Positions 1 to 64,000 of a stretch of 64,000 nucleotides of DNA are shown here, piece by piece. Origin of the DNA: Ulota crispa. Lineage: Eukaryota; Streptophyta; Bryopsida; Orthotrichales; Orthotrichaceae. Each line of letters opens with the position of its first letter. The first letter of the stretch is position 1. Location of the stretch: assembly GCA_963920765.1 (NCBI GenBank), contig OY987247.1, forward strand, positions 4,808,471 to 4,872,470. Direction: 5' to 3'. The notes under the pieces are model-generated. The model saw only the letters and a list, made by a program, of their open reading frames with translations. It did no database searches and was not told the DNA's origin. Made by a program: the position numbers and the translations under genes.

Positions 1-286
1 GATATGCACATCCTTCAAGGACCTACAGAATGATGCTGTCAATAGAGCTCGTCAGTTCAAATCAATAACCTTTGTAAAAGTTTAAACGAGGCGAAGGAAC
101 CTCACTCTTTGATGAGGATTTATTCTTTTGAAGTTTCGTGTTTGGAAACACAACAATTTGTTCCTTGGAGGCGTACTTCCCGTTATCTCCTTGAAAACAC
201 GAACTCTTTTTTGTGTTTGAATATGTAGTTAGAAACAAAGCTGTACTTCATTTGAAAGCAACCCCAGGAAGATTTGACTGAGCACA
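1..286 (+). promoter_or_regulatory. 5' flank / leader of the PUB gene
   Basis: This stretch precedes the start codon at 287 and has no coding sequence that resembles a protein. It probably contains the leader and part of the promoter. A T-rich run ending in AG near 228 could be the acceptor of a leader intron, but this is inference. Confidence 0.4.
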
Positions 287-3200
287 ATGGGTGAAAGTTC
301 GTCGTACTCTTTAGTGCAGAAGATAATCGAAACTGTTAACGTGATGACCTTGCTTGGAGAATTCAAGATCCACAAGAAGGAGTGCTCCACCCTCACAAGG
401 CGTGTGAAGCTGCTTGTCCCGCTTTTTGAGGAAGTCAGGGATTTGAGCATCTCCTTGTCTGAAGAAGACTTCGCTTGCTTCAACGCCCTGGAAGCAGCTC
501 TCAACACCGCGAAAGAGTTGCTCCTTTTGTGCAGCAGAGGCAGCAAACTTTATCTGGTAAGAGTTACTTTCATCACTTCAAAAACTTCCTTAAGAAAATG
601 ATTTGTAGTATATGTATACCACTTGTCAAGCAGCTCAATCAGTGGAATTGTGTTCCCCGTCTTGCTCATGATTTCAGCTCTTGTAAGCTAAAGTAGAGGA
701 CACGGTTTTGAGTCAATTTTATCGTTTTTACATATGTACTAGTGTGGTTTTTAGAAGATTAGTATTGAGCTATATAGAGATCTTTGGGTATGATAGCCAA
801 CGTTGTTGAGAACAGGTTTTTATTAGTATGTATGAGTTTCTTATGCAGTTTGAAATTAGGATTTCGTAGACCACTATATCTCGTGATGTGGAATGTGCTT
901 TTCCTTTTTACAGGTAGTCAATTGCAAAGCTTCGTTGTGATGATGTTGCAATGCTTCTATCATAACCCCATAGTATTGTAATTTGAGTCTTACAGCATTT
1001 AAATTAAGATTCTGTCTTTCTTTTTCCAGGTCTTGGAGCAACAAAACGTGTCAAAGCAATTCTTGGTGCTGAATACTGCATTAGGACACGCATTGGACAA
1101 GTCGCCCTTACTTGATATCTCCGACGAAGTCCGGGAACAGGTAAAGGATTTATCAATTCTGCGGTTCTTGAGCTTTGTGTGTTTATTACGAGGGATCTCC
1201 AATCTGATTGAATTTTTTTTATTGTTAAGTTAATAGGCATTAGATTCATATTGTCCTCCTACAATGTTAACAGTACTGTAGTGTAGTGGAAGTGGTTTTA
1301 ACCCAATGTTAGTGTTATTGGGCTTGCTCTCGTTAATATATTGGCAACTCTCAAATTAATTTTAGCCACATTAATCTGACATGTTTTTTAAATTCATCTA
1401 TTCTCCTATGACATTAGCATCAATAACTTATCACTTACAACTGTGCCAATATAATGGAGGAATATCAATTTGCGATATTGTACTTCAGCACCTCTGAAGC
1501 ATTGTTATTTGCGGTGTACGGGAGTGCACAGTACTTTGAGCATGCAATGATGGAGCAAGTTCCTACTGTCACTAGATGAAAATTTGCCCGCGTATCATAG
1601 TTCCATTTCAGTCTTCACGAGCGATCCCAACTGTGATTTTCATAATTAGCTCAAGTGGCCAAAACATTGCTACATGTGTTTAAAATTTAAAATTTAACAG
1701 TACGGTATTTCACAAAATCGATTTTGGTAGAAGTTTTGCTGAATTTAGCCACGAGAGCCAAATTGCTGTGGAATTTTTCCTTAAGGTCTGTAAATTGGCT
1801 TTCTAATGGAATTATGTGTTTCAGGTGGATCTAGTGCACCATCAGTTTCGAAGAGCTAAAGGATTGGAAGATTCTGTCGACGCACAGTTATATGCCGAGT
1901 TATCGTCTGCGTTGGACGTGACATATGGACGTTCAGAGACTCAACTCAAGAGGTTGGCTGAAGCGTTCAAGTTCGATACAGCGAGATCATTGATGAAGGA
2001 ATTACAAGCTCTGCAGGGAATGAGAACAGAGAAAGAGCCGGCGTTGGATTGCATTTTGGGCAACGAACGAGGTTTCGAGCAGGTTTTTGGAGTGCTGAAT
2101 GATTTGAGGATTTTGTTTCCACAAGAAGACTTGGAGCAGGATGACCCTGAGTTGAAGAAACTGCAAGTAGCACAGCGAGCGGGGGTGGAGAGGAGCAGCA
2201 TGCAACCGGTTCCCGACATGACCATTGGCACCAACTATAAAGCCACGCCGAATATTCCGGATGATTTCAAGTGTCCGATCTCGTTGGACCTTATGAGAGA
2301 CCCTGTCATTATTGCTACTGGCCAGGTGCGTGCAGCCTCTGCACCTTTCTTTCCTGTTCCCAATTGCCGCTCTGGCATTTCCCGATCTGAGTTGCTGTGA
2401 TAAGCGGTGGTCCCAAATAGGATTTTCATAGTATCCAAGCTGCTAAAAGCGTCGCTTAATCTAGCCAGAAATCCAAATTCAACACTTTGATGTTCAAATT
2501 TAGTTGGTAGACGTTTTACTGAGTTTAACCATTTTTGTGAACGATGCTGCTGATACGTTGACGAGAATCAACCAATCATATGTGTTGGAATAAGGTTCTC
2601 ACGCTATTTGTTTAGGGTGCATGTTAAGGTGACTTTCTGGTACGTAGTATTGCGTTGGAACCATCAAATGTTATTCATTTTGGCAAACGAAGCGGTCTTT
2701 CTTCCATGGAAGCTCTAAGTGGTTGTATATGCCTTTATTGCAAAACTAATTTCATTGAAATTCTGTAGTTATGAATATACTACAGAACTTAAAAGTACTG
2801 TGAATAGGGGCATGTACCGTTAATGTGATTGTACCTCTTTAGATATCCCTGGTTTTTTTGAGTTCACTACTAGGCCACTGATATTTATCTGAAAATGCTA
2901 TAGTTGAGAATAAAACATTCCCTTCGGAAGTTCATGTCATATTGCAGTAACTCTCAAAACATATAATTTTTTTATCTGCAATTCCTGTGTATATGAACTA
3001 GTCTTGAAATTTAGGGAGAATTTCATGAATACCCCTGAAGTTTGCAATATTTTCATAGATACTCCTGCTTTTTCAGAAATATCACAATTACCCTGGACCA
3101 AAAAATTTAGGCGTTATGCATGTCACTTGCTTCTCCCCTTTGTGCGCACACTACTTACTTGTTATGCGTGCGCACAAATGAAGAAGGGAAGTGGCATGCA

Positions 3201-5561
3201 CAACAAAACAAATGCCTAAAATTTGTGGTTCAAGGTTATTTGTGATATTTCTGAAAAAGCAGGGGCATCTATGAAAATATTGCAAACTTCAGGGGTATCC
3301 ATGAAATTTTCCCTAAAATTTACAGCTCAGAACCTCATGATCAATCTCTTTCAGTACTCTTCCTGGTACCTTTAAGGTTCTGAGCACAGACAGTACTGAA
3401 AATCTGAATGAGTACTTTATCCCATGATTCTGGAAAGACCATGTTCTAAGTTGGTGTGGGTGTACAGACATACGAGCGTTCCTGCATTCAGAAGTGGCTG
3501 GAGAATGGAAAACGCACTTGCCCAAAGACTGGCTTGTCACTACCGCATACGAACCTGACACCCAACCACGTCCTCCGGAGTGTGATCGCCGAATGGTGTA
3601 CCGTGCACGGCATGGACCTCCCCAAAAAACGAGTGAAGGGCTCCCACTCCTCCCAATGCTCACCAGAAGACAAGGCCGCCATCGATGAGCTGGTTGCGAA
3701 ACTCCAAAGCCCCATAGCCGAGGTACAACGGAGTGCTGCCTGCGACATTCGCCTGCGAGCCAGGAAGAACGTCGACCACCGCATCTGCATCGCCGAACAA
3801 GGAGCTATTCCCTTGTTAGTTGCGTTGTTGCTTTCACCCGATCAAAAGACCCAGGAGCATGCTGTCACCGCACTGCTGAATCTGTCCATCAACGACAGCA
3901 ACAAAGGCCGAATTATTGCTGCAGGTACCCACCATACTCACTTAGTCTTAGATTAATTTTCCATGTTCTGGTAGGGAAATGCTTTTTATCGGTCAAGAGG
4001 CTTTTGCGTTCTTAACCCTTACACGCCGCCGAAGAGGACGTTCTTTCGTCCCTTGAATAACAAAAAATCCTCCGTAGGATGGAGAAAAGCCATTTGTCAT
4101 CTGATTTTTTTCAGAAGTGATCATAAACACATGGTCCATCACCTCACCAAATGCACTCATGTTTTTAGGTGACCTGAATTGTGAGAAAAGATTCACAGAC
4201 ACAGTGTTAAGGTCCTGTTAGATCCCATGCTGCCCTTCTTGCAATTTTCACGAGAGCAACATGCAACTGATAACTTCTGCACCTTTTGATAACAGTATTA
4301 TAATGGGAGGCACTTGCCACACCACTGTAGTTGTAAGGTAGGAGGCTCTAATTCGGCTCAAGCTCTAAATGGATCACCTTCTCAAATGTACTATTGTTGT
4401 ACATGTTGTTTTCCATAGGTTTCAACAATGTACATTTGAGGAGGTGATCCATTTTAGAGCCCTATGCCATTTCAACTTCAAAGTTTTATAAATGATTCCA
4501 CAAAGCTCCAAAAAATATGAAATAACTTGTGTGTCAGACCCCAATTCGACTTGTCTTTGAAGGAAAATTTACTGAAAAATATTTCAAGAAGTTTCACCTC
4601 CCCAAAACTCAGTTTCGGCCCTTAGATGATCCATTCATGAGCCTCCTACCTTAGTGTGCAGGTATCACCGAACTCACTTGGTTTTGATAGTCCTTTCTTC
4701 CTTCATGCTCTGGAGTTTTGTGTTCTTAAGCCGAGGGTGTTGACTTCTGCAACTTTTGAAAATAGTATAAGAATGGGGGGCACTTGCCATACCACTGTAG
4801 TTGTAGTCTGCAGGTATTCACCAAACTCACTTGGTTTTGATAGATTTTTCCCCCCTTCATGCTTTGGAGTTTTGTGTTCTTAAGCAGAGGGGTTGGCGTG
4901 CGCAGGTGCAATTGAACCTGTGGTCGAGATCTTGAGGTCTGGTTGCATGGAGGCCCGCGAGAACGCAGCAGCGACGCTCTTCAGCCTGTCTTTGATGGAC
5001 GACAACAAGATCACGATTGGGAACTCCGGTGCTATCCCGGCTCTGGTGCAGTTGCTGCACGACGGGACTGCGAGGGGGAAGAAGGACGCGGCGACGGCGC
5101 TGTTCAACCTGACCATCTACCAGGGGAACAAAGCGCGTGCCGTGCAGGCGGGCGTGGTGCCTCCGCTCATGAGCCTGATTGCAGAGCAGCCTGCCACCAT
5201 GCTGGACGAAGCGTTGGCCATCCTCGCCATCCTCGCCACGCACCACGACGGCCGCGTCGCCATTGGCGAGATCGGTCCCACGCCCGTGTGGGTGAAGATC
5301 ATCGTCTGCGAGTCGGCGCGGAACAAGGAGAACGCTGCTGCCATCCTGCTTGCGCTGTGCTTGCATGACCCTGGGTACGTCAAGCAAGCACGAGAGTCCC
5401 GCGCCATCGAGCCCTTGACTGTCCTGGCCCACTCGCGAGACTCCACCAACCGTGCCAAGCGGAAGGCCACGGCACTTTTGGATCGTCTCAAGAAACCGGA
5501 GGTGGACACTACTACTACTACTAGTAGTCTGAGCCAGCGGATGAAGAACCTGCAAACGTAG
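287..5561 (+). CDS. PUB14-like: U-box/ARM-repeat E3 ubiquitin ligase (PUB13/14/SPL11 type)
   Basis: Five exons, 287-556, 1030-1140, 1825-2325, 3468-3924 and 4906-5561, join in frame at GT-AG sites to give 664 residues. The N-terminal UND-type region (about 1-250) is followed by a U-box at about 271-345, with FKCPISLDLMRDPV and TYERSCIQKW on either side of the third intron, and then by armadillo repeats at about 370-645 (for example QEHAVTALLNLSIN and ARENAAATLFSLS). The family transfers ubiquitin from an E2 to targets through the U-box; the ARM repeats bind partners. Plant members act in immunity, cell death and flowering control. The start at 287 is the first Met of the conserved region. The length is close to the Arabidopsis PUB12-14 group. 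Repeats are inserted in introns 3 and 4. Which PUB paralogue this is cannot be decided here. Confidence 0.95.
3011..3317. mobile_element. TIR element, ATACCCCTGAAGTTTGC family, in PUB intron 3
   Basis: The left end reads TTAGGGAGAATTTCATG and the right end is its inverse, CATGAAATTTTCCCTAA. The arms run about 100 bp inward (ATACCCCTGAAGTTTGC, then CTTTTTCAGAAAT). Related copies lie at 14708-15062 and 17810-18106. It has no ORF of its own and is a non-autonomous fold-back element inside an intron. Confidence 0.85.
4012..4255. mobile_element. Partial TTAA-type element in PUB intron 4
   Basis: The left end is TTAA followed by CCCTTACACGCCGCC. The interior (CATAAACACATGGTCCAT) matches the interior of 8400-8745. 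No right terminus is visible, so this copy is broken or overlapped by the later tandem duplication. Confidence 0.6.
4269..4890. repeat. Tandem duplication of about 150 bp in PUB intron 4, one copy interrupted by a MITE
   Basis: Copy 1 is 4269-4335 plus 4652-4738 and copy 2 is about 4739-4890. Both contain CTTCTGCA.CTTTTGA, GGCACTTGCCA, CACTGTAGTTGTA, CTCACTTGGTTTTGATAG and TGGAGTTTTGTGTTCTTAAG in the same order. Copy 2 runs into the acceptor at 4905. Confidence 0.85.
4336..4651. mobile_element. MITE with AGGTAGGAGGCTC termini and TA duplication
   Basis: The ends are AGGTAGGAGGCTC and its inverse GAGCCTCCTACCT. TA is present at 4334-4335 and at 4652-4653. The inner arms pair too (TGGATCACCTTCTCAAATGT with ACATTTGAGGAGGTGATCCA). 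Complete copies with TA on both sides are at 17385-17706, 41950-42270 and 13310-14230; a copy with a degraded left end is at 63069-63366. TA target and short TIRs fit the Tc1/mariner-Stowaway class. Confidence 0.9.
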
Positions 5562-6334
5562 CCTGCATCCATCTTGCAAGCCTTTCCAGCTAATTCTTCT
5601 TCCTCAACTTCCTGGTGGGAACACTCTAGATTTCCTTGGCTGTGTTTTCTCGTGTGCTCGTCAATTGTATATGAAAATTTTAAGTGCTCTTGGTGGTGGA
5701 ACTGTGAGCCGGGCACACCCTCGATTGTGAATCCTTAAGGTGAAATGAAACAGGAGCACGCTTTTGGTGTGTTCACTGGTTAAATTCTATGTCATGGCTC
5801 GTGTAATGTTAACCCTTGTAAAGCTCCAGATCTACACATTCTTCATCTTCCCGGGCACTTTTGAGGCGAAATAAGTTAATCGTTAGAAGATTTCAGACAC
5901 AAGGTCTACATTTTTGCAAGTTGTTTTATTTGGAGCACTCAAATGGGAACCGTGATTTATATTCTTGAAGAACAGGTAAGAATTACTCTGTAAACATACT
6001 TGTTTAGTATATCCTGTATAAAGCTCCTGATTAAGCGTTTGAAATGTCAGGGGTTGACTGTGATTTATCAAAATTGATATTGCTCCAGAACCTATACCTA
6101 TATATATAATTGAATACGATTTACGGTTATGGTTGTCCTCGATAGTTTCATAACCCAAGATGACAATTCCGTAACCAAATCATGTAACCAAATTATGGAG
6201 ATGAGAGTGCATGGGGTTCCGTAACCAAATTATGGAGATTATGAGAAGGTGAAATGTCATTGAAAATAGTGAATGAAAAGGCATTGGAATTGTGAAAGGT
6301 TACTGGAAGGTGAAAAGTCATTTGAAATTGTGAA
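5562..6334. other. PUB 3' UTR and downstream flank
   Basis: The segment follows the TAG at 5559-5561. T-rich 3' UTR-like sequence runs to about 5870. From 6160 the phrase GTAACCAAATTATGGAGAT occurs twice in tandem (about 6185-6240). Nothing coding was recognised. Confidence 0.5.
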
Positions 6335-6545
6335 ATGTCACATGGGATGGGGAGACACGAGATGGGGTTGGGACCATGCAATGGGAGAATGGGAACATGA
6401 GATTGGGACATGGGATGTCGGGTATGGGACAGGGACATAGGATTAGGGCATGGGACTAGGATATGGAATGGAGAGACACAAAATGGGGGATAGAAGGATG
6501 AGGGACACAAAATGGAGGCATTGGATAGGAGATGGGGGGCATGGA
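6335..6545. repeat. Purine-rich degenerate minisatellite
   Basis: The plus strand is almost all purine plus T, made of degenerate GGGACATGGGAT-like units (GGGATGGGGAGACACGAG, GGGACATGGGATGTCGGG, GGGACAGGGACATAGG). The apparent minus-strand ORFs here are low-complexity by-products. Confidence 0.7.
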
Positions 6546-6975
6546 TGCACATCACCTATCGGTACGACGGGTAAGCAGGACTCATAATCACATAAAGAAA
6601 TCAGGTGGAAACTAACATAACATTGAAATATTCCATCGTTTACCATTAAAAAATATTTCAAATAGGAACAATGTTTGAGAGTAATTGCAAACACGTACAT
6701 ACCTTTGATATGGCTTGTCTCTATATGACGTTTGTTGTGTTGTTCATTTGGCAAACAACTGCTTGCGGTTTGTTATGCAACCTTTGGTACTCCTTACAAA
6801 CTTGTCCATTCTCTTTGCACTTTATTGCATTTTCTCCAAAGCTTTGGAAGTTAACATGATGCCCATAATAAGAGATGTTCAATCTTGAACACTTCCATTT
6901 GTGCACAGAACGCTAATTTACCAAAGTCATATAATTTGTAAATGCCCTATTGTTTGAAATCCTTGTAATACTTAA

Positions 6976-7326
6976 AGGGAATTGATATATGTATACTTGG
7001 GGTTTGATATATGCACATTGGAGGGGTAAATTTTAGATATTTACGATTTGGATTTAGAGAGCTTGATTTAATCTAGAACCATAGAGGAGGATACATTTGA
7101 ACATCACCTAGTGGAAAAGCTTAGTTAGGGAGCAAGTTATTACTTTTACTCTTGTTTATTAAAAAAAACTAAGCTTTTCCTTTGGACATTATTTAATTGT
7201 AAACTCCTTTCTAGTTCTAGACTAAATCAATATCTCTAAATCCAATCAACCTATTGATGATAAATATCTAAAACTCACCCCATATGTACATATATCAAAC
7301 CCAGGGTGTGCACTTATCAATTCCCT
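6976..7326. mobile_element. TIR element, AGGGAATTGATAT family
   Basis: The ends AGGGAATTGATATATG and CTTATCAATTCCCT are inverted. The inner arms also pair (TTTAGATATTTA against TAAATATCTAAA; CTAAGCTTTTCC against AAAAGCTTAG). Related copies are 35427-35858 and 40460-40848, with partial copies at 32762-32955 and 35114-35352. Confidence 0.8.
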
Positions 7327-8399
7327 AATTAAATTATTTGGCATTTTGGTGAATGTGAATAGACGTCACCTTTTTTCCTTCTCTTACGGTTGATTGATGG
7401 ATACAATTGTACAAACATGACCAGTGCGCCCCAAGGGGCTTTGGAGAATTATGAGACCGCCTGGATTTGTGAGGATTTGCATTAAAGACTACAAGTAAAT
7501 CTTCCAATAATAATTGGGATGTAGTGGTAACCACAACTTGTATTTTCAGATTTGAGTGCCTTAATTTATTTTATGAACACCGGTGTATGTAATACAAGTG
7601 AAAGGATAATGGAGTTAATGGACATGGGAGTTGTGCATTCTAATGCAAGAAAGAACATAAAAGACAAAATAAAAAAATAAAAAAAAACATGTTGAGTATC
7701 TTTCCAAAAGCATTGATATTACAATCAAATGTTTTTTCCTCCACGAGCAAAAATAAACAGAGTGCCTTGACATTTCAAATCAAGCAATATTTTGGCAACC
7801 TTTGCAGAAGAAAAGCCACACCTCTACACCAAATAGTGTATTTAGGTTGCCTTAACGTTGCCTTACCTTGGAAAGTTATTTCATGCTCCTTGCTTGTCCA
7901 ATTGGAAACACATGCAGTTCTCTAGAAATCGGGATTTTGCATGGTTTATGGCTGAGATAATAGTTTATTATTTTGCAACATTGTTGTTGTCAAGTCCTTT
8001 CTGTACATCAAATATTTTTATTGCAATTAGTATTGATGAAAATTATTGTAGTATTAATAGGTATATTAATAGGGCCCCTCGAGGTGGCACGTGGTGTAGT
8101 TAATGCCCAGAAATTCAATCTTACTGGCTGTAAAGGTAAACTTTTAAACTGGACATTTGCAGAGGACAGAGGTCCATGCTTTCTATTTTTAGAAATTAAA
8201 AGCGGCTTGTGAATGCTGTTGAGTGTTGACCTTTGCTCCATGCCTTGCACTCTCAAAACTCTGATTCCTGATGAACTTTCTACGCAATGATTAGATAGAA
8301 ATTTTGACTTCACCAGATAAGAGCATCTCCACCTGTATCGTGAAACACGGTGTTAGTCACACTTTTGGATGAAAAAGGAGGAGTCGCAAAATAATTGAA
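7327..8399. other. Intergenic, with a truncated TIR element at 7823-8078
   Basis: From 7823 the sequence CTACACCAAATAGTGTATTT, followed by AGGTTGCC, matches the left end of the element at 20616-20924. The matching right terminus is missing. The rest shows no coding or structural signal I can name. Confidence 0.55.
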
Positions 8400-8745
8400 C
8401 CTCTAAACGTCGAGGAGCACAAAAAACGTCCTCCGGCTCTGAAAAAATATTCTGTGATTCAGAAAAAGTCGTTTTTCATCTGATTTTTTTTTAAAAGTGA
8501 CCATAAACACATGGTCCATTATGGAAGACAAAAAAGATGCATTCTTTTTTTAGTAACCCAAACTGTGATAAGATTTAGAAACATGGTGTTAGCTCCCAAG
8601 CTGTCCTTCTTGCAATTTTCATGAGGACACCATGTACAGTCGACTTTTCCAACTTTTTGAAGCAATACTATTGATGCCCATGTGCAAAACATTGTAGACT
8701 GCTACAGGCAGGATAAGCCACGGTTATCCATCCGTCCTTTAAGGG
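8400..8745. mobile_element. TTAA-type TIR element (346 bp)
   Basis: The left end CCTCTAAACGTC is preceded by TGAA (probably a mutated TTAA). The right end CCTTTAAGGG is followed by TTAA at 8746-8749. The interior is shared with 4012-4255 and, more weakly, 11622-11990. Confidence 0.75.
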
Positions 8746-8829
8746 TTAAATCGTTTAATTCATTGTGCTCATCGAGACTTGTGTGTTACCGAAGCAAGTA
8801 CGTCACCTTAATCCAAGCTCTAGCGTTTT

Positions 8830-8995
8830 TTTTTGTACACGCAGCCTCACTTGAGAGGAGGAATTTGCGAGGGAAAAAATCTTAGTGGCTCAAATTGAAT
8901 TTGATACCTTCAAATCTGGTTTAAGGTGGCTATTTTGGATTAAGATGAATTACAAAATGGTACCCATCACTGTCCCATTTTAATGAATATGGCGT
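8830..8995. repeat. Dispersed repeat fragment (GAGAGGAGGAATTTG family)
   Basis: CTTGAGAGGAGGAATTTGCG and the following ATCTTAGTGGCTCAAATTG recur at about 9705-9855 and 50475-50612. The 50365-50614 copy is the complete TIR form. Confidence 0.7.
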
Positions 8996-9037
8996 TTAAA
9001 GCAAGTTTTGTACATAGCTCAAGAATCGGGGTTTCAA

Positions 9038-9273
9038 CCCCTGAGCACCCAACCCTAATTTGTGTAGTGTTAAACCCCATTGCAAACAATTTGACACCAC
9101 AAGTCCAAAAACAACATTTGGAAGAGTTAGCCGTTGATATTACACGAGGCTTAGGATCTGCATATGTATAAAAAATTTAATAAATTTTTGTTGCATGAAT
9201 TAAAAGATTATAACAGCTAAAGATAACAAACCATCAAATATGGAAAGACCACATTCTGTGGGGCGCTTAGGGG
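9038..9273. mobile_element. TTAA-type TIR element, GAGCGCCC subfamily (236 bp)
   Basis: The left end CCCCTGAGCACCC is preceded by TCAA. The right end GGGGCGCTTAGGGG is followed by TTAA at 9274-9277. It is closely related in termini and length to 14354-14591 and 39017-39259. Confidence 0.8.
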
Positions 9274-10688
9274 TTAAATTCCGAGGCTATGAAGCATTAG
9301 CACGGTTTTTGATTTAGGGTGTGGTCGTGAAAGAATAAAGAGAGCTATTGACTGAGTTAACTGTACTTGAGGAAGCTCATGCAACAAGGATCTCAATTGA
9401 TTAGCTATTGAAAATGCAAAGGGAATTGGTGATTTGTACTCTAAAGAGCACCATGATTTTTTTTTTTGCCTTCGGTGGATCTTCGGTGAGGTTCAAAGGA
9501 CACCGCTTACTGCAATTCCGAGGTGAAAAGAAGCAAAGATTAGAGACTATTGCCACCCATTCAGGTATGGTTTCTGTTGCCACGCTGAATTTACTGACAT
9601 TGTATAGACTCAGCCATAGTCGTTACTTTGGAAAAAATGGTACATTTTGGGACTTTCAAGAAGTTTGAGGTGGTCATCTCAAACTGAGCCCAACATTGCA
9701 CACGTGCCCTCAACTGAAAGGAGGGATTTGTGAGGGAAAACATTTTAATGGCTCAAACTGAATTTAATACCTTCAAATTTGGTTCAAAGTATTTTTTTGG
9801 GTTTGAGGTGGAGTACAAAATGGTATCTCTGTTTTTCCCAAATTAATGAATATGGTGTTAGAGTTGTTGCTTGTTTTGTAACGATGGAGAGTTTTGTTGA
9901 AGTACTCAATAGAACATGCTCCTTGTGAAATCATTCTACTTGTACCAGGTGGAGTGCTGCTCAAGAGACAGCCCGTGTCCATTCTTTGTATAGAATGTAC
10001 GCCTCTCGTACATTCAAGGAGTGCTGTTTCTTCAGCAACGCTCGTCCTCCTGCTCTTTCTTTTGGTGTTTTAGTATGTCCATTGAAGAGTGGGCTTTGTA
10101 GCCTTATGTTTTTCACAATCCTTGCTTTGTCATAAATAGGATGAATTCACAAATATTTGCGTGACAGTGGAATTATTGGTGTGGAGATTTGACTAATGCT
10201 GAGCCTCCTTCTCAAGATTCTTGCGGTTTGATGGTTGCGTGCAGGGATTTCTTCTAGAGAAAAGTGTCATGACCCTTGATAGATGATTGATTGATGGATG
10301 AGTGAGTGGCTGATGGATGAACTACTTCATAATAAATTTTGAATTAATAATTAAACTACTGAGGATGGTTGAAAGATTAATTAATTAATTAATTCACAAT
10401 GAATTGTGAATTAATAGTTAAACAATTGGTGAGGAACTAATTTACTATAAATTGTGAATTAGTACACAAGATGCAAAGGTTAGGAGGCGGACCTTTTTGG
10501 ATGATGGATTTATGCATTGGAGTTAGACAATTCCACATGGATGACAAGGGTATGGAATGTACATTGGATGACAAGGATACAGGATGTACACTTGATGACA
10601 AGACAAAGAGTGGGAACTTGGAGTTAGACAACGGAAAGTAATAGATGAGATATGATATGAAGTTATGCTTAGAATAGTTCTAAGTATA
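9274..10688. other. Intergenic, no gene recognised
   Basis: The region contains another fragment of the GAGAGGAGGAATTTG-type repeat at about 9705-9855 and an AT-rich stretch with ATTAATTAATTAATT at about 10378-10393. The open frame at 9408-9668 has no recognisable family resemblance. Confidence 0.5.
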
Positions 10689-11002
10689 AGGTATATACAC
10701 CCATAAGCGTCAAACTAAGGGTTTTGAACATGATGAGTATCAATAAGTAGCTAGCAAATTATAGGATCCTATTAGGAATAGGAAAATAATGACTTTGCAC
10801 TTTCAAATGTATTACTTGGATACTGTGAGAATAAGTTAAGAATTTTTAAAGAGCAAACTGTCATTGTACCCTTAACCATTTTTAAGAATTCATGTTCACA
10901 TGTTGTGCATCCTTGTAATTACATCTATTCACTTTCACAGATTTTTCAAGATTTCAAAAGTGACGGTTATGGGAACACTGACGCTTATGGGTACTCCTAC
11001 CT
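10689..11002. mobile_element. TA-flanked TIR element, ACCCATAAGCGT family (314 bp)
   Basis: The left end AGGTATATACACCCATAAGC pairs with the right end GCTTATGGGTACTCCTACCT, and TA sits on both outer sides. Relatives are 34680-35111, 32362-32760 and 61534-61838. The terminal AGGTA and TA target link it to the AGGTAGGAG MITEs. Confidence 0.8.
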
Positions 11003-11215
11003 TAATTGAAACTTTTACTTTAGTGGAAGGTTGTAAATGAATATTGAAGATATGAAAAGGATAGATAGTATAAGATGGAGCTCTGAGGGTGAGGAGATTA
11101 AATCTTGTGGGATTTAATCTCTCTCTATGGTTAGGTGGTTGAGCTCTTTGTTGTTTATATACTTTATTATATAAATACTATATTTTCTACTTGAGTCTTT
11201 GGATGATTTAAATTT

Positions 11216-11616
11216 TGGATTGGAGGAGGTTCGTAACAAAAAGTGAATGGCCGCACCCATGGGCATGATGTCCCCATGGGAGTCACTGACAAAGTCAAGG
11301 TAGTTTTGGGTACTCAAGTGATATTTATGGGTGACAAAGTGATGGTTGTGGGTGACTCCATGACAGTTTTGAGTACCCATCTCACTATTTAAGAACCAAC
11401 AAGCCTTGTTTTTAGCATCTCTCACACATGGTTCTTACAATTTTAGTGATTTTGGACTTTGAAAAATCTTTGTGAACAAATGCTTGCAGTTGGAACCTTG
11501 AAATTGATGCCAATATTTTTGGTTTCCATTTCCTAACTTACAATATTTTTTTCAAAGTTAGGCAATTGTTTTACCTACTCCAAAACCCTTATTTCCTCGC
11601 TTATGGGTGCGCCTAA
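11216..11616. repeat. Inverted-orientation relative of the ACCCATAAG family
   Basis: CGCTTATGGGTGCGCC at 11598-11613 and the adjoining interior match 32362-32760 in reverse complement (for example CCTAACTTACAATATTTTTT against its inverse). It ends directly against the TTAA of the next element. Confidence 0.65.
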
Positions 11617-11621
11617 CTTAA

Positions 11622-11990
11622 CCCCTAAACGTCCAAGAAGACAAAAATCATCCTTTTCATGCCAAAAAACACCCCGAGGGTGGAAAAATAATTTTTTTTC
11701 AATTTTTTTTTCTTGAAAGTGGTCAGAGAGATGTGCCACATCATTGAATGCCAAAAATAGCTACTCTCAATGCCTCCATATTTTTTAAAACACCAATTTG
11801 TAAAGAGATGTACAAGGTCCCCTGCTGCCCTTTTTGTGAGGGCAACATACACTATTGACTTTCCCTTTTTTTGAGAAGAATATTATCTCTCATGAGCACA
11901 TGCCACAACCTATGCACTGCTCATGAACAGTACACTCTCCTTGATATGAGCCCCAGGTTGACCATGGGTTTAGGGTCTGTCCTTTAAGGG
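11622..11990. mobile_element. TTAA-type TIR element (369 bp)
   Basis: TTAA at 11618-11621 is followed by CCCCTAAACGTCC. The right end is CTGTCCTTTAAGGG, with CTAA just after it (one base off TTAA). The interior is related to 8400-8745. Confidence 0.75.
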
Positions 11991-12350
11991 CTAAGTAAAG
12001 CGAGCTGGATCAACGTGGGTGCAGCACTGCAGCCCATTTGGCTCTTTGTAAAATTTATAAAAGATTACGTAAAGAGTATATAGGTGTAGGGGTTTTGGCG
12101 ATGATTTGTTGGGTGTGGATACGTTTTCTTTTGTATCAGCTACCGACTTGTCACCTCCTTGCAAAAAAGTCTGAAGAGGAAATCTCCCATATTCAGAATC
12201 TTTGTATAGAACCTATTTCCCATGCTATTTGATTATTCAATTTTTGTCACAGGGCTAGGATCAGAGACGATACAAAAGCAAAAGCAAAGCAAAGCATGGG
12301 GAGAGTAGTGCAGGAAATTTTTATGTTAGAAAAAACCGCCCCATAGTTAG

Positions 12351-12495
12351 TTCCACTAATCACTAAAAATACGAAGTCATACTAGACATTACCTTCAGCC
12401 AGTTTCGGTTGCTCTGTGTGTTATCCCTTTACTGCTGGTAATGCTGGCTGAAGGTAATGTCTAGTGTGACTTTGTATTTTTAGTGATTAGTGGAA
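12351..12495. other. Near-perfect hairpin, 52-bp arms with 41-nt loop
   Basis: The left arm 12351-12402 and right arm 12444-12495 are inverted repeats differing at about 2 of 52 positions. Neither arm carries the TTAA or TA element termini seen elsewhere in the window. It could be a short fold-back element or a hairpin RNA precursor; the sequence alone does not decide. Confidence 0.8.
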
Positions 12496-13309
12496 CAAAC
12501 CATATGCCAATTTTTGGTTTTTTGTTTATTCTTTGAAAAGACTAGGGTAGCCAAAGTGTAAATCATGTCTTCGGGCAGGATTTTATAGCATTTTGTAGAA
12601 CCCTCATTGAGAAAGCCTCTGTACTTTGGGTTGAAGAGAAATCCCTTGATTCCTTGTTTTGTGAAGTCGGGGTCAACCCCCCGAGGCATTGTATTTCCAC
12701 GTGCTTTATCCATGTACATTGTTGGGGTTTACCCAGGTTTGGTTAAGGTTTAATAAGTTTTCAAAAATTCGCCTAAATTTTACCTCAAAAGTGCACTAGC
12801 GACCTTCACACTTAGAAATTAGAGTGAAAAACTGGATGAAATTGCCAAATCCTTTCGGGAGCAGAATTCCAATTTACCAAAATTTGGATGAAAGTAGCTT
12901 ATAAGAGCAGTTGTTTGGATGAACTTTTGTGTATCATTCATTTGTTCCAATTTTAGCCAGATTTTCCTTACTTGTTAGCAATCTGAGGTGCAAGTTGCTC
13001 TGCCTTGACAAAATCAAAAATTAAACCCTGGGTTTGGTATAATTTTATAGATTGCTATTTGTTAACATTTTTTTCAAAGAATGGTATGCTTCTGCTACTC
13101 AGTGATGTTCTGTAGGAGTTAAGGTTCCCTGGGATTTAGGAAAAAGCAAGGGTTGTGCTTTAAGGTCAAAACCATAGTGCCTTCTATAGTTGAGTGCTGT
13201 TATGTTCTGCTACGGTGGAGAAATTGAAAGCTTGGAAGGGCATGTAAGTCTCGGTCTGACCTTCCTGTATAGTCAAATGTACAGTCATTGTTGTTCTTCA
13301 GCACACGTA
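12496..13309. other. Intergenic, no gene recognised
   Basis: No conserved coding sequence, RNA gene or terminal repeats were seen. The minus-strand open frame at 12480-12719 overlaps the hairpin arm and resembles no family I know. Confidence 0.5.
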
Positions 13310-14230
13310 AGGTAGGAGGCTCTAATTCGGAGCAAGCTCTAAAATGGAGCAGCTTCTCAAATCCTCAACTGTACTCTCTTTGTACATGTTTTGTTTCATA
13401 CTCCCTCTGTCTCATTAGAAAACTTCAAAAAATTTCTCCATGAGGTATTAATTGTATTTTTAGTCATTATACTAATGATAGATGCATTCTAGAATCAATA
13501 TACCACCTACTAAATATTTGCAAAATCTGAAGTTTTTATGTTGCCGTTTAGACATCCAAATTCCATGCAAAAAGTGCCATTTTTTTGCATAGTTTGTGAA
13601 GGCTGCCGGCTCCTCATTATTTTAGTCTTTGTACTAATGACACATGCGTTCTAGAATCAATAAACCATCTACCAAATGTGTGCAAAATCTCCAACTTTGA
13701 TGTTGCCGTTTAGGCACCCACATTCCATGCAAAAAGTACCATATTTGTACATGTTGCTAGCTCCTCATTATTGATGATTTAAAGATTAGTAGCAACAACG
13801 GTACCGCATATAGGCAAGGCCAAGCTTGCTAGAAGAGGAATGCTCTCTAATTGCTTAAGTTGCCCCCATGAGATCATTGAACATGACAAATGCTTTCTCA
13901 ACAATTGAAATTAGCAAAAGGAAGCTTTTTAGTGGGACAAGAACTATGCCTAATTTGGAGCTTTATATTGGGATAGAGGGAGTAGCTCTTTAACAATGTA
14001 CATAAGATGTACATTTTAGGAGGTGCTCCTTTGTGGAGCCCTATGGTCTTTCCGCTTTAAATTTTCATATAACTAATTCCACAAAGTTTCAAAAAATATG
14101 AAACAACTTGGGATAGATGCCAATTCTTTTTGTCTTTCAAGAAAATTTACTGAAAAATATTTCAAGAAGTTTCACCTACCCAAAATTCAGTTTCAGCCCT
14201 TAGATGCTCCATTCATGAGCCTCCTACACT
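13310..14230. mobile_element. AGGTAGGAGGCTC MITE split by a nested element
   Basis: TA, then AGGTAGGAGGCTC at 13310, and the matching end GAGCCTCCTACACT then TA at 14231-14232. The normal 320-bp body is interrupted by 13401-13982: TGTACATGTTTTGTTTCA on the left continues as GCTCTTTAACAATGTACAT on the right. Confidence 0.85.
13401..13982. mobile_element. CTCCCTCTGTC (Stowaway-like) element nested in a MITE
   Basis: The ends CTCCCTCTGTCTC and GATAGAGGGAG are inverted, with TA at 13399-13400 and 13983-13984. The interior holds two similar blocks (CTAATGATAGATGCATTCTA and CTAATGACACATGCGTTCTA), so it has grown by internal duplication. Relatives are 18210-18603 and 21156-21735; 57013-57262 shares the termini. 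Confidence 0.85.
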
Positions 14231-14353
14231 TAAAGCCCGTACCAAGAATAGCAGTCACTTTGCACCTTTGTCATAGGAAGTCGGAGTGTGCTTCACGCTA
14301 AGCAGCTGGAGGATTGATTTTGTACCAAGGAAGGTTAGTATATCCTTGTTTAA

Positions 14354-14591
14354 CCCCTGAGCGCCCAGAGTTATTTTAGGGTTTAGGAAAAAATGGGGGG
14401 TTTAATCATTTAATGACCACTAGAGCTTGGAAAATTACATCAAGAAAAAGTGACCGTAAGATTTGAAAAAGGACTACCCTCTTTGCTGATGGAGACCAAC
14501 CACAACTATTTTCACCGTACACATCAAGAGAAAAAGTGAGATCAAGTTGTGATCCCCAACGATAGGATCCTGTCGCTGAGGCATTTAAGGG
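14354..14591. mobile_element. TTAA-type TIR element, GAGCGCCC subfamily (238 bp)
   Basis: TTAA at 14350-14353, then CCCCTGAGCGCCC; the right end is CATTTAAGGG, then TTAA at 14592-14595. Both copies of the target site are intact. Confidence 0.85.
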
Positions 14592-14707
14592 TTAACAACC
14601 ATCAACTTTCCAAAATCTTTGTTTTCTTGATAGGAGTAAATCCTATACAAAACTCTAATATATAATACATGTGTTTTGGTTAAGATCAATAAAATGTAAG
14701 GAATTTT

Positions 14708-15062
14708 TTTTAATACCCCTGAAGTTTGCAGTATTTACATAGATACTTTTTTCAGAAATTAAGCAAATATCCTTGGTCCGTGTTTTTCAAGCATATGCAC
14801 GCTACTTTCATGATCAATGTTAAAACAAGGAGTGCAATAGAACAGAAAAGAAACAATGTGCACATAAGGTAGAAAGAAGTGGCATGCACAATATAACAAA
14901 ACGTCTGAAAGTCTAAGGAAATTATTTGTGTAATTTCTGAAAACACAGGGGTATCTATGGACCAAGGGGTATCTATGGACCAAGGATATTTGTGTGATTT
15001 CTGAAAAACCAGGGGTATGTAAATATGGCAAACTTCAGGGGTATCCATGAAATTTTCTCTAA
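14708..15062. mobile_element. TIR element, ATACCCCTGAAGTTTGC family
   Basis: AATACCCCTGAAGTTTGCAG on the left is mirrored by GCAAACTTCAGGGGTATCC on the right. TATCTATGGACCAAGG-like phrases near 14950-14990 are duplicated inside, which lengthens this copy. Confidence 0.8.
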
Positions 15063-15415
15063 AATGTAAACTATCTCCATGCATGTCCCAATGCTGGATA
15101 TTTTTGTACTTCACCAGATAGCCTTTTCCTTGTGAACAAGAAGTACATAAGTTTTTCTCAGGAATGAGAGCATCCTCTGCTGGATCTGCAGGCTAAAGCA
15201 CTCAACCCTCTCTAATGGCACCGTGTAATTGCACATTCTCTGTAACCTGTTGTGTTGTGCACACACCTGATTCGAATTTTTTACCACATAAGTGAGATCC
15301 AACATCTACTTATATTACAATTTTGCACTGCTTGAATTGCAAGCCTCAAAACTCCTGACATTTCAGAACTAAAAATCATTTGAGAAATCAGTTTATGAGT
15401 ATGGTCCGTGTTAGG

Positions 15416-18400
15416 TTATGTTTGATCCCTAGCCACAGCAGCATTTTTCAAAGTACCAGCAATCCGCTCACAATCGTATTCCATGGTCTTCACCCAATTC
15501 TCAAAGTCTCCAATCTCCTGCAAGCAAAAGTCCAGTTGAAATCAGAGTTTATTAACCCTTACATATCACGATATATTGCTACCAACAGGACAGTCAAAGA
15601 AGGCGGTGAATGCTTCCCTTCATCTTCCTAATAGCAGATTCTCTGTAATTTTATCCCAAGAATCTGTCATGTTATGTGCAAATCTCATTGGATGACATAA
15701 ACATCCCAATGTCAAGTTGTGAATGCATGTTGGTCAGTGTGAAATTTGAAGCCCATTTGTGTCCCTGGGCAGTGCATTTAGAGGAAGATTGAGTGTATCA
15801 AGTTACAAAAGCGTACACTAAATATTGTGTTTAGGTTGCCCCACTCCAATTTCTTGCCATTTTACACTACATAAATACTTACTAGTACTACAATAAGCTT
15901 CATCAATAAATACTGCAATAAAAAATGTAATGACGCTGCTGAAAGACAAACTAGCAGTGTACAAGCTGCAAACCATGTGAAACCCTACACCAGATATTAC
16001 ATTTAGGTTGTCTTCACAATTAGGGCTGCCTTATCTTAAAATTTTACCTCACAACTCATTGCTTGGCCACTTGGAAACGCATGCATCTATGTAGATACTA
16101 GAATTTCACATAATTTATGACTTCAACCCTGCTAGTTTGTTTTTCTGCAGCTTTGTTGTTGTCGTCGTCATGCCTTTAAAAAAAATTGCAGTAATTATTG
16201 ATGAAACTTACTATAATAGTAATAAGTATCTATATGGTGAAAAATATCAAGAAATTAGTGTGAGGCAACCTAAACACAATATTTAGTGTAATATTTAGAG
16301 AGTTGCATACGCTTCCAAGTGGCCAAGCAATGAGTCATGAGGTAGGGTAACGCAACCTAAATGCAATATTTAATGTACACCAAATAGTGCATTTAGATGA
16401 CCTTAACAATTAGGTTGTCTTACCATGGAAAGTTACCTCATGACTCATGGCTTGATCACTTGGAGGCACATGTAACTCTTCAGATATTAGGATTTTACAT
16501 GGTTTACGACATGGACACCATTAATTTGTCTTTTTGCAGATGTGTTGTTATTGCCAAGGCCTTTAAAAGTTGCTTATTGCAGTAATTTACTGTAGCAACG
16601 GTAAGTATTAAAATAGTGTAAAATGTCAAGAAACTAGTGTGGGGCAACCTAAATAAATGCAATATTTAGAGTAGGTATTGAGAAAAAAAGGAAACATCTT
16701 TTTTTTTTGCAACTGAAGACGGTACATTGTAGAGATGAGGAGGCTGACCTTGAGTGCGGTGTCAAAAGTGTGCACAACAGTGAGCCACTGCGAGATTTGT
16801 TTCACGAACTTTTGAATCGTGACTCCCAGCGCTCGGGCCTCCGTCTCGATCCGCTTCTCATTAATAAAAGCTTGTTGCACACCTCCGTTCACACTCTCCA
16901 CTAAAAGGTCAGACACTACTGATGCTGATGCTAGCGCATCCTTCCTCGCCGTCTCTGCTTAAGCCAAATAAACAATCATAAGCAAAATCCAACCAGCCCT
17001 AAAATCAACATTCAACACAGACTATTTAAATCATACAACTGCGATTTCACTCAAGGAGCAACCTTAACCCCTAAAAGATGTTGCCTACCAAAAATGTTGT
17101 ATGTATTTGTACAAGGACCATTTAGTACTTGAAGAAATGACTATATGACAAATACAAAAAAATTCTCAAAAATCCCAATTGACTAGAAGTATGTTTATAA
17201 CATGGGTTGAAATTACAACTCCAATGGGATTCATGTGCTACCCAAATGCCCCATCCATATACAATACAAGATTCCGTATACAAAACAACAACATCCTTTC
17301 GGGGTTAAACAAACAAATACTCTCACATTCTAAAATTTCATTCGTGGAAGGCGTCTTCATTGTAACATTCTCATGGATCAGGTAAGGTAGGAGGCTCATG
17401 AATGGAGCATCTAAGGGTTGAAACTGAATTTTGGGGAGGTGAAACTTCTTGAAGTATTTTTCAGTAAATTTTCCTTGAAAAACAAGAGGATTTGGCATCT
17501 AACCCAAATTGTTTCATATATTTTGGAGCTTTGGAATTAATTATGAAATTTTGAAGTTGAAATGGCATAGGGCTCTAAAACAGTGCACCCCCTCAAATGT
17601 ACATTGCATGTACACTGTTGAAGGGCTTTGAAAAACATGTACAAATAGAGTACATTTGAAGAGGTGCACCATTTTAGAGCCTGCACGCTTTTTAAACCTC
17701 CTACCTTAGTAAGGTCAAAATAAACATAGTCTTAAGCATGGTTTTAGGAAAGACATCAAAACGGCTTGAGACCTCATAAATAGAACTCCAAAACTATTGA
17801 AACACAAGAAAATTTCATGGATACCCCTGCTTTTTCAGAAATTGCACAAATACCCTTGGACCACAATTTTCAGGTGTTTGTTTTGTTGTGCATGCCACTT
17901 CCCTTCTTCCTTTGTGCACGCGTTGCTTCTTTTTTGTTTCATTACATTCCCTTCTTCAACATTGGTCATGAAGGAAGTACAAGCACAACAAAATCAATAA
18001 ACGCCTAAAAAGTATGGTCCAAGGTGATTTGTGCAATTTCTGAAAAAGCAGGGGTATCTATGCAAATATCGCAAACTTCAGGGGTATCCATGAAAATTTT
18101 CCCTTGAAACAACTTGTCTTAGGTTCCATATTTTCAACATTAATCCTCGTCATGAAGTTAGATCCTTCCTAGTACGATTTCCGCGGAAGTGCTCGCTCGC
18201 TAAGCATTACTCCCTCTATCTCTCTAAAAATGTCCAAATCAAACACATTCCTTGTACCACTAAAAAGCTCATTTGCCATGTCCAATGATCTCATGGGAGC
18301 AAGTTAAACGATTAGAGAGCATTCCTCTTCTAGCAAGCTTGGCCTTGCCCATATGAGATACCATTGTTGCTACTAATCTTTTAAATCATCAATAATGAGG

Positions 18401-19099
18401 AGCTAGCAGCATGCACAAATATGGTACTTTTTGGCATAGAATTTGGGTGCCCAAATGGCACTATCACAACTAGAGATTTTACATACATTTGGTAAATGAT
18501 ATATTAATTCTAGAATGCATGTGTCACTAGCATAAAGACTAAAAAAACACAGTTAATCCTTCACAAGGAAGTTTTTTAAACGTTTTGAGAGAGACAGAGG
18601 GAGTTATTTAAAGTTGCAATCCTAAATCGTATAGACCAAGTGAACCCTAATCTCAAAATACACGAATTGGTAATAATTTTCCCGGTTTGAACTAGAGAGA
18701 CAGAGGGAGTATTTAAAGTTGCAAGATAAATTGTATAGACCAAGTGAAACCCTAATCTCAAAATATACGAAGGATTGCTAATAATTTTCCTGGTTTCAAC
18801 TAGAGAGACAGAGGGAGTATTTAAAGGTGCTAACCCTAAATCGTATAGACGAAGTGAAACCCTAATCCAGATATACACCAAGGATTGGAAACAATTTTCC
18901 CGGTTCCGACTAAACCCTAAAGACATTTACAGAAGCGCATATACACACACACGGACTCATCCATCGCTGGTTGCTTGCAAACCCTAAACCCTAATCTCAA
19001 CAAGATTGACAAAAACGTACCAACACGCTCTCGATTCTGAGCAGACTCGTACGCGTGCTTCTGCATCATGTGCGCCACCCACACATCCAAGCTCCCCAT
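15416..19099 (-). CDS. BLOS1: BLOC-1 subunit 1 (BLOS1/GCN5L1 family)
   Basis: Three exons on the minus strand, 19099-19021, 16954-16749 and 15517-15416, join in frame to 128 residues. Conserved stretches are TARKDALASASVVSDLLVES, VNGGVQQAFINEKRIETEAR, FVKQISQWLTVVHTFDTALK and the C-terminal EIGDFENWVKTMEYDCERIA. BLOS1 is a small coiled-coil protein of the BLOC-1 complex; in plants it works with sorting nexin 1 in endosome-to-vacuole transport, and in animals also in mitochondrial and lysosomal acetylation biology. It is a little shorter than the Arabidopsis protein I recall (about 150), mainly at the N-terminus, so an upstream coding exon cannot be excluded. Introns 1 (2066 bp) and 2 (1231 bp) are filled with TIR elements. 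The gene is head-to-head with NDUFA2. Confidence 0.95.
15812..16675. repeat. Cluster of TIR elements in BLOS1 intron 2 (AGGTTGCC family)
   Basis: GTACACTAAATATTGTGTTT at 15812 pairs with AAACACAATATTTAGTGTAA near 16270. A second copy starts GTACACCAAATAGTGCATTT at 16376 and ends near 16674. Additional reversed termini at 16345-16376 show that copies landed in or beside one another. The complete single copy is at 20616-20924. Confidence 0.75.
17068..17304. mobile_element. TTAA-type TIR element in BLOS1 intron 1 (237 bp)
   Basis: TTAA at 17064-17067, then CCCCTAAAAGATG; the right end is CATCCTTTCGGGG, then TTAA at 17305-17308. Both flanks are intact TTAA. Confidence 0.85.
17385..17706. mobile_element. 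AGGTAGGAGGCTC MITE in BLOS1 intron 1
   Basis: TA at 17383-17384, AGGTAGGAGGCTC at the left, CCTCCTACCT at the right and TA at 17707-17708. It is opposite in orientation to the copy at 4336-4651. Confidence 0.88.
17810..18106. mobile_element. TIR element, ATACCCCTG family, in BLOS1 intron 1
   Basis: AAAATTTCATGGATACCCCT on the left and AGGGGTATCCATGAAAATTT on the right. The inner pair is CTTTTTCAGAAATTGCACAA against its inverse near 18032-18051. Confidence 0.85.
18210..18603. mobile_element. CTCCCTCTATC (Stowaway-like) element in BLOS1 intron 1
   Basis: TA at 18208-18209 precedes CTCCCTCTATCTC. The right end is GAGACAGAGGGAG at 18603, followed by TT rather than TA. The interior is shared with 21156-21735 (AATAATGAGGAGCTAGCAGC). 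Confidence 0.8.
18589..18911. repeat. Tandem array of about 107-bp units in BLOS1 intron 1
   Basis: GAGAGACAGAGGGAGT, TATTTAAAG.TGC, CGTATAGAC.AAGTGAA and ACCCTAATC recur in order with starts near 18589, 18695 and 18803. Each unit begins with the right terminus of the Stowaway-like element, so the duplication happened after that element inserted and carried its end along. Confidence 0.85.
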
Positions 19100-19974
19100 G
19101 ATGATGATGCTTCTCCCGATCGAAAAAGCTTTTTGAAAAGACGTGCAAAGCGAACAAATGAGTAAATTAAAGGTCTTCCCTCACTTCTCCTCAGCCATAA
19201 ACCCCGTCGTAGCAGCTCGATCCATTACGGTACAGAAGTGTCGCCATAGCTAGAACTTCGAGAGATTGTTTAATAGCAATTTTGACAAGCATCTACCAAG
19301 TCTGGTTTAAACGAAAATCTCAGTATTTGTGAATTCGCAATTCGAAAGAAGAGACGGAACGAAGTCTGCTTCTTTCGAAGAGACGACACAAAACTGAAGG
19401 CGACGGAACGATGAAGCTTATCATTCATCTAAAATCCATCCATTTGTATTTCATCAGTGCATGGATGAAGTATTCTGAAGTGTCTTGGTATTGGGTTTCT
19501 TATTCTGGCGATTTGCACAAAAAAAATTTCGCTGGCACGAAGCCTATAGAAAAAAAAATACGATGACTTGGATGAAACTTTTTTTTAAATTGGATGAAAT
19601 TGCCAAATTGTGGATGAAAACCAAATTATTGACATGTAATATGTAATATGTGCTAATGTGATAGCACCAATATAACATTTTAAATCGGTACTTTGACACT
19701 TCCTAAAAAATGGAAAAAAAAAAAACCCCTAGGATGAATGTGATCGCCGACTTGTTGGCTCTCATATGGAGATAGATGAATGTTGAATGAAAGTTGGAGG
19801 ATGAATAATTCAGCCTTCCCCCCCGGCCCTTCTTGTCCTTCGTCTCTCTGCTTTCGACGAGCTTTGGTGAATGTGCTTCAGGTTTTGCAGAGTTCCCGAA
19901 GCATTTTGTGGCTTGAATTTGGTGCCGGAATCCTTTGCATAGTTTCCGTGTTGAAATTCGGACGACAGGCAACC
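19100..19974. promoter_or_regulatory. Shared spacer between BLOS1 and NDUFA2 (divergent promoters)
   Basis: 875 bp separates the two start codons, which point away from each other. No TIR element or conserved ORF interrupts it. It must hold both promoters and leaders. Whether it is truly bidirectional is inference. Confidence 0.6.
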
Positions 19975-22467
19975 ATGTCGTGGCGAGGGAAACTGTCGCA
20001 AGTGGTGCAGGAGCTTCGGATCCACTGCTGCCAGTACTCGCCCGCGTCCACTGTCACTCGGTATTTTCACTACCGCCCTTCACTCTCATCATCTCTTTCG
20101 ATTCTCATCTTTTGTAGAGATCCTTTGTAGAAATCACTTGTTTGATCTTTTTATAACTTTATCTCGAATTGCTTCGGGTTGTAGAGAGAGACTCACTCAT
20201 GAGCTATGTCTTGAGTTTGATATTTAGGGTTTTGGCTTTGAAAAGAATGTGGTGCGCTTTCGATTCCCATCCTTTGTAGAGATCCACTTGTTTGATCATT
20301 CTATAAGTTTATCTCAAATTGCCTCGGGTTGTAGACAGAGACTCACTCATTAGCTTCGTCCTGAGTTTAAAATTTAGGGTTTTGGCTATGGAAGCAATGT
20401 GGTGCGCTTCCTTAGGTTCCTGAGACTCTTTAAGCTCTAGGTGCACGTCTTTCAGTTTTTCATCTCGTTTCGAGACTCGGATTATTCTGGAGTTCTTTCA
20501 GATTGTTCGGTACCGTCATTTGTACTGCCTGAATTTGTAGTTAGGGTTTTCGTTCCGATGCCTATGAAAGCAATGTAGGCGCGTTTTTATTAAGTTTTAT
20601 GAGACTCTTTAGGCTCTACACCAAATAGGGCATTTAGGTTGCCTTAACAATTAGGTTGCCTTAGCATGGAAAGTTATCTCATGACTCATGGTTTGACCAC
20701 ATGGAGGCGCATGTAACTCTTTAAATATTAGGATTTCACATGGTTTATGACACGGACACCACTAATTTGTTTTTATGCAGCTGTGATGTTGTTGCCAAGG
20801 CCTTTAAAAGTTGCTTATTGCAGTAATTATTGCCAAAAATTACTGTAGTAGCAGTGAATATTTAAAATAGTGTAAAATGTTAAGAAATTAGTGTGGGCCA
20901 ACCGAAATGCACTATTTGGTGTAGGCTTTAATATAATTTCTGGATTTTTTTTTTTTTTTTTTTTTTTTCTGGCAGGAATTTTATTCAAAGGAACTATGCT
21001 GACTTGAAGGCCCTGAACCCGACGTTGCCTATTCTGATCCGTGAGTGCAGCGGTGTACAGCCCCGTATCTGGGCTCGTTATGGTAAGTGCCCAGCTCCAA
21101 TTCCTTTTGTCAACCCTTGAATGTTTTGAATAAAACTTAGATGTGCTGTAATATACTCCCTCTTTCTTTCTAAAAACGTCCAAATCGAACACATTTCTTG
21201 TACCACTAAAACGCTCCCTTTTGCTGATTTCAAATGCTAAGAAAGCGTTTGCCATGTTCAATGATCTCATGGGGGCAAGTTAAGCAATTAGAGAGCATTC
21301 CTCTCCTAGCAAGCCTGGCTTTGCCCATATGAGGTACCATTGTTGTTCCTAATCTTTAAATCATCAATAATGAGGAGCTAGCAGCATGCACAAATATGGT
21401 ACTTCTTGCATGGAATTTGGGTGTCCATATGGCGACATCAAAACTAGGGATTTTGCATACATTTGGTAGGTGGAATATTGATTCTACAATGCAGGTGTCA
21501 CTAGCACAAAGATTTGAATAATGAGGAGTTGGCAGCATTCACAAACTATGCACATATATGGTACTTTTTTGCATTGCATGGAATTTGGGTGTCTAAACGA
21601 CAATATCAAAACTGGAAATTTTGCATACATTTGATAGATGGTATCTCAATGCATGTGTCACTAGCACAAAGACTAAAAACACAGTTAATCGTTTTCAAGG
21701 AAGCTTTTTGGACGTTTTTAGAGAGACAGAGGGAGTATGACTTTTACAACTTGTTTGCGGAACAACTTGTTTGCGGAAGCCCTTGGTGGCGTATCCACCA
21801 CGGATCTGCCTAGGCAGAAGAGCTATGAAAAACACGAACAGATGTGTGACTTTGAATTTTTCGTAATTCAAGAGAACATGTGCTTGTGCCACATTTAGTA
21901 CCATTCGAAAGCCGAACTTCCTTTTGAGCCTTTCAATATCCAATTTCTCTTCCCACTGAATTAAAGCAAGAATCTGATGTAATAAATGGGATGTGTACTG
22001 TATGTCCTGCATTGTTTTTAGAGAGTATATGAATGTATTCTTGAATCAATATTTTTGTTTGAAAACTACCGGTTGGCGCTTGCTACGCTATGCATTCACT
22101 ATTAGAATTTTATTAGGATCTTCATATGTTACATAGAATGCAAGGTAATATTGCAGGAAATCTTTAAATTGTATCTATGTGATAATATCACATAGATTGG
22201 AGATGTGATACTAAAGAGGGCAAGATGTGATATTACAGAGGTCCTTGTGACTTTAGTAGTATGATTGATATTAGAGTTGGAGGTTTGATCTGGTCTTACT
22301 CTTCAGGATGCTCTCAATAAACCTGGTTTTTATGAGCTTTTGGTTGAACAACGTTGTGATCGTGAACATGAACAGATAATGGCGTGGAGAAAAGTGTAGG
22401 GCTGGATGGTTTGACTGAACAACAAATTGATGCGATGTTGGAGAAGATCGTCAAACAAGGCAATTAA
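19975..22467 (+). CDS. NDUFA2: NADH dehydrogenase (ubiquinone) 1 alpha subunit 2 (complex I B8)
   Basis: Three exons, 19975-20060, 20976-21082 and 22376-22467, give 94 residues ending in TAA, close to the 97-99 of the family. [20 protein letters not shown] starts the protein; the core [20 protein letters not shown] and [12 protein letters not shown] follow, then the C-terminal [20 protein letters not shown]. This is an accessory subunit of mitochondrial complex I in the matrix arm with a thioredoxin-like fold; Cys18/19 and Cys53 are in the expected places. The frame stays open upstream to 19780, but the family start is the MSWRG methionine. It diverges from BLOS1 upstream and converges on the ATP synthase subunit d gene. 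Confidence 0.97.
20098..20410. repeat. Tandem duplication in NDUFA2 intron 1
   Basis: Two units of about 155 bp start at GATTCTCATCTTTTGTAGAG and GATTCCCATCCTTTGTAGAG, and share ACTCACTCAT.AGCT and TTTAGGGTTTTGGCT. A third, weaker echo (TAGTTAGGGTTTTCG, GAAAGCAATGTAGGCGCG) follows near 20538-20585. Confidence 0.85.
20616..20924. mobile_element. TIR element with CTACACCAAATAG ends in NDUFA2 intron 1
   Basis: The ends CTACACCAAATAG and CTATTTGGTGTAG are perfect inverses, with GCT directly on both sides (20613-20615 and 20925-20927), consistent with a 3-bp target duplication. The arms extend to AGGTTGCC / GGCCAACC. Relatives are 15812-16675, 49475-49742 and 7823-8078. There is no ORF. Confidence 0.85.
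21156..21735. mobile_element. CTCCCTCTTTC (Stowaway-like) element in NDUFA2 intron 2
   Basis: TA, then CTCCCTCTTTCTTTCTAAAA on the left; GAGAGACAGAGGGAG then TA at 21736-21737 on the right. The block around ATAATGAGGAG occurs twice inside, as in 13401-13982. Confidence 0.85.
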
Positions 22468-24942
22468 GCCCAAGCCGATGAGGTAGAGTGCCCTCATAGC
22501 AATACTGATTATCAACCAGGATCGTTTGTCATAGTGGAATTACGTTTACACCACTAGAATTTACGGGGGGTTTTCAACGCTGTTTGAACCTAAGCATTTG
22601 CACTAATCTTATAATATTACTATTTTTTTCCTTGTAATATGACTTATTGTGCCATGTTCAACTAAAATTGAACTATTCAATGAATTCTAGATCTCGTTTT
22701 CAAAACATTGGGAGAATTTAACATTGTTGAGTTGCATGCATTTCTTGAAGTTTTGCATAAATGTCCTAATTTTTTTGCACATATTTCCCAATGTTTTGCA
22801 TATCAATTTTTATTTTTGGACTAGGTTGTTCAGATTTTAGTTTAAAATGGCGTTATTACAATTGGCTCTTTATAATTGTTATGCCTTGGGAGTAGCTTAA
22901 AGCGTATCAACTCATAAGAGGGTTAACTTTAAAAAAAATATAGAGTCGAAAAGCAATGGCAATAACACTTAAGAATTTGACATTTGCAAAAAAAGCATGC
23001 AATAGCAGCGTTTGTCACACATTCTGGAGAAATTTATGAAATAACTTCAAAATAGACTAGTCACTACTTGTCAAACAGTGAATTCGACAATCTTTCTTAG
23101 TCTAAATCAAACTCTGTAACGTCAGAATAGGCAACTCATTGAGTCTCTAACTTTGAAACGAATTAACGATTTTATTTGCAACATTTTTGGTGTTTCTGAA
23201 GGGTACGAAATGTAATAGGGTTAGTTAGAGGACACTATTTGCCTCACTTTAGGCATTTTAATATATGTTGAAGTGTGATTTTTGTGAGATGCTTTAGAGA
23301 TGCGTAGAGATCTTTGAGTACAAGAGATCAAATTTTTATTGCTTCCCTAGGATTCTTATGCAATTTTGAAGTGCGAGCTTGTACGTAAGTGGCAGTAGAC
23401 AACTCACACCATATTAGGTGAATTGGGAAAAAAAATAGTACATTTTGGGACTTTCACTATTTTGCCATTATGCATATATTAGCATATCACCAAATGACAA
23501 GCCTCCAAGAATTTCGATTATTATAACTTTTGAGCAATAGCTATGCCTACATTTAATGATGTGGGATTGATTAAGGTGGAGTACAAAATGGTCCCTCTGT
23601 TTTTTCCAATTTACCTAATACATTAGTGCCTTGCTAAGATGAACCTTTATAAGAATAAACGCTTGGCTAAGATGAAGTCGATGACTATCCTTGACGGTTG
23701 GGGAGCTATAAAAGATCTTTTAGTTACAATGAATGTTTTCCTTACATGAAATGAATATGCTGTCTGGATACCTTCATCATATCAAGGCACTACTGTATGG
23801 TGTTCAACCTGGCTTTTGTTCAAAAGTCAATGGATATGAATAGATGAGTTACTGTTGGTAACAATGGGGCCAGTAATAGGAAGTGAGGAAACATGATCAA
23901 GTTTCTATTGGTTTCTGTGTTCCCTTACTTCCAGGCTGGCCCTGGAATTGGAAAATCCACAAACGACCAAACAATTTTTACACTACAAACTTAAAACTTG
24001 TTTGTCGTTTATGAGTTTTACGGTTCCAAGACAGCAGGGAAGTTCACCTTTATTCATGTTCTTAGCTGCACGATTTTTACTCTGTTGTTATTAAGCAAGG
24101 AACCTGCAATCCTTGTCGTCCTGTGCGCAGGGAGTGCAGTTGAAGTAGACTGAGAAGGTTGGAGATTCGCGGGGCTTACCTCCTATACTGCTCATTAAGA
24201 ACTGAAGAAAGTTGACATCTGTAGTCACTTGAACTTTTACTTCCTGTCTTATCTCTGAGTAAATAATTTGAATCCAAACATATCTGTCAAAGCAAGCGTC
24301 ACGTTTTCAGTGCATTAAAGTCTGAATTCTTTGAGTATTTTCTTCTGTTTCTACTGCAACTCCTAAAAATGGCCCTTCCAAAGTGATTCAAACCATAAGT
24401 GTGACCCCCAAGATGATCCAAAGCATGAGTGTGAGGAATAAATCTTCAAAAATCCTCGCAATTACATCTAAGACTAAACATCATATGCGGAAAAAAATCT
24501 TTGATTTTGAAAGAAATTATGAGGTAGTTGTTTCACATTTCCTTGATTAGTATTGATGAATGCAATGCTAGATCCAACTAGATGGACATGAACCATATGA
24601 TGTATGTGTCATACTCTCAAACTTACCTTTGTTGGAAAGCCATATTTCTTGTACGTTGTGCTTTGCAACGTATCTGTCACGTATTTGAAAATCCTGAATA
24701 CCAGAGGTCCTTAAGGGTTTAATTGATTGAAATCTTGAACATCAATACGAAAGTGAGGCTGCAGATTTAACCGTCTCTGCAATTACTATCAACTGATCTC
24801 ATTGTTAACCTGATGCCGTGCCGCATTGGGCAATTGGTGTGGTTCGTCGGTGCTCCTTCTGATCTCAAAAGCATTTTGACCCATTTTCCATTCTCCAATG
24901 TCTCTAAATTGGCGCCTCCATGCAGTCCAGCTAGCGAGTTGT
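22468..24942. other. Convergent spacer between NDUFA2 and ATP synthase subunit d
   Basis: Both 3' UTRs must lie here. A fragment of the GGTGGAGTACAAAATGG repeat is at about 23575-23635. Nothing coding was recognised in the rest. Confidence 0.5.
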
Positions 24943-27900
24943 TTACTCCCAAATGTGCTTCCTGATCTCATCGTCAATTTTGGCCCCCATCGCTGGATGC
25001 TTGGAGTAGTATTCGTCAATTGTTATTGTGGCCAATCCCTCCTGACAAAGAAAGTTTTGTTTCAACATTTCAGTGCCATTTTTTTCTTAAATCGATGATG
25101 AAAAGAGAGTTTCACGTTTCTCCTAGGAAATTACAGATGACTGACCAGTGCTACTTTGTTTTCGGAGCGTCAAAGTCCTAAGTGTGCTCTCCCTATTTAC
25201 TAATCTTAAATACCGATGCAGTTAAAGGTAGGGCATTGCTATGTTCACATATAAACTATCTTAGCAAACATGATCGGATATGCATACAGCTCTCAAACCC
25301 TTTTCTGCGAGGTCGGGTTTATTGTACGTACCTTCTCCTCTCTAATTCTTGCAAGTTCGTTGTCAATCGCAGCTATTTTTTTCTTCGAATCCGCTTCCTT
25401 CTCTTCGGCCAAGGCCAGCTGGTCATGCAGCAAACTAATTCAATTACATTCTTTGGCCCCTATTATGAAAGGGCAGCTATAAATGTTAGAGCATCGATAT
25501 AATTTCTTGAAAGTTAACAGAAAGTAATACGTAAAGCAACGCTAACGAAGAACTGTTATAAGAAAGGGCATTCTAGACAAGTAGATGTAAGTTAGTCATA
25601 GAGCCGAATTTTGTTGGTGCAGTATGGGCATGAGATGCCTAGTTCTATGCTTTTTCGCAGAGAGTTAACAGAAGCAGTCTAACCAATCTCAAGGTGGAGA
25701 GGATAATTGTACCAAAGACCGATGTTTTGCCCTGTAGTCGTCGGTGTACTCGCACTCATAGTCGGGCACCTCCTTATCAAGAGCTGTAGTTTCCCATTTG
25801 GGTTTCTTCATGTTAGAACTACGTAAACACTACATGCAAGGACCTGGAAACAAAGATCTTGAATTGTTATTTGGTATACTGGAATTCGTCAATTACACAA
25901 GCCATCGGGACTCCCAGTTGGTGGAATTTCTACTGAACACTTCAGCTTTGTTGATGTACTTGCGAATGAACAAGGACCATGAAACTCTAAAACAGTATAC
26001 CAAGTAGACACTCTAAAAACATGGAATATGCTTGAATTAGTTACACGTTTGAGTGAGCAATTAAGAGCAATCGTCGGAGACTCACAATTGAACGAACTTT
26101 CGAAAACATTCACGACATTCGGTCCCAGCTTCTCCTTGTAGAAGTCCCAATTGATGGTATGAGGTCTCTGCATTAACAACAGAAGGTTGCTAATCAGTTT
26201 CCCAAGTAGAATCACCTCTGCACTTAATGAAGGGCAAGGTTCAATTCTTAAATCATTAATGCGTGATCACCAGCAGAAAATTCGAGACCCCGAAAGCTGG
26301 CTCCACAGAGAAATCGAATCGGGAACTCCACTTCAATCCTTTTTGTATGGAGAATCATCAATTATAGCCTTTTACACGATATTCGTTAATTTGGGAAAAA
26401 CACTGAGAATGTTTTGGTGATTTAAAGTGAGTTTTTGATAATTTCTTCAAGATATTTCATCATTGATAAGGTGTTGAAGAAATCACCATAAAATTCCCTC
26501 TAAATCACCTTTAAAACTCTTAAAGATGAAAAGTTTAGAAGTCCTAAAATCGGGATTTCTTCCCAAATTAACTAATATCGCGTTCTTTGTGCATATTTAC
26601 TCAGTTCGTATCATTTTTTTCAGAACCGAGATAAATTCGAGGTAGTCCTAAAAAAAATTCTTAAACCAGCTCCAGATGACCCGTGCATGGTCATTGTCGT
26701 TGTAAGCTTAATGGCTGATGACATGATACCTAAATTGTGATTCTCAATGTCAAAAGCTTCGAAAACAAACAGACTGCAGGCTATACATTATCGGATCTAA
26801 AATCCATTATAGTACCGCATCACAACAATAATGACCATTGCTCGATGGATTATCACGTAAGAAAATGTCAGCTCCACATCCATTCAGGCCTTCATTCTGC
26901 CAAGCTTGAGTACTTAATTCCGACAAAATGACATAACAAAGAAGCTATTGTTGAGAAGTCATATGATATCAAAATTCGATCTGCAGAGTAATTAATTAAA
27001 CCTGGTTTTAAATCTGCATTGAGAAAGCACTCAATGTCCAGATCGGATCTTAAGGATGAAAATGCAAAATCTTAGTAACTCCCTCCCAAGACACTGGCCT
27101 CGCAGCTACGATTACTAAATCCAAGATTTCTTCGAAGAACAGGACCTAAAATTAATAACGTTCACATCTCACACTTCAGGCATCATGAAATACCGACAAA
27201 GAACAACAGGAACAGGCTTTATTGAATATAGGAAATCGAGACGAAACTACTTCAAGAAATGGTTAACAGTTCTTGAACAAGAAACTGAAATCTTACTACA
27301 ATACTGTACCGACGAAAACATCTCAACTACAACCGGCGAACATTTCCTGGATCTCGGTTAACTCACTCATATGACGTTAACACCGCATAATCGACTGCCT
27401 AAGCCCTAAACCAAGATTACTTGGAAAACACCATTCAATGACCTACATTAACAGATTACATATCTCACGCACCAGGCTTTCATTTCACAAATAGTAAGAG
27501 CGCGTTAAGAACCGCTTCTAATACATACAGCGAAAATTCTCTTTAAGAAATTATCTTTTATTCAAAATCTGAAAGCCAAACAAGACATCATTTTATAATT
27601 TCTTTTGTAATTTCTTACATCACGTAGTAAACTGTCTTCTCCTCGATATATATCAACTAATTCTTATGACATTAGCATACCATCCACGACCGACTAAACC
27701 AAGAATTTCTCAACAAACGCCATTATCGAGGGCATAACATTAATAAACTACTCTCATATATCAAGCTCCATTTAAGAAGTATTGATAATACGTCAAAAGC
27801 AAACTACAGCGAATGTTGCTAACAGATAACTCCAAATCTTGATCCAGAAACTGAAATACAAATTGTGATATTATCAAAAGGAGGATTCGTACAGCGGTGA

Positions 27901-28042
27901 ACTTATCCTGGATAACGGCGGCAATGTCATCGTAAGCTCGACGCAGCGACTGCAGCTTTGCCTTTCCGTCCGCCGAAGTCACCACTTTATTCAACTTCTC
28001 CCAGTCGACGGCCTTGCCTACTTTCGACGAAGGCTTGCTCAT
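24943..28042 (-). CDS. ATPQ: Mitochondrial F1Fo ATP synthase subunit d (plant type)
   Basis: Five minus-strand exons: 28042-27893, 26167-26086, 25783-25713, 25418-25332 and 25041-24943. They give 162 residues, against about 168 in Arabidopsis. Conserved stretches are VGKAVDWEKL, LQSLRRAYDD, HTINWDFYKEKLGPNVVNVF, YTDDYRAKHR, a charged coiled-coil (EEKEADSKKKIAAIDNELAR) and the end TIDEYYSKHPAMGAKIDDEI. Subunit d is part of the peripheral stalk that holds F1 against rotation. No cleavable presequence is obvious, as in other plants. The exon 3/4 join has an alternative (donor after 25720, acceptor before 25434) giving 165 residues; the version listed aligns without gaps to the Arabidopsis sequence as I remember it. 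Intron 1 (1725 bp) contains a TIR element. Confidence 0.93.
26376..26582. mobile_element. Fold-back element in ATP synthase d intron 1
   Basis: CGATATTCGTTAATTTGGGA on the left mirrors TCCCAAATTAACTAATATCG on the right. The arms continue inward for most of the length (GATAATTTCTTCAAGA, GAAGAAATCACC). Its termini resemble those of 50365-50614. Confidence 0.8.
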
Positions 28043-28778
28043 TTTCTATTGATTTTGTTGGCTCCTTCACTCTACTTTATTTGCGCTTGGTTTAATACAA
28101 AAAAGATCTGCGATATGAAAGAAAATCAGATGCCGGAGAAGCTTGCGTTCTGCTGCACTTCGGCTTCTTCCATGAAACAGGAGCTTCTTGTGGATGACTT
28201 GTGGATGAAAATCAACAAATGGATGAAAGATTTGGATGTATTATTATGTCTCGTGGATGAATCTGGTAAGACTGTTGAGTGTTGCGGCTGTGGAGATGGC
28301 GGGTTTGTTAGAGTCGGCCACGTCATTATTGCCACATCACTATTGCCACGTCTTTATTGTCACTTCATTGATGGACGTTTTGATGGATGTGTTGATGAAC
28401 GGATCTGGTAGATAAATGGATGAAACCTACACAAACTATATTATGGAGTGGGTTGTCCATATGTCTCAAGATATAATTCTCTATTAACGCGACAAGTTCT
28501 ATTAGAGAGGGGAAGGGTGAGGGAATGGCATCAAAAGGAGGGTAAAAAGTCATTGGAATTTTTTCTCTAATTTTTAATTTTTCTTTTATAAGTTTGAAAT
28601 TCTCTATTATAAAATAATGAGTGTCAAGCATTAGGTGTCTATTCATCACCCAAAATTTGGAATAGAAGAGGGAGAGAAATCAAAAGGCAAGGGTGAAAAG
28701 TTGTTTGAAAAGTCACAAGAATTTTAATGAGACATGGTGCAAAGCACATACTTGTAAGCTTATGTTCTTAACCCTTAA
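28043..28778. other. Upstream flank of ATP synthase subunit d
   Basis: This should hold the promoter and leader of the minus-strand gene. The plus-strand open frame at 28049-28411 looks like a chance frame. GTGGATGA/TTGATGGA-type short repeats are visible at about 28190-28420. No other gene was recognised. Confidence 0.45.
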
Positions 28779-28865
28779 CCCTTGAACGCCGAGGTTGGTC
28801 ACCGTGGTTGTACTAGCATAGTGTATTATCCACGGACGATTTTTGGCCGCCTCGTTGTGTAAGGG
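28779..28865. mobile_element. Very short TTAA-type TIR element (87 bp)
   Basis: TTAA at 28775-28778, then CCCTTGAACGCCGAGG; the right end is CCTCGTTGTGTAAGGG, then TTAA at 28866-28869. It is the smallest member of the group and consists of little more than its two ends. Confidence 0.75.
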
Positions 28866-30966
28866 TTAAAGGTCTATGCATCCAAAAAGTGGATGCGCCT
28901 TGGTCAACCATGATTGTAACTTTCAAAATATCAATTTTTGGTACATGGTTCAAACTAAGAAAATGAGGCTTGACAAGTTTCCTTTCTGTTCCTTTTTTTT
29001 TTTTGAAAAATGTCAAAAATCAAAAGAATTATTGCCATTGAAAGCTCCAAATGTTAGAATCCAAATGACACAATATGATGTGTTTTTCATTCATATTTTC
29101 TACTCTTTAAATGTATTTTAAATTTAAACTACAAAACCATGTTTCTCAATTTACCATTCATTTATGGTAGAAATTTTAGATTTTTTTATTCTATTTCCAT
29201 ATTTAGCTTTAAAATTTTACAATAATTCAAAATTTTCATCATATTTATCAAAAAATATATCATAAATAGAAAACAAATGTGTCTTCCAGCAAAAAAATAT
29301 CCAAAATTTTTATGAATTAATTAAACATAAGAATAAACTTGGTTTGATAGTCAAATTTGATTTTAAATTCTTTGTTGTGGCTATTTTGGGTGTAAAAAAT
29401 AAAATAACCAATTGAAATGTTTGTACACTAATCTTTGATGCTGCTTCTACTTCTTGAAAAAAGTTCAAGTAACTTGGATTTCTTTTGCTATTTTAACTTA
29501 TTTATGTTCATTTTTGAAAAAAAAAATGAGAACAATTTCAAATTTTCATGAAACAAATTGAAATTTCTTGTAGTGATATATCATTCATAGTTTCAAGCAA
29601 TACAAATATAAAAGTGTTGTTTCAACACACTTTAAAAGACAAAATTGAGCTTAGACATGAAGTTTGACCATTTCAAAATGGATCAAGTCCTTTAGTGGTT
29701 AAACTACCCTATGTAATAGTTAAGTTGGATGAGGTTATTGAACGTGCTTTTGACCATAAGGAGTGAGGTCAAATTCAAACTAGTATCCAAAGTGCAACCT
29801 TCATTATTTGGGTTAATGGGGAAAATAAAAATTCTCACCATTGGTTAGGTCTTGCCCCTTGAGGAAATGCCAAAGGCAAGATTTGATTACTTTTTGTTAT
29901 TGCTAATGGTGACTAGTAATATGTATCAAAAAATAAAAATAAAAATATGCGTTGTAGTCAATGATGACAAGAAGTCTTTGCTTACAAACTTACAACATGG
30001 TTGTTCAGCTAAAGTATCTTCGAATTGTAGAGTATATTGCTTATAATTATTTATTGTTTCTAGGATCTTTGCCCATGTGTAGGGCATACTAGAATTATCC
30101 AATCACAAGTACCTATCCAAAATCATTATGTTGCCAAATAATACAGCTTGGTCTTTTAGGGGTTAATGAGATTTGTTTTAATATTAAAGATGTGAATATA
30201 GGTGCTTCCTACATATCTATGCAATCAAATCTCAAAATTTCATCACCAATTTTATTTAATCAGTTATCATGTAAAATCATGAATTTTATACTAAATAATT
30301 CACCAAAAATGAGGTTAATTGCATGAGAATCTAGAATTAATGACGCAAGTCAACAAACTGGCACTTACGGTACTCTCTGTATTATGCAAAGTGTTTTTAA
30401 CAGCAAAATAGGCAGTGCGTATCATTGTTGCAGAGTACTGTACACCTACAGCAATGACAAAGTTTGACAATCTCTAACCATGTTGCTTTTGTAAGAATGT
30501 CAGCAAACACTGCCTGCCTGATGAGACAAAAACTTAAGCATGCCCTCCACACTCCGGAGGTCCTTTAGTCCTGGCAGTCCTGGCAAGTCATAGGGCTGCA
30601 ATTTCCAGATGCATCTCTCTTACAAAACACACGACAAAACACTTGAAAGCTTCAGTCCCACAACTCTTGTGACCCCTGTCCTTAGAAATCGTAGAGATCT
30701 TCATTGGACCTTGCTCCACCAGAGAGTATTAACTTACTGAAAGCAAGAGTAAGAAGTTTATCTAAGGGTGGCGGATTACACCATGTTGCATGTTCCAACT
30801 CTTCCAAGTCCTAAGCTTATATACTCGACTGACAACTTTGTTGGGTTGTTGAGGGACAACAACATAACGCTATGGAGGAATTCCCATGTTGATGCAGGAA
30901 TCCAATATTTTAGAGATGACAAACAATTTTGTAATGTGATTTTGTTTGTTGCTATACATTAACCCA
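28866..30966. other. AT-rich intergenic block with decayed TTAA-element ends
   Basis: Isolated right-end-like motifs occur at about 29687-29700 (AGTCCTTTAGTGG, TTAA) and 30148-30166 (GGTCTTTTAGGGG, TTAA) without partners I can identify. Otherwise only AT-rich sequence is seen, with no conserved coding potential. Confidence 0.5.
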
Positions 30967-30970
30967 TTAA

Positions 30971-31904
30971 CCCCTAAAGGACCAAGCCCTTTTTTCTATG
31001 AAAATTTCTAAAAACTATCACTTCTAGGAGGTTTAGTACTAGAAAGGGATTCTAAGTTTTGTTTTTGGAAAATCCAACCATAGGATCTTGCCCTATACTT
31101 GAAGAGGTACTTGTGGGAAAAAAAAAAAGCTCATTCCAAATGGAGACGAGTGAGATATTTACGTCTAAAGTGAAAAGAAAATAGTTTTTTTCATGCTACC
31201 CAAATGTTTTAGAAGCCTTTGACCACTCTTATAACAAAAAAAAAGCTCTACCCAAAGTTGCGCTTTATTCTTTTCATGTAGTACATCAACTTAGGTATGT
31301 GTGAGAGAATTTTCAAATCAGTACTATACAACACATGGGAAAAAATAGTAAGTAAAAAGAAGTAGAGAATGAGTCAAAACCCTAAATTGTTAAGAATTTA
31401 ATTATTGAAATGAAAAATGCAAATCCCAACAATTATTATTTTGTGATAAACAATCTGTTTCCTTTGGTTTATTTTTTTTCTTCAAAATATGGAAAATTGA
31501 GTAAAATAAAGGACTTCAAAGTTTATTTTAGAGTGGAGAATCCATAACTGCCGGCAAACAAAAACTCCTCATAACTTTCATCTCATTGATTGAAATTGAA
31601 TGATTCAAAGCTTCTCACGTGTAAAAAAAATCTAAAGAATCAATTTCAAATATTTATTTTTACAAAATGTGATTTTTAAAGAAGTTTTTGGGCTGCCTAG
31701 ACGGGCAATCCTCCCCAACTTTTCACAAATTCATGCATAACTTCTTCATCAAATGTCGGAATGAAGAAAAATTTAGATGCCCACATGGTTCTTTGAATTC
31801 TCCACCTTTAATAAAAGTTTCAGAAAATCACACAAAGTAGTTTAGCCATAGATACATGCCTGAAGTCCAACCTGTCCCTCGAAGGGACAATGGTCCTTTA
31901 AGGG
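30971..31904 (-). mobile_element. Long TTAA-type element, about 930-bp family (copy 1)
   Basis: TTAA at 30967-30970, then CCCCTAAAGGACCAAG; the right end is GGTCCTTTAAGGG followed by TGAA. The interior is shared, inverted, with 37421-38335, 43211-44135, 44278-45211 and 51053-52002 (for example CATAACTTTCATCTCATTGA). No ORF of transposase size is present. Strand is relative to the other copies. Confidence 0.85.
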
Positions 31905-32361
31905 TGAAGGACCACACAACCATATTTTGGTCGCATGGAGTGGTTTTTGGCCTTTATAATAAAATTGCTCAACAATTTGGAATTTGGTCTTGAAGAATGT
32001 TTGTGATCACAAGAATTTTGCACCCATCTCAAAAAATAACAATGGATCAGATATGTGAGTTACAAATAATAGTGTTTATATATCATGGCTTCAAAATACA
32101 TATCCATTTTTGGTCAAATATGGATTGAGCATGATGCTTCTTATAATCCTTGTCTTCTAATTGTATGTGATTTTATTATAAAAACCAATTGGCATTTTTT
32201 CATAGTAGCATTGGGGGTGGTTCATGCTTCATGGTCGCAATTTTGTTAACTTCAAAGTACACCAATACCAAAAGAGAAGGAAGGAACTCAAGAACTTGTT
32301 GGAGGGCATTGTATGGTAGATGGAACAAATAATGATGATCGTTCCATTTACTGCACACATG
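31905..32361. other. Intergenic, nothing recognised
   Basis: AT-rich sequence with no terminal repeats, RNA gene or protein resemblance that I can identify. Confidence 0.4.
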
Positions 32362-32760
32362 TAAAGTAGGTGCACCCATAAGCATGGAAATAAGGGTTTT
32401 GGAGTAGGTGAAACAATTGCCTAACTTTGAAAAAAATACTGTAAGTTAGGAAATGGAAACCAAAAATATTGGCATCAATTTCAAGGTTCCAGCTGCAAGC
32501 ATTTGTTCACAAAGATTTTTCAAAGTCCAAAATCACTGAAATTGTAGGAACCATGTGTATGAGATGCTAATCACAAGGCTTGTTGGTTCTTAAATAGTGA
32601 GATGGGTACTCAAAACCTCATGCTAGTCACCCACAACCATCACTTCATCACCCATAACCATCACTCAACTACCCACAATCATTTGTTTTTTTATTAATTA
32701 GCCTTGCCACTATCAGGTGACAAGCATGGGGACGCAACGCTTATGGATGCTGCTACCTTA
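32362..32760. mobile_element. ACCCATAAG-family TIR element
   Basis: The left end AGTAGGTGCACCCATAAGC pairs with the right end GCTTATGGATGCTGCTACCT. The interior is related to 34680-35111 and to 11216-11616. It is directly followed (32762-32955) by a partial copy of the AGGGAATTGATAT family, an arrangement repeated at 34680-35352. Confidence 0.75.
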
Positions 32761-33006
32761 GATGTGGGGCCAAGATAAAAAAAACTCAACATCTTTTACA
32801 AACAAGGGTATAAGTAATTATTTGCTACCTATTTTGATGTTGTTCAATCGTATCCTCCTCCATGGTTCTAGAATAAGTTAAGGTCTCTAAATCTAAATGT
32901 GAGTTCAAAGATCCCTAATTCAATCTCCTAATGATAATTATTAAAACTCTTACATTTTTGATGGGTGAAAAAGTAGAGCTTGTCCACTTTGTCCCACATT
33001 GACATA

Positions 33007-34590
33007 CAATGACTTCAAAAAATGAGTCTATGTGGGTATTTGGGTCAGAAAAGCGACATTGTAGAGAGTATGAAAAATCAAACCAAAAAAAAATTTAAAC
33101 ACAAAAGTTTGAGAGCATGAGGTAACACATCATCTCAAAATAAATGAAAAAATATTGCTACTCAATTTCAAAAATACATAATGCTAAAGTTGACTATGTA
33201 CATAGACTCAATTTTGAGGCCGTATATACAAAGTGATCAAATTTTTGTCTACTTGTCACAAGCAACCAAAATAATTGAAACTTCACTTGGCATGCTAGTA
33301 TATAACCTCTCATATCGTTTTGTAGTAATGGCTTTGAAAGTGTCTTGCACATATTTCCATAATTGTAAAAGATATGCTTGAGGAGTTGGGTAGGAATTCA
33401 AACAATGTTTGAAAATTTCCCAAACATGCTCTATAGGATTTGAATCCTAAGATTGAGTTGGTAACTCTAAAATAGTAAATAGATGCTCTTAAAATCATTT
33501 TTGAACAATCTTTGCTTTATAAATAGGAGCATTATCACGCTCAAAAATAACTCCATCAATGTTGAAAAATCTTGATCTTTCCAATCCCAAGTACAAATCT
33601 CCATGGAAGATTCAAATATAGTCTTATGCACTGAAATGACCATCCACCTTCTATAAATCACCTAGACCTCTTGATGTCATGCAACTCTGTAGCATCAAAG
33701 ACCCACTACCATGCTTCATTGTGTGCTTCACTCTACAATCAGGCAAACTTTCCTTGTCATTGACCCAACACTAGGTCCTCCCAAAGTCCTATTTGCATTA
33801 AAATAATCTACTTTTGTTTTATTACTAAAAAAAATCTCTTCCAGTCCTCTATTATCTAATTTTTATGAATTGTTGCAAAGTGAGTACATGTTTCCTTGAC
33901 AAATAAGACTTTGACACCTTCTCACAAGCACTCAATCTAACATCTCTCAAAGCCTACTACAATGTCCTGTCACAAAACCCTACCTCTCTACCCTCTTTCA
34001 ATACTTTTACTACTTGTGATGTCATTTCTAGCCCTCCGACCATGACCAAACATACTACATGCCATCTTTTTTAAGTAGTAAAACTCTTTGGGGCATCTTG
34101 TTTTGGCAATTCTAAGCTACTAAAAACTTTTCTCCTCACTCTATTCAATGAATTTTGTGAGAAACCAAGAAATTTTGCAATCTCTTTTGTACTCTTATCT
34201 TTCATAAAAAGAGCACCAATATCTCTTGTTTTCTATTTTGAAATTGGCTTCATCATGCCAATTTTACTTTCTACACAATACAATATGTTATACAAGAGAC
34301 AAGAAGAGAAACCACATAAAAATCACCAAAAAACATAAATTCTCTAAACTCTACACCCATTTGAAGTTGTAAGAATACTGGCCTCAAAAAATGAGTCTAT
34401 GTACATAGTCAACTTTAACATTATGTATTTTTAAAATTTAGTGACAATATTTTTTCAATTTTTTTGAAATGATGTGTTACCTCATGCTCTCAAACTTTTG
34501 TGTTTAAATTTGTTTGGTTTATTTTTCCATATTCTCTACAATGTCACCTTGACCCAAACACCCACATAAACTAATTTTTTGAAGTCGCTG
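33007..34590 (-). mobile_element. Decayed Tc1-like transposon (1584 bp)
   Basis: The ends are CAATGACTTCAAAAAATGAG on the left and the inverse of CAGCGACTTCAAAAAATTAG on the right, each next to TA (33005-33006 and 34591-34592). The inverted repeats run about 215 bp, to GAGGCC near 33220 and GGCCTC near 34381. Each arm carries the motif TCAAAAAATGAGTCTATG twice, in opposite orientations. The minus strand holds a broken transposase. Size, TA target and CAG-type terminus are all typical of the Tc1 group. Confidence 0.88.
33249..34256 (-). pseudogene. Tc1-like transposase remnant (DD34E type)
   Basis: From an ATG at 34256 the reading gives a helix-turn-helix region (ALFMKDKSTKEIAKFLGFSQ), then after stops and frameshifts an MKHGSGSLML segment near the family's second-domain motif, then FERDNAPIYKAKIVQK with the second catalytic Asp. 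The end is DSNPIEHVWEIFKHCLNSYP with the catalytic Glu. Counting through the in-frame stops, 34 residues separate that Asp and Glu, the Tc1 (DD34E) spacing, not the DD39D of common plant mariner-like elements. The span of about 335 codons is full length for the family. Several stops and frameshifts make it inactive. Confidence 0.85.
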
Positions 34591-34679
34591 TATGTATAGT
34601 AAACGGAGCCATTGATGACCACTTCCCATACATTGTGGGAGAGGGACCCAAATCTAGAGGGTTCAGTTTACTGCACATA

Positions 34680-35111
34680 AGGTAGGAGCACCCATAAGGT
34701 TCAAACTAAGGATTTTGGGTAGGAAAATCAATTGATGAATTTTGAAAATAGCATTGTCAAGTTAGAGGAAATAAAAAATATTGGTATCAATTTCAAAGTT
34801 CCATTTGCAAGCATTTGTTAATAGATTTTTCAAAGTCCATAATCATTAAAATTGTATAGTTGTGTGTAAGAGATGCTAAAAACAATGTTTATTGGTTCTA
34901 AATAGTGAGATGGGGCACTCAAAATTACCATGTTAGTCACCCAAAACTAACTCTTTGTTACTCATAATCATCACTTCATCACCCATAACCATCACTCCAT
35001 CACCCACAACCATCACTCCATCACCCACAACCATTTGTTTTTTTTAATAATTAGCCCCTGCCACTGTCAAGTGACGCCCAGGGGACACAAGGCTTATGGA
35101 TGCTGCTACCT
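34680..35111. mobile_element. TA-flanked ACCCATAAG-family element (432 bp)
   Basis: TA at 34678-34679, AGGTAGGAGCACCCATAAGG on the left, TTATGGATGCTGCTACCT on the right and TA at 35112-35113. It contains short direct repeats CATCACTCCATCACCCA near 34980-35030. Confidence 0.8.
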
Positions 35112-35113
35112 TA

Positions 35114-35352
35114 CATCAATGTGGTGTCAAAATGGAAAAGCTCATGTTTTTCTCAAACAAAGGTAATAGTAATAATTTGCCCCCTAACTAGCTAAGCTTT
35201 TTCATTGAACATCTTTCAATTATATCCTCATTTGTGATTCTAGACAAAATCAAGGTTTCTTAATCCAAACGTGAGTTTGAATTTTCCAAATTCAACTATT
35301 TGATGGTAAATATTTAAAATTTCTCCTCCCAGGTGTGCACACATCAGTTCCC
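35114..35352. repeat. Half copy of the AGGGAATTGATAT family
   Basis: CTAAGCTTTTTCATTGAACA and CAACTATTTGATGGTAAATA match the right half of 35427-35858 and of 6976-7326; the left half is missing. A similar half copy sits at 32762-32955, also immediately right of an ACCCATAAG element. Confidence 0.65.
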
Positions 35353-35426
35353 CATGATTAATATTGCCAATTTAAGATCATAACTATTGCCAATTCAAGA
35401 TTATTATTATTGCCAAATCAAGATTA

Positions 35427-35858
35427 GGGGATTCATATGTCTACCACACCCTTTCAACTATTCTACCACATCCTGGGTTTAATTTTAGATTTCTACCATC
35501 AAATAATTGAATTTGAGAATTTGGAATTCAGATTTGGACTTAGAGACCTTGATTTTGTTTAGAACCACAAAAAAAGGTTGTAATTGAACATCACTCAATG
35601 AAAAAGCTTAGCACAGGGGAAAAGTATTACTTTTACTTTTGATTATAAAAAAGATAAGCATTTTCATTGGGTGTTGTTCAATTAGAACCTTTTTATGATT
35701 CTAGACTATATCACCGTCTCTAAGTCCAAATCCAAATTCCAAATTCTCAAATTCAACTATTTGATGGTAGAAATCTTAAATTTACTTGGGGTGTAGTAGA
35801 ATAGTTAAAAAAGTGTGATAGAATAGTTTAAAAGATGCAGTAGACATATCAATCTCCT
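35427..35858. mobile_element. TIR element, CATATGTCTACCACACCC family
   Basis: ATTCATATGTCTACCACACC on the left mirrors the degenerate right end (AGTAGACATATCAATCTCCT). Inner arms of more than 100 bp pair (GAATTTGGAATTCAGATTTG against CAAATCCAAATTCCAAATTC). Confidence 0.8.
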
Positions 35859-35891
35859 CAAGATTATTATGCATATATTTTTCCATTTCAA

Positions 35892-36644
35892 CAAAACATG
35901 GGTTTGCCCAAATTATGAAATACCAGGGGGGAGGGGGGGCTTGTGGTGGCCACAATCCAACACATGCTAGAGGGGAGCCCATCTCACTGCTGCACACGCC
36001 AAGTGCGAGTCCCTCACACGCCCGCCCTCCTTTAGGAAGTGATCCAGCTTTGGGTCTCTCCCACGATGCATGGGAAGTGGTCATCAACGGCTCGGCTTAC
36101 TGCACATATGGTGGGACTAGCAGGGTTTTTTTTGGTTTGTTTTCTCACCGATGCTTGGGTGGCATTTTTCGAAAATGGTTTGTAGCTTGCTGGCTCCGTC
36201 CTATTTTGGTTAGAGTTGAAGGCTGTCTTTATGCATGGATTTTTGGAGCATCATGGGATTTTTTTTGTAGGTAAAAAATATTTACTAGTCAATTTTTGAA
36301 TACATCCTTATAACCATTACCATTACTTAAGTGTTATATTAAATTGGATTAGGCAACACCTCAATGCTCGAATAATTTTAAAATGATGGCATCAATTTTC
36401 AATTTGATAAGGATTTTAGGAAAGCCTAGGCTGCAACGCAATTTTCATTATTGCAATTTGGCATTTTTTGAAAAAATTCCCCCTTTTTTTCCCATAGGCT
36501 TGAAGCTAGCCTTTTTGTTTTTGAGGCAATTGGGCCTTAAATCGCCCAAAAAAAAAAAAACATTGGGTGGGAGCACCCATTACCAACACTATACCCACGC
36601 CCCCCTCCCTTAGTATTTCATAATTTGGGCAAACCCATGTTTTG
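35892..36644. mobile_element. TIR element with CAAAACATGGGTTTGCCC ends (753 bp)
   Basis: CAAAACATGGGTTTGCCCAA, followed by ATTATGAAATAC, is repeated inverted at 36613-36644. Part of its interior (36130-36560) occurs in reverse complement at 62620-63060, including the phrase about GCATCATGGGATTTTTTTTG. The open frame at 35915-36274 has no recognisable family. Confidence 0.8.
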
Positions 36645-36722
36645 CTCAATATAGTGGTGACAAATAACAATTGGGGTAGATGTTAATTTAAACTCAACAG
36701 GCTAAAATGGCAAAAAAAATCT

Positions 36723-36724
36723 TA

Positions 36725-36801
<77 letters not shown>
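36723..36801. repeat. (TA)n microsatellite
   Basis: About 80 bp of almost uninterrupted TA dinucleotides, with a single TATG break near its start. Confidence 0.98.
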
Positions 36802-36805
<4 letters not shown>

Positions 36806-37416
36806 ATACATTTGCATTCTAATTGGTTGAAAGAGAGTGTTGTGGTGTAAATTCTAGTGATTTGTCATGCTTTATTGCTAACCACCACATGAGAAGGAGT
36901 ACATGTATAAAGTGGTTTAAAGTAAGTTATTTTAGCAAAAGATCAATACAGGAGAGGAGTACATGCATAAAGTGGTTTACACTAAATCCTTTTAACAAAG
37001 AACCAATAGAGGAAAAAAGGATACATGCATAAAATGGTTTACAATGAGATTTTACTTTGCATCAAAATGTTGCCTCAGTTCCTAAAATGGGTACCTAAAC
37101 TTGTATATATATAATAATCTTGAATTGGTAAAAAAAAATCGTGCTGATATTCGAAACTACCATATAAAAATCAATGTAAAAACCAATTGAAACAGCGAAA
37201 AAAAAAGCCTACTGAGATTTGAACTTGTAGATAGAAACCGATTAGAGTCTTCAAAAACTTTAGTTACATACTATCTTATATAGTATACATACAAGAAATT
37301 TCTTGCACTTGCCCCTAAATAAGCGGTTGAAAATGAGAAAATGTCAGATTTTAGGTAGTGAAACTCAAAAATCTACCCAAGGGCTAGGTGACACCTTCAA
37401 ATACAGAAATTACCTT
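36802..37416. other. Intergenic with short tandem repeats
   Basis: A unit of about 60 bp with ACATG.ATAAAGTGGTTTA is repeated three times between about 36890 and 37045. No gene recognised. Confidence 0.6.
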
Positions 37417-37420
37417 TTAA

Positions 37421-38335
37421 CCCCTAAAGACTGTTTGTCCGTTTGGGGGACAAATGGATTTTGGGCATGTATCTATGGTTAACCTATTTTGTGTAATTTT
37501 TTGAAACTTTGATTGTAGGAGGGGAATTCAAAAATCTATGTGGACGTTTAATTTTTTCTTCATTTCAACATTTGACAAAGAAATTATGCATGATTTTATG
37601 AAAACTTGGGGAGGATTGCCCATCCGTGCAACCCAAATATTTCTTTAAAAATTACATTTTTTGAATTTTATTTTTTGAAACTGGTTCTTTAGATTTTTTA
37701 GTACGTGAGAAGCTTCAAATCATTCCATTTTAATCAATGAGATGAAAGTTATGAGGAGTTTTTGTTTGCGGGTAGTTAGGAATTCTCTACTCTAAATTAA
37801 ACTTTGAAGTCCTTTATTTTACTCAATTTTCATTATTTTGGAAAAATAAATAAACCTATGGAAGTAGATTGTTTATTACAACATTACAACTGTTGGGATT
37901 TGCATTTTTCATTTCAATAATTAAATTCTTAACAATTTAGTGATTTGACTCATTCTCTACTTCTTTTTACTAACTATTTTTTCCCATGTGTTGTATAGTT
38001 CCAATTGATTTGAAAATTCTCCCACATATAACTAACTTGATCTCCTACATGGGAACCTCAACTTTGCGTAGAGTAACTTTTTTGATATAAGAGTGGTCAA
38101 AGACTTTTGAAATTTCTAGGGAGCAGGGAAACAAAAAATTGCACTTTAAATGTAAATATATCACTTCTCTCCATCTAATTTTACTTTATTTTTTCCCACA
38201 AGTTCCTTTGGTAGTCTAGAGCAAGATCTACAGCTAGATTTTAAAAAAACAAATTTTCCTACTTTTCTACTCATTCCCCAGAAGTGGCAGTTATCAGTGA
38301 CTTAACTTGAAAAAAAAGGCTCAGTCCTTTAGGGG
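37421..38335 (+). mobile_element. Long TTAA-type element, about 930-bp family (copy 2)
   Basis: TTAA at 37417-37420, then CCCCTAAAGACTG; the right end CAGTCCTTTAGGGG is followed by TTAA at 38336-38339. Both targets are intact. The termini are followed inward by a small inverted repeat (TTTGTCC / GGGGGACAAATGG) seen in all copies. Confidence 0.9.
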
Positions 38336-38339
38336 TTAA

Positions 38340-39012
38340 AGTCATTTCAGGTTTTAATGGAGGCAGCTCCAAAGAATCACATAAAGAATAAGAAATGAAT
38401 AGAGCCAAGGCATGGATGTAAGTTATGACCAACCACAAAAACAGCAAGCACATGATGGATTGGTTCAATATTTGGCAAGAGTAAGTTACTACTTCAAAAA
38501 TTTAGTTTAATTATGAATAATTTTGATATTGCAAACAAGTGTAATAGACAATTTGCATTGATTTGAATTAAAGACCCTTGTTTAGGCTATCACTACTAAG
38601 TGCCACTCTTGTACAAGAAAAACCACATGGAAACATGGTCCATTGAGATTTAGAGCTATCCTCATGAACTCACCACTTGTTTTGTTCAGCATAAGTACTG
38701 GGATGAGGGGCAAATTCCGATATTGTGTCCCCAAGTCCCAATGCAAGTTTACAATAGAGTCTTAGACCCAAAAAATCATGGGACCAAAAAACCCTCATTT
38801 TGGACTTGATTTTTTTCTTTATTGGACTAAAGTAGCTCATTAAAGTTATATGCTAAAAAATGAATTGGACCCAAGTGTAGATGACATGGGTTCAATTTGT
38901 TGTTCTTTTTCATAATTAATTTAATTTTTACTTGGATTTAGACCTAAATGTAAATTGCATAGGTATAATAATGAATCCAATGTGAGAAAATGGAAGTCAG
39001 AGGATAGTAGAG
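38340..39012. other. Intergenic, nothing recognised
   Basis: AT-rich with no terminal repeats or conserved coding sequence. Confidence 0.4.
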
Positions 39013-39016
39013 TTAA

Positions 39017-39259
39017 CCTCTGAGCGCCCCAGCAATCACTATGTGGTTTCTCAATTTTGAAAAATGTTCATGTTTGACTCTTATCCTCTTCTTAATGGTA
39101 AAGTCAAAGGACTTGTACTTTTTCATGTACCTCCAGGCATGTGTTTACTACCACTCAAAAAAAAATCCAAGCTATTTGACTCTACTAAGGTAATACTTTT
39201 ACTAGATTAAGTAAACAAAGGGTATAGATTTGAGTGAATATGGCCTGGGCGCTCAGGGG
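39017..39259. mobile_element. TTAA-type TIR element, GAGCGCCC subfamily (243 bp)
   Basis: TTAA at 39013-39016, then CCTCTGAGCGCCCC; the right end GGGCGCTCAGGGG is followed by TTAA at 39260-39263. The inverted ends match over 13 bases with one difference. Confidence 0.9.
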
Positions 39260-39271
39260 TTAAGATATTAC

Positions 39272-39757
39272 AAGGGAAAATTACAAAATGAGTAACAAAA
39301 ATGAAAGAAATTACAATTTGGGTAACAATTTGAAAATAATTACAATTTGGGTAACAAAATCCAACAACCTCAACGGGTTGTGCAATTGTCAAGGGCGCAA
39401 GTTGTAAGTGCCATTCAAGCGATTGTTTGTGGCAACCATTGTTTTATCCGTGGCTTGTTCTATTAGTGGTGCAACCCTAACTAGTACCAAGCAGCCAAAG
39501 TTTGCCAAACAATTGTAGATTGCTAATTGTCAAGGATTAATCAATTGCCATTTGTTTACTTTGGAGCTTCAATCTTGCACTCCATCTCTTCCTATGCTCT
39601 AGCATGGAACTAATATAATACTTACAACTTGCACCCTTGACAATTGCACAAACCATTGAGGTTATTGGAATTTGTTATCCAAATTGTATTTTTTTTCAAA
39701 TTGTTACCTAAATTGTAATTTCTTTCCTTTTTGTGACTCATTTCGTAATTTCCCCAT
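39272..39757. mobile_element. TIR element with GGGAAAATTACAAAATGAGT ends
   Basis: About 130 bp at each side are inverted copies (TTACAATTTGGGTAACAATT and its inverse; GGTTGTGCAATTGTCAAGGG and its inverse). The core of about 200 bp is unrelated to the other families. Confidence 0.85.
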
Positions 39758-40459
39758 ATTACAATTTGTGTATTTGTTTCTTTCACGTTCTTCATTATTT
39801 TTTCTTTCGTTTCTTTGCTAGTTTGAGAACTTGCTTCAAGATGGATTTTAGAAGGCATGGGTAATTGGTAGTGTTGATTTTTACCATGAATTTGCACTAA
39901 CTTATGTTGCGAGTGTCCACCTTGCAATGTATTGCTCTCAATTATCATTGCTTCATGATGGGTGCCATATAAGTTATAATGATAGAAAAAATGGTGTCCA
40001 AGTAGCAAGATTGCATATTTTGGAAGCATGACCCGATTCTTGGGAACTTTGAGCAACATGTGCCGGGGAATTATCTAGACGTAATGTTTTGAGAACAAAC
40101 AAGATTGAATTATGGTGCCTTCAAATTATTTGTTTAATATTGTTGGTCTATCTTTTCAAAAGCAAAACACTCATTTCATGTATTTTGTTGAAAGACGTAT
40201 TTATAGTGGCAATCTCTTATAAGGTAGGTATAAGGTACTAGAGCGAGCTCTAAAATGGTGCATTTCTAAGAATGGCTGACATGTTCCCCTTAAATATCTA
40301 CTATTATCATTGGAGAGCTAGGTAGGCTTAGCTTAGCTTACCCATTCCTGATAGTTGAACCCAATGTCGTCACTTTGTGCAAGTTATGTTCATTTTCAAT
40401 CTCAAACCTAGGTATGTCATAGATAACTGTATATATAATTACATATAATTATATATATA
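39758..40459. other. Intergenic, nothing recognised
   Basis: No RNA gene, element end or conserved coding sequence was seen. The minus-strand open frame 39622-40059 starts inside the preceding element's arm and resembles no family. Confidence 0.4.
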
Positions 40460-40848
40460 TAAATTGATATGTGTACCACACCCTTTCAATTACTGTACCA
40501 CACCCAGAGTAAATTTGAGAATTTGGAATTTAGATTTGGAATTTAGATTTGGACTTAGAGACCATGATTTAGTTTAGGATAGCAAAAAAAGTGCAATTCA
40601 ACAACACCCAATGAAAAAGCTTATCTTTTTTTACAAACAAAGTAAAAATAACACTTTTCTCCCTAGCTAAACTTTCTCATTGGGTGTTGTTGAATTGAAA
40701 CTTTTTTTGGTTCTAAACTAAATCATGGTCTCTAAGTCCAAATCTAAATTCCAAATTCTCAAATTCAACTTTGTGATGGTAGAAATCAAAAGTTTCCTCT
40801 GGGATGTGGTACAATAATTGAAAGGGTATGGTACACATATCAATTCCC
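40460..40848. mobile_element. TIR element, GATATGTGTACCACACCC family
   Basis: AATTGATATGTGTACCACAC mirrors GTACACATATCAATTCCC at the right. Inner arms match those of 35427-35858. The left half carries a small local duplication (TTTGGAATTTAGATTTGGA twice). Confidence 0.85.
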
Positions 40849-40922
40849 TATATATATATATATATATATATACATATACACATACATATATACACATATA
40901 CATATACACATACATACACACA
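40849..40922. repeat. TA/ACATATA microsatellite
   Basis: Pure TA runs followed by degenerate CACATATACATA units. The ORFs read across it are artefacts of the repeat. Confidence 0.95.
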
Positions 40923-41354
40923 TTTACACGTATACCCATTCAAAATTATTTCAAATTTAAGCTTAATTTTAATCTTATTGGTGGAAGCATGAGAAGCAAT
41001 TAGGAAGAAGGCTATTTAGTAGCTGACTAAGAAGCTACCTAAAGAGGACTTTCACAGGACTAGTTCCAACTTGGTGGGATACCGACCAGTCATTGCAACA
41101 GACCTACCGACCTATTCTTACATAGGGGGCTCATCATTCCCCACGACGCAATCTCCACCTTCTGTTCTAGATACAGTTGTCACGCAACCTGTAAGTTGCC
41201 ACGCTGTCTCTCCATTCCTTCCACCTAGGATGCTCTTTATGGTGACGTGGAAAGCAACAAATTACTGTATCCAAACAAGACCTGCATCCAAACTTTTGAA
41301 CCAATATTTTATTTTCTTAAGCGATACGGAGTATGTGAATAAGTTACCACTGCA
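40923..41354. other. Intergenic, no gene recognised
   Basis: The plus-strand frame 41071-41358 (95 codons) shows no family resemblance and ends at the next element. I treat it as chance. Confidence 0.4.
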
Positions 41355-41358
41355 TTAA

Positions 41359-41583
41359 CCCTTCGAGGAGCCCTTTGCGGCCAATATAATATTTGGTATT
41401 TTATTGTATTTGGAATGCATTCACACCTTTATTACATTTGAGATCAACATAGAAGTTAGAATATAGATCAATGCGGTTCTTGTGAGCTAGTCAACATCTC
41501 AAATTAAAACTTTTTATTGGTAGCAAATGTCAGTTATACGGCAGCATATTTACTATGTAATATGTAGAGCGGTCCTTTAAGGG
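41359..41583 (+). mobile_element. TTAA-type TIR element (225 bp), left member of a head-to-head pair
   Basis: TTAA at 41355-41358, then CCCTTCGAGGAGCC; the right end GGTCCTTTAAGGG is followed by TTAA at 41584-41587. The interior is the reverse complement of the neighbour at 41588-41811. Confidence 0.9.
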
Positions 41584-41587
41584 TTAA

Positions 41588-41811
41588 CCCTTGAAGGACC
41601 ATAGGACATAGTATATACGCTAACATATATTTGTCATTTGCTATCAATAAGCAATTTTAATTTGGGATCTCAAGTAGCTCACTAGAACCGCTTTGATCTA
41701 TGCTCCAACTTCTTTGTTGATCTCATATGTAGTAGAGGTGTGGATCCATTCCAAATACTAGAAATACTCCGTATTGTATTGGTCACAGCAGCACACTTAG
41801 TCCTTTAGGGG
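41588..41811 (-). mobile_element. TTAA-type TIR element (224 bp), right member of a head-to-head pair
   Basis: It shares the TTAA at 41584-41587 with the previous element, starts CCCTTGAAGGACC and ends GTCCTTTAGGGG before TTAA at 41812-41815. A third copy of this subfamily is at 60272-60499. Confidence 0.9.
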
Positions 41812-41949
41812 TTAAAATTGAATGTGTTTACACAATTAGCACTAGTTATTCATTGTTCAAGTTTTGTGAGAATCATGTTTAGGAGACATGGATTGCTGAC
41901 AGGACCCGTATTATAAGAGACCACGACTCCATCCTCAGCAGTATTGATA

Positions 41950-42270
41950 AGGTAGGAGCCTCATAAATGGATCATCCAAGGGCTGAAATTGAGTTTTGGG
42001 GAAGTAAAACTTCTTGAAATGTTTCTCAATAAATTTTCTAATAAAGATAAGAGGAATTGGCATCTGATCTAAGTTGTTTCATATTTTATGAAGTTTTGTG
42101 AAATTAGTTATGAAATTTTGAAGCTAAAATGGCATAGGGCTCTAAAATGGATCACCTCCTCAAATATATATTTTATGTACATTGTTCAAGCCTATGAAAA
42201 ACAACATGTACAACAATAATACATTTGAGAAGGTGATCTATTTTAGAGCCTAAGCCATAGCCTCCTACCT
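41950..42270. mobile_element. AGGTAGGAGCCTC MITE (321 bp)
   Basis: TA at 41948-41949 and 42271-42272; ends AGGTAGGAGCCTC and GCCTCCTACCT. Same orientation as 17385-17706. Confidence 0.88.
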
Positions 42271-42272
42271 TA

Positions 42273-43206
42273 GCCTTTCGCTCTTTGCTCTGTGTACCTT
42301 GACCATGCTGTGCACTTTGATGGCTGGGTTTTCTACTGCACATACATGTTTGTGGGGCTAGGGTAGAAAAGGTCTTATTTGTCACCTGCCAAAAAATGTA
42401 GGCTCAATCTACTGCATACGCATCGCAGAGGTACAGAGGAATTTTTTTAGCATTTTTATCCGCCAGAAAAATGCAAAAAATGTAAAAAATGCAAAAAAAC
42501 AAAAAGAACGCCTATCAAGAGATTGATTTTGGGAATTTTGAATTTAATTTTGGATTCAAAAGTTTTGATTTAGTCACAAATTGTGGAAGATGATGAAAAT
42601 GATCAACTTCAAAACAGGGAACAAATTAAAACTTTTATCCTTGTTTGTGAGAAAAAAAACTGAGATTTTTCACCCTGGCTCACATATGCAATACACCAAG
42701 CCCACATTGATGCCCCTTTATGTTTGGTAAGCAATATTGCTTTACCAAAAATGAATGAATTTACTACACTCACATCAATGTTGGGCTAGAGTCATATATC
42801 CAAGCTTTTTTTACATAATAGAATAAAAATAAAAATAATAATCTACTTCCTATTATAGCGCTATTCAGTTGTATACTCTTTTATGATTCTATGCAAAATC
42901 AAGGTCTTTGAATCCAAAAGTGGATTCAAAATCAATTCAAAATTTCCAAATAGATACAAATCTAAACTCTTAGAGCAGCTCCAGGGCTTTCCCTAAATAG
43001 AGAACGTGGTGAAAAGTGATTTGTAAGGCCACGGAACAGGTTAATTTTTGTAGCAACTACACCCTTGGTGAAACATTCATATTGCAAACTCATGCTAACC
43101 TGTCACACCTTCGTCTCTTGCATCGATGCCAAAATCTTTCAACAACACTTTTCAGCTTCTTTTTCTTCTTTCGAGAGTTCTAATGTGGGCTAGAAAAACT
43201 TCCACA
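42273..43206. other. Intergenic, no gene recognised
   Basis: A run of AAAAATGCAAAAAA-type phrases lies at about 42465-42500. CTCCAGGGCTTTCCCTAAAT near 42980 resembles general plant element ends, but no partner was found. Confidence 0.4.
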
Positions 43207-43210
43207 ATAA

Positions 43211-44135
43211 CCCTTAAAAGGACTATTGTCCCTTTGAGGGACAGGTTGGACTTCGGGCATGTACCTATGACTAAACTACTTTGTGTGATTTTCTGAAATT
43301 TTTAATGAAGGTGGGGAATTCAAAGATCTATGTGGGCATCTAAATTTTTCCTCATTTTGACATTTGATGAAGAAATTATGCATGAATTTATGAAAATTTG
43401 GAGAGGGCTGCCCTTCTTGTAAGCCCAAAAACTTCTTTAAAATTTATGTTTTTTAAAAATCAAAAATTGAAATTGGTTCTTTATATTTTTTAATAAGTGG
43501 GAAGCTTTGAATCATTCAATTTCAATCAATGAGATGAAAGTTATGAGGAGTTTTTGTTTGTGGGCAATTATGGATTCTCTACTATGAAATAAACTTTGAA
43601 GTCCTTTATTTTACTCAATTTTCATTAATTTGGAAAAAGAACAAAACCAAAGGAAGTAGACTGTTTATCATAACATTATAACCGTTGGGATTTGTATTTT
43701 TCATTTCAATAATTGAATTCTTAACAATTTAGGGTTTTGACTCATTCTCTACTTCTCTTTACTTACTCCCATGTGTTGTATAGTTCCAATTGATTTGAAA
43801 ATTCTCCCACACATACCTAGCTTGATCTCCTACTTGGAAAAAATAAAGCACAACTTTGGATAGAGCAACTTTTTTGCTATAAGAGTGGTCAAAGGCTTTT
43901 GAAATTTTCAAGCAGCATGGAAAAAACTTTTTTTTTCACTTTAGATGTAAATATCTCACTCCTCTCTATCTAGAATGAGCTCATTTTTTTCCTACAAGTA
44001 CCTCTTCTAGTCTGGAGCAAGATTCTATGGTTAAAGTTCCCAAAAAAACAAAACAAAAAAACCCTATTTACTAAATCTCCTCGAAGTGGCAGTTTTCAAT
44101 GATTTTCATAGAAAAATGGACTGGTCTTTTAGGGG
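43211..44135 (+). mobile_element. Long TTAA-type element, about 930-bp family (copy 3), with ATAA flanks
   Basis: The left end CCCTTAAAAGGAC and right end TGGTCTTTTAGGGG are flanked by ATAA on both sides (43207-43210 and 44136-44139). This is the only copy where both flanks agree but are not TTAA, which supports a 4-bp target duplication. Confidence 0.88.
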
Positions 44136-44277
44136 ATAACATAAAGAAAAGCTTCTACCATCTCTCTACATTATGGAGAGTTGGTTGCTACAAAGTGGTA
44201 GAGGCCTGAACTCCAAGCCCTTTGCATATACCTTTCTGTCTGCAGTGACTATCAGGGTTTTTTTTTCTGGCATTTAA

Positions 44278-45211
44278 CCCCTAAAGGCCCAAGTGTCCCC
44301 TTGGGGGACAAATGGACCTCGGGCATGTACCTATGACTAAACCAGTTTTTATAATTTTTTTGAAATTTTTGTGGATGCTGGGGAATTCAAATATGTACGT
44401 GCACATCCAATTTTTTCTTCATTCCGACAATTATTGAAGAAGTTATGCATGAACTTCTGAACGACATGGAAGGGCAGGCAATCTGGGCAGCTCAAAAAGC
44501 TTCTTTAAAAAATGTATTTTTTTATTTAAAAAATCTGAAATTGGTTCTTTTGATTATTATATATGTGGAAAGCTTTGAATCATTTGATTTTGATTGATGA
44601 GTGAGAAGTTTTAGTTTGCGGGTAGGTATTGGATTCCCAAATCTCTATTTCTTTTGCCCCTTGTAAAATTTTGTGCTTTAATTTTTTTTTGACTTTCTTT
44701 TTTCCAAGTTGGAGTAGACTAAGATTCCTTGGTTTTCGCTGTTTGGATCAAAGTAATTTAGATTTCTCAATTTTACATAAATCCTCCAATTTTGCCAAGT
44801 GTATATGCAAAGTTCATGGCTGTACGACACTGCAATATTTTACAAATTATGATCCACACCTTCCATTCATTTAAAAATTCTCCCACACTTACCTAACTTG
44901 GTCTCCTACATGGGAAAAATAAACCTCATCTTTGCTTAGAGCAACTTTTTTGATATAGAAGAGGTCAAAGGCTTCTGAAATTTTTGGGCAGCGAGGAAAA
45001 AAACTTATTTTTGCACTTCAGATGTCAATATCTCACTCCTCTACATCTAAAACAAGCTGATTTTTTATTAGCAAGTACCTCCCATAGTTTAGAACATGAT
45101 CCTATGGTTGGATTTCCAAAACAAACTTGTTTTCCTACTTTTCTACTCATTCATTCAAAAGTGGTAGTTTTTAGTGATTTTTACAAAAATAAGAGCTTGG
45201 GCTTTTAGGGG
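44278..45211 (+). mobile_element. Long TTAA-type element, about 930-bp family (copy 4)
   Basis: TTAA at 44274-44277, then CCCCTAAAGGCCCAAG; the right end CTTGGGCTTTTAGGGG is followed by TTAA at 45212-45215. It lies 142 bp from copy 3 in the same orientation. Confidence 0.9.
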
Positions 45212-45215
45212 TTAA

Positions 45216-46228
45216 ATACCAAATTTGCTACAGTCAAATTCGGTATTCACGAATGTATTGGTGTCCCTCTTGAAATGCTCCTCACTCGAGAGAGCACGTA
45301 GCAATGTTATAGTCCCAAAAAAAACCTTGGTGACTATAGGAATGCGCACATGAGGTTTCCACCAGCAGCCGGCTACTACAGCCGCGAGGGATGACAAAAC
45401 TCGTGGCAAGGCACCACTAGTTTCAGTTTTTTTTCTAAAAGCCTAATTTAGGATTGCTTGACAGGTAGGCCCGGTTGTGCAGCCGCAAGTCCACACATGA
45501 GCTTAGCGGTTTGCCTGCAACTTATGAGCAGAGGAGATGGTGGTTGTGTAGAAATACTTTCACTTGTGGAATTCTAAATAAAAAACTCTAAGCTGCCAAC
45601 CGCGGCTGTGAGTAGCGGTGGGATTAGGAACACGATTTGACTGCAGTCATTTTGCTTAACTGAGGGACGAAAATACTATTCATCCACATCCTGCGGACCG
45701 CGGTATGTCGGCGGTAGCAGCCTCATGTGCGAGGCCGAAGGCCCTTATGCTCTTACATTTTCTGGCGAGAGAGATATGAGAACTTTTCCACTCTGACCCC
45801 ACATCGACATATGTGTACTGTAGTGGATTGAGCCCAAAAGACTGGGAATGGGATCCATTTTGGGCCGCATGGCGAGGATGCGGGTACTTGAGTGAGAGCA
45901 GCAGTACAGCGGCGCATGAAAAGTGAGAGAATGGCAAAAAAGGAGCAAAGGAATGTGGGTGCAATTGGTTTGGACCAGTAGCAGGGCTGCCATTGGTACC
46001 CATTGCTTCCTTCTTTATCAGTCTATCCTGATGGACTTTGTCAGGCAATTATTTTGGGCTCAATTCTCCGCAGCATCTTCACCCTTCAGGCCTCACATCT
46101 TGACTCTTGCTACCCTCCCCAATCCCCATGGTCCCAAATGTAATTTTCATAATTAGATCAACAGTGCCATCTGTGTGCCCTTTGTGTTAATAATTCAATT
46201 TTTAACATTGTGGTACATATAATAGGGA
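45216..46228. other. Intergenic, less AT-rich, no gene recognised
   Basis: The block around 45330-46140 is richer in GC than its surroundings and has overlapping frames on both strands (45680-46048 minus, 45923-46156 plus), but none resembles a known family. A decayed insertion or gene fragment is possible. Confidence 0.4.
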
Positions 46229-46979
46229 TAGGGATAGTCAGACCTTCTTCAAGAATGAAACTTTCATGAAGAATGAAAAGTGGTGGAGGGGAAATAAGAG
46301 CTAAGGGCATTTGCACCCACATACACTCAACAATCTTGTAAGTGCACTTGGTGTAGTTGCTCCATTTGACGTGCCTCAATGTAAACGCACCAACACCTTA
46401 TACCAGATATGGCTCCCTCACTTGTAACTCAAAAAATGGAATGTTTAGGATTTGATGAATTGTTAGCATGCCAAAATCCAAAACAAATGAAACTTGCTGA
46501 TTGGTTGACTTCAGAGGCCCGTGATTGAAGCTCAACACCTCCCTATGTGATATGCTCTCAATGCTTGCTAGTAAATGCTGCAAGGCAAGTGTGGGGTAGT
46601 TGAGATTTGAGCAAGCATATAGTCATGGATGCACCCTAGACATCTACTTTCAAGAGCTCTAGGTTGCGTGCAAGGGTGCTGATGCTCTAATGGGAGCACT
46701 TCTTCGTGAAAATGGTGTAACTCCCCTTGCGTGGGTGGTGGAGAATGGAGAATGGAGAATGAAATATGGGGTGAAAGCAAGAAATGTGAGAAAAGGACAT
46801 GTATTGGTAAAACCTCTATGTGTGATTTTTTTTCACACCCATTATTCTCTTTTGGAGGTGAAAAAAGAAAAAAATTCATCTTTTAAGAATGGGGCTTTGC
46901 AAATCAAGCTAAGGATAGCACGCCATGTCCTCATTCTCTAAAGATTGAAAATGGGGCAAAGAAGGTGTGACTATCCCTA
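46229..46979. mobile_element. TIR element with TAGGGATAGTCA ends (about 750 bp)
   Basis: TAGGGATAGTCAGACCTTCT at the left pairs with GAAGGTGTGACTATCCCTA at the right. The interior (46600-46940) has no recognisable domain. I could not fix the target duplication. Confidence 0.7.
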
Positions 46980-48220
46980 CGTTTAACAACTACAAAAATA
47001 CTTGTTGCAAATCAATTTTTGTTGTCAAATTTAGCCACATTTGCGTAACACTACTTGTTACTATAATTCTAAAAAACTCAAGGAATATTAGAGCAGTTTC
47101 AAAACTTCTGGTATTTCTCAATTGTAATTTGTTTGCATATGATCCTTTTTGCAAAACAAAATTATTGATTTCTTACAATGATTTTGGTGCTAGTTTCAAG
47201 GTTGATTTCTTGTTGTTTTCCTTATATTCTTAAGCAAAGAGAGCCCATGCTTATACTTTTTGACACCTCCTTAAGTGTGCAATGCTTTTTGATATTCTCA
47301 TTAAAGATCCACTTTTCATATGCAATAGGGCCTTACAAAGTTTAGGATTTTCCAATGTTTGAATTTCTCTATTTCGGTATGCCTATTTGCATGAAAGCTA
47401 TCAACAATAGCTACCTTAATGAACGAACGTACTCACAAATCCATCAATTGTTCTCCTTACCCGCATGCATTTGAGGGTGCTTGCATGTGATTGACAAATG
47501 AAAATACAATGATAAGTTATACCCTCACGTTGGTACAGCCCAGCAAGGCAAGAATTTTGTGTAGGTTAGTGGCATTGGCTTCACAGCTTTTTTATACCAA
47601 AATCATCCATTTGAATAAAAGACAAACATTTTACATATGATTAACCAAATCCATTGTCTCCATGGATGAATTTGACCAACCTTGGAAAAATGTGACGGTG
47701 TCTCACATGTAACATTCAAAAGTGATGTTCTCATGATCAAAACATTATTCGGCTTGCCTTTTCCGATTGTGTAAAAAACCAATTCTTTGAAAAATCTGGT
47801 TAGGCTTACACCAGTAATGATAATTAGTGTTATGGTACTTACAGTGTTATTTATCTCATTATTTCACTCACCGTAGTTTTCATTTAACTTACAACGAATA
47901 TTCATGTTGACAATTAGTGTTGATGTTGAACACTACTCAAATACAAACTAAATTAGTATGGTACAAATTTAGACTTCTTGGTGAAAACATAGTCAATAAA
48001 CAATATTTATGTTGACATTTAGTGTTGATAACACTAGTAATGTTGATGACAATTGATAACCATTGTTGTCAAGATTAAAGATCATTCTTAGCGTAGTTGG
48101 CTGATACATGTGCAACCATGAAATTCCATCCTCACATGACTTGCCTTCCAACCTTGTGTCAAAGATTTTTTTGGTTGTGCGTTAAGTGTTCTAGTTCAAG
48201 TGAACTTGTTAATACCTCGG
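46980..48220. other. Intergenic, nothing recognised
   Basis: AT-rich. Short phrases AATTAGTGTTGATGTTGA / ATTTAGTGTTGATAACACT recur between 47820 and 48060 as local low-complexity repeats. Confidence 0.45.
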
Positions 48221-48224
48221 TTAA

Positions 48225-49138
48225 CCCCTAAAATTCTTTTGTGTTTAGAAGCCCAAAACTGCTTCAAAATACTAGTCCCCAAAGCAAGGTCAAAATCTTC
48301 ATTAAAATTTACTTTTTAACAAATTCAATCACATGATCCTTTCGTTGACTTGCATAAGTACATTGCCTTAGAATTTCAGAATGAATATCCCCACCAATTG
48401 CAAGATCAATGTGCCTAAATTTCAAAATGTAAGCTTTTCTAGTCCTTCCAAAAGGTGAAGTTTTGCTTTTCAAACTTTTTAGAGAAAAACACATATGTTT
48501 TATTTCTTGTGCAATTTTGGCAATATGTTGAAAAATGGGTTGAAAAAACATATTAAGAAACTTAACCAAAAAAATAAATTGGATTCATTTTTACAAAAGT
48601 TGTAATGTGAAAGGTATTGATGAATGAAAGGTGTAACTAATATGCTAATGAGTTTTGGAAGAATTTGAAAATTGTTAATCCTAGTGGTGAGAATGCTTTA
48701 ACAGACAACTAGTAATTTTCATTTTCATTTTCATTTGAAAATTTTCAAAATGGAGAGTAAAAGATAACTTTATATGCATTTTCTACCCTCTTCCTACCTT
48801 CATTGCCTGCAAAATAAAACTCCTTGTAACTCTTACCTCATCATTTGGAATTGAGTGATTCAATTTTTTTTGAGTAGGTATCAATTTATAAAATTCTATA
48901 AATAAAAAAATAAGAAATTTAGAATATAATTTTTGCTGCCCGATTTGACATTGAAATTGAAAAAACCTTCTAACTTTTGCATTACTTATTGGAATGACAT
49001 GAAATAAAGCTTCACATGTAGATTATGATGAATAGCATCCATCTTAAAAATTTCATGAAAAATTTTCAAATTATGAAGTCAATAGAACCTGCCCGAGTTC
49101 TCATAAAGCCCAAAGTGGGCTCTTTGGTCCTTCAGGGG
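48225..49138 (-). mobile_element. Long TTAA-type element, about 930-bp family (diverged copy 5)
   Basis: TTAA at 48221-48224, then CCCCTAAAATTC; the right end TTGGTCCTTCAGGGG is followed by CTAA. The interior is alignable to the others only in patches (AACTCCTTGTAACTCTTACC region, inverted). It is the most diverged copy. Confidence 0.65.
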
Positions 49139-49474
49139 CTAATACACATAGTTAAAGTGCACAAAAGCATAAGACAATGGATGTTTCTAACTCAAAGTGG
49201 GGCCTTGTAGCATGTGATTCTTGAGCAAATCAGCCTTTCTAGAAAGGACATACCAGGTATCTGATATGTAATTTTTACTTTTAGCTCAAGTGACTTAAAA
49301 ACAGCTCGAGTGACTAAAAACTTTGCTAAGAAGCTAATTTTTTTAAATTTAACATTGTAAAGTTCAAAAGCTTTTACATGCATAAATATTTTGGTAGTAA
49401 TCCTGCAAAACTTAGCTAGTTTAAAGATTATTAGGACATTGTGTATGTGGGGAGCACACTCTACCATTTACATT

Positions 49475-49742
49475 CTACACTAAATATTGTCATACTCTGT
49501 AAAATTACCTCATGACTCATTGTTTGGCCACTTGGAGATGCATGCAACTCTGTAGACATTAGGATTTCATGTGACTAATGTCATGTATGTTATTAATTTT
49601 TCTTTCTATAACTTTATTGTTGTTGTTAAGTTCTTTTCATTACAATAATTATAAATGAACATTACTGCATTTTCAATAAGTATTTATACAGCGTAAAATG
49701 CCAAGAAACTAGTGTGGGACAACCTAAAATACAATATTTAGA
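49475..49742. mobile_element. TIR element, CTACACTAAATATTG family
   Basis: CTACACTAAATATTGTCATA at the left and ACCTAAAATACAATATTTAG at the right. The interior phrase CATGACTCATTGTTTGGCCA is shared with 15812-16675 and 20616-20924. Confidence 0.75.
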
Positions 49743-50364
49743 TTAATTCAACTAGAACTTGAGGTTTTTACAAAACTCCGCTTTGACGTACAAGATACTC
49801 ACGCTTTGAAATACAAGATACGTTTGATTTGTTAAACTTCACGTTATCTCTAGAAGTATCAGAGAGATTGATACTGAGGATGAAGCAAGGATTATGCTGA
49901 GAACACACACACAGCTTGTTTTGTTTGTTTTTTCACATACTTGCAATGCATGACAAAGAAAAAAAACAGTGTTACTTGGCATAGTTTCTATGTGGTGCAA
50001 GCCACGCAACTTTGAATTGCATTGCTGTACACATGTTGTTGTGGCTATTGTAAAAGACGCACGCTATGTCTGGATTAGTCCTTTAACACGATTCCACGAC
50101 ACAAATTTCATGCTTAGTTCATGTGTGCTGATGAGAGGCGGCTCACACTATGTCCCACGTCTCATTTATGCAAGTCGCATGCCCCATCTATGCAAATCCC
50201 ATCTCAGCACAAGATCCTAGTTTTGTTAGATTATTTAAGGCCAAATTAAGTATTAAAGAACATCATGGTTATTTTATGAAAAAAATATTGGTAGGAGTTG
50301 GGTGGAAAGTTGGATTGAGTAAAATGGTTGACCCAAGCTGTGAAGTCTTGTCTTCTTGATGAAT
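49743..50364. other. Intergenic, no gene recognised
   Basis: The plus-strand frame 49969-50220 shows no family resemblance. No element ends were found. Confidence 0.4.
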
Positions 50365-50614
50365 GCGTTATTTGTTAATTTGGGAATCTGCTTACAAAGT
50401 GGGACTTTCAAATTTCTTAAGGTTTTAGCTAACTTTCAGGAGTACTCCTAAAACCGGTCCACGTGTCCTCACCTGAGAGGAGGAATTTGCAAGGGAAAAA
50501 ATCTTAGTGGTTTAGAAGGAATTTGGTACCTTTGAATATGGTTTAAGGTAACTTTTTGAGTTTAAGGTGGGTACAAAATATGACCTCTGTTTGTCCCAAA
50601 TTAACAAATAACGC
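50365..50614. mobile_element. TIR element with GCGTTATTTGTTAATTTGGGA-type ends (250 bp)
   Basis: GCGTTATTTGTTAATTTGGG and its inverse CCCAAATTAACAAATAACGC form the ends. The right part contains the GAGAGGAGGAATTTG repeat also seen at 8830-8995 and about 9705-9855. Confidence 0.85.
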
Positions 50615-51048
50615 ATCATGCTATTTTTTTTAAAAGTGTTGTCACATATGCAATTTACAATGAATTGGGATGTGAAACTTTAAGGATATGTCCACTATTA
50701 AAAATGATAGTAGTAAAGAAAAATTAGATGCATTTCGATACACTTTTAGATTGTATTCATATTGCTAATACCTCTCCTAAATTAAGTGTGAACATTCTTA
50801 GTGTGAGTTACCAAGTCCTAGCTTTAGGCTCTCAGGTAACCGGGTTTTGAGATTTTAGAGGGACATTGTAAGTAATGTGAACCGCCCCATAATAATAGTC
50901 ATATTGGTTTCTTTCAGCAGACATACATGAAGTTTTGGAACTCAGGGGTTGGCTAAAGTTTGATGCTTCTAAATGTGACGCCTCTTTATCATCACCTTCT
51001 AGAATGATCTCTTTGTACGTGATGTTTTTGGCTTCAAATTTGAAATTG
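50615..51048. other. Intergenic, nothing recognised
   Basis: No RNA gene, element end or protein resemblance seen. Confidence 0.4.
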
Positions 51049-51052
51049 TTAA

Positions 51053-52002
51053 CCTTTAAAGGCCCAACTGTCCCCTCGGGGGACAATTGGGATTTTGGGC
51101 AAGTACTTATAATTAAATTGTTTTGTATGATTTTCTCAAAATTTTATGAAAAATGGAGAATACAAAAGATTTGCGTGGGCATCTAAGTTTTTCTTCATTT
51201 GAACATTTATTGAAGAAGTTAGGCATGAATTCTGAAAAATGAGAGAGGGTGGGCATCCTAAAAACTTTTTTTAAAATTTCTTTTTTAAAAATAAAAATCT
51301 GAAATTGGTTCTTTAGACTTATATGTATGTGGGAAGCTTTGAATCATTCAATTTTGATAAATGAGATGAAAGTTATGAGAAGTTTTAGTTTGCTAGTAGT
51401 TATGGGACTCCCAAACCTCTATTCCTTTTGCTCCTTGTAAAATTTGGTGCTTTACTTTTTTGAGCAGTTTGTGTATTTGTTTTTGGACTTATTTTTTTTC
51501 TAAGTTTTAGTAGACTAAGTTTCCTTGGTTTTCACCATTTGGATTAAAGTATTTCAGATTTTTGAATTTTACATAAATCCTCCAATTTTGCCTAGTGTAT
51601 ATGCAAATTTCATGGCTTTACAACATTGTAAGATTTTACAAAGTATGATTTACACCTTCAATTCATTTGAAAATTCTCCCACACTGACCTAACTTGGTCT
51701 TCTACATGGAAAAAATACACCGCAACTTTGGGTAAAGATTTTTTTTGATATAGGAGTTGTAAAAGGTTTTTGAAACTTTTAGATAGTAGGAAATTTTGTT
51801 TTTCCACTTCAAATGTTAATATTTCACTCCTCTACATCTAGAATGATTTGATTTTTTTTCCCTCAAGTACCTCCCATACTCTAGGGCAAGATCTTATGGC
51901 TGGATTTCCAAAAAAACTTTTTTTCTACCTTTCTACTCATTCCCCAAAAAGTGGCAGTGTTTGGTAACTTTCACAAAAAAAAAGGGCTTGAGCCTTTAGG
52001 GG
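51053..52002 (+). mobile_element. Long TTAA-type element, about 930-bp family (copy 6)
   Basis: TTAA at 51049-51052, then CCTTTAAAGGCCC; the right end GAGCCTTTAGGGG is followed by TTAA at 52003-52006. Its interior is closest to 44278-45211 (shared ATTTTACATAAATCCTCCAA and TTGCC.AGTGTATATGCAAA). Confidence 0.9.
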
Positions 52003-52006
52003 TTAA

Positions 52007-52660
52007 ATTTATTGACACAGAACATGAAATATTTTACCAAATTGTTGTTGCAGATACAGAGTCTGTGAATACCAGTGTTGTAATTGTTTTTTCTCTTTAG
52101 CATATTTAACGGCTTGGTGTTGGTATACATATTGAAATCCAAGAGACCCTGGTTTATTCTGGAGCCATTGCAGGAGATTCCACATAATAGGGCAGACTTA
52201 GATTCTTAATTTTGCCCATTATGTTGTAAAGAAAAAGTTCAGATGAGCATTTCCACCCTGGCCCCACAAACACGTCTGTGCACTGTGCAATACACCAAGC
52301 CCCTTTACATTTCAAAGATTTGACAAACCTACCGGAAAATATGATTACCAGCATATGACAACTTGAGTGACTACTAAATGCTCCTCACCTATTCAATTGC
52401 AAACCACTTTTCTGTCATTCTCTAATTCCTCATTACTGTACTATTACTTCCACGTCAGGCCTGAAACACCATCCAACATGAAATATGTGCCACCCATCAC
52501 TTCAGATTCACCCACCCAAAACTAAAAGCCACGAAGTGGCCTGAACTAAGTTATCATGATTGACCTGATGAAAAGCTGATTAACTTTGAAAATTATACTT
52601 TATACAAAAGCCCTAAAAGCTGACTCCACTAATACCTCGGTTACCGGGGATCCTCAGAGG
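52007..52660. other. Intergenic, no gene recognised
   Basis: GAGCATTTCCACCCTGGCCC near 52243 with CACTGTGCAATACACCAAGC echoes phrases near 42660-42700 and 45776-45835, so a further diverged repeat family may be present. Confidence 0.4.
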
Positions 52661-53300
52661 GAACACGAGGCCAAGCGTGGGAACACAATGAACATCAAAG
52701 AGAACGCTGACGACTGACGTACCAGTGCGGCACGGCGCGGCGTGGAGCGGCACAGAGCGGCATGGCGCCAACTGACAGACGCGACTCAGCAAGGTCCACA
52801 AGGGAACTTAATGAGCGAACAGGAAACCGAGCGCGGGAACAACGGGAACCGATCGAGGGAACAAAGGAACCAAGCGAGGGAACAAAAGGAACTGAGCGAG
52901 GGAACAAAGACAACCGAGCAAGGGAACAAAGGGAACACGAGAGGGAACTACCACGACGTGACGCACCGGCACGGCGAGCGCGGCGCGGCGGTCCGCGTTC
53001 GCGCGGTGCCTCAAGATGTCCGTCACTCTGCCCGGGCATCAGCAGCGGCAAGAAATCTTCAAAAGGAAGCATTCCGGGTCCGATAGGTCGACAAACTCGC
53101 TTTCAACGGTTGCAGAATCCGTCACTGTTTCAATCTCGTCGTGATTCCAGCGGTAGAATTTTTCGAAGTCGTCGCGGTCGTTGAGCAAATTTTTTTTTAC
53201 AGCGAGAGCGAGGGAGACGGTCCTTCCGGCGAAGATCACACATCTCGTGGCGCCAGTCAACAATAAGCTAATCACAAGGTCAGTCTCTCAGTCGCCTCGT
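52661..53300. repeat. GC-rich segment with a 22-bp minisatellite at 52835-52948
   Basis: About five units of GGGAACAAAGGAACCAAGCGA type (21-22 bp) run through 52835-52948, with outlying half-units near 52660-52690 and 52800. The block is much richer in G, C and CpG than the DNA on its left. Long frames on both strands arise from the repeat and show no domain. Confidence 0.8.
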
Positions 53301-54665
53301 TGATGTGCTGTGCGTAATCACCTCACCCTGGGTCCCATGGTGTGTGCAGAAGCAGAAGTGCTAAAACGTGGGAGTTCCAGGACATAGCTGAATTAGTGTG
53401 GACTGTGGCCTCTGGACAGAGCCGCCGCGCGCAGGGGCAAACCTACTTATGCGCAGGTAGAGACGCAGATGAAGAGCAACCTGAGTTTGAAGAGCGCATG
53501 TTTTTGCTTCGTATCTTGAACATCCTTTTTTCTTTCGTTGCTTCTGCTTGAGTCGGAAGGGTAAGTGAAGGCGCCGTTTCATGAGGTCACTTCATGTGGT
53601 TAAGACTTTCAGTTTTTGATTAAAAGTTAAAATTACTCCCCGTCTTTCTGTTTTTTGAATGCGGACGACTTCGCCTCGGTTCATAGTATATGAATGCAGT
53701 GCTGTGTTTGGAAAACTGCAACTCGTGTACGACCGCCGCTGATTGTTTAACTTTGGATTTGTCGCCGTGTGACCTGCCACCGCTGCGCTTTTCTTCTTCT
53801 TCTTCTTCGCAGTGTGCTTTCAGATTAGGGCAGGCGCAACACGTGTTTCTTAGCAGTAGCTTCGGCTTCATTTGGCTGGCGGTTCGCTTCAAGTTTGCTT
53901 CCTTTCTTGCATCGTATTCCAGGCGGTCTGTTCCAGTCAGAGTGCTATCAGAGTGTACGTCGTTTATGCGCGTCAGTGTGTTGCGTTTTTGAAGACGACC
54001 GTTAAATTGTGAGTAGTCTCGAGAGAGAAAGAGAATTGCAGTTATCAAGAGTTGTGAACTTTCTTGTCATCGCTCTAGGTTTGTGTATTTTCATTTTCTT
54101 ATTTACATTCGTCTCCTTCGGGCTCTTGAGTGAGCACTCGCAGTCCAGTTGGATTCTGTCGAAGCTCTGGATTGAGTTAATAGACTGCCGCTTTTTTTTT
54201 GCAAGAAGAGACACTTCGGTCGCTCTCTTCGTAATGCACTGTTTTGTATCACAATCTTTAGCCCTTGTGTTCGCTGTTCCAGTGCTTCCTTGTCCTTGCA
54301 TTGTCTTCTGGCAATCTCTGTACGGAACGCTCTCATCCAGGAGCATATGGACGGCTTAGCCTTATCTTTACGTACCTCATCGCCGCGTTCTAGGGTTTCA
54401 CGAACGTTTTGCTTAGTTAACTCCTTTGCGATCAGTCGTCTCTGTTTAGGACTGTTTTGCGAGTGGCCGTCTTGCTTTCCTTGCAGAACTACAAAATCCT
54501 ATCTAATTTACTATCGAAGGGATTATTTAATTTTGCACAAGACTATTCTGTCTTCGGCAGTTGTCCAGTGTTGTCGTGCTTCGCTAAGGTTTCTTCCGTT
54601 TTGCAGGTTCTTGCGACGAACTCAGTCGCCGGAGCATAGGTTACCGGGTAGTGCAGCTAGAAGAG
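53301..54665 (+). promoter_or_regulatory. Promoter and long leader region of DRE2
   Basis: Pyrimidine-rich sequence with a TTC run at about 53790-53808. TTCTTCCGTTTTGCAG at 54591-54606 looks like an acceptor, so a leader intron probably ends about 60 bp before the start codon. The frames at 53690-53992 and 54290-54700 have no conserved domain. Confidence 0.5.
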
Positions 54666-57600
54666 ATGGCCACAAATGCTGCAGTCCTGGTCGTGACTGA
54701 TATGTCCACCGTTACAGAACCGGTGGAACGGTGGGTCAAGGAGAAATACAAGAGCGCCGAACTGCAAATCCTGACCAATATCCAAGCCGGTGGTAAGCAT
54801 TTTTCTGCTTTTCCCTTGCTAATGCTGGCACTGGATTTTGTTACAGTTCTCATTGACTCTGTTCTCATTGACTTTACTGAACTTCATGTGTGTGTCGATT
54901 CAGAGAGCAAGCTTGATGCTTCGACATCGACAGTGAATGTCTTCATTTCTTTGATGCAAGCACCAGGCCGTCATTCATTGAAGTTCCTTAAAGAGATTGC
55001 TCGTGTGCTCAAGCTCGGTGGAGACATTTTGGTGCAAGAGCCTGTACTTGCAGACGCTCAAGAACTTAAGGTAGCTTAACTCGGGCTTTGTTCTGTTGGT
55101 TTCGTAGAATCTGTTCTCTCAAAGTTCTTGATTAGGTTGTAGGCGTCTTTTCTTCTCAGCATGCAACCTACAGGAAAACGAAGTATTGCAAGGTGACCGT
55201 GTCCACCTGTCTGATTGAGGCTTTTTAATGTTTTTGCAGTGCTCCAGTGCGCAAACGAAAGATACGTTGGAGCGGAACTTGCTGGTTACTGGCTTCGTGA
55301 ATGCTGCTGTTGTAGAGACTGTCCCTGGAGTAGAAATTAATAAAGCGTGTACTACTAGCTCTGTTGCCTTGAACCTGGTTGCCGTAAGTCTCCCTCTTTC
55401 TCTCTTGAGCTTTTTACCTTCTGAAGCAGGTTCCAGCAATTGTGGAAATCAGAGTATTTTGATTGGAACTGTCGGTATTTCTTTGTTTTCAGTTTGTAAA
55501 TCTTGTGAAAGGGTGTGCATGTTCTTTTTTTTTTCTGTTGTTTATTGCTGATTGTACGTGGTTGGGATTTTTGGAGACTGCGACGTTTGTGATTTTGGTA
55601 GTTTTGGTTGGGTATATTTGTTTGACTGTTTATATGTTCCTGGATATTGCAGATGAAAGCTAAGAAGCCTTCTTGGGAAACGACATCTGTATTCCAGCTT
55701 AAGAAGAAGGTCGTCAGCCAGAACGGTACGCTCCTGCACTGCGAGTATATGGTTTATTTTGTTTCATTAAGGAGGCGACACGTTGTATAGGAATTTTCTT
55801 TAATTACTTACTGCCTGTCTAGGTAACAAATTTTCTACTTCTGTTTCTGTGCTTCAAAGTGTGCACTTAAATTTGGTATCTAATATTTACACACAATTTA
55901 CTTCTCACTGCAACTGAATCTACATCTATGGATGTCTTTTCACTTTTACGGTGTTACCAAAGACTAACCGAGTGTGAATCATTTTTACCTGAACAGGAAG
56001 TGCCAGACCAAATTCGAAAGCTGTGAAACTCTCCGTTGGGGACGTGACAGACGATGTTTTGCCAATTAAGAAACCAACGATTAAATTTGATTTTTCTAGC
56101 GATTTTAAGAACGACGACGATGAACTTATCGACGAGGATGATCTTCTTACTGAGGAAGATTTGAAGGCTCCTGTGGTGCCCAGTAAGTATTTCTCTCCCT
56201 GATGAAACCTCGGGTGCTGGCTTCTTGCCCTCTTGTCCATTTGACTTTCGTTGCACTAGTGCCGCTTTAGGTTGCACAAGCCGAAGGAACAAGCTCGAGA
56301 TGAATAAACTATAAATTAAGTTGAAACTAAAAAATCGCAAATAGGGTGAGTTTACAACCATTAAATCATCCGTAGGTTTTGTCCAACCTTTTAGAAGTAT
56401 CGAGTCCAATTCAATGACATAGCTTGATGAATTATTTACTCAGATGATTTGAGTAGAAGCTATGCACTTTTGGAACAGGGGTAACTTGGGTCACAACGAG
56501 GTAATAGAATTTGGTAGCAAGCAAATGTTTGTTTTGCATTTATTCTTTTCAATTAAGCAAGTTCAGTTGGCACTAAATTATTTAGGTAACTAAGCATATT
56601 TGCTTAAATATGGTGTAAGATTTCCTGCTAACTCTAGCGTGTTCCCTCTGTTACGTGCAATCAAAGTGTCATGGTTCCTTTAAGCCAGGGAGGACCTGCG
56701 TTAAATACAGTTGGATGATTTACTAATAAATTGTCTGTGTATGCGTGTCTCAGAGGCTGAGAGCTGTGCTCCAACCAAAAAAGCTTGCAAAAATTGCTCG
56801 TGTGGGCGTGCTGAGCTTGAAGTAAAGGAGGAACAGACTAAACTTACAACTGCACAGATCAACAATCCTAAATCTGCTTGTGGAAGTGTAAGTAGCTGAA
56901 AGTGCTCTGCTTGATGCTTCCAACTCTTTAAGCTCTGTTTTTTCTTACCATCAAATTGTGTTGTGGCCATGCAAAACTGTTGGAGATGAACATGAGAATA
57001 AAGGATACGGTACTCCTTCTGTCTCGCTATATGTGGCCCATTAGAAACTCGTGATCTTTTCAGCGGTTTTGAGTAGGTTGTATATCGGCTTGAGAGGTCA
57101 AAATTTCAAGTAGGTTGCAATGAACACGTACGATGTTCATCACTGTTTGAGGTGATGTAAAAGTTGCACCGTTTTTAATAATGTATTTTACAATATGATC
57201 AATGAAAGTGGACCAAAAAAACATGAGGTTCGAACGGTCCACTTATTGAAAGACAGAGGGAGTATTAGATTTTAAAATACAGTTTATTTAGTAATACCAT
57301 TTCTCTCCGCTTTCATGTTGAGACCCCTTGACAGGCTTAGATGCATCTGTAGTAGTTGGCACTGTAATTCCTGTTGTGTACTTAGGATTGATCTTTCTCT
57401 TGTGGATGTTTTTCAGTGTGGACTTGGCGATGCATTCCGTTGTTCTGGATGTCCGTACAGGGGCATGCCCACTTTCAAGCTTGGAGAGAAGGTAACCTTT
57501 TTTCTTTTCACCTTTTAATGGTTGGGAAGGTAAAAAAACTCATGTTATTCATAAAATTTGAATATCAGACGTAGCAATGTTTTTTTAACACATTTTATCT

Positions 57601-57971
57601 AATGGTTTTTTTTTCCCTTCCTATTAGCATAGCATATTACTTCCTTGACGTTTCTTAAACGATTCGTTTCAACCCCTTTACATATATTGTAGTGGTTACT
57701 TGAGGCTGTTTGGCATGGTTGAGTTTTTAAAACCTTTTTTTACCAACTGAAATTGCAGAACCTATAGCAAAACATAGATCTGATGTTTTCTTCTGTTTCA
57801 TACCTTGGAGGTTCCGAAATGAGTAGTTTCAGTTTCTTAGGATACAGAAGCCTGCCTTTTTAGCTGTTTATTTACTTGGTCATTAATGTATTTAACTGAT
57901 TGTTTTTTTTTCTTCTGATGGCTTGTGTGCAGATCACTCTTGGAGGTTCACTCTTGGTGGCTGACGCATAA
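54666..57971 (+). CDS. DRE2: Anamorsin homologue DRE2/CIAPIN1, cytosolic Fe-S cluster assembly factor
   Basis: Eight exons (54666-54792, 54904-55070, 55240-55383, 55653-55725, 55997-56182, 56754-56887, 57417-57491, 57933-57971) give 314 residues ending in TAA. The N-terminal 146 residues are a methyltransferase-like fold without obvious SAM motifs. A linker carries [16 protein letters not shown] and the acidic [17 protein letters not shown]. The first Fe-S motif is Cys237-x6-Cys-x2-Cys-x-Cys249 ([13 protein letters not shown]); the second is Cys275-x2-Cys278-x7-Cys286-x2-Cys289 ([17 protein letters not shown]), split by intron 6. DRE2 takes electrons from the diflavin reductase TAH18/ATR3 early in cytosolic and nuclear Fe-S protein assembly. 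It is longer than the 272 residues I recall for Arabidopsis, mainly in the linker and N-terminal part. A second in-frame ATG 15 bases upstream (54651) is possible. Confidence 0.97.
57013..57262. mobile_element. CTCCTTCTGTC (Stowaway-like) element in DRE2 intron 6 (250 bp)
   Basis: TA at 57011-57012, CTCCTTCTGTCTCGCTATAT on the left, AAAGACAGAGGGAG on the right and TA at 57263-57264. Inner arms pair (GTTGTATATCGG and similar degenerate stretches). Its interior is unrelated to the other CTCCCTCTGTC copies. Confidence 0.82.
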
Positions 57972-58480
57972 GCGAGACTTGGTTCCTAAGTGCTGCAAGT
58001 GCGGCCAAGCGGGGCTAGTGTCAGGCGTGAGTCAGTCAGTTAGTCAGTCAGTCAGGGAGAAAGAAACGTAAAGAAAGAAGATAGCCTTCCAATTTTGACT
58101 TCCTTCGGCGATTTTTGAACACACCTTGGAGGGGGGTTTGACCATTGTCGGGCCTTCCCCCCCATGATGATGATGATGATGATGACGATTATGGTAATGC
58201 TGCTGCTTTGCTATATTTGAATAGTATTTTGGCTCATTTTTTTTCACTTGCAGACATGAACCTCTCATTCTCAACAGATAATGACTGTCGTGGATTCATG
58301 CTTAGAATTTTAACTTGGCCCAATTGCTACTGAGTATGGTATGGTATGCTGGCTGGCTGGTATGATGTTGGTAGATAGATTAGCAGTGAGTCTTTGATTA
58401 TCATTGAATAGGATGGGTTGCATGTGGAATGACAGTATGAAACTTGTGCTTCTAATAAAGTGTCTTTCTTCAGTTTCTTT
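57972..58480 (+). other. DRE2 3' UTR
   Basis: After the stop there is a GTCAGTCAGTTAGTCAGTCA run (58022-58050), a (GAT)n stretch at 58164-58185 and an AATAAA at 58454-58459 that could direct polyadenylation. Confidence 0.6.
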
Positions 58481-59131
58481 TGTGTCGATTCTCTTTTTTT
58501 GAATCTTTGGTGGTTTCTGTTGGTTTGGTGTATTGAAATGCAAATTGGTTTAGTCTGTGGTGGCCTGGTGGGGTGTGCTGTATTGTAACTTCTTTGCGTT
58601 GTCTTTGGTGGTTGATGTCCATTTGTACTTGGTGGTGGTGGTGGGACGATACGAAGGTGAACTCAAGCCAGAGGTTGCACTCAAAATCAATGAACATTTC
58701 ATATCGCTTCGTGCAAAGATAATAGTGATGTCTCAACCTTGTGCTAGTTAATTATGTTGCAAACTAGAATCTTCATCACATTCAAGGTGAATGTTCATCA
58801 TTTCTAAAAATATGGAGTTCACCACTTCGAATTTTTGCATTCGTCCTTCGTAAAAAATGCTTTTGAAATTTTTAAAAATCCATATTTTCATCACCTGATT
58901 GCTCAGTAATTATTAGGAAAAGCTAATCTTTGTATAATAGTATGTAAAATGAATCTTTTCACAACAAATGTATTGAAGAAAATTACTCTTGAACAGTTCA
59001 AAGTGCAATTGACTTAACTATCACATGGGTAAGTAAAACCGAGTTTTTTTTATTCTAAAAGACACGTTATTTAGTTTTGATTCAAAAGTCTATACTCTCA
59101 AGGTTAATAAAGTTTAAGCTCTTACTTGGAG
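58481..59131. other. Intergenic, nothing recognised
   Basis: GGTGGTGGTGGT near 58631-58642 is a short simple repeat. No conserved coding sequence. Confidence 0.4.
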
Positions 59132-59615
59132 CAAAATTTTGAACCCTCCAAGAGGTCCTTTTAAGTTTTGACACTCTTAACATTTATTGAGCCTAGGCCG
59201 GGCACATTAGAAACATGTGTGAAGATTCTCTACCTCATATGATTTTTTGATTGTATGTCACAACAAGCATGTATATAAAATGGAAATCTAGTCCTTGTAT
59301 GAAGAACTTTGATGCACAATTCCTAACAATAAAAAGAGCATTGAATTCATAAAGTATGTAAATGTACTCACTAGTCATTATCCAAGTACTTCACTCATCT
59401 ATATACAAATAGAGTAATTTTTTTGGACTCTATTGTACATATGTACCCATAGCTTTGTCCAATTGGGATGCACAACAACATAACTTTCATGATTGCATTG
59501 AACTAAAAAAGTGGGCAAAAATTGGGGATTAGTGATTTGTTTGTTGCAATAAGTATATAACTTGGGATCCTTTTTGAGACTTGTTATGGGCCTCTTGGAG
59601 GGTTCAAAATTTTAC
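59132..59615. mobile_element. TIR element with AAAATTTTGAACCCTCCAAG ends (484 bp)
   Basis: AAAATTTTGAACCCTCCAAG, then AGG.CC on the left is inverted at 59588-59614 on the right. No ORF of size; the interior matches no other element in the window. Confidence 0.75.
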
Positions 59616-59681
59616 CAATGTAGGATATATATTGGTCATAGTAGTTCATTTAGGGTCTTAACATTGCCCCCCCTCCCTTTT

Positions 59682-60021
59682 TGATATTGCCACCCCCCTC
59701 TTTTATTTTGATGTTCAAATTTTAGTGCTTTTTGGGGACAATTATATATATAAAAAAAAACTAAATTTGTATAAAACCAAGTGATTTGTTGTGGTGTTTT
59801 TCAAATTGACAAATTGCAATCAAAAAATTTGATAATAAAAGACAACACTCTATTATATTTTCTTATCAAAAATTTTGATTGCAGATTATCATTTTAAAAA
59901 AAACCAAGAAAAAATCACTTGGTTTGATACATATTTAATTCTAATTTTTTAGTATAAAATTGTCCCAAAAACCACTAAAATTTGAACAATGAAGTAAAAG
60001 AGGGGGGTGGCAGTATCAAGA
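59682..60021. mobile_element. Fold-back element with GATATTGCCACCCCCCTC arms
   Basis: GATATTGCCACCCCCCTCTT and the following CAAATTTTAGTG are inverted at about 59960-60020 (CACTAAAATTTGAAC, AAGAGGGGGGTGGCAGTATC). The arms also pair near the centre (CAAGTGATTTGT region against AAATCACTTG), so almost the whole element can fold back. Confidence 0.8.
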
Positions 60022-60271
60022 CCCTTCATTTAAAGTTTGAGTGTGTAGTTTTCAAGCAATCCCGATTTCAATATAATTAAAAATAAAGAAGCATTTAAAT
60101 CTTTGTTTATTTGTAGTGACAGTATGACTGTAGTAAGTTAGTGGCATGTATTGACATGATAAATTGATTTTAATCTTAGTGCTGAAATAGTAATGATGGG
60201 TACACTGATGCTTTCTTAGAAGATGCAGGATTGTAGGCAAATGAAAATCATGGTGGTCATAAAATTACTTA

Positions 60272-60499
60272 CCCCTTAAACGACCATAGGGCATAGTATA
60301 TATGTTGACGTATAATTGTCATTTGTTACCAATAAAAAATAAATAAATTGTGATCTCAAGTAGCTCACTACAATTGCATTGATCTAATTTTCAACTTCTT
60401 TGTTGGTCTCAAATGTAGTAAAGGTGTGGATCCATTTCAATCACAAGAAAAATACTTTGTATTGTATTGGTTGCAAAAGGCCTTTTGGTCATTTAAGGG
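60272..60499 (-). mobile_element. TTAA-type TIR element (228 bp), same subfamily as 41359-41811
   Basis: The left end CCCCTTAAACGACC is preceded by CTTA. The right end GGTCATTTAAGGG is followed by TTAA at 60500-60503. The interior phrase CTCAAGTAGCTCACTA is shared with 41588-41811. Confidence 0.85.
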
Positions 60500-60503
60500 T
60501 TAA

Positions 60504-61107
60504 AAGGTCTAACATGCATAACCTCAATCAATTTATGGCTTCTCAAATTCTACTATAATTTTTTTTCAAATGTGTTTTTAATGTGATATTTTCTCAAAGA
60601 TCCAATGTATTTGAGGCTCATTCCCAAGAGCCCTCAACACTACATAAAATCAAGATTGCAGTAGACATATGTGCACAAAATCTTGAAAAGAAAAATCATA
60701 AATCAATTGTTTGCAAAATCAAATTGTTGAAACTAAAACTAAATTTCAAAAAAAAAATTCAAAAAAAAAAAACTACTTAAAATAGTAATGATCGATCGAG
60801 TACATATTCTGTCCTCAATGTCATTTTGGGGTTATAAATGCAACTGGAATCTCATGCTAATGTGATACTCCGTACTTGTTACGTTGTTATTTCTTCCCTT
60901 GAACCTCAAACATTTAACCGTTTCTGACAAATTTCATTGTAGTTTTACAGCAAGCGTGCTTGATGAATTCCTTCCAAGCAGGTGAGAAGTTTGATAATTC
61001 CATTTGAATGCTGTATGCGGTATATATGAAGAGGTCAGAGTCACATGGAAGAGTATTTATATCCAGTAAAAATACAAATTGTCAAAGTTTTAAAAATCAT
61101 CACGTTG
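60504..61107. other. Intergenic, nothing recognised
   Basis: A-rich runs near 60745-60775. No gene or element ends were seen. Confidence 0.4.
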
Positions 61108-61192
61108 AATGTACAAAAAGTTGACAAAGATTGTGACCTAATCTATAGTATATTGTAAATTAGGTCACCATCTTTGTCGACTTTTTGTAAAT
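61108..61192. repeat. Short hairpin, about 33-bp arms
   Basis: TACAAAAAGTTGACAAAGAT, then TGTGACCTAAT is mirrored by ATTAGGTCACCATCTTTGTC, then GACTTTTTGTA. There are two or three mismatches and a loop of about 18 nt. It could be a fold-back relic. Confidence 0.75.
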
Positions 61193-61239
61193 ATGACCAT
61201 GGTTTCCTTGTAGTGGCATAATGAACCTCATTACGGCCA

Positions 61240-61533
61240 AAGAGCATCATCAATCCAATTTTTTAAACAAGTCACTAAAATCACATTATTATCTTTTGTT
61301 TGGTATAAATTAGAATGGGTGATTATTATTGTTGAGAGCATCTAAAAAAATTATTTAAATAAACATAAAAATATAGGAATTGAAAATAGGACAACCAAAA
61401 TAGAGCTCATTAGAAGCAAGCTAAAACTCAAAAAATATAATGAGCCACTTCAAGTCACATAAAAGAGTTGTTCCACCATAATTTCACTTCAAACAATACA
61501 CAAAAAGTTTTTTGAAGTGTCACACCACAAGCC
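61240..61533. repeat. Diverged copy of the sequence that forms the 63450-63950 palindrome
   Basis: GAGCATCATCAATCCAATTT at the left and the order ATTAGAATGGGTGATTA, GGAATTGAAAATAGGACAAC parallel GGGCATCATCAATGCATTCA, ATTAGAATATGAGATTA and GGAAATTGGACAATC of the palindrome arm. Confidence 0.6.
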
Positions 61534-61838
61534 AACACCCATAACCGTCAAATTATGTGTTTGAACATGACGATCATTAATAAACTTCTAGCAAATGATA
61601 AGATCCAATTAGCAAGAGAAAAATGATAAGTTTGCACTTTTGAATGTATATTTGGGTATTGTGAGAATAAGTTGTGAATTTTTAAAGAGCTGAGTGCAAT
61701 TGCACCTAATTCCAACACTAAAGTTCCATGTTCACATGTTGTACATCTTTGCAATTACATCTATTTACTTCCACAAATTTTCCAAGATTATAAAGGAGAT
61801 GGTTATGGGTAGAGTGATGGTTATAGATGTTGCTACCT
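61534..61838. mobile_element. ACCCATAA-family TIR element, left end degraded
   Basis: The left part ACACCCATAACCGTCAAATT and right end TAGATGTTGCTACCT with TA after it match 10689-11002 throughout (for example TATTGTGAGAATAAGTTGTG). Confidence 0.75.
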
Positions 61839-61840
61839 TA

Positions 61841-62619
61841 GCGTCTCCATTTTGACACATATATTGCACCTCCCTCTCACACCATCTATGACAACAATGG
61901 ATTTGAGTTGTTTTGTGGGCTCTATTGTGGTCTCAAAAACCTGCACATGTGAATAGAACATTTTAACGTCTGCCTACAAAGTGCGGAAATTGGTAATGGT
62001 GATGCAACGGAAGTTGAATGCACGTCTTCCCACCAAACTATTAATAAAATGTCATTTTTTTGTTTGGATTGGAACTGATCTAAGGGAAAAAAAAGGAGTT
62101 GTGCTAAATCCACCACATTATATGGTGATTAGGGGTTCTTTAAAGAAAAGAAGAGAGAATTTTGTATTTACTTTCCTTTTTCTATCCACTCTTATTCTAA
62201 TTCTTGCTATTTCTAATCCACTTTTTCCATTATTTTTTCTTTTATTTGGCTTAACTTCCATAATCCAAAATATATAATCATAGAATAAGCATGTTTGCCA
62301 TCATACTACTAAAATCAGCAAACTTTGTAATATCACATGCGCCCTCTATAATATCACATCTTCAATCAATTTTAGGTTTCACAACAATTCTAATGGTGAA
62401 TGCGTAGTGTAGCAAGGGTCAACTGCTAGTCACCATTAAAAGATCATTCAATAAATACTAAGTTTTTCCTTCTTTTTGCTTTACATAACTCCTAAACAAG
62501 TAAACATAGTCCAAGGTGGTGGATTTAGCAAAAAATATGGTGGATTTAGCAATTTCCAAAAAAAAAATCCATGATAAGGTAGTCTTTTCATACTCTCCTT
62601 AGGCTCTAAAACAATGTTT
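61841..62619. other. Intergenic, no gene recognised
   Basis: The frame 61981-62277 ends in a hydrophobic, T-rich stretch and shows no family match. GTGGATTTAGCAA... is duplicated locally at about 62518-62555. Confidence 0.4.
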
Positions 62620-63068
62620 CTTTTTTGGGCAATTTAAGGCCCAATTGGCTCAAAAAAAAAGGCTAGCTTCAAGCCTATAGAAAAAAAGGGTGATATTTTT
62701 TTTTAAAAATGCCAGATTGCAACAATGAAAATTGTGTAGCAGCCTAGGCTTTCATAAAATCCTTATCAAATTGAAAATTGATGCCATCATTTTAAAATTA
62801 TATGAGCATTTAAATTTTTTTGAGGTGTTGCCTAATCCAATTCAATATAATACTTAAGTAATGGTAATGGTTATAAGGATGTTTTCAGAAAATGACCAGT
62901 GAATATTTTTTACCTACAAAAAAAATCCCATGATGCTCCAAAAATCCATGAGTTGGGGCCGCCTTCAACTCCAACCAAAATAGGGACGGAGCCAGCAAGC
63001 TACAAACCATTTTCAAAAAATGCCACCCAAGCATTGGTGAGAAAACCAAAAAAAAAACCTTGCTCTGA
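62620..63068 (-). repeat. Partial inverted copy of the 35892-36644 element interior
   Basis: AAAAAATCCCATGATGCTCC, CCAAAATAGGGACGGAGCCA and GCCACCCAAGCATTGGTGAG correspond in reverse complement to 36130-36260. The termini of that element are absent. Confidence 0.75.
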
Positions 63069-63366
63069 AACTAGTCACCTCACCAAATGTACTTTGCTGG
63101 TACATGCTGTTTTTCATAGCCTTTCAACAATGTATAGGTGATGTATTGTACATTTGAGGAGGTGGGCGGTTTTAGAGACCTACGGCCTTTCCACTTCAAA
63201 ATTTTATAACTAATTTCACAAAATTCCAAAAAACATGAAACAACTTAGGTTAGATGTCAATTCTTCTTGTCTTTCAAGGAAAATACACTGAAAAATCGAT
63301 CAAGAAGTTCACCTCCCCAAAACTCAGTTTCAGCCCTTAGGTGGACCGTTTATGAGCACACTACCT
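63069..63366. mobile_element. AGGTAGGAG-type MITE with degraded left end
   Basis: The right end ACTACCT with TA after it, and inner CACCTCCCCAAAACTCAGTT, match 4336-4651. The left end near 63069 no longer shows AGGTAGG. Confidence 0.7.
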
Positions 63367-63449
63367 TATGGCACAACAAGCATTCATTCCTTTGTTGACC
63401 GCCATGTGTCACCAAGTTGCATGTTCCTACTCCCCCAAATAGGAATCTT

Positions 63450-63950
63450 AGGGCATCATCAATGCATTCATTGGGAATGAGGCGGCAAAAGTATTGCTAT
63501 TTTTTGATTGGTGTATAATTAGAATATGAGATTACTAATCTTGGAAGAGTATATAAAAACTTGTCAAACAAATAAAATGACATATGGTATTGGAAATTGG
63601 ACAATCAAAAGAATGCCCATTAAAAAATAGCTAAATGACAAACAACATGGCAAACCATGTCTAATAAAGAAAACCCAAGGTAGTGGCACCCCAAATTCTC
63701 AGAATTTGGGGTGCCACTACCTTGGGTTTTCTTTATTAGACATGGTTTGCCATGTTGTTTGTCATTTAGCTATTTTTTAATGGGCATTCTTTTGATTGTC
63801 CAATTTCCAATACCATATGTCATTTTATTTGTTTGACAAGTTTTTATATACTCTTCCAAGATTAGTAATCTCATATTCTAATTATACACCAATCAAAAAA
63901 TAGCAATACTTTTGCCGCCTCATTCCCAATGAATGCATTGATGATGCCCT
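63450..63950. repeat. Perfect 501-bp palindrome, 250-bp arms with a 1-nt centre
   Basis: The left arm 63450-63699 and right arm 63701-63950 are exact reverse complements by eye, around the single C at 63700 (AAATTCTCAGAATTT). Identity stops at 63449/63951. A diverged single-arm relative is at 61240-61533. No coding sequence. Confidence 0.9.
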
Positions 63951-64000
63951 TAGGCTTAGACCATCATCAATGTGTATATTCAGAAAGAGACAAGCCTGCA

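Follow-up and report, generated by a model that had tools for sequence, protein, structure and literature searches.

The window analysed here, a stretch of 64,000 nucleotides, contains 16 short elements which we consider, with a probability of about 0.96, to be non-autonomous miniature piggyBac transposons. All of them share one type of end and one type of target site, and the same genome encodes piggyBac-family transposases (PF13843) in longer elements bearing these TTAA targets and CC(C/T) ends, which bears out the piggyBac-type assignment made by a first-pass annotation from the window alone. The elements are short, carry inverted ends and occur in high copy, as is typical of MITEs, while an origin from an autonomous element is shown for the 934-bp family only.

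Ends and target sites of the window elements

Reading ends and flanks at all coordinates revealed the frame of TTAA followed by CC(C/T)(C/T)T ends at each of the 16 elements, as had been claimed, and TTAA on both sides of nine, likewise as claimed. These nine are the elements of 238 bp at 14354..14591, 237 bp at 17068..17304, 87 bp at 28779..28865, 243 bp at 39017..39259 (plus strand; ends CCTCTGAGCGCCC/CCCCTGAGCGCCC), 225 bp at 41359..41583 (minus strand), 224 bp at 41588..41811 (plus strand), 934 bp at 44278..45211 (plus strand) and 950 bp at 51053..52002 (plus strand; a member of the 934-bp family), as well as a 900-bp-class element at 37421..38335 (plus strand). The 225-bp and 224-bp elements adjoin and have one TTAA (41584-41587) in common. 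Most of the remaining elements had been described as carrying TTAA on one side and a sequence one base off on the other, which is correct for five: 8400..8745 (346 bp; ends CCTCTAAACG/CCCTTAAAGG, flanks TGAA/TTAA), 9038..9273 (236 bp; ends CCCCTGAGCACCC/CCCCTAAGCGCCC, TCAA/TTAA), 11622..11990 (369 bp; TTAA/CTAA), 30971..31904 (900-bp class, minus strand relative to the 44278 element; TTAA/TGAA) and 48225..49138 (914 bp, of another family than the 934-bp elements; TTAA/CTAA). It also applies to a 227-bp member of the 224-bp family on the plus strand once its start, placed one base early at 60272, is shifted to give 60273..60499 with flanks TTAC/TTAA, but not to the 900-bp-class element at 43211..44135 (plus strand), which has the non-canonical, identical sequence ATAA at both sides. 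A likely further member outside the earlier list lies at 4016..4263 on the plus strand; its TTAA (4012-4015) is followed by the end CCCTTACACGCC, only this near end is delimited, and positions 4062-4263 match the 8400 element at 70%.

The motif TTAACC[CT][CT]T is found 16 times on the plus and 12 times on the minus strand of the window, and forms ten inward-facing pairs spaced 60-1200 bp apart, compared to a mean of 0.13 (maximum 3) expected from 60 first-order Markov sequences; for the stricter TTAACCC[CT]TNA, four pairs were observed and none expected. The inverted ends themselves are short and imperfect, with 8-15 of 16 positions matching. Different interiors had been proposed for the elements, and there are indeed several families, but the interiors of 30971, 37421, 43211, 44278 and 51053 are related to one another, as are those of 41359, 41588 and 60272.

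Copy number and empty sites

A genome-wide copy search covered seven of the 16 window elements. For six of these, all 40 scored candidates matched (the window copy included), mostly along the full length give or take a few bases, which sets their copy number to at least 40 each: the 369-bp element (other copies 86-90% identical), the 237-bp element (near-full copies 79-96%), the 243-bp element (others 89-92%), the 224-bp element, the 934-bp element (near-full copies 84-92%) and the 914-bp element (near-full copies 88-91%). The 87-bp element returned 12 matches including itself, nine of which span its positions 1-87. The word TTAACCCCTAAAGG has 15,411 exact occurrences in the genome and its reversed word one. 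Among the first 100 listed occurrences of CCCCTAAAGGCCCAAG (of 1,697; all 100 on contig C1) and of CCCCTGAGCGCCC (of 1,480), the preceding 4-mer was TTAA in 89 and 94 cases, respectively, in counts that left out 4-mers starting with G. By rough extrapolation, piggyBac MITEs would account for about 9% of this genome.

Paralogous empty sites also inform on the target site. The search employed 38 joined-flank queries, built from the 16 elements of the window, some of which supplied more than one version, and from 20 copies fetched from the genome; eight matched across the junction and three did so cleanly. These three (L044, L031 and L047) are all copies of the 243-bp family, and each empty site carries a single TTAA, the outcome that the first-pass annotation had anticipated for piggyBac. 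Sixteen of 21 copies of this family (15 of 20 fetched plus the window copy) have TTAA on both sides, and at locus L032 the identical variant TTAG flanks the element on either side.

These observations bear on the possibility that the elements belong to the Tourist-like MITEs of PIF/Harbinger, whose target duplication spans 3 bp (TTA or TAA), the fourth base being coincidental. Such MITEs are likewise short, of high copy number and inserted at A/T-rich targets, both TTA and TAA are contained in TTAA, and Tourist MITEs with TAA/TTA targets have been described in plants (PMC10004981). However, they differ in their 3-bp duplication and in their transposase; a 3-bp reading renders the ends of the present elements asymmetric, the identical 4-bp variants (ATAA at 43211, TTAG at L032) conflict with a 3-bp TWA duplication, and the empty sites show one TTAA rather than a 3-bp TWA target. 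We therefore regard a PIF/Harbinger origin as highly improbable, and for the 934-bp family it is refuted by an element described below, which encodes PF13843 between the same arms.

Piggybac transposases in the same genome

At least 120 matches to PF13843 were identified in the genome (116 candidates scored; best E-value 1.3e-73), compared to none in 14 control genomes, which form a weak control if all are prokaryotes, as one named control is. A 361-aa open piece of locus L014 matches the piggyBat structure 9c0f (E = 2.4e-25) and the transposase of 6x67/6x68 (E = 6.4e-24), which we take to be piggyBac of Trichoplusia ni, and alignment of its three Asp motifs to 9c0f and 6x67 places a D-D-D catalytic triad in the protein. 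A motif search recovered all three motifs at four of 20 loci (L011, L012, L014 and L025); at the other 16, one or more are lacking, either through decay or because the search missed them. Between lineages, four of five domain pairs show a third-position excess. A Cys-rich stretch, CQCCGTRCRTFCPMCGDVYLCIGDC, is present in a 155-aa ORF of L012, in which no tool recognised a zinc domain. Most transposase copies appear decayed, and an intact full-length copy among them is only putative.

The transposase genes sit in elements of 5-8.8 kb with the same frame as the MITEs, so that a DDE_Tnp_1_7 transposase with matching ends, which had been suggested as a check, was indeed found in full-length elements. 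The L012 element measures 5,738 bp and has a 15-bp perfect inverted repeat plus TTAA. L009 and L018 are 90.5% identical over 5,029 alignment columns, the alignment stopping at the target sites (the left site of L018 reads TTCA); because of this alignment, a 5,019-bp end pair of L009 (14/20) was chosen over the best-scoring pair of 9,117 bp (15/20). The proposed element at L010 starts with CTC at its left end, not with CC(C/T). Seven of the 20 transposase loci analysed first yielded no pair of ends bounded by TTAA, and the pairs of L011, L022, L023 and L028 (ambiguous) and of L015 and L020 (poor) were not used. Relatives of the 346-bp window element occur at L014, L018, L010 and L049. The long 5' region of the elements contains extra conserved coding stretches upstream of many transposases, and the structure predicted for this upstream module (mean pLDDT 66) has no counterpart in the PDB at E <= 0.001.

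Could these transposases be contaminants or bystanders, with the MITEs moved by something else? Stop codons inside 110 of the 120 domain matches lend this notion some weight. Yet the matches are spread over contigs C1-C11, intermixed with the same MITEs as in the window, and L009/L018 represents a mobile unit in this very genome; for the 934-bp family, whose arms are a transposase element's own, a bystander role is refuted. Overall, we give this explanation very little credence.

Relation of MITE families to transposase lineages

A TTAA-flanked element of 8,426 bp on contig C4 encodes PF13843 and bears both arms of the 934-bp family, 212 bp of the left one and 543 bp of the right one; the left arm lies at its left end and is followed by the interior of the element's own clade. 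The 934-bp family MITEs are therefore, on these shared arms, shown to be internal-deletion derivatives of piggyBac transposons. The right arm forms the element end at six of 40 transposase loci, 1.63-1.94 kb after the domain (1,762 bp at L054, 1,628 bp at L058 and 1,795 bp at L062). Matches at L053, L055, L056, L050, L017 and L022 were attributed to MITE copies lying nearby or nested within the locus rather than to ends of the elements. In the clade of L011, L025 and L026, the 4.4 kb preceding the domain yielded no left ends, and two members have theirs beyond this distance. A tie to a transposase that extends beyond the ends exists for the 934-bp family only: an L010-like partner of the 243-bp family is suggested tentatively by short end similarity, and no transposase partner was found for the other families.

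The first-pass annotation had proposed that one transposase served many families. Given that TTAA-CC(C/T)(C/T)T is common to all families, and the first ~10 bases to some, a single piggyBac lineage mobilising all of them is conceivable. Against this, the 20 transposase loci fall into ten groups at >=55% identity (27-54% between groups, 27-81% overall), their ends differ between groups (CCCCTCATCGCC, CCCTTGACCGCC, CCCCTAAATGCC and CCCTCTAACGTC), and the 934-bp right arm was found as an element end at six of the 40 loci, all in one clade as far as compared. Since many lineages coexist, one transposase for all is unsupported, and we judge it improbable.

We instead favour a model in which the MITE ends were bound in trans by a piggyBac transposase, which cut the elements out, putatively by seamless excision, and reinserted them at other TTAA sites. 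Each MITE family would descend, through internal deletion or the capture of ends, from one among the several piggyBac lineages that coexist here, and most transposase copies would have decayed later.

Discussion

PiggyBac elements are most familiar from animals, insects among them. The elements described here resemble piggyBac and piggyBat (6x67/6x68, 9c0f) in their DDE_Tnp_1_7-type domain with D-D-D, TTAA target and CCC-type ends, and differ in their plant host, their size of 5-8.8 kb, which includes a long 5' region, the decay of most copies and the very large MITE load. Regarding the host, a plant and probably a moss, the window holds a U-box/ARM frame as well as one resembling anamorsin, and contig C3 carries an intron-split PsaD of the plant type.

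The view of piggyBac as no regular part of plant genomes, taken in the first-pass annotation, is too strong because published work already lists it there: PMC10004981 names piggyBac among the MITE superfamilies of angiosperms. The present elements share this assignment, and differ in that one family's transposase-encoding source, with arms in common, resides in the same genome. A recent survey of 207 plant genomes, including four bryophytes, recognises five superfamilies of plant MITEs plus one special group, with average shares of 0.7-2.2% across plant groups; neither 'piggyBac' nor 'TTAA' appears in its text (PMC12550479). We found no published report of piggyBac MITEs at the abundance seen here, and the available literature on piggyBac in mosses, bryophytes and land plants yielded none that places piggyBac in a moss; in one moss paper (PMC10619864), one of two occurrences of the word is 'piggybacking'.

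We tentatively propose, at slightly less than even odds, that piggyBac is a long-resident and possibly dominant DNA-transposon superfamily in this moss-like lineage, with around ten or more diverged transposase lineages whose own MITE families make up about a tenth of the genome, and with many elements carrying a conserved upstream coding module, which may represent either an N-terminal exon or a second piggyBac protein specific to plants. Classification schemes such as that of PMC12550479 would overlook or misassign a plant genome in which piggyBac MITEs may reach about 9%. The many diverged plant piggyBac lineages provide material to study end recognition and the origin of MITEs, and the single-TTAA empty sites may find use as markers.

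Ends, target sites and copy number

Ulota crispa carries numerous MITEs with the target and ends of piggyBac transposons, empty sites with a single TTAA, transposase genes in elements with matching ends and, for one family, arms held in common with such an element. All 16 window elements, re-read, have the ends described in the first-pass annotation; it was also right to count nine elements with TTAA on both sides, and five further elements pair TTAA with a one-base variant, as it had stated for most of the rest. The element at 43211-44135 has ATAA on both sides, an identical variant that speaks for a genuine target duplication of 4 bp. The window holds 10 inward-facing end pairs, where 60 Markov sequences averaged 0.13 and never exceeded 3, and the genome word count of TTAACCCCTAAAGG (7,719 + 7,692 occurrences, against one for the reversed word) settles that the end pattern is real. 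This word occurs 5 times in the window, where 3.6 are expected from the genome mean. The 16 elements occupy 8,005 of 64,000 bases (12.5%); scaling the share of this one window by end-word density (3.6 to 5) would put such elements at very roughly 9% of the genome. At window 41359-41811, and at loci L035, L037 and L046, MITEs abut with one common TTAA or adjoin another CCC-type end, an arrangement that could have arisen when a later element inserted again into the TTAA that a previous one had left.

The interiors had been described as different. This holds for the remaining elements, which give no BLAST match to one another at E <= 1e-3, but not for two related groups: the five elements of 915-950 bp starting at 30971, 37421, 43211, 44278 and 51053, and a second family of three (41359, 41588 and 60272). 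The element at 48225 has only 35-62-bp BLAST stretches in common with two members of the larger group. Genome-wide searches covered seven elements and scored about 40 candidates for each (12 for the shortest, of 87 bp), which makes the copy numbers lower bounds. Among the near-full-length matches listed, identity to the window copy was 84-92% for the 934-bp family (plus two short pieces at 73-75%), 89-92% for the 243-bp, 79-96% for the 237-bp, 88-91% for the 914-bp, 85-89% for the 224-bp and 86-90% for the 369-bp family; for the 87-bp element, 11 matches apart from its own copy lie at 75-85%, and 8 of them span bases 1-87.

In the 243-bp family (20 fetched copies and the window copy), flanks are TTAA/TTAA in 16/21, TTAA with TTAG or CTAA in 4/21, and TTAG on both sides in 1/21. 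When joined, the flanks of this last copy, L032 (C3:23781799-23782279), align to one arm of the flank itself and show a single TTAG, possibly a non-canonical target. TTAA precedes two end words in 89 and 94 of the first 100 matches listed for each (all on contig C1, for 4-mers beginning with A, C or T), and 16 of 21 CCC(C/T)TAAAGG words in the window and 20 loci.

For the empty sites, 38 queries of joined flanks, built from 20 fetched copies and the 16 window elements (some of the latter in more than one version), were aligned to the window and loci L009-L048. Eight gave junction-spanning matches, with three clean insertions. Paralogous sites with a single TTAA, the check proposed in the first-pass annotation, were found for three 243-bp copies: L044 (five paralogues, with TTAG in a sixth), L031 (L018 and L027; a poorer match, to L022, also shows TTAA, and a fourth match has a gap of two bases there) and L047 (three paralogues). 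Empty sites for L044 come from another repeat family with several window copies (13458-13984, 18262-18549, 21154-21569). Joined flanks of L039 gave TCAA in one match, the other being misaligned, and those of L048 gave CCAA. Matches of L045 (CTAA, CCAA, CTAA, TTAA, gapped) and of the element at 30971 (TTAG, hardly any left flank) were too poor for use.

Transposase lineages

The genome also contains the DDE_Tnp_1_7 (PF13843) transposases, in elements with matching ends, that the same annotation had proposed to look for. PF13843 has at least 120 genome matches, 110 of the 120 with internal stop codons; a 361-aa open piece of locus L014 matches piggyBat and 6x67 transposase. Paired matches in stop-free long open frames at C1:1180709-1181995 and C8:19570986-19572215 (563 and 472 aa) may represent piggyBac genes that are intact or domesticated. 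Equal-scoring transposase pairs that are inverted relative to each other and separated by about 15-20 kb (C7:18203169/18223004 and C2:36765124/36779670) suggest inverted segmental duplications.

Searching 20 transposase loci for element ends proposed TTAA-bounded pairs for L009, L010, L012, L013, L014, L016 and L027, and none for L017, L018, L019, L021, L024, L025 and L026; the bounds of L018 were set afterwards by alignment. L012 (5,738 bp, TTAA and a 15-bp perfect repeat) and L009 are the best-delimited elements, L009 aligning with L018 at 90.5% over 5,029 columns. This alignment breaks off at the target sites, and the two loci have no further same-strand match above 300 bp. The pairs at L010, L013, L014, L016 and L027, where 10-12 of 20 end bases match, are less certain.

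Single linkage at >=55% identity sorts the 20 domains, decayed copies with stops masked, into 10 groups that are 27-54% identical to one another. Third codon positions differ in excess in the domain pairs L014/L021 (0.20/0.17/0.55), L010/L020, L025/L026 and L012/L022, and not in L009/L018 (0.11/0.10/0.10), which fits function during lineage divergence and neutral decay after insertion.

A coding stretch of up to about 110 aa with the motif VVNCLxExxLLSLP...TRNWRYLxxRQIAKLLGW recurs in seven loci (L014, L021, L009, L018, L017, L010 and L019), on the strand of the domain and some 1.4-2.2 kb upstream of it; in L014 it lies at 2522-2896. L020 shows only part of the stretch, 4.2 kb upstream at the edge of its locus, and the matches in L015 and L027 are weak; the copies in L021, L009, L018, L010 and L020 contain stops. 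Third-position excess is present in L014/L021 (0.30/0.15/0.54), weaker in L010/L020 (0.36/0.21/0.44) and absent from L009/L018 (0.13/0.04/0.07). A Pfam scan of four pieces gave nothing above cut-off, and the predicted structure is helical at low confidence; the module could be either a second gene or an N-terminal exon. A separate acidic 5' stretch is common to L025, L071, L026 and L070.

Arms common to MITE and transposon

In 6 of 40 transposase loci the TTAA-bounded right end, 1.63-1.94 kb downstream of the domain, holds the right part of the 934-bp family (about 320-570 bp, depending on the locus). Identities are about 65-78% in L025, L026, L054, L058 and L062 and weaker, about 60%, in L011. 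Both arms occur in an 8,426-bp piggyBac element at C4:11551260-11559685, whose PF13843 match (11553055-11554200, E 6.1e-60) has five internal stops. Its left end reads TTAA-CCCCTAAAGGCCCATTGTCC; up to 212 bp from there are 70-79% identical to the left arm of six 934-bp family copies, and the sequence beyond is 66% identical over 1,158 columns to the interior of the L025 clade. A second such element (L073/L025) measures about 8.8 kb, its final ~70 left bases and left TTAA lying outside the fetched sequence. The arms of one piggyBac element thus account for 755 of the 934 bases of the window copy at 44278-45211 (1-212 and 392-934), its middle 179 bases being uncovered by them. At the ends, but only there, the 243-bp family is similar to the element at L010 (CTCCTAAGCGCCCCA / CCCCTAAGCACCCAGCC).

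Host and implications

The window is taken from contig C6 (4808471-4872470) of an assembly that comprises 274.8 Mb in 157 contigs, and it carries plant genes. Among open frames at 1807-5561, the one at 3450-3956 matches U-box (1.7e-9) and Arm (5.9e-11); the frame at 54588-55079 is anamorsin-like (7.6e-7, barely above the family cut-off). The genome's PsaD, intron-split on contig C3, scores best among single-copy PDB chains with 8htu (315 bits), 7ksq (303) and 6l35 (297), followed by 9lut (295); the 698-aa chain 9vfj outscores the others through a sum over three repeats. We take 8htu, 7ksq and 6l35 to be moss (Physcomitrium) photosystem I, and from this comparison the host is likely a moss-like plant.

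PiggyBac had been held not to be a regular part of plant genomes, a view too strong in the light of passages in several papers, so that the superfamily is already known in plants: it is listed among angiosperm MITE superfamilies (PMC10004981) and plant superfamilies (PMC10794571), piggyBac-like elements are stated to occur in plants (PMC8086355; PMC10813416), PiggyBac is listed for all groups studied, land plants included (PMC4438587), and a fern table counts 1,230 PiggyBac entries, the adjacent column reading 122,417 (PMC6890710). Among the papers listed for piggyBac in mosses, bryophytes, land plants and algae, we found no report of this abundance, or of the derivation of such MITEs, in a moss-like genome.

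We propose that the MITEs would be deletion derivatives mobilised in trans by cut and paste, and that several transposase lineages may have operated, each serving related ends.
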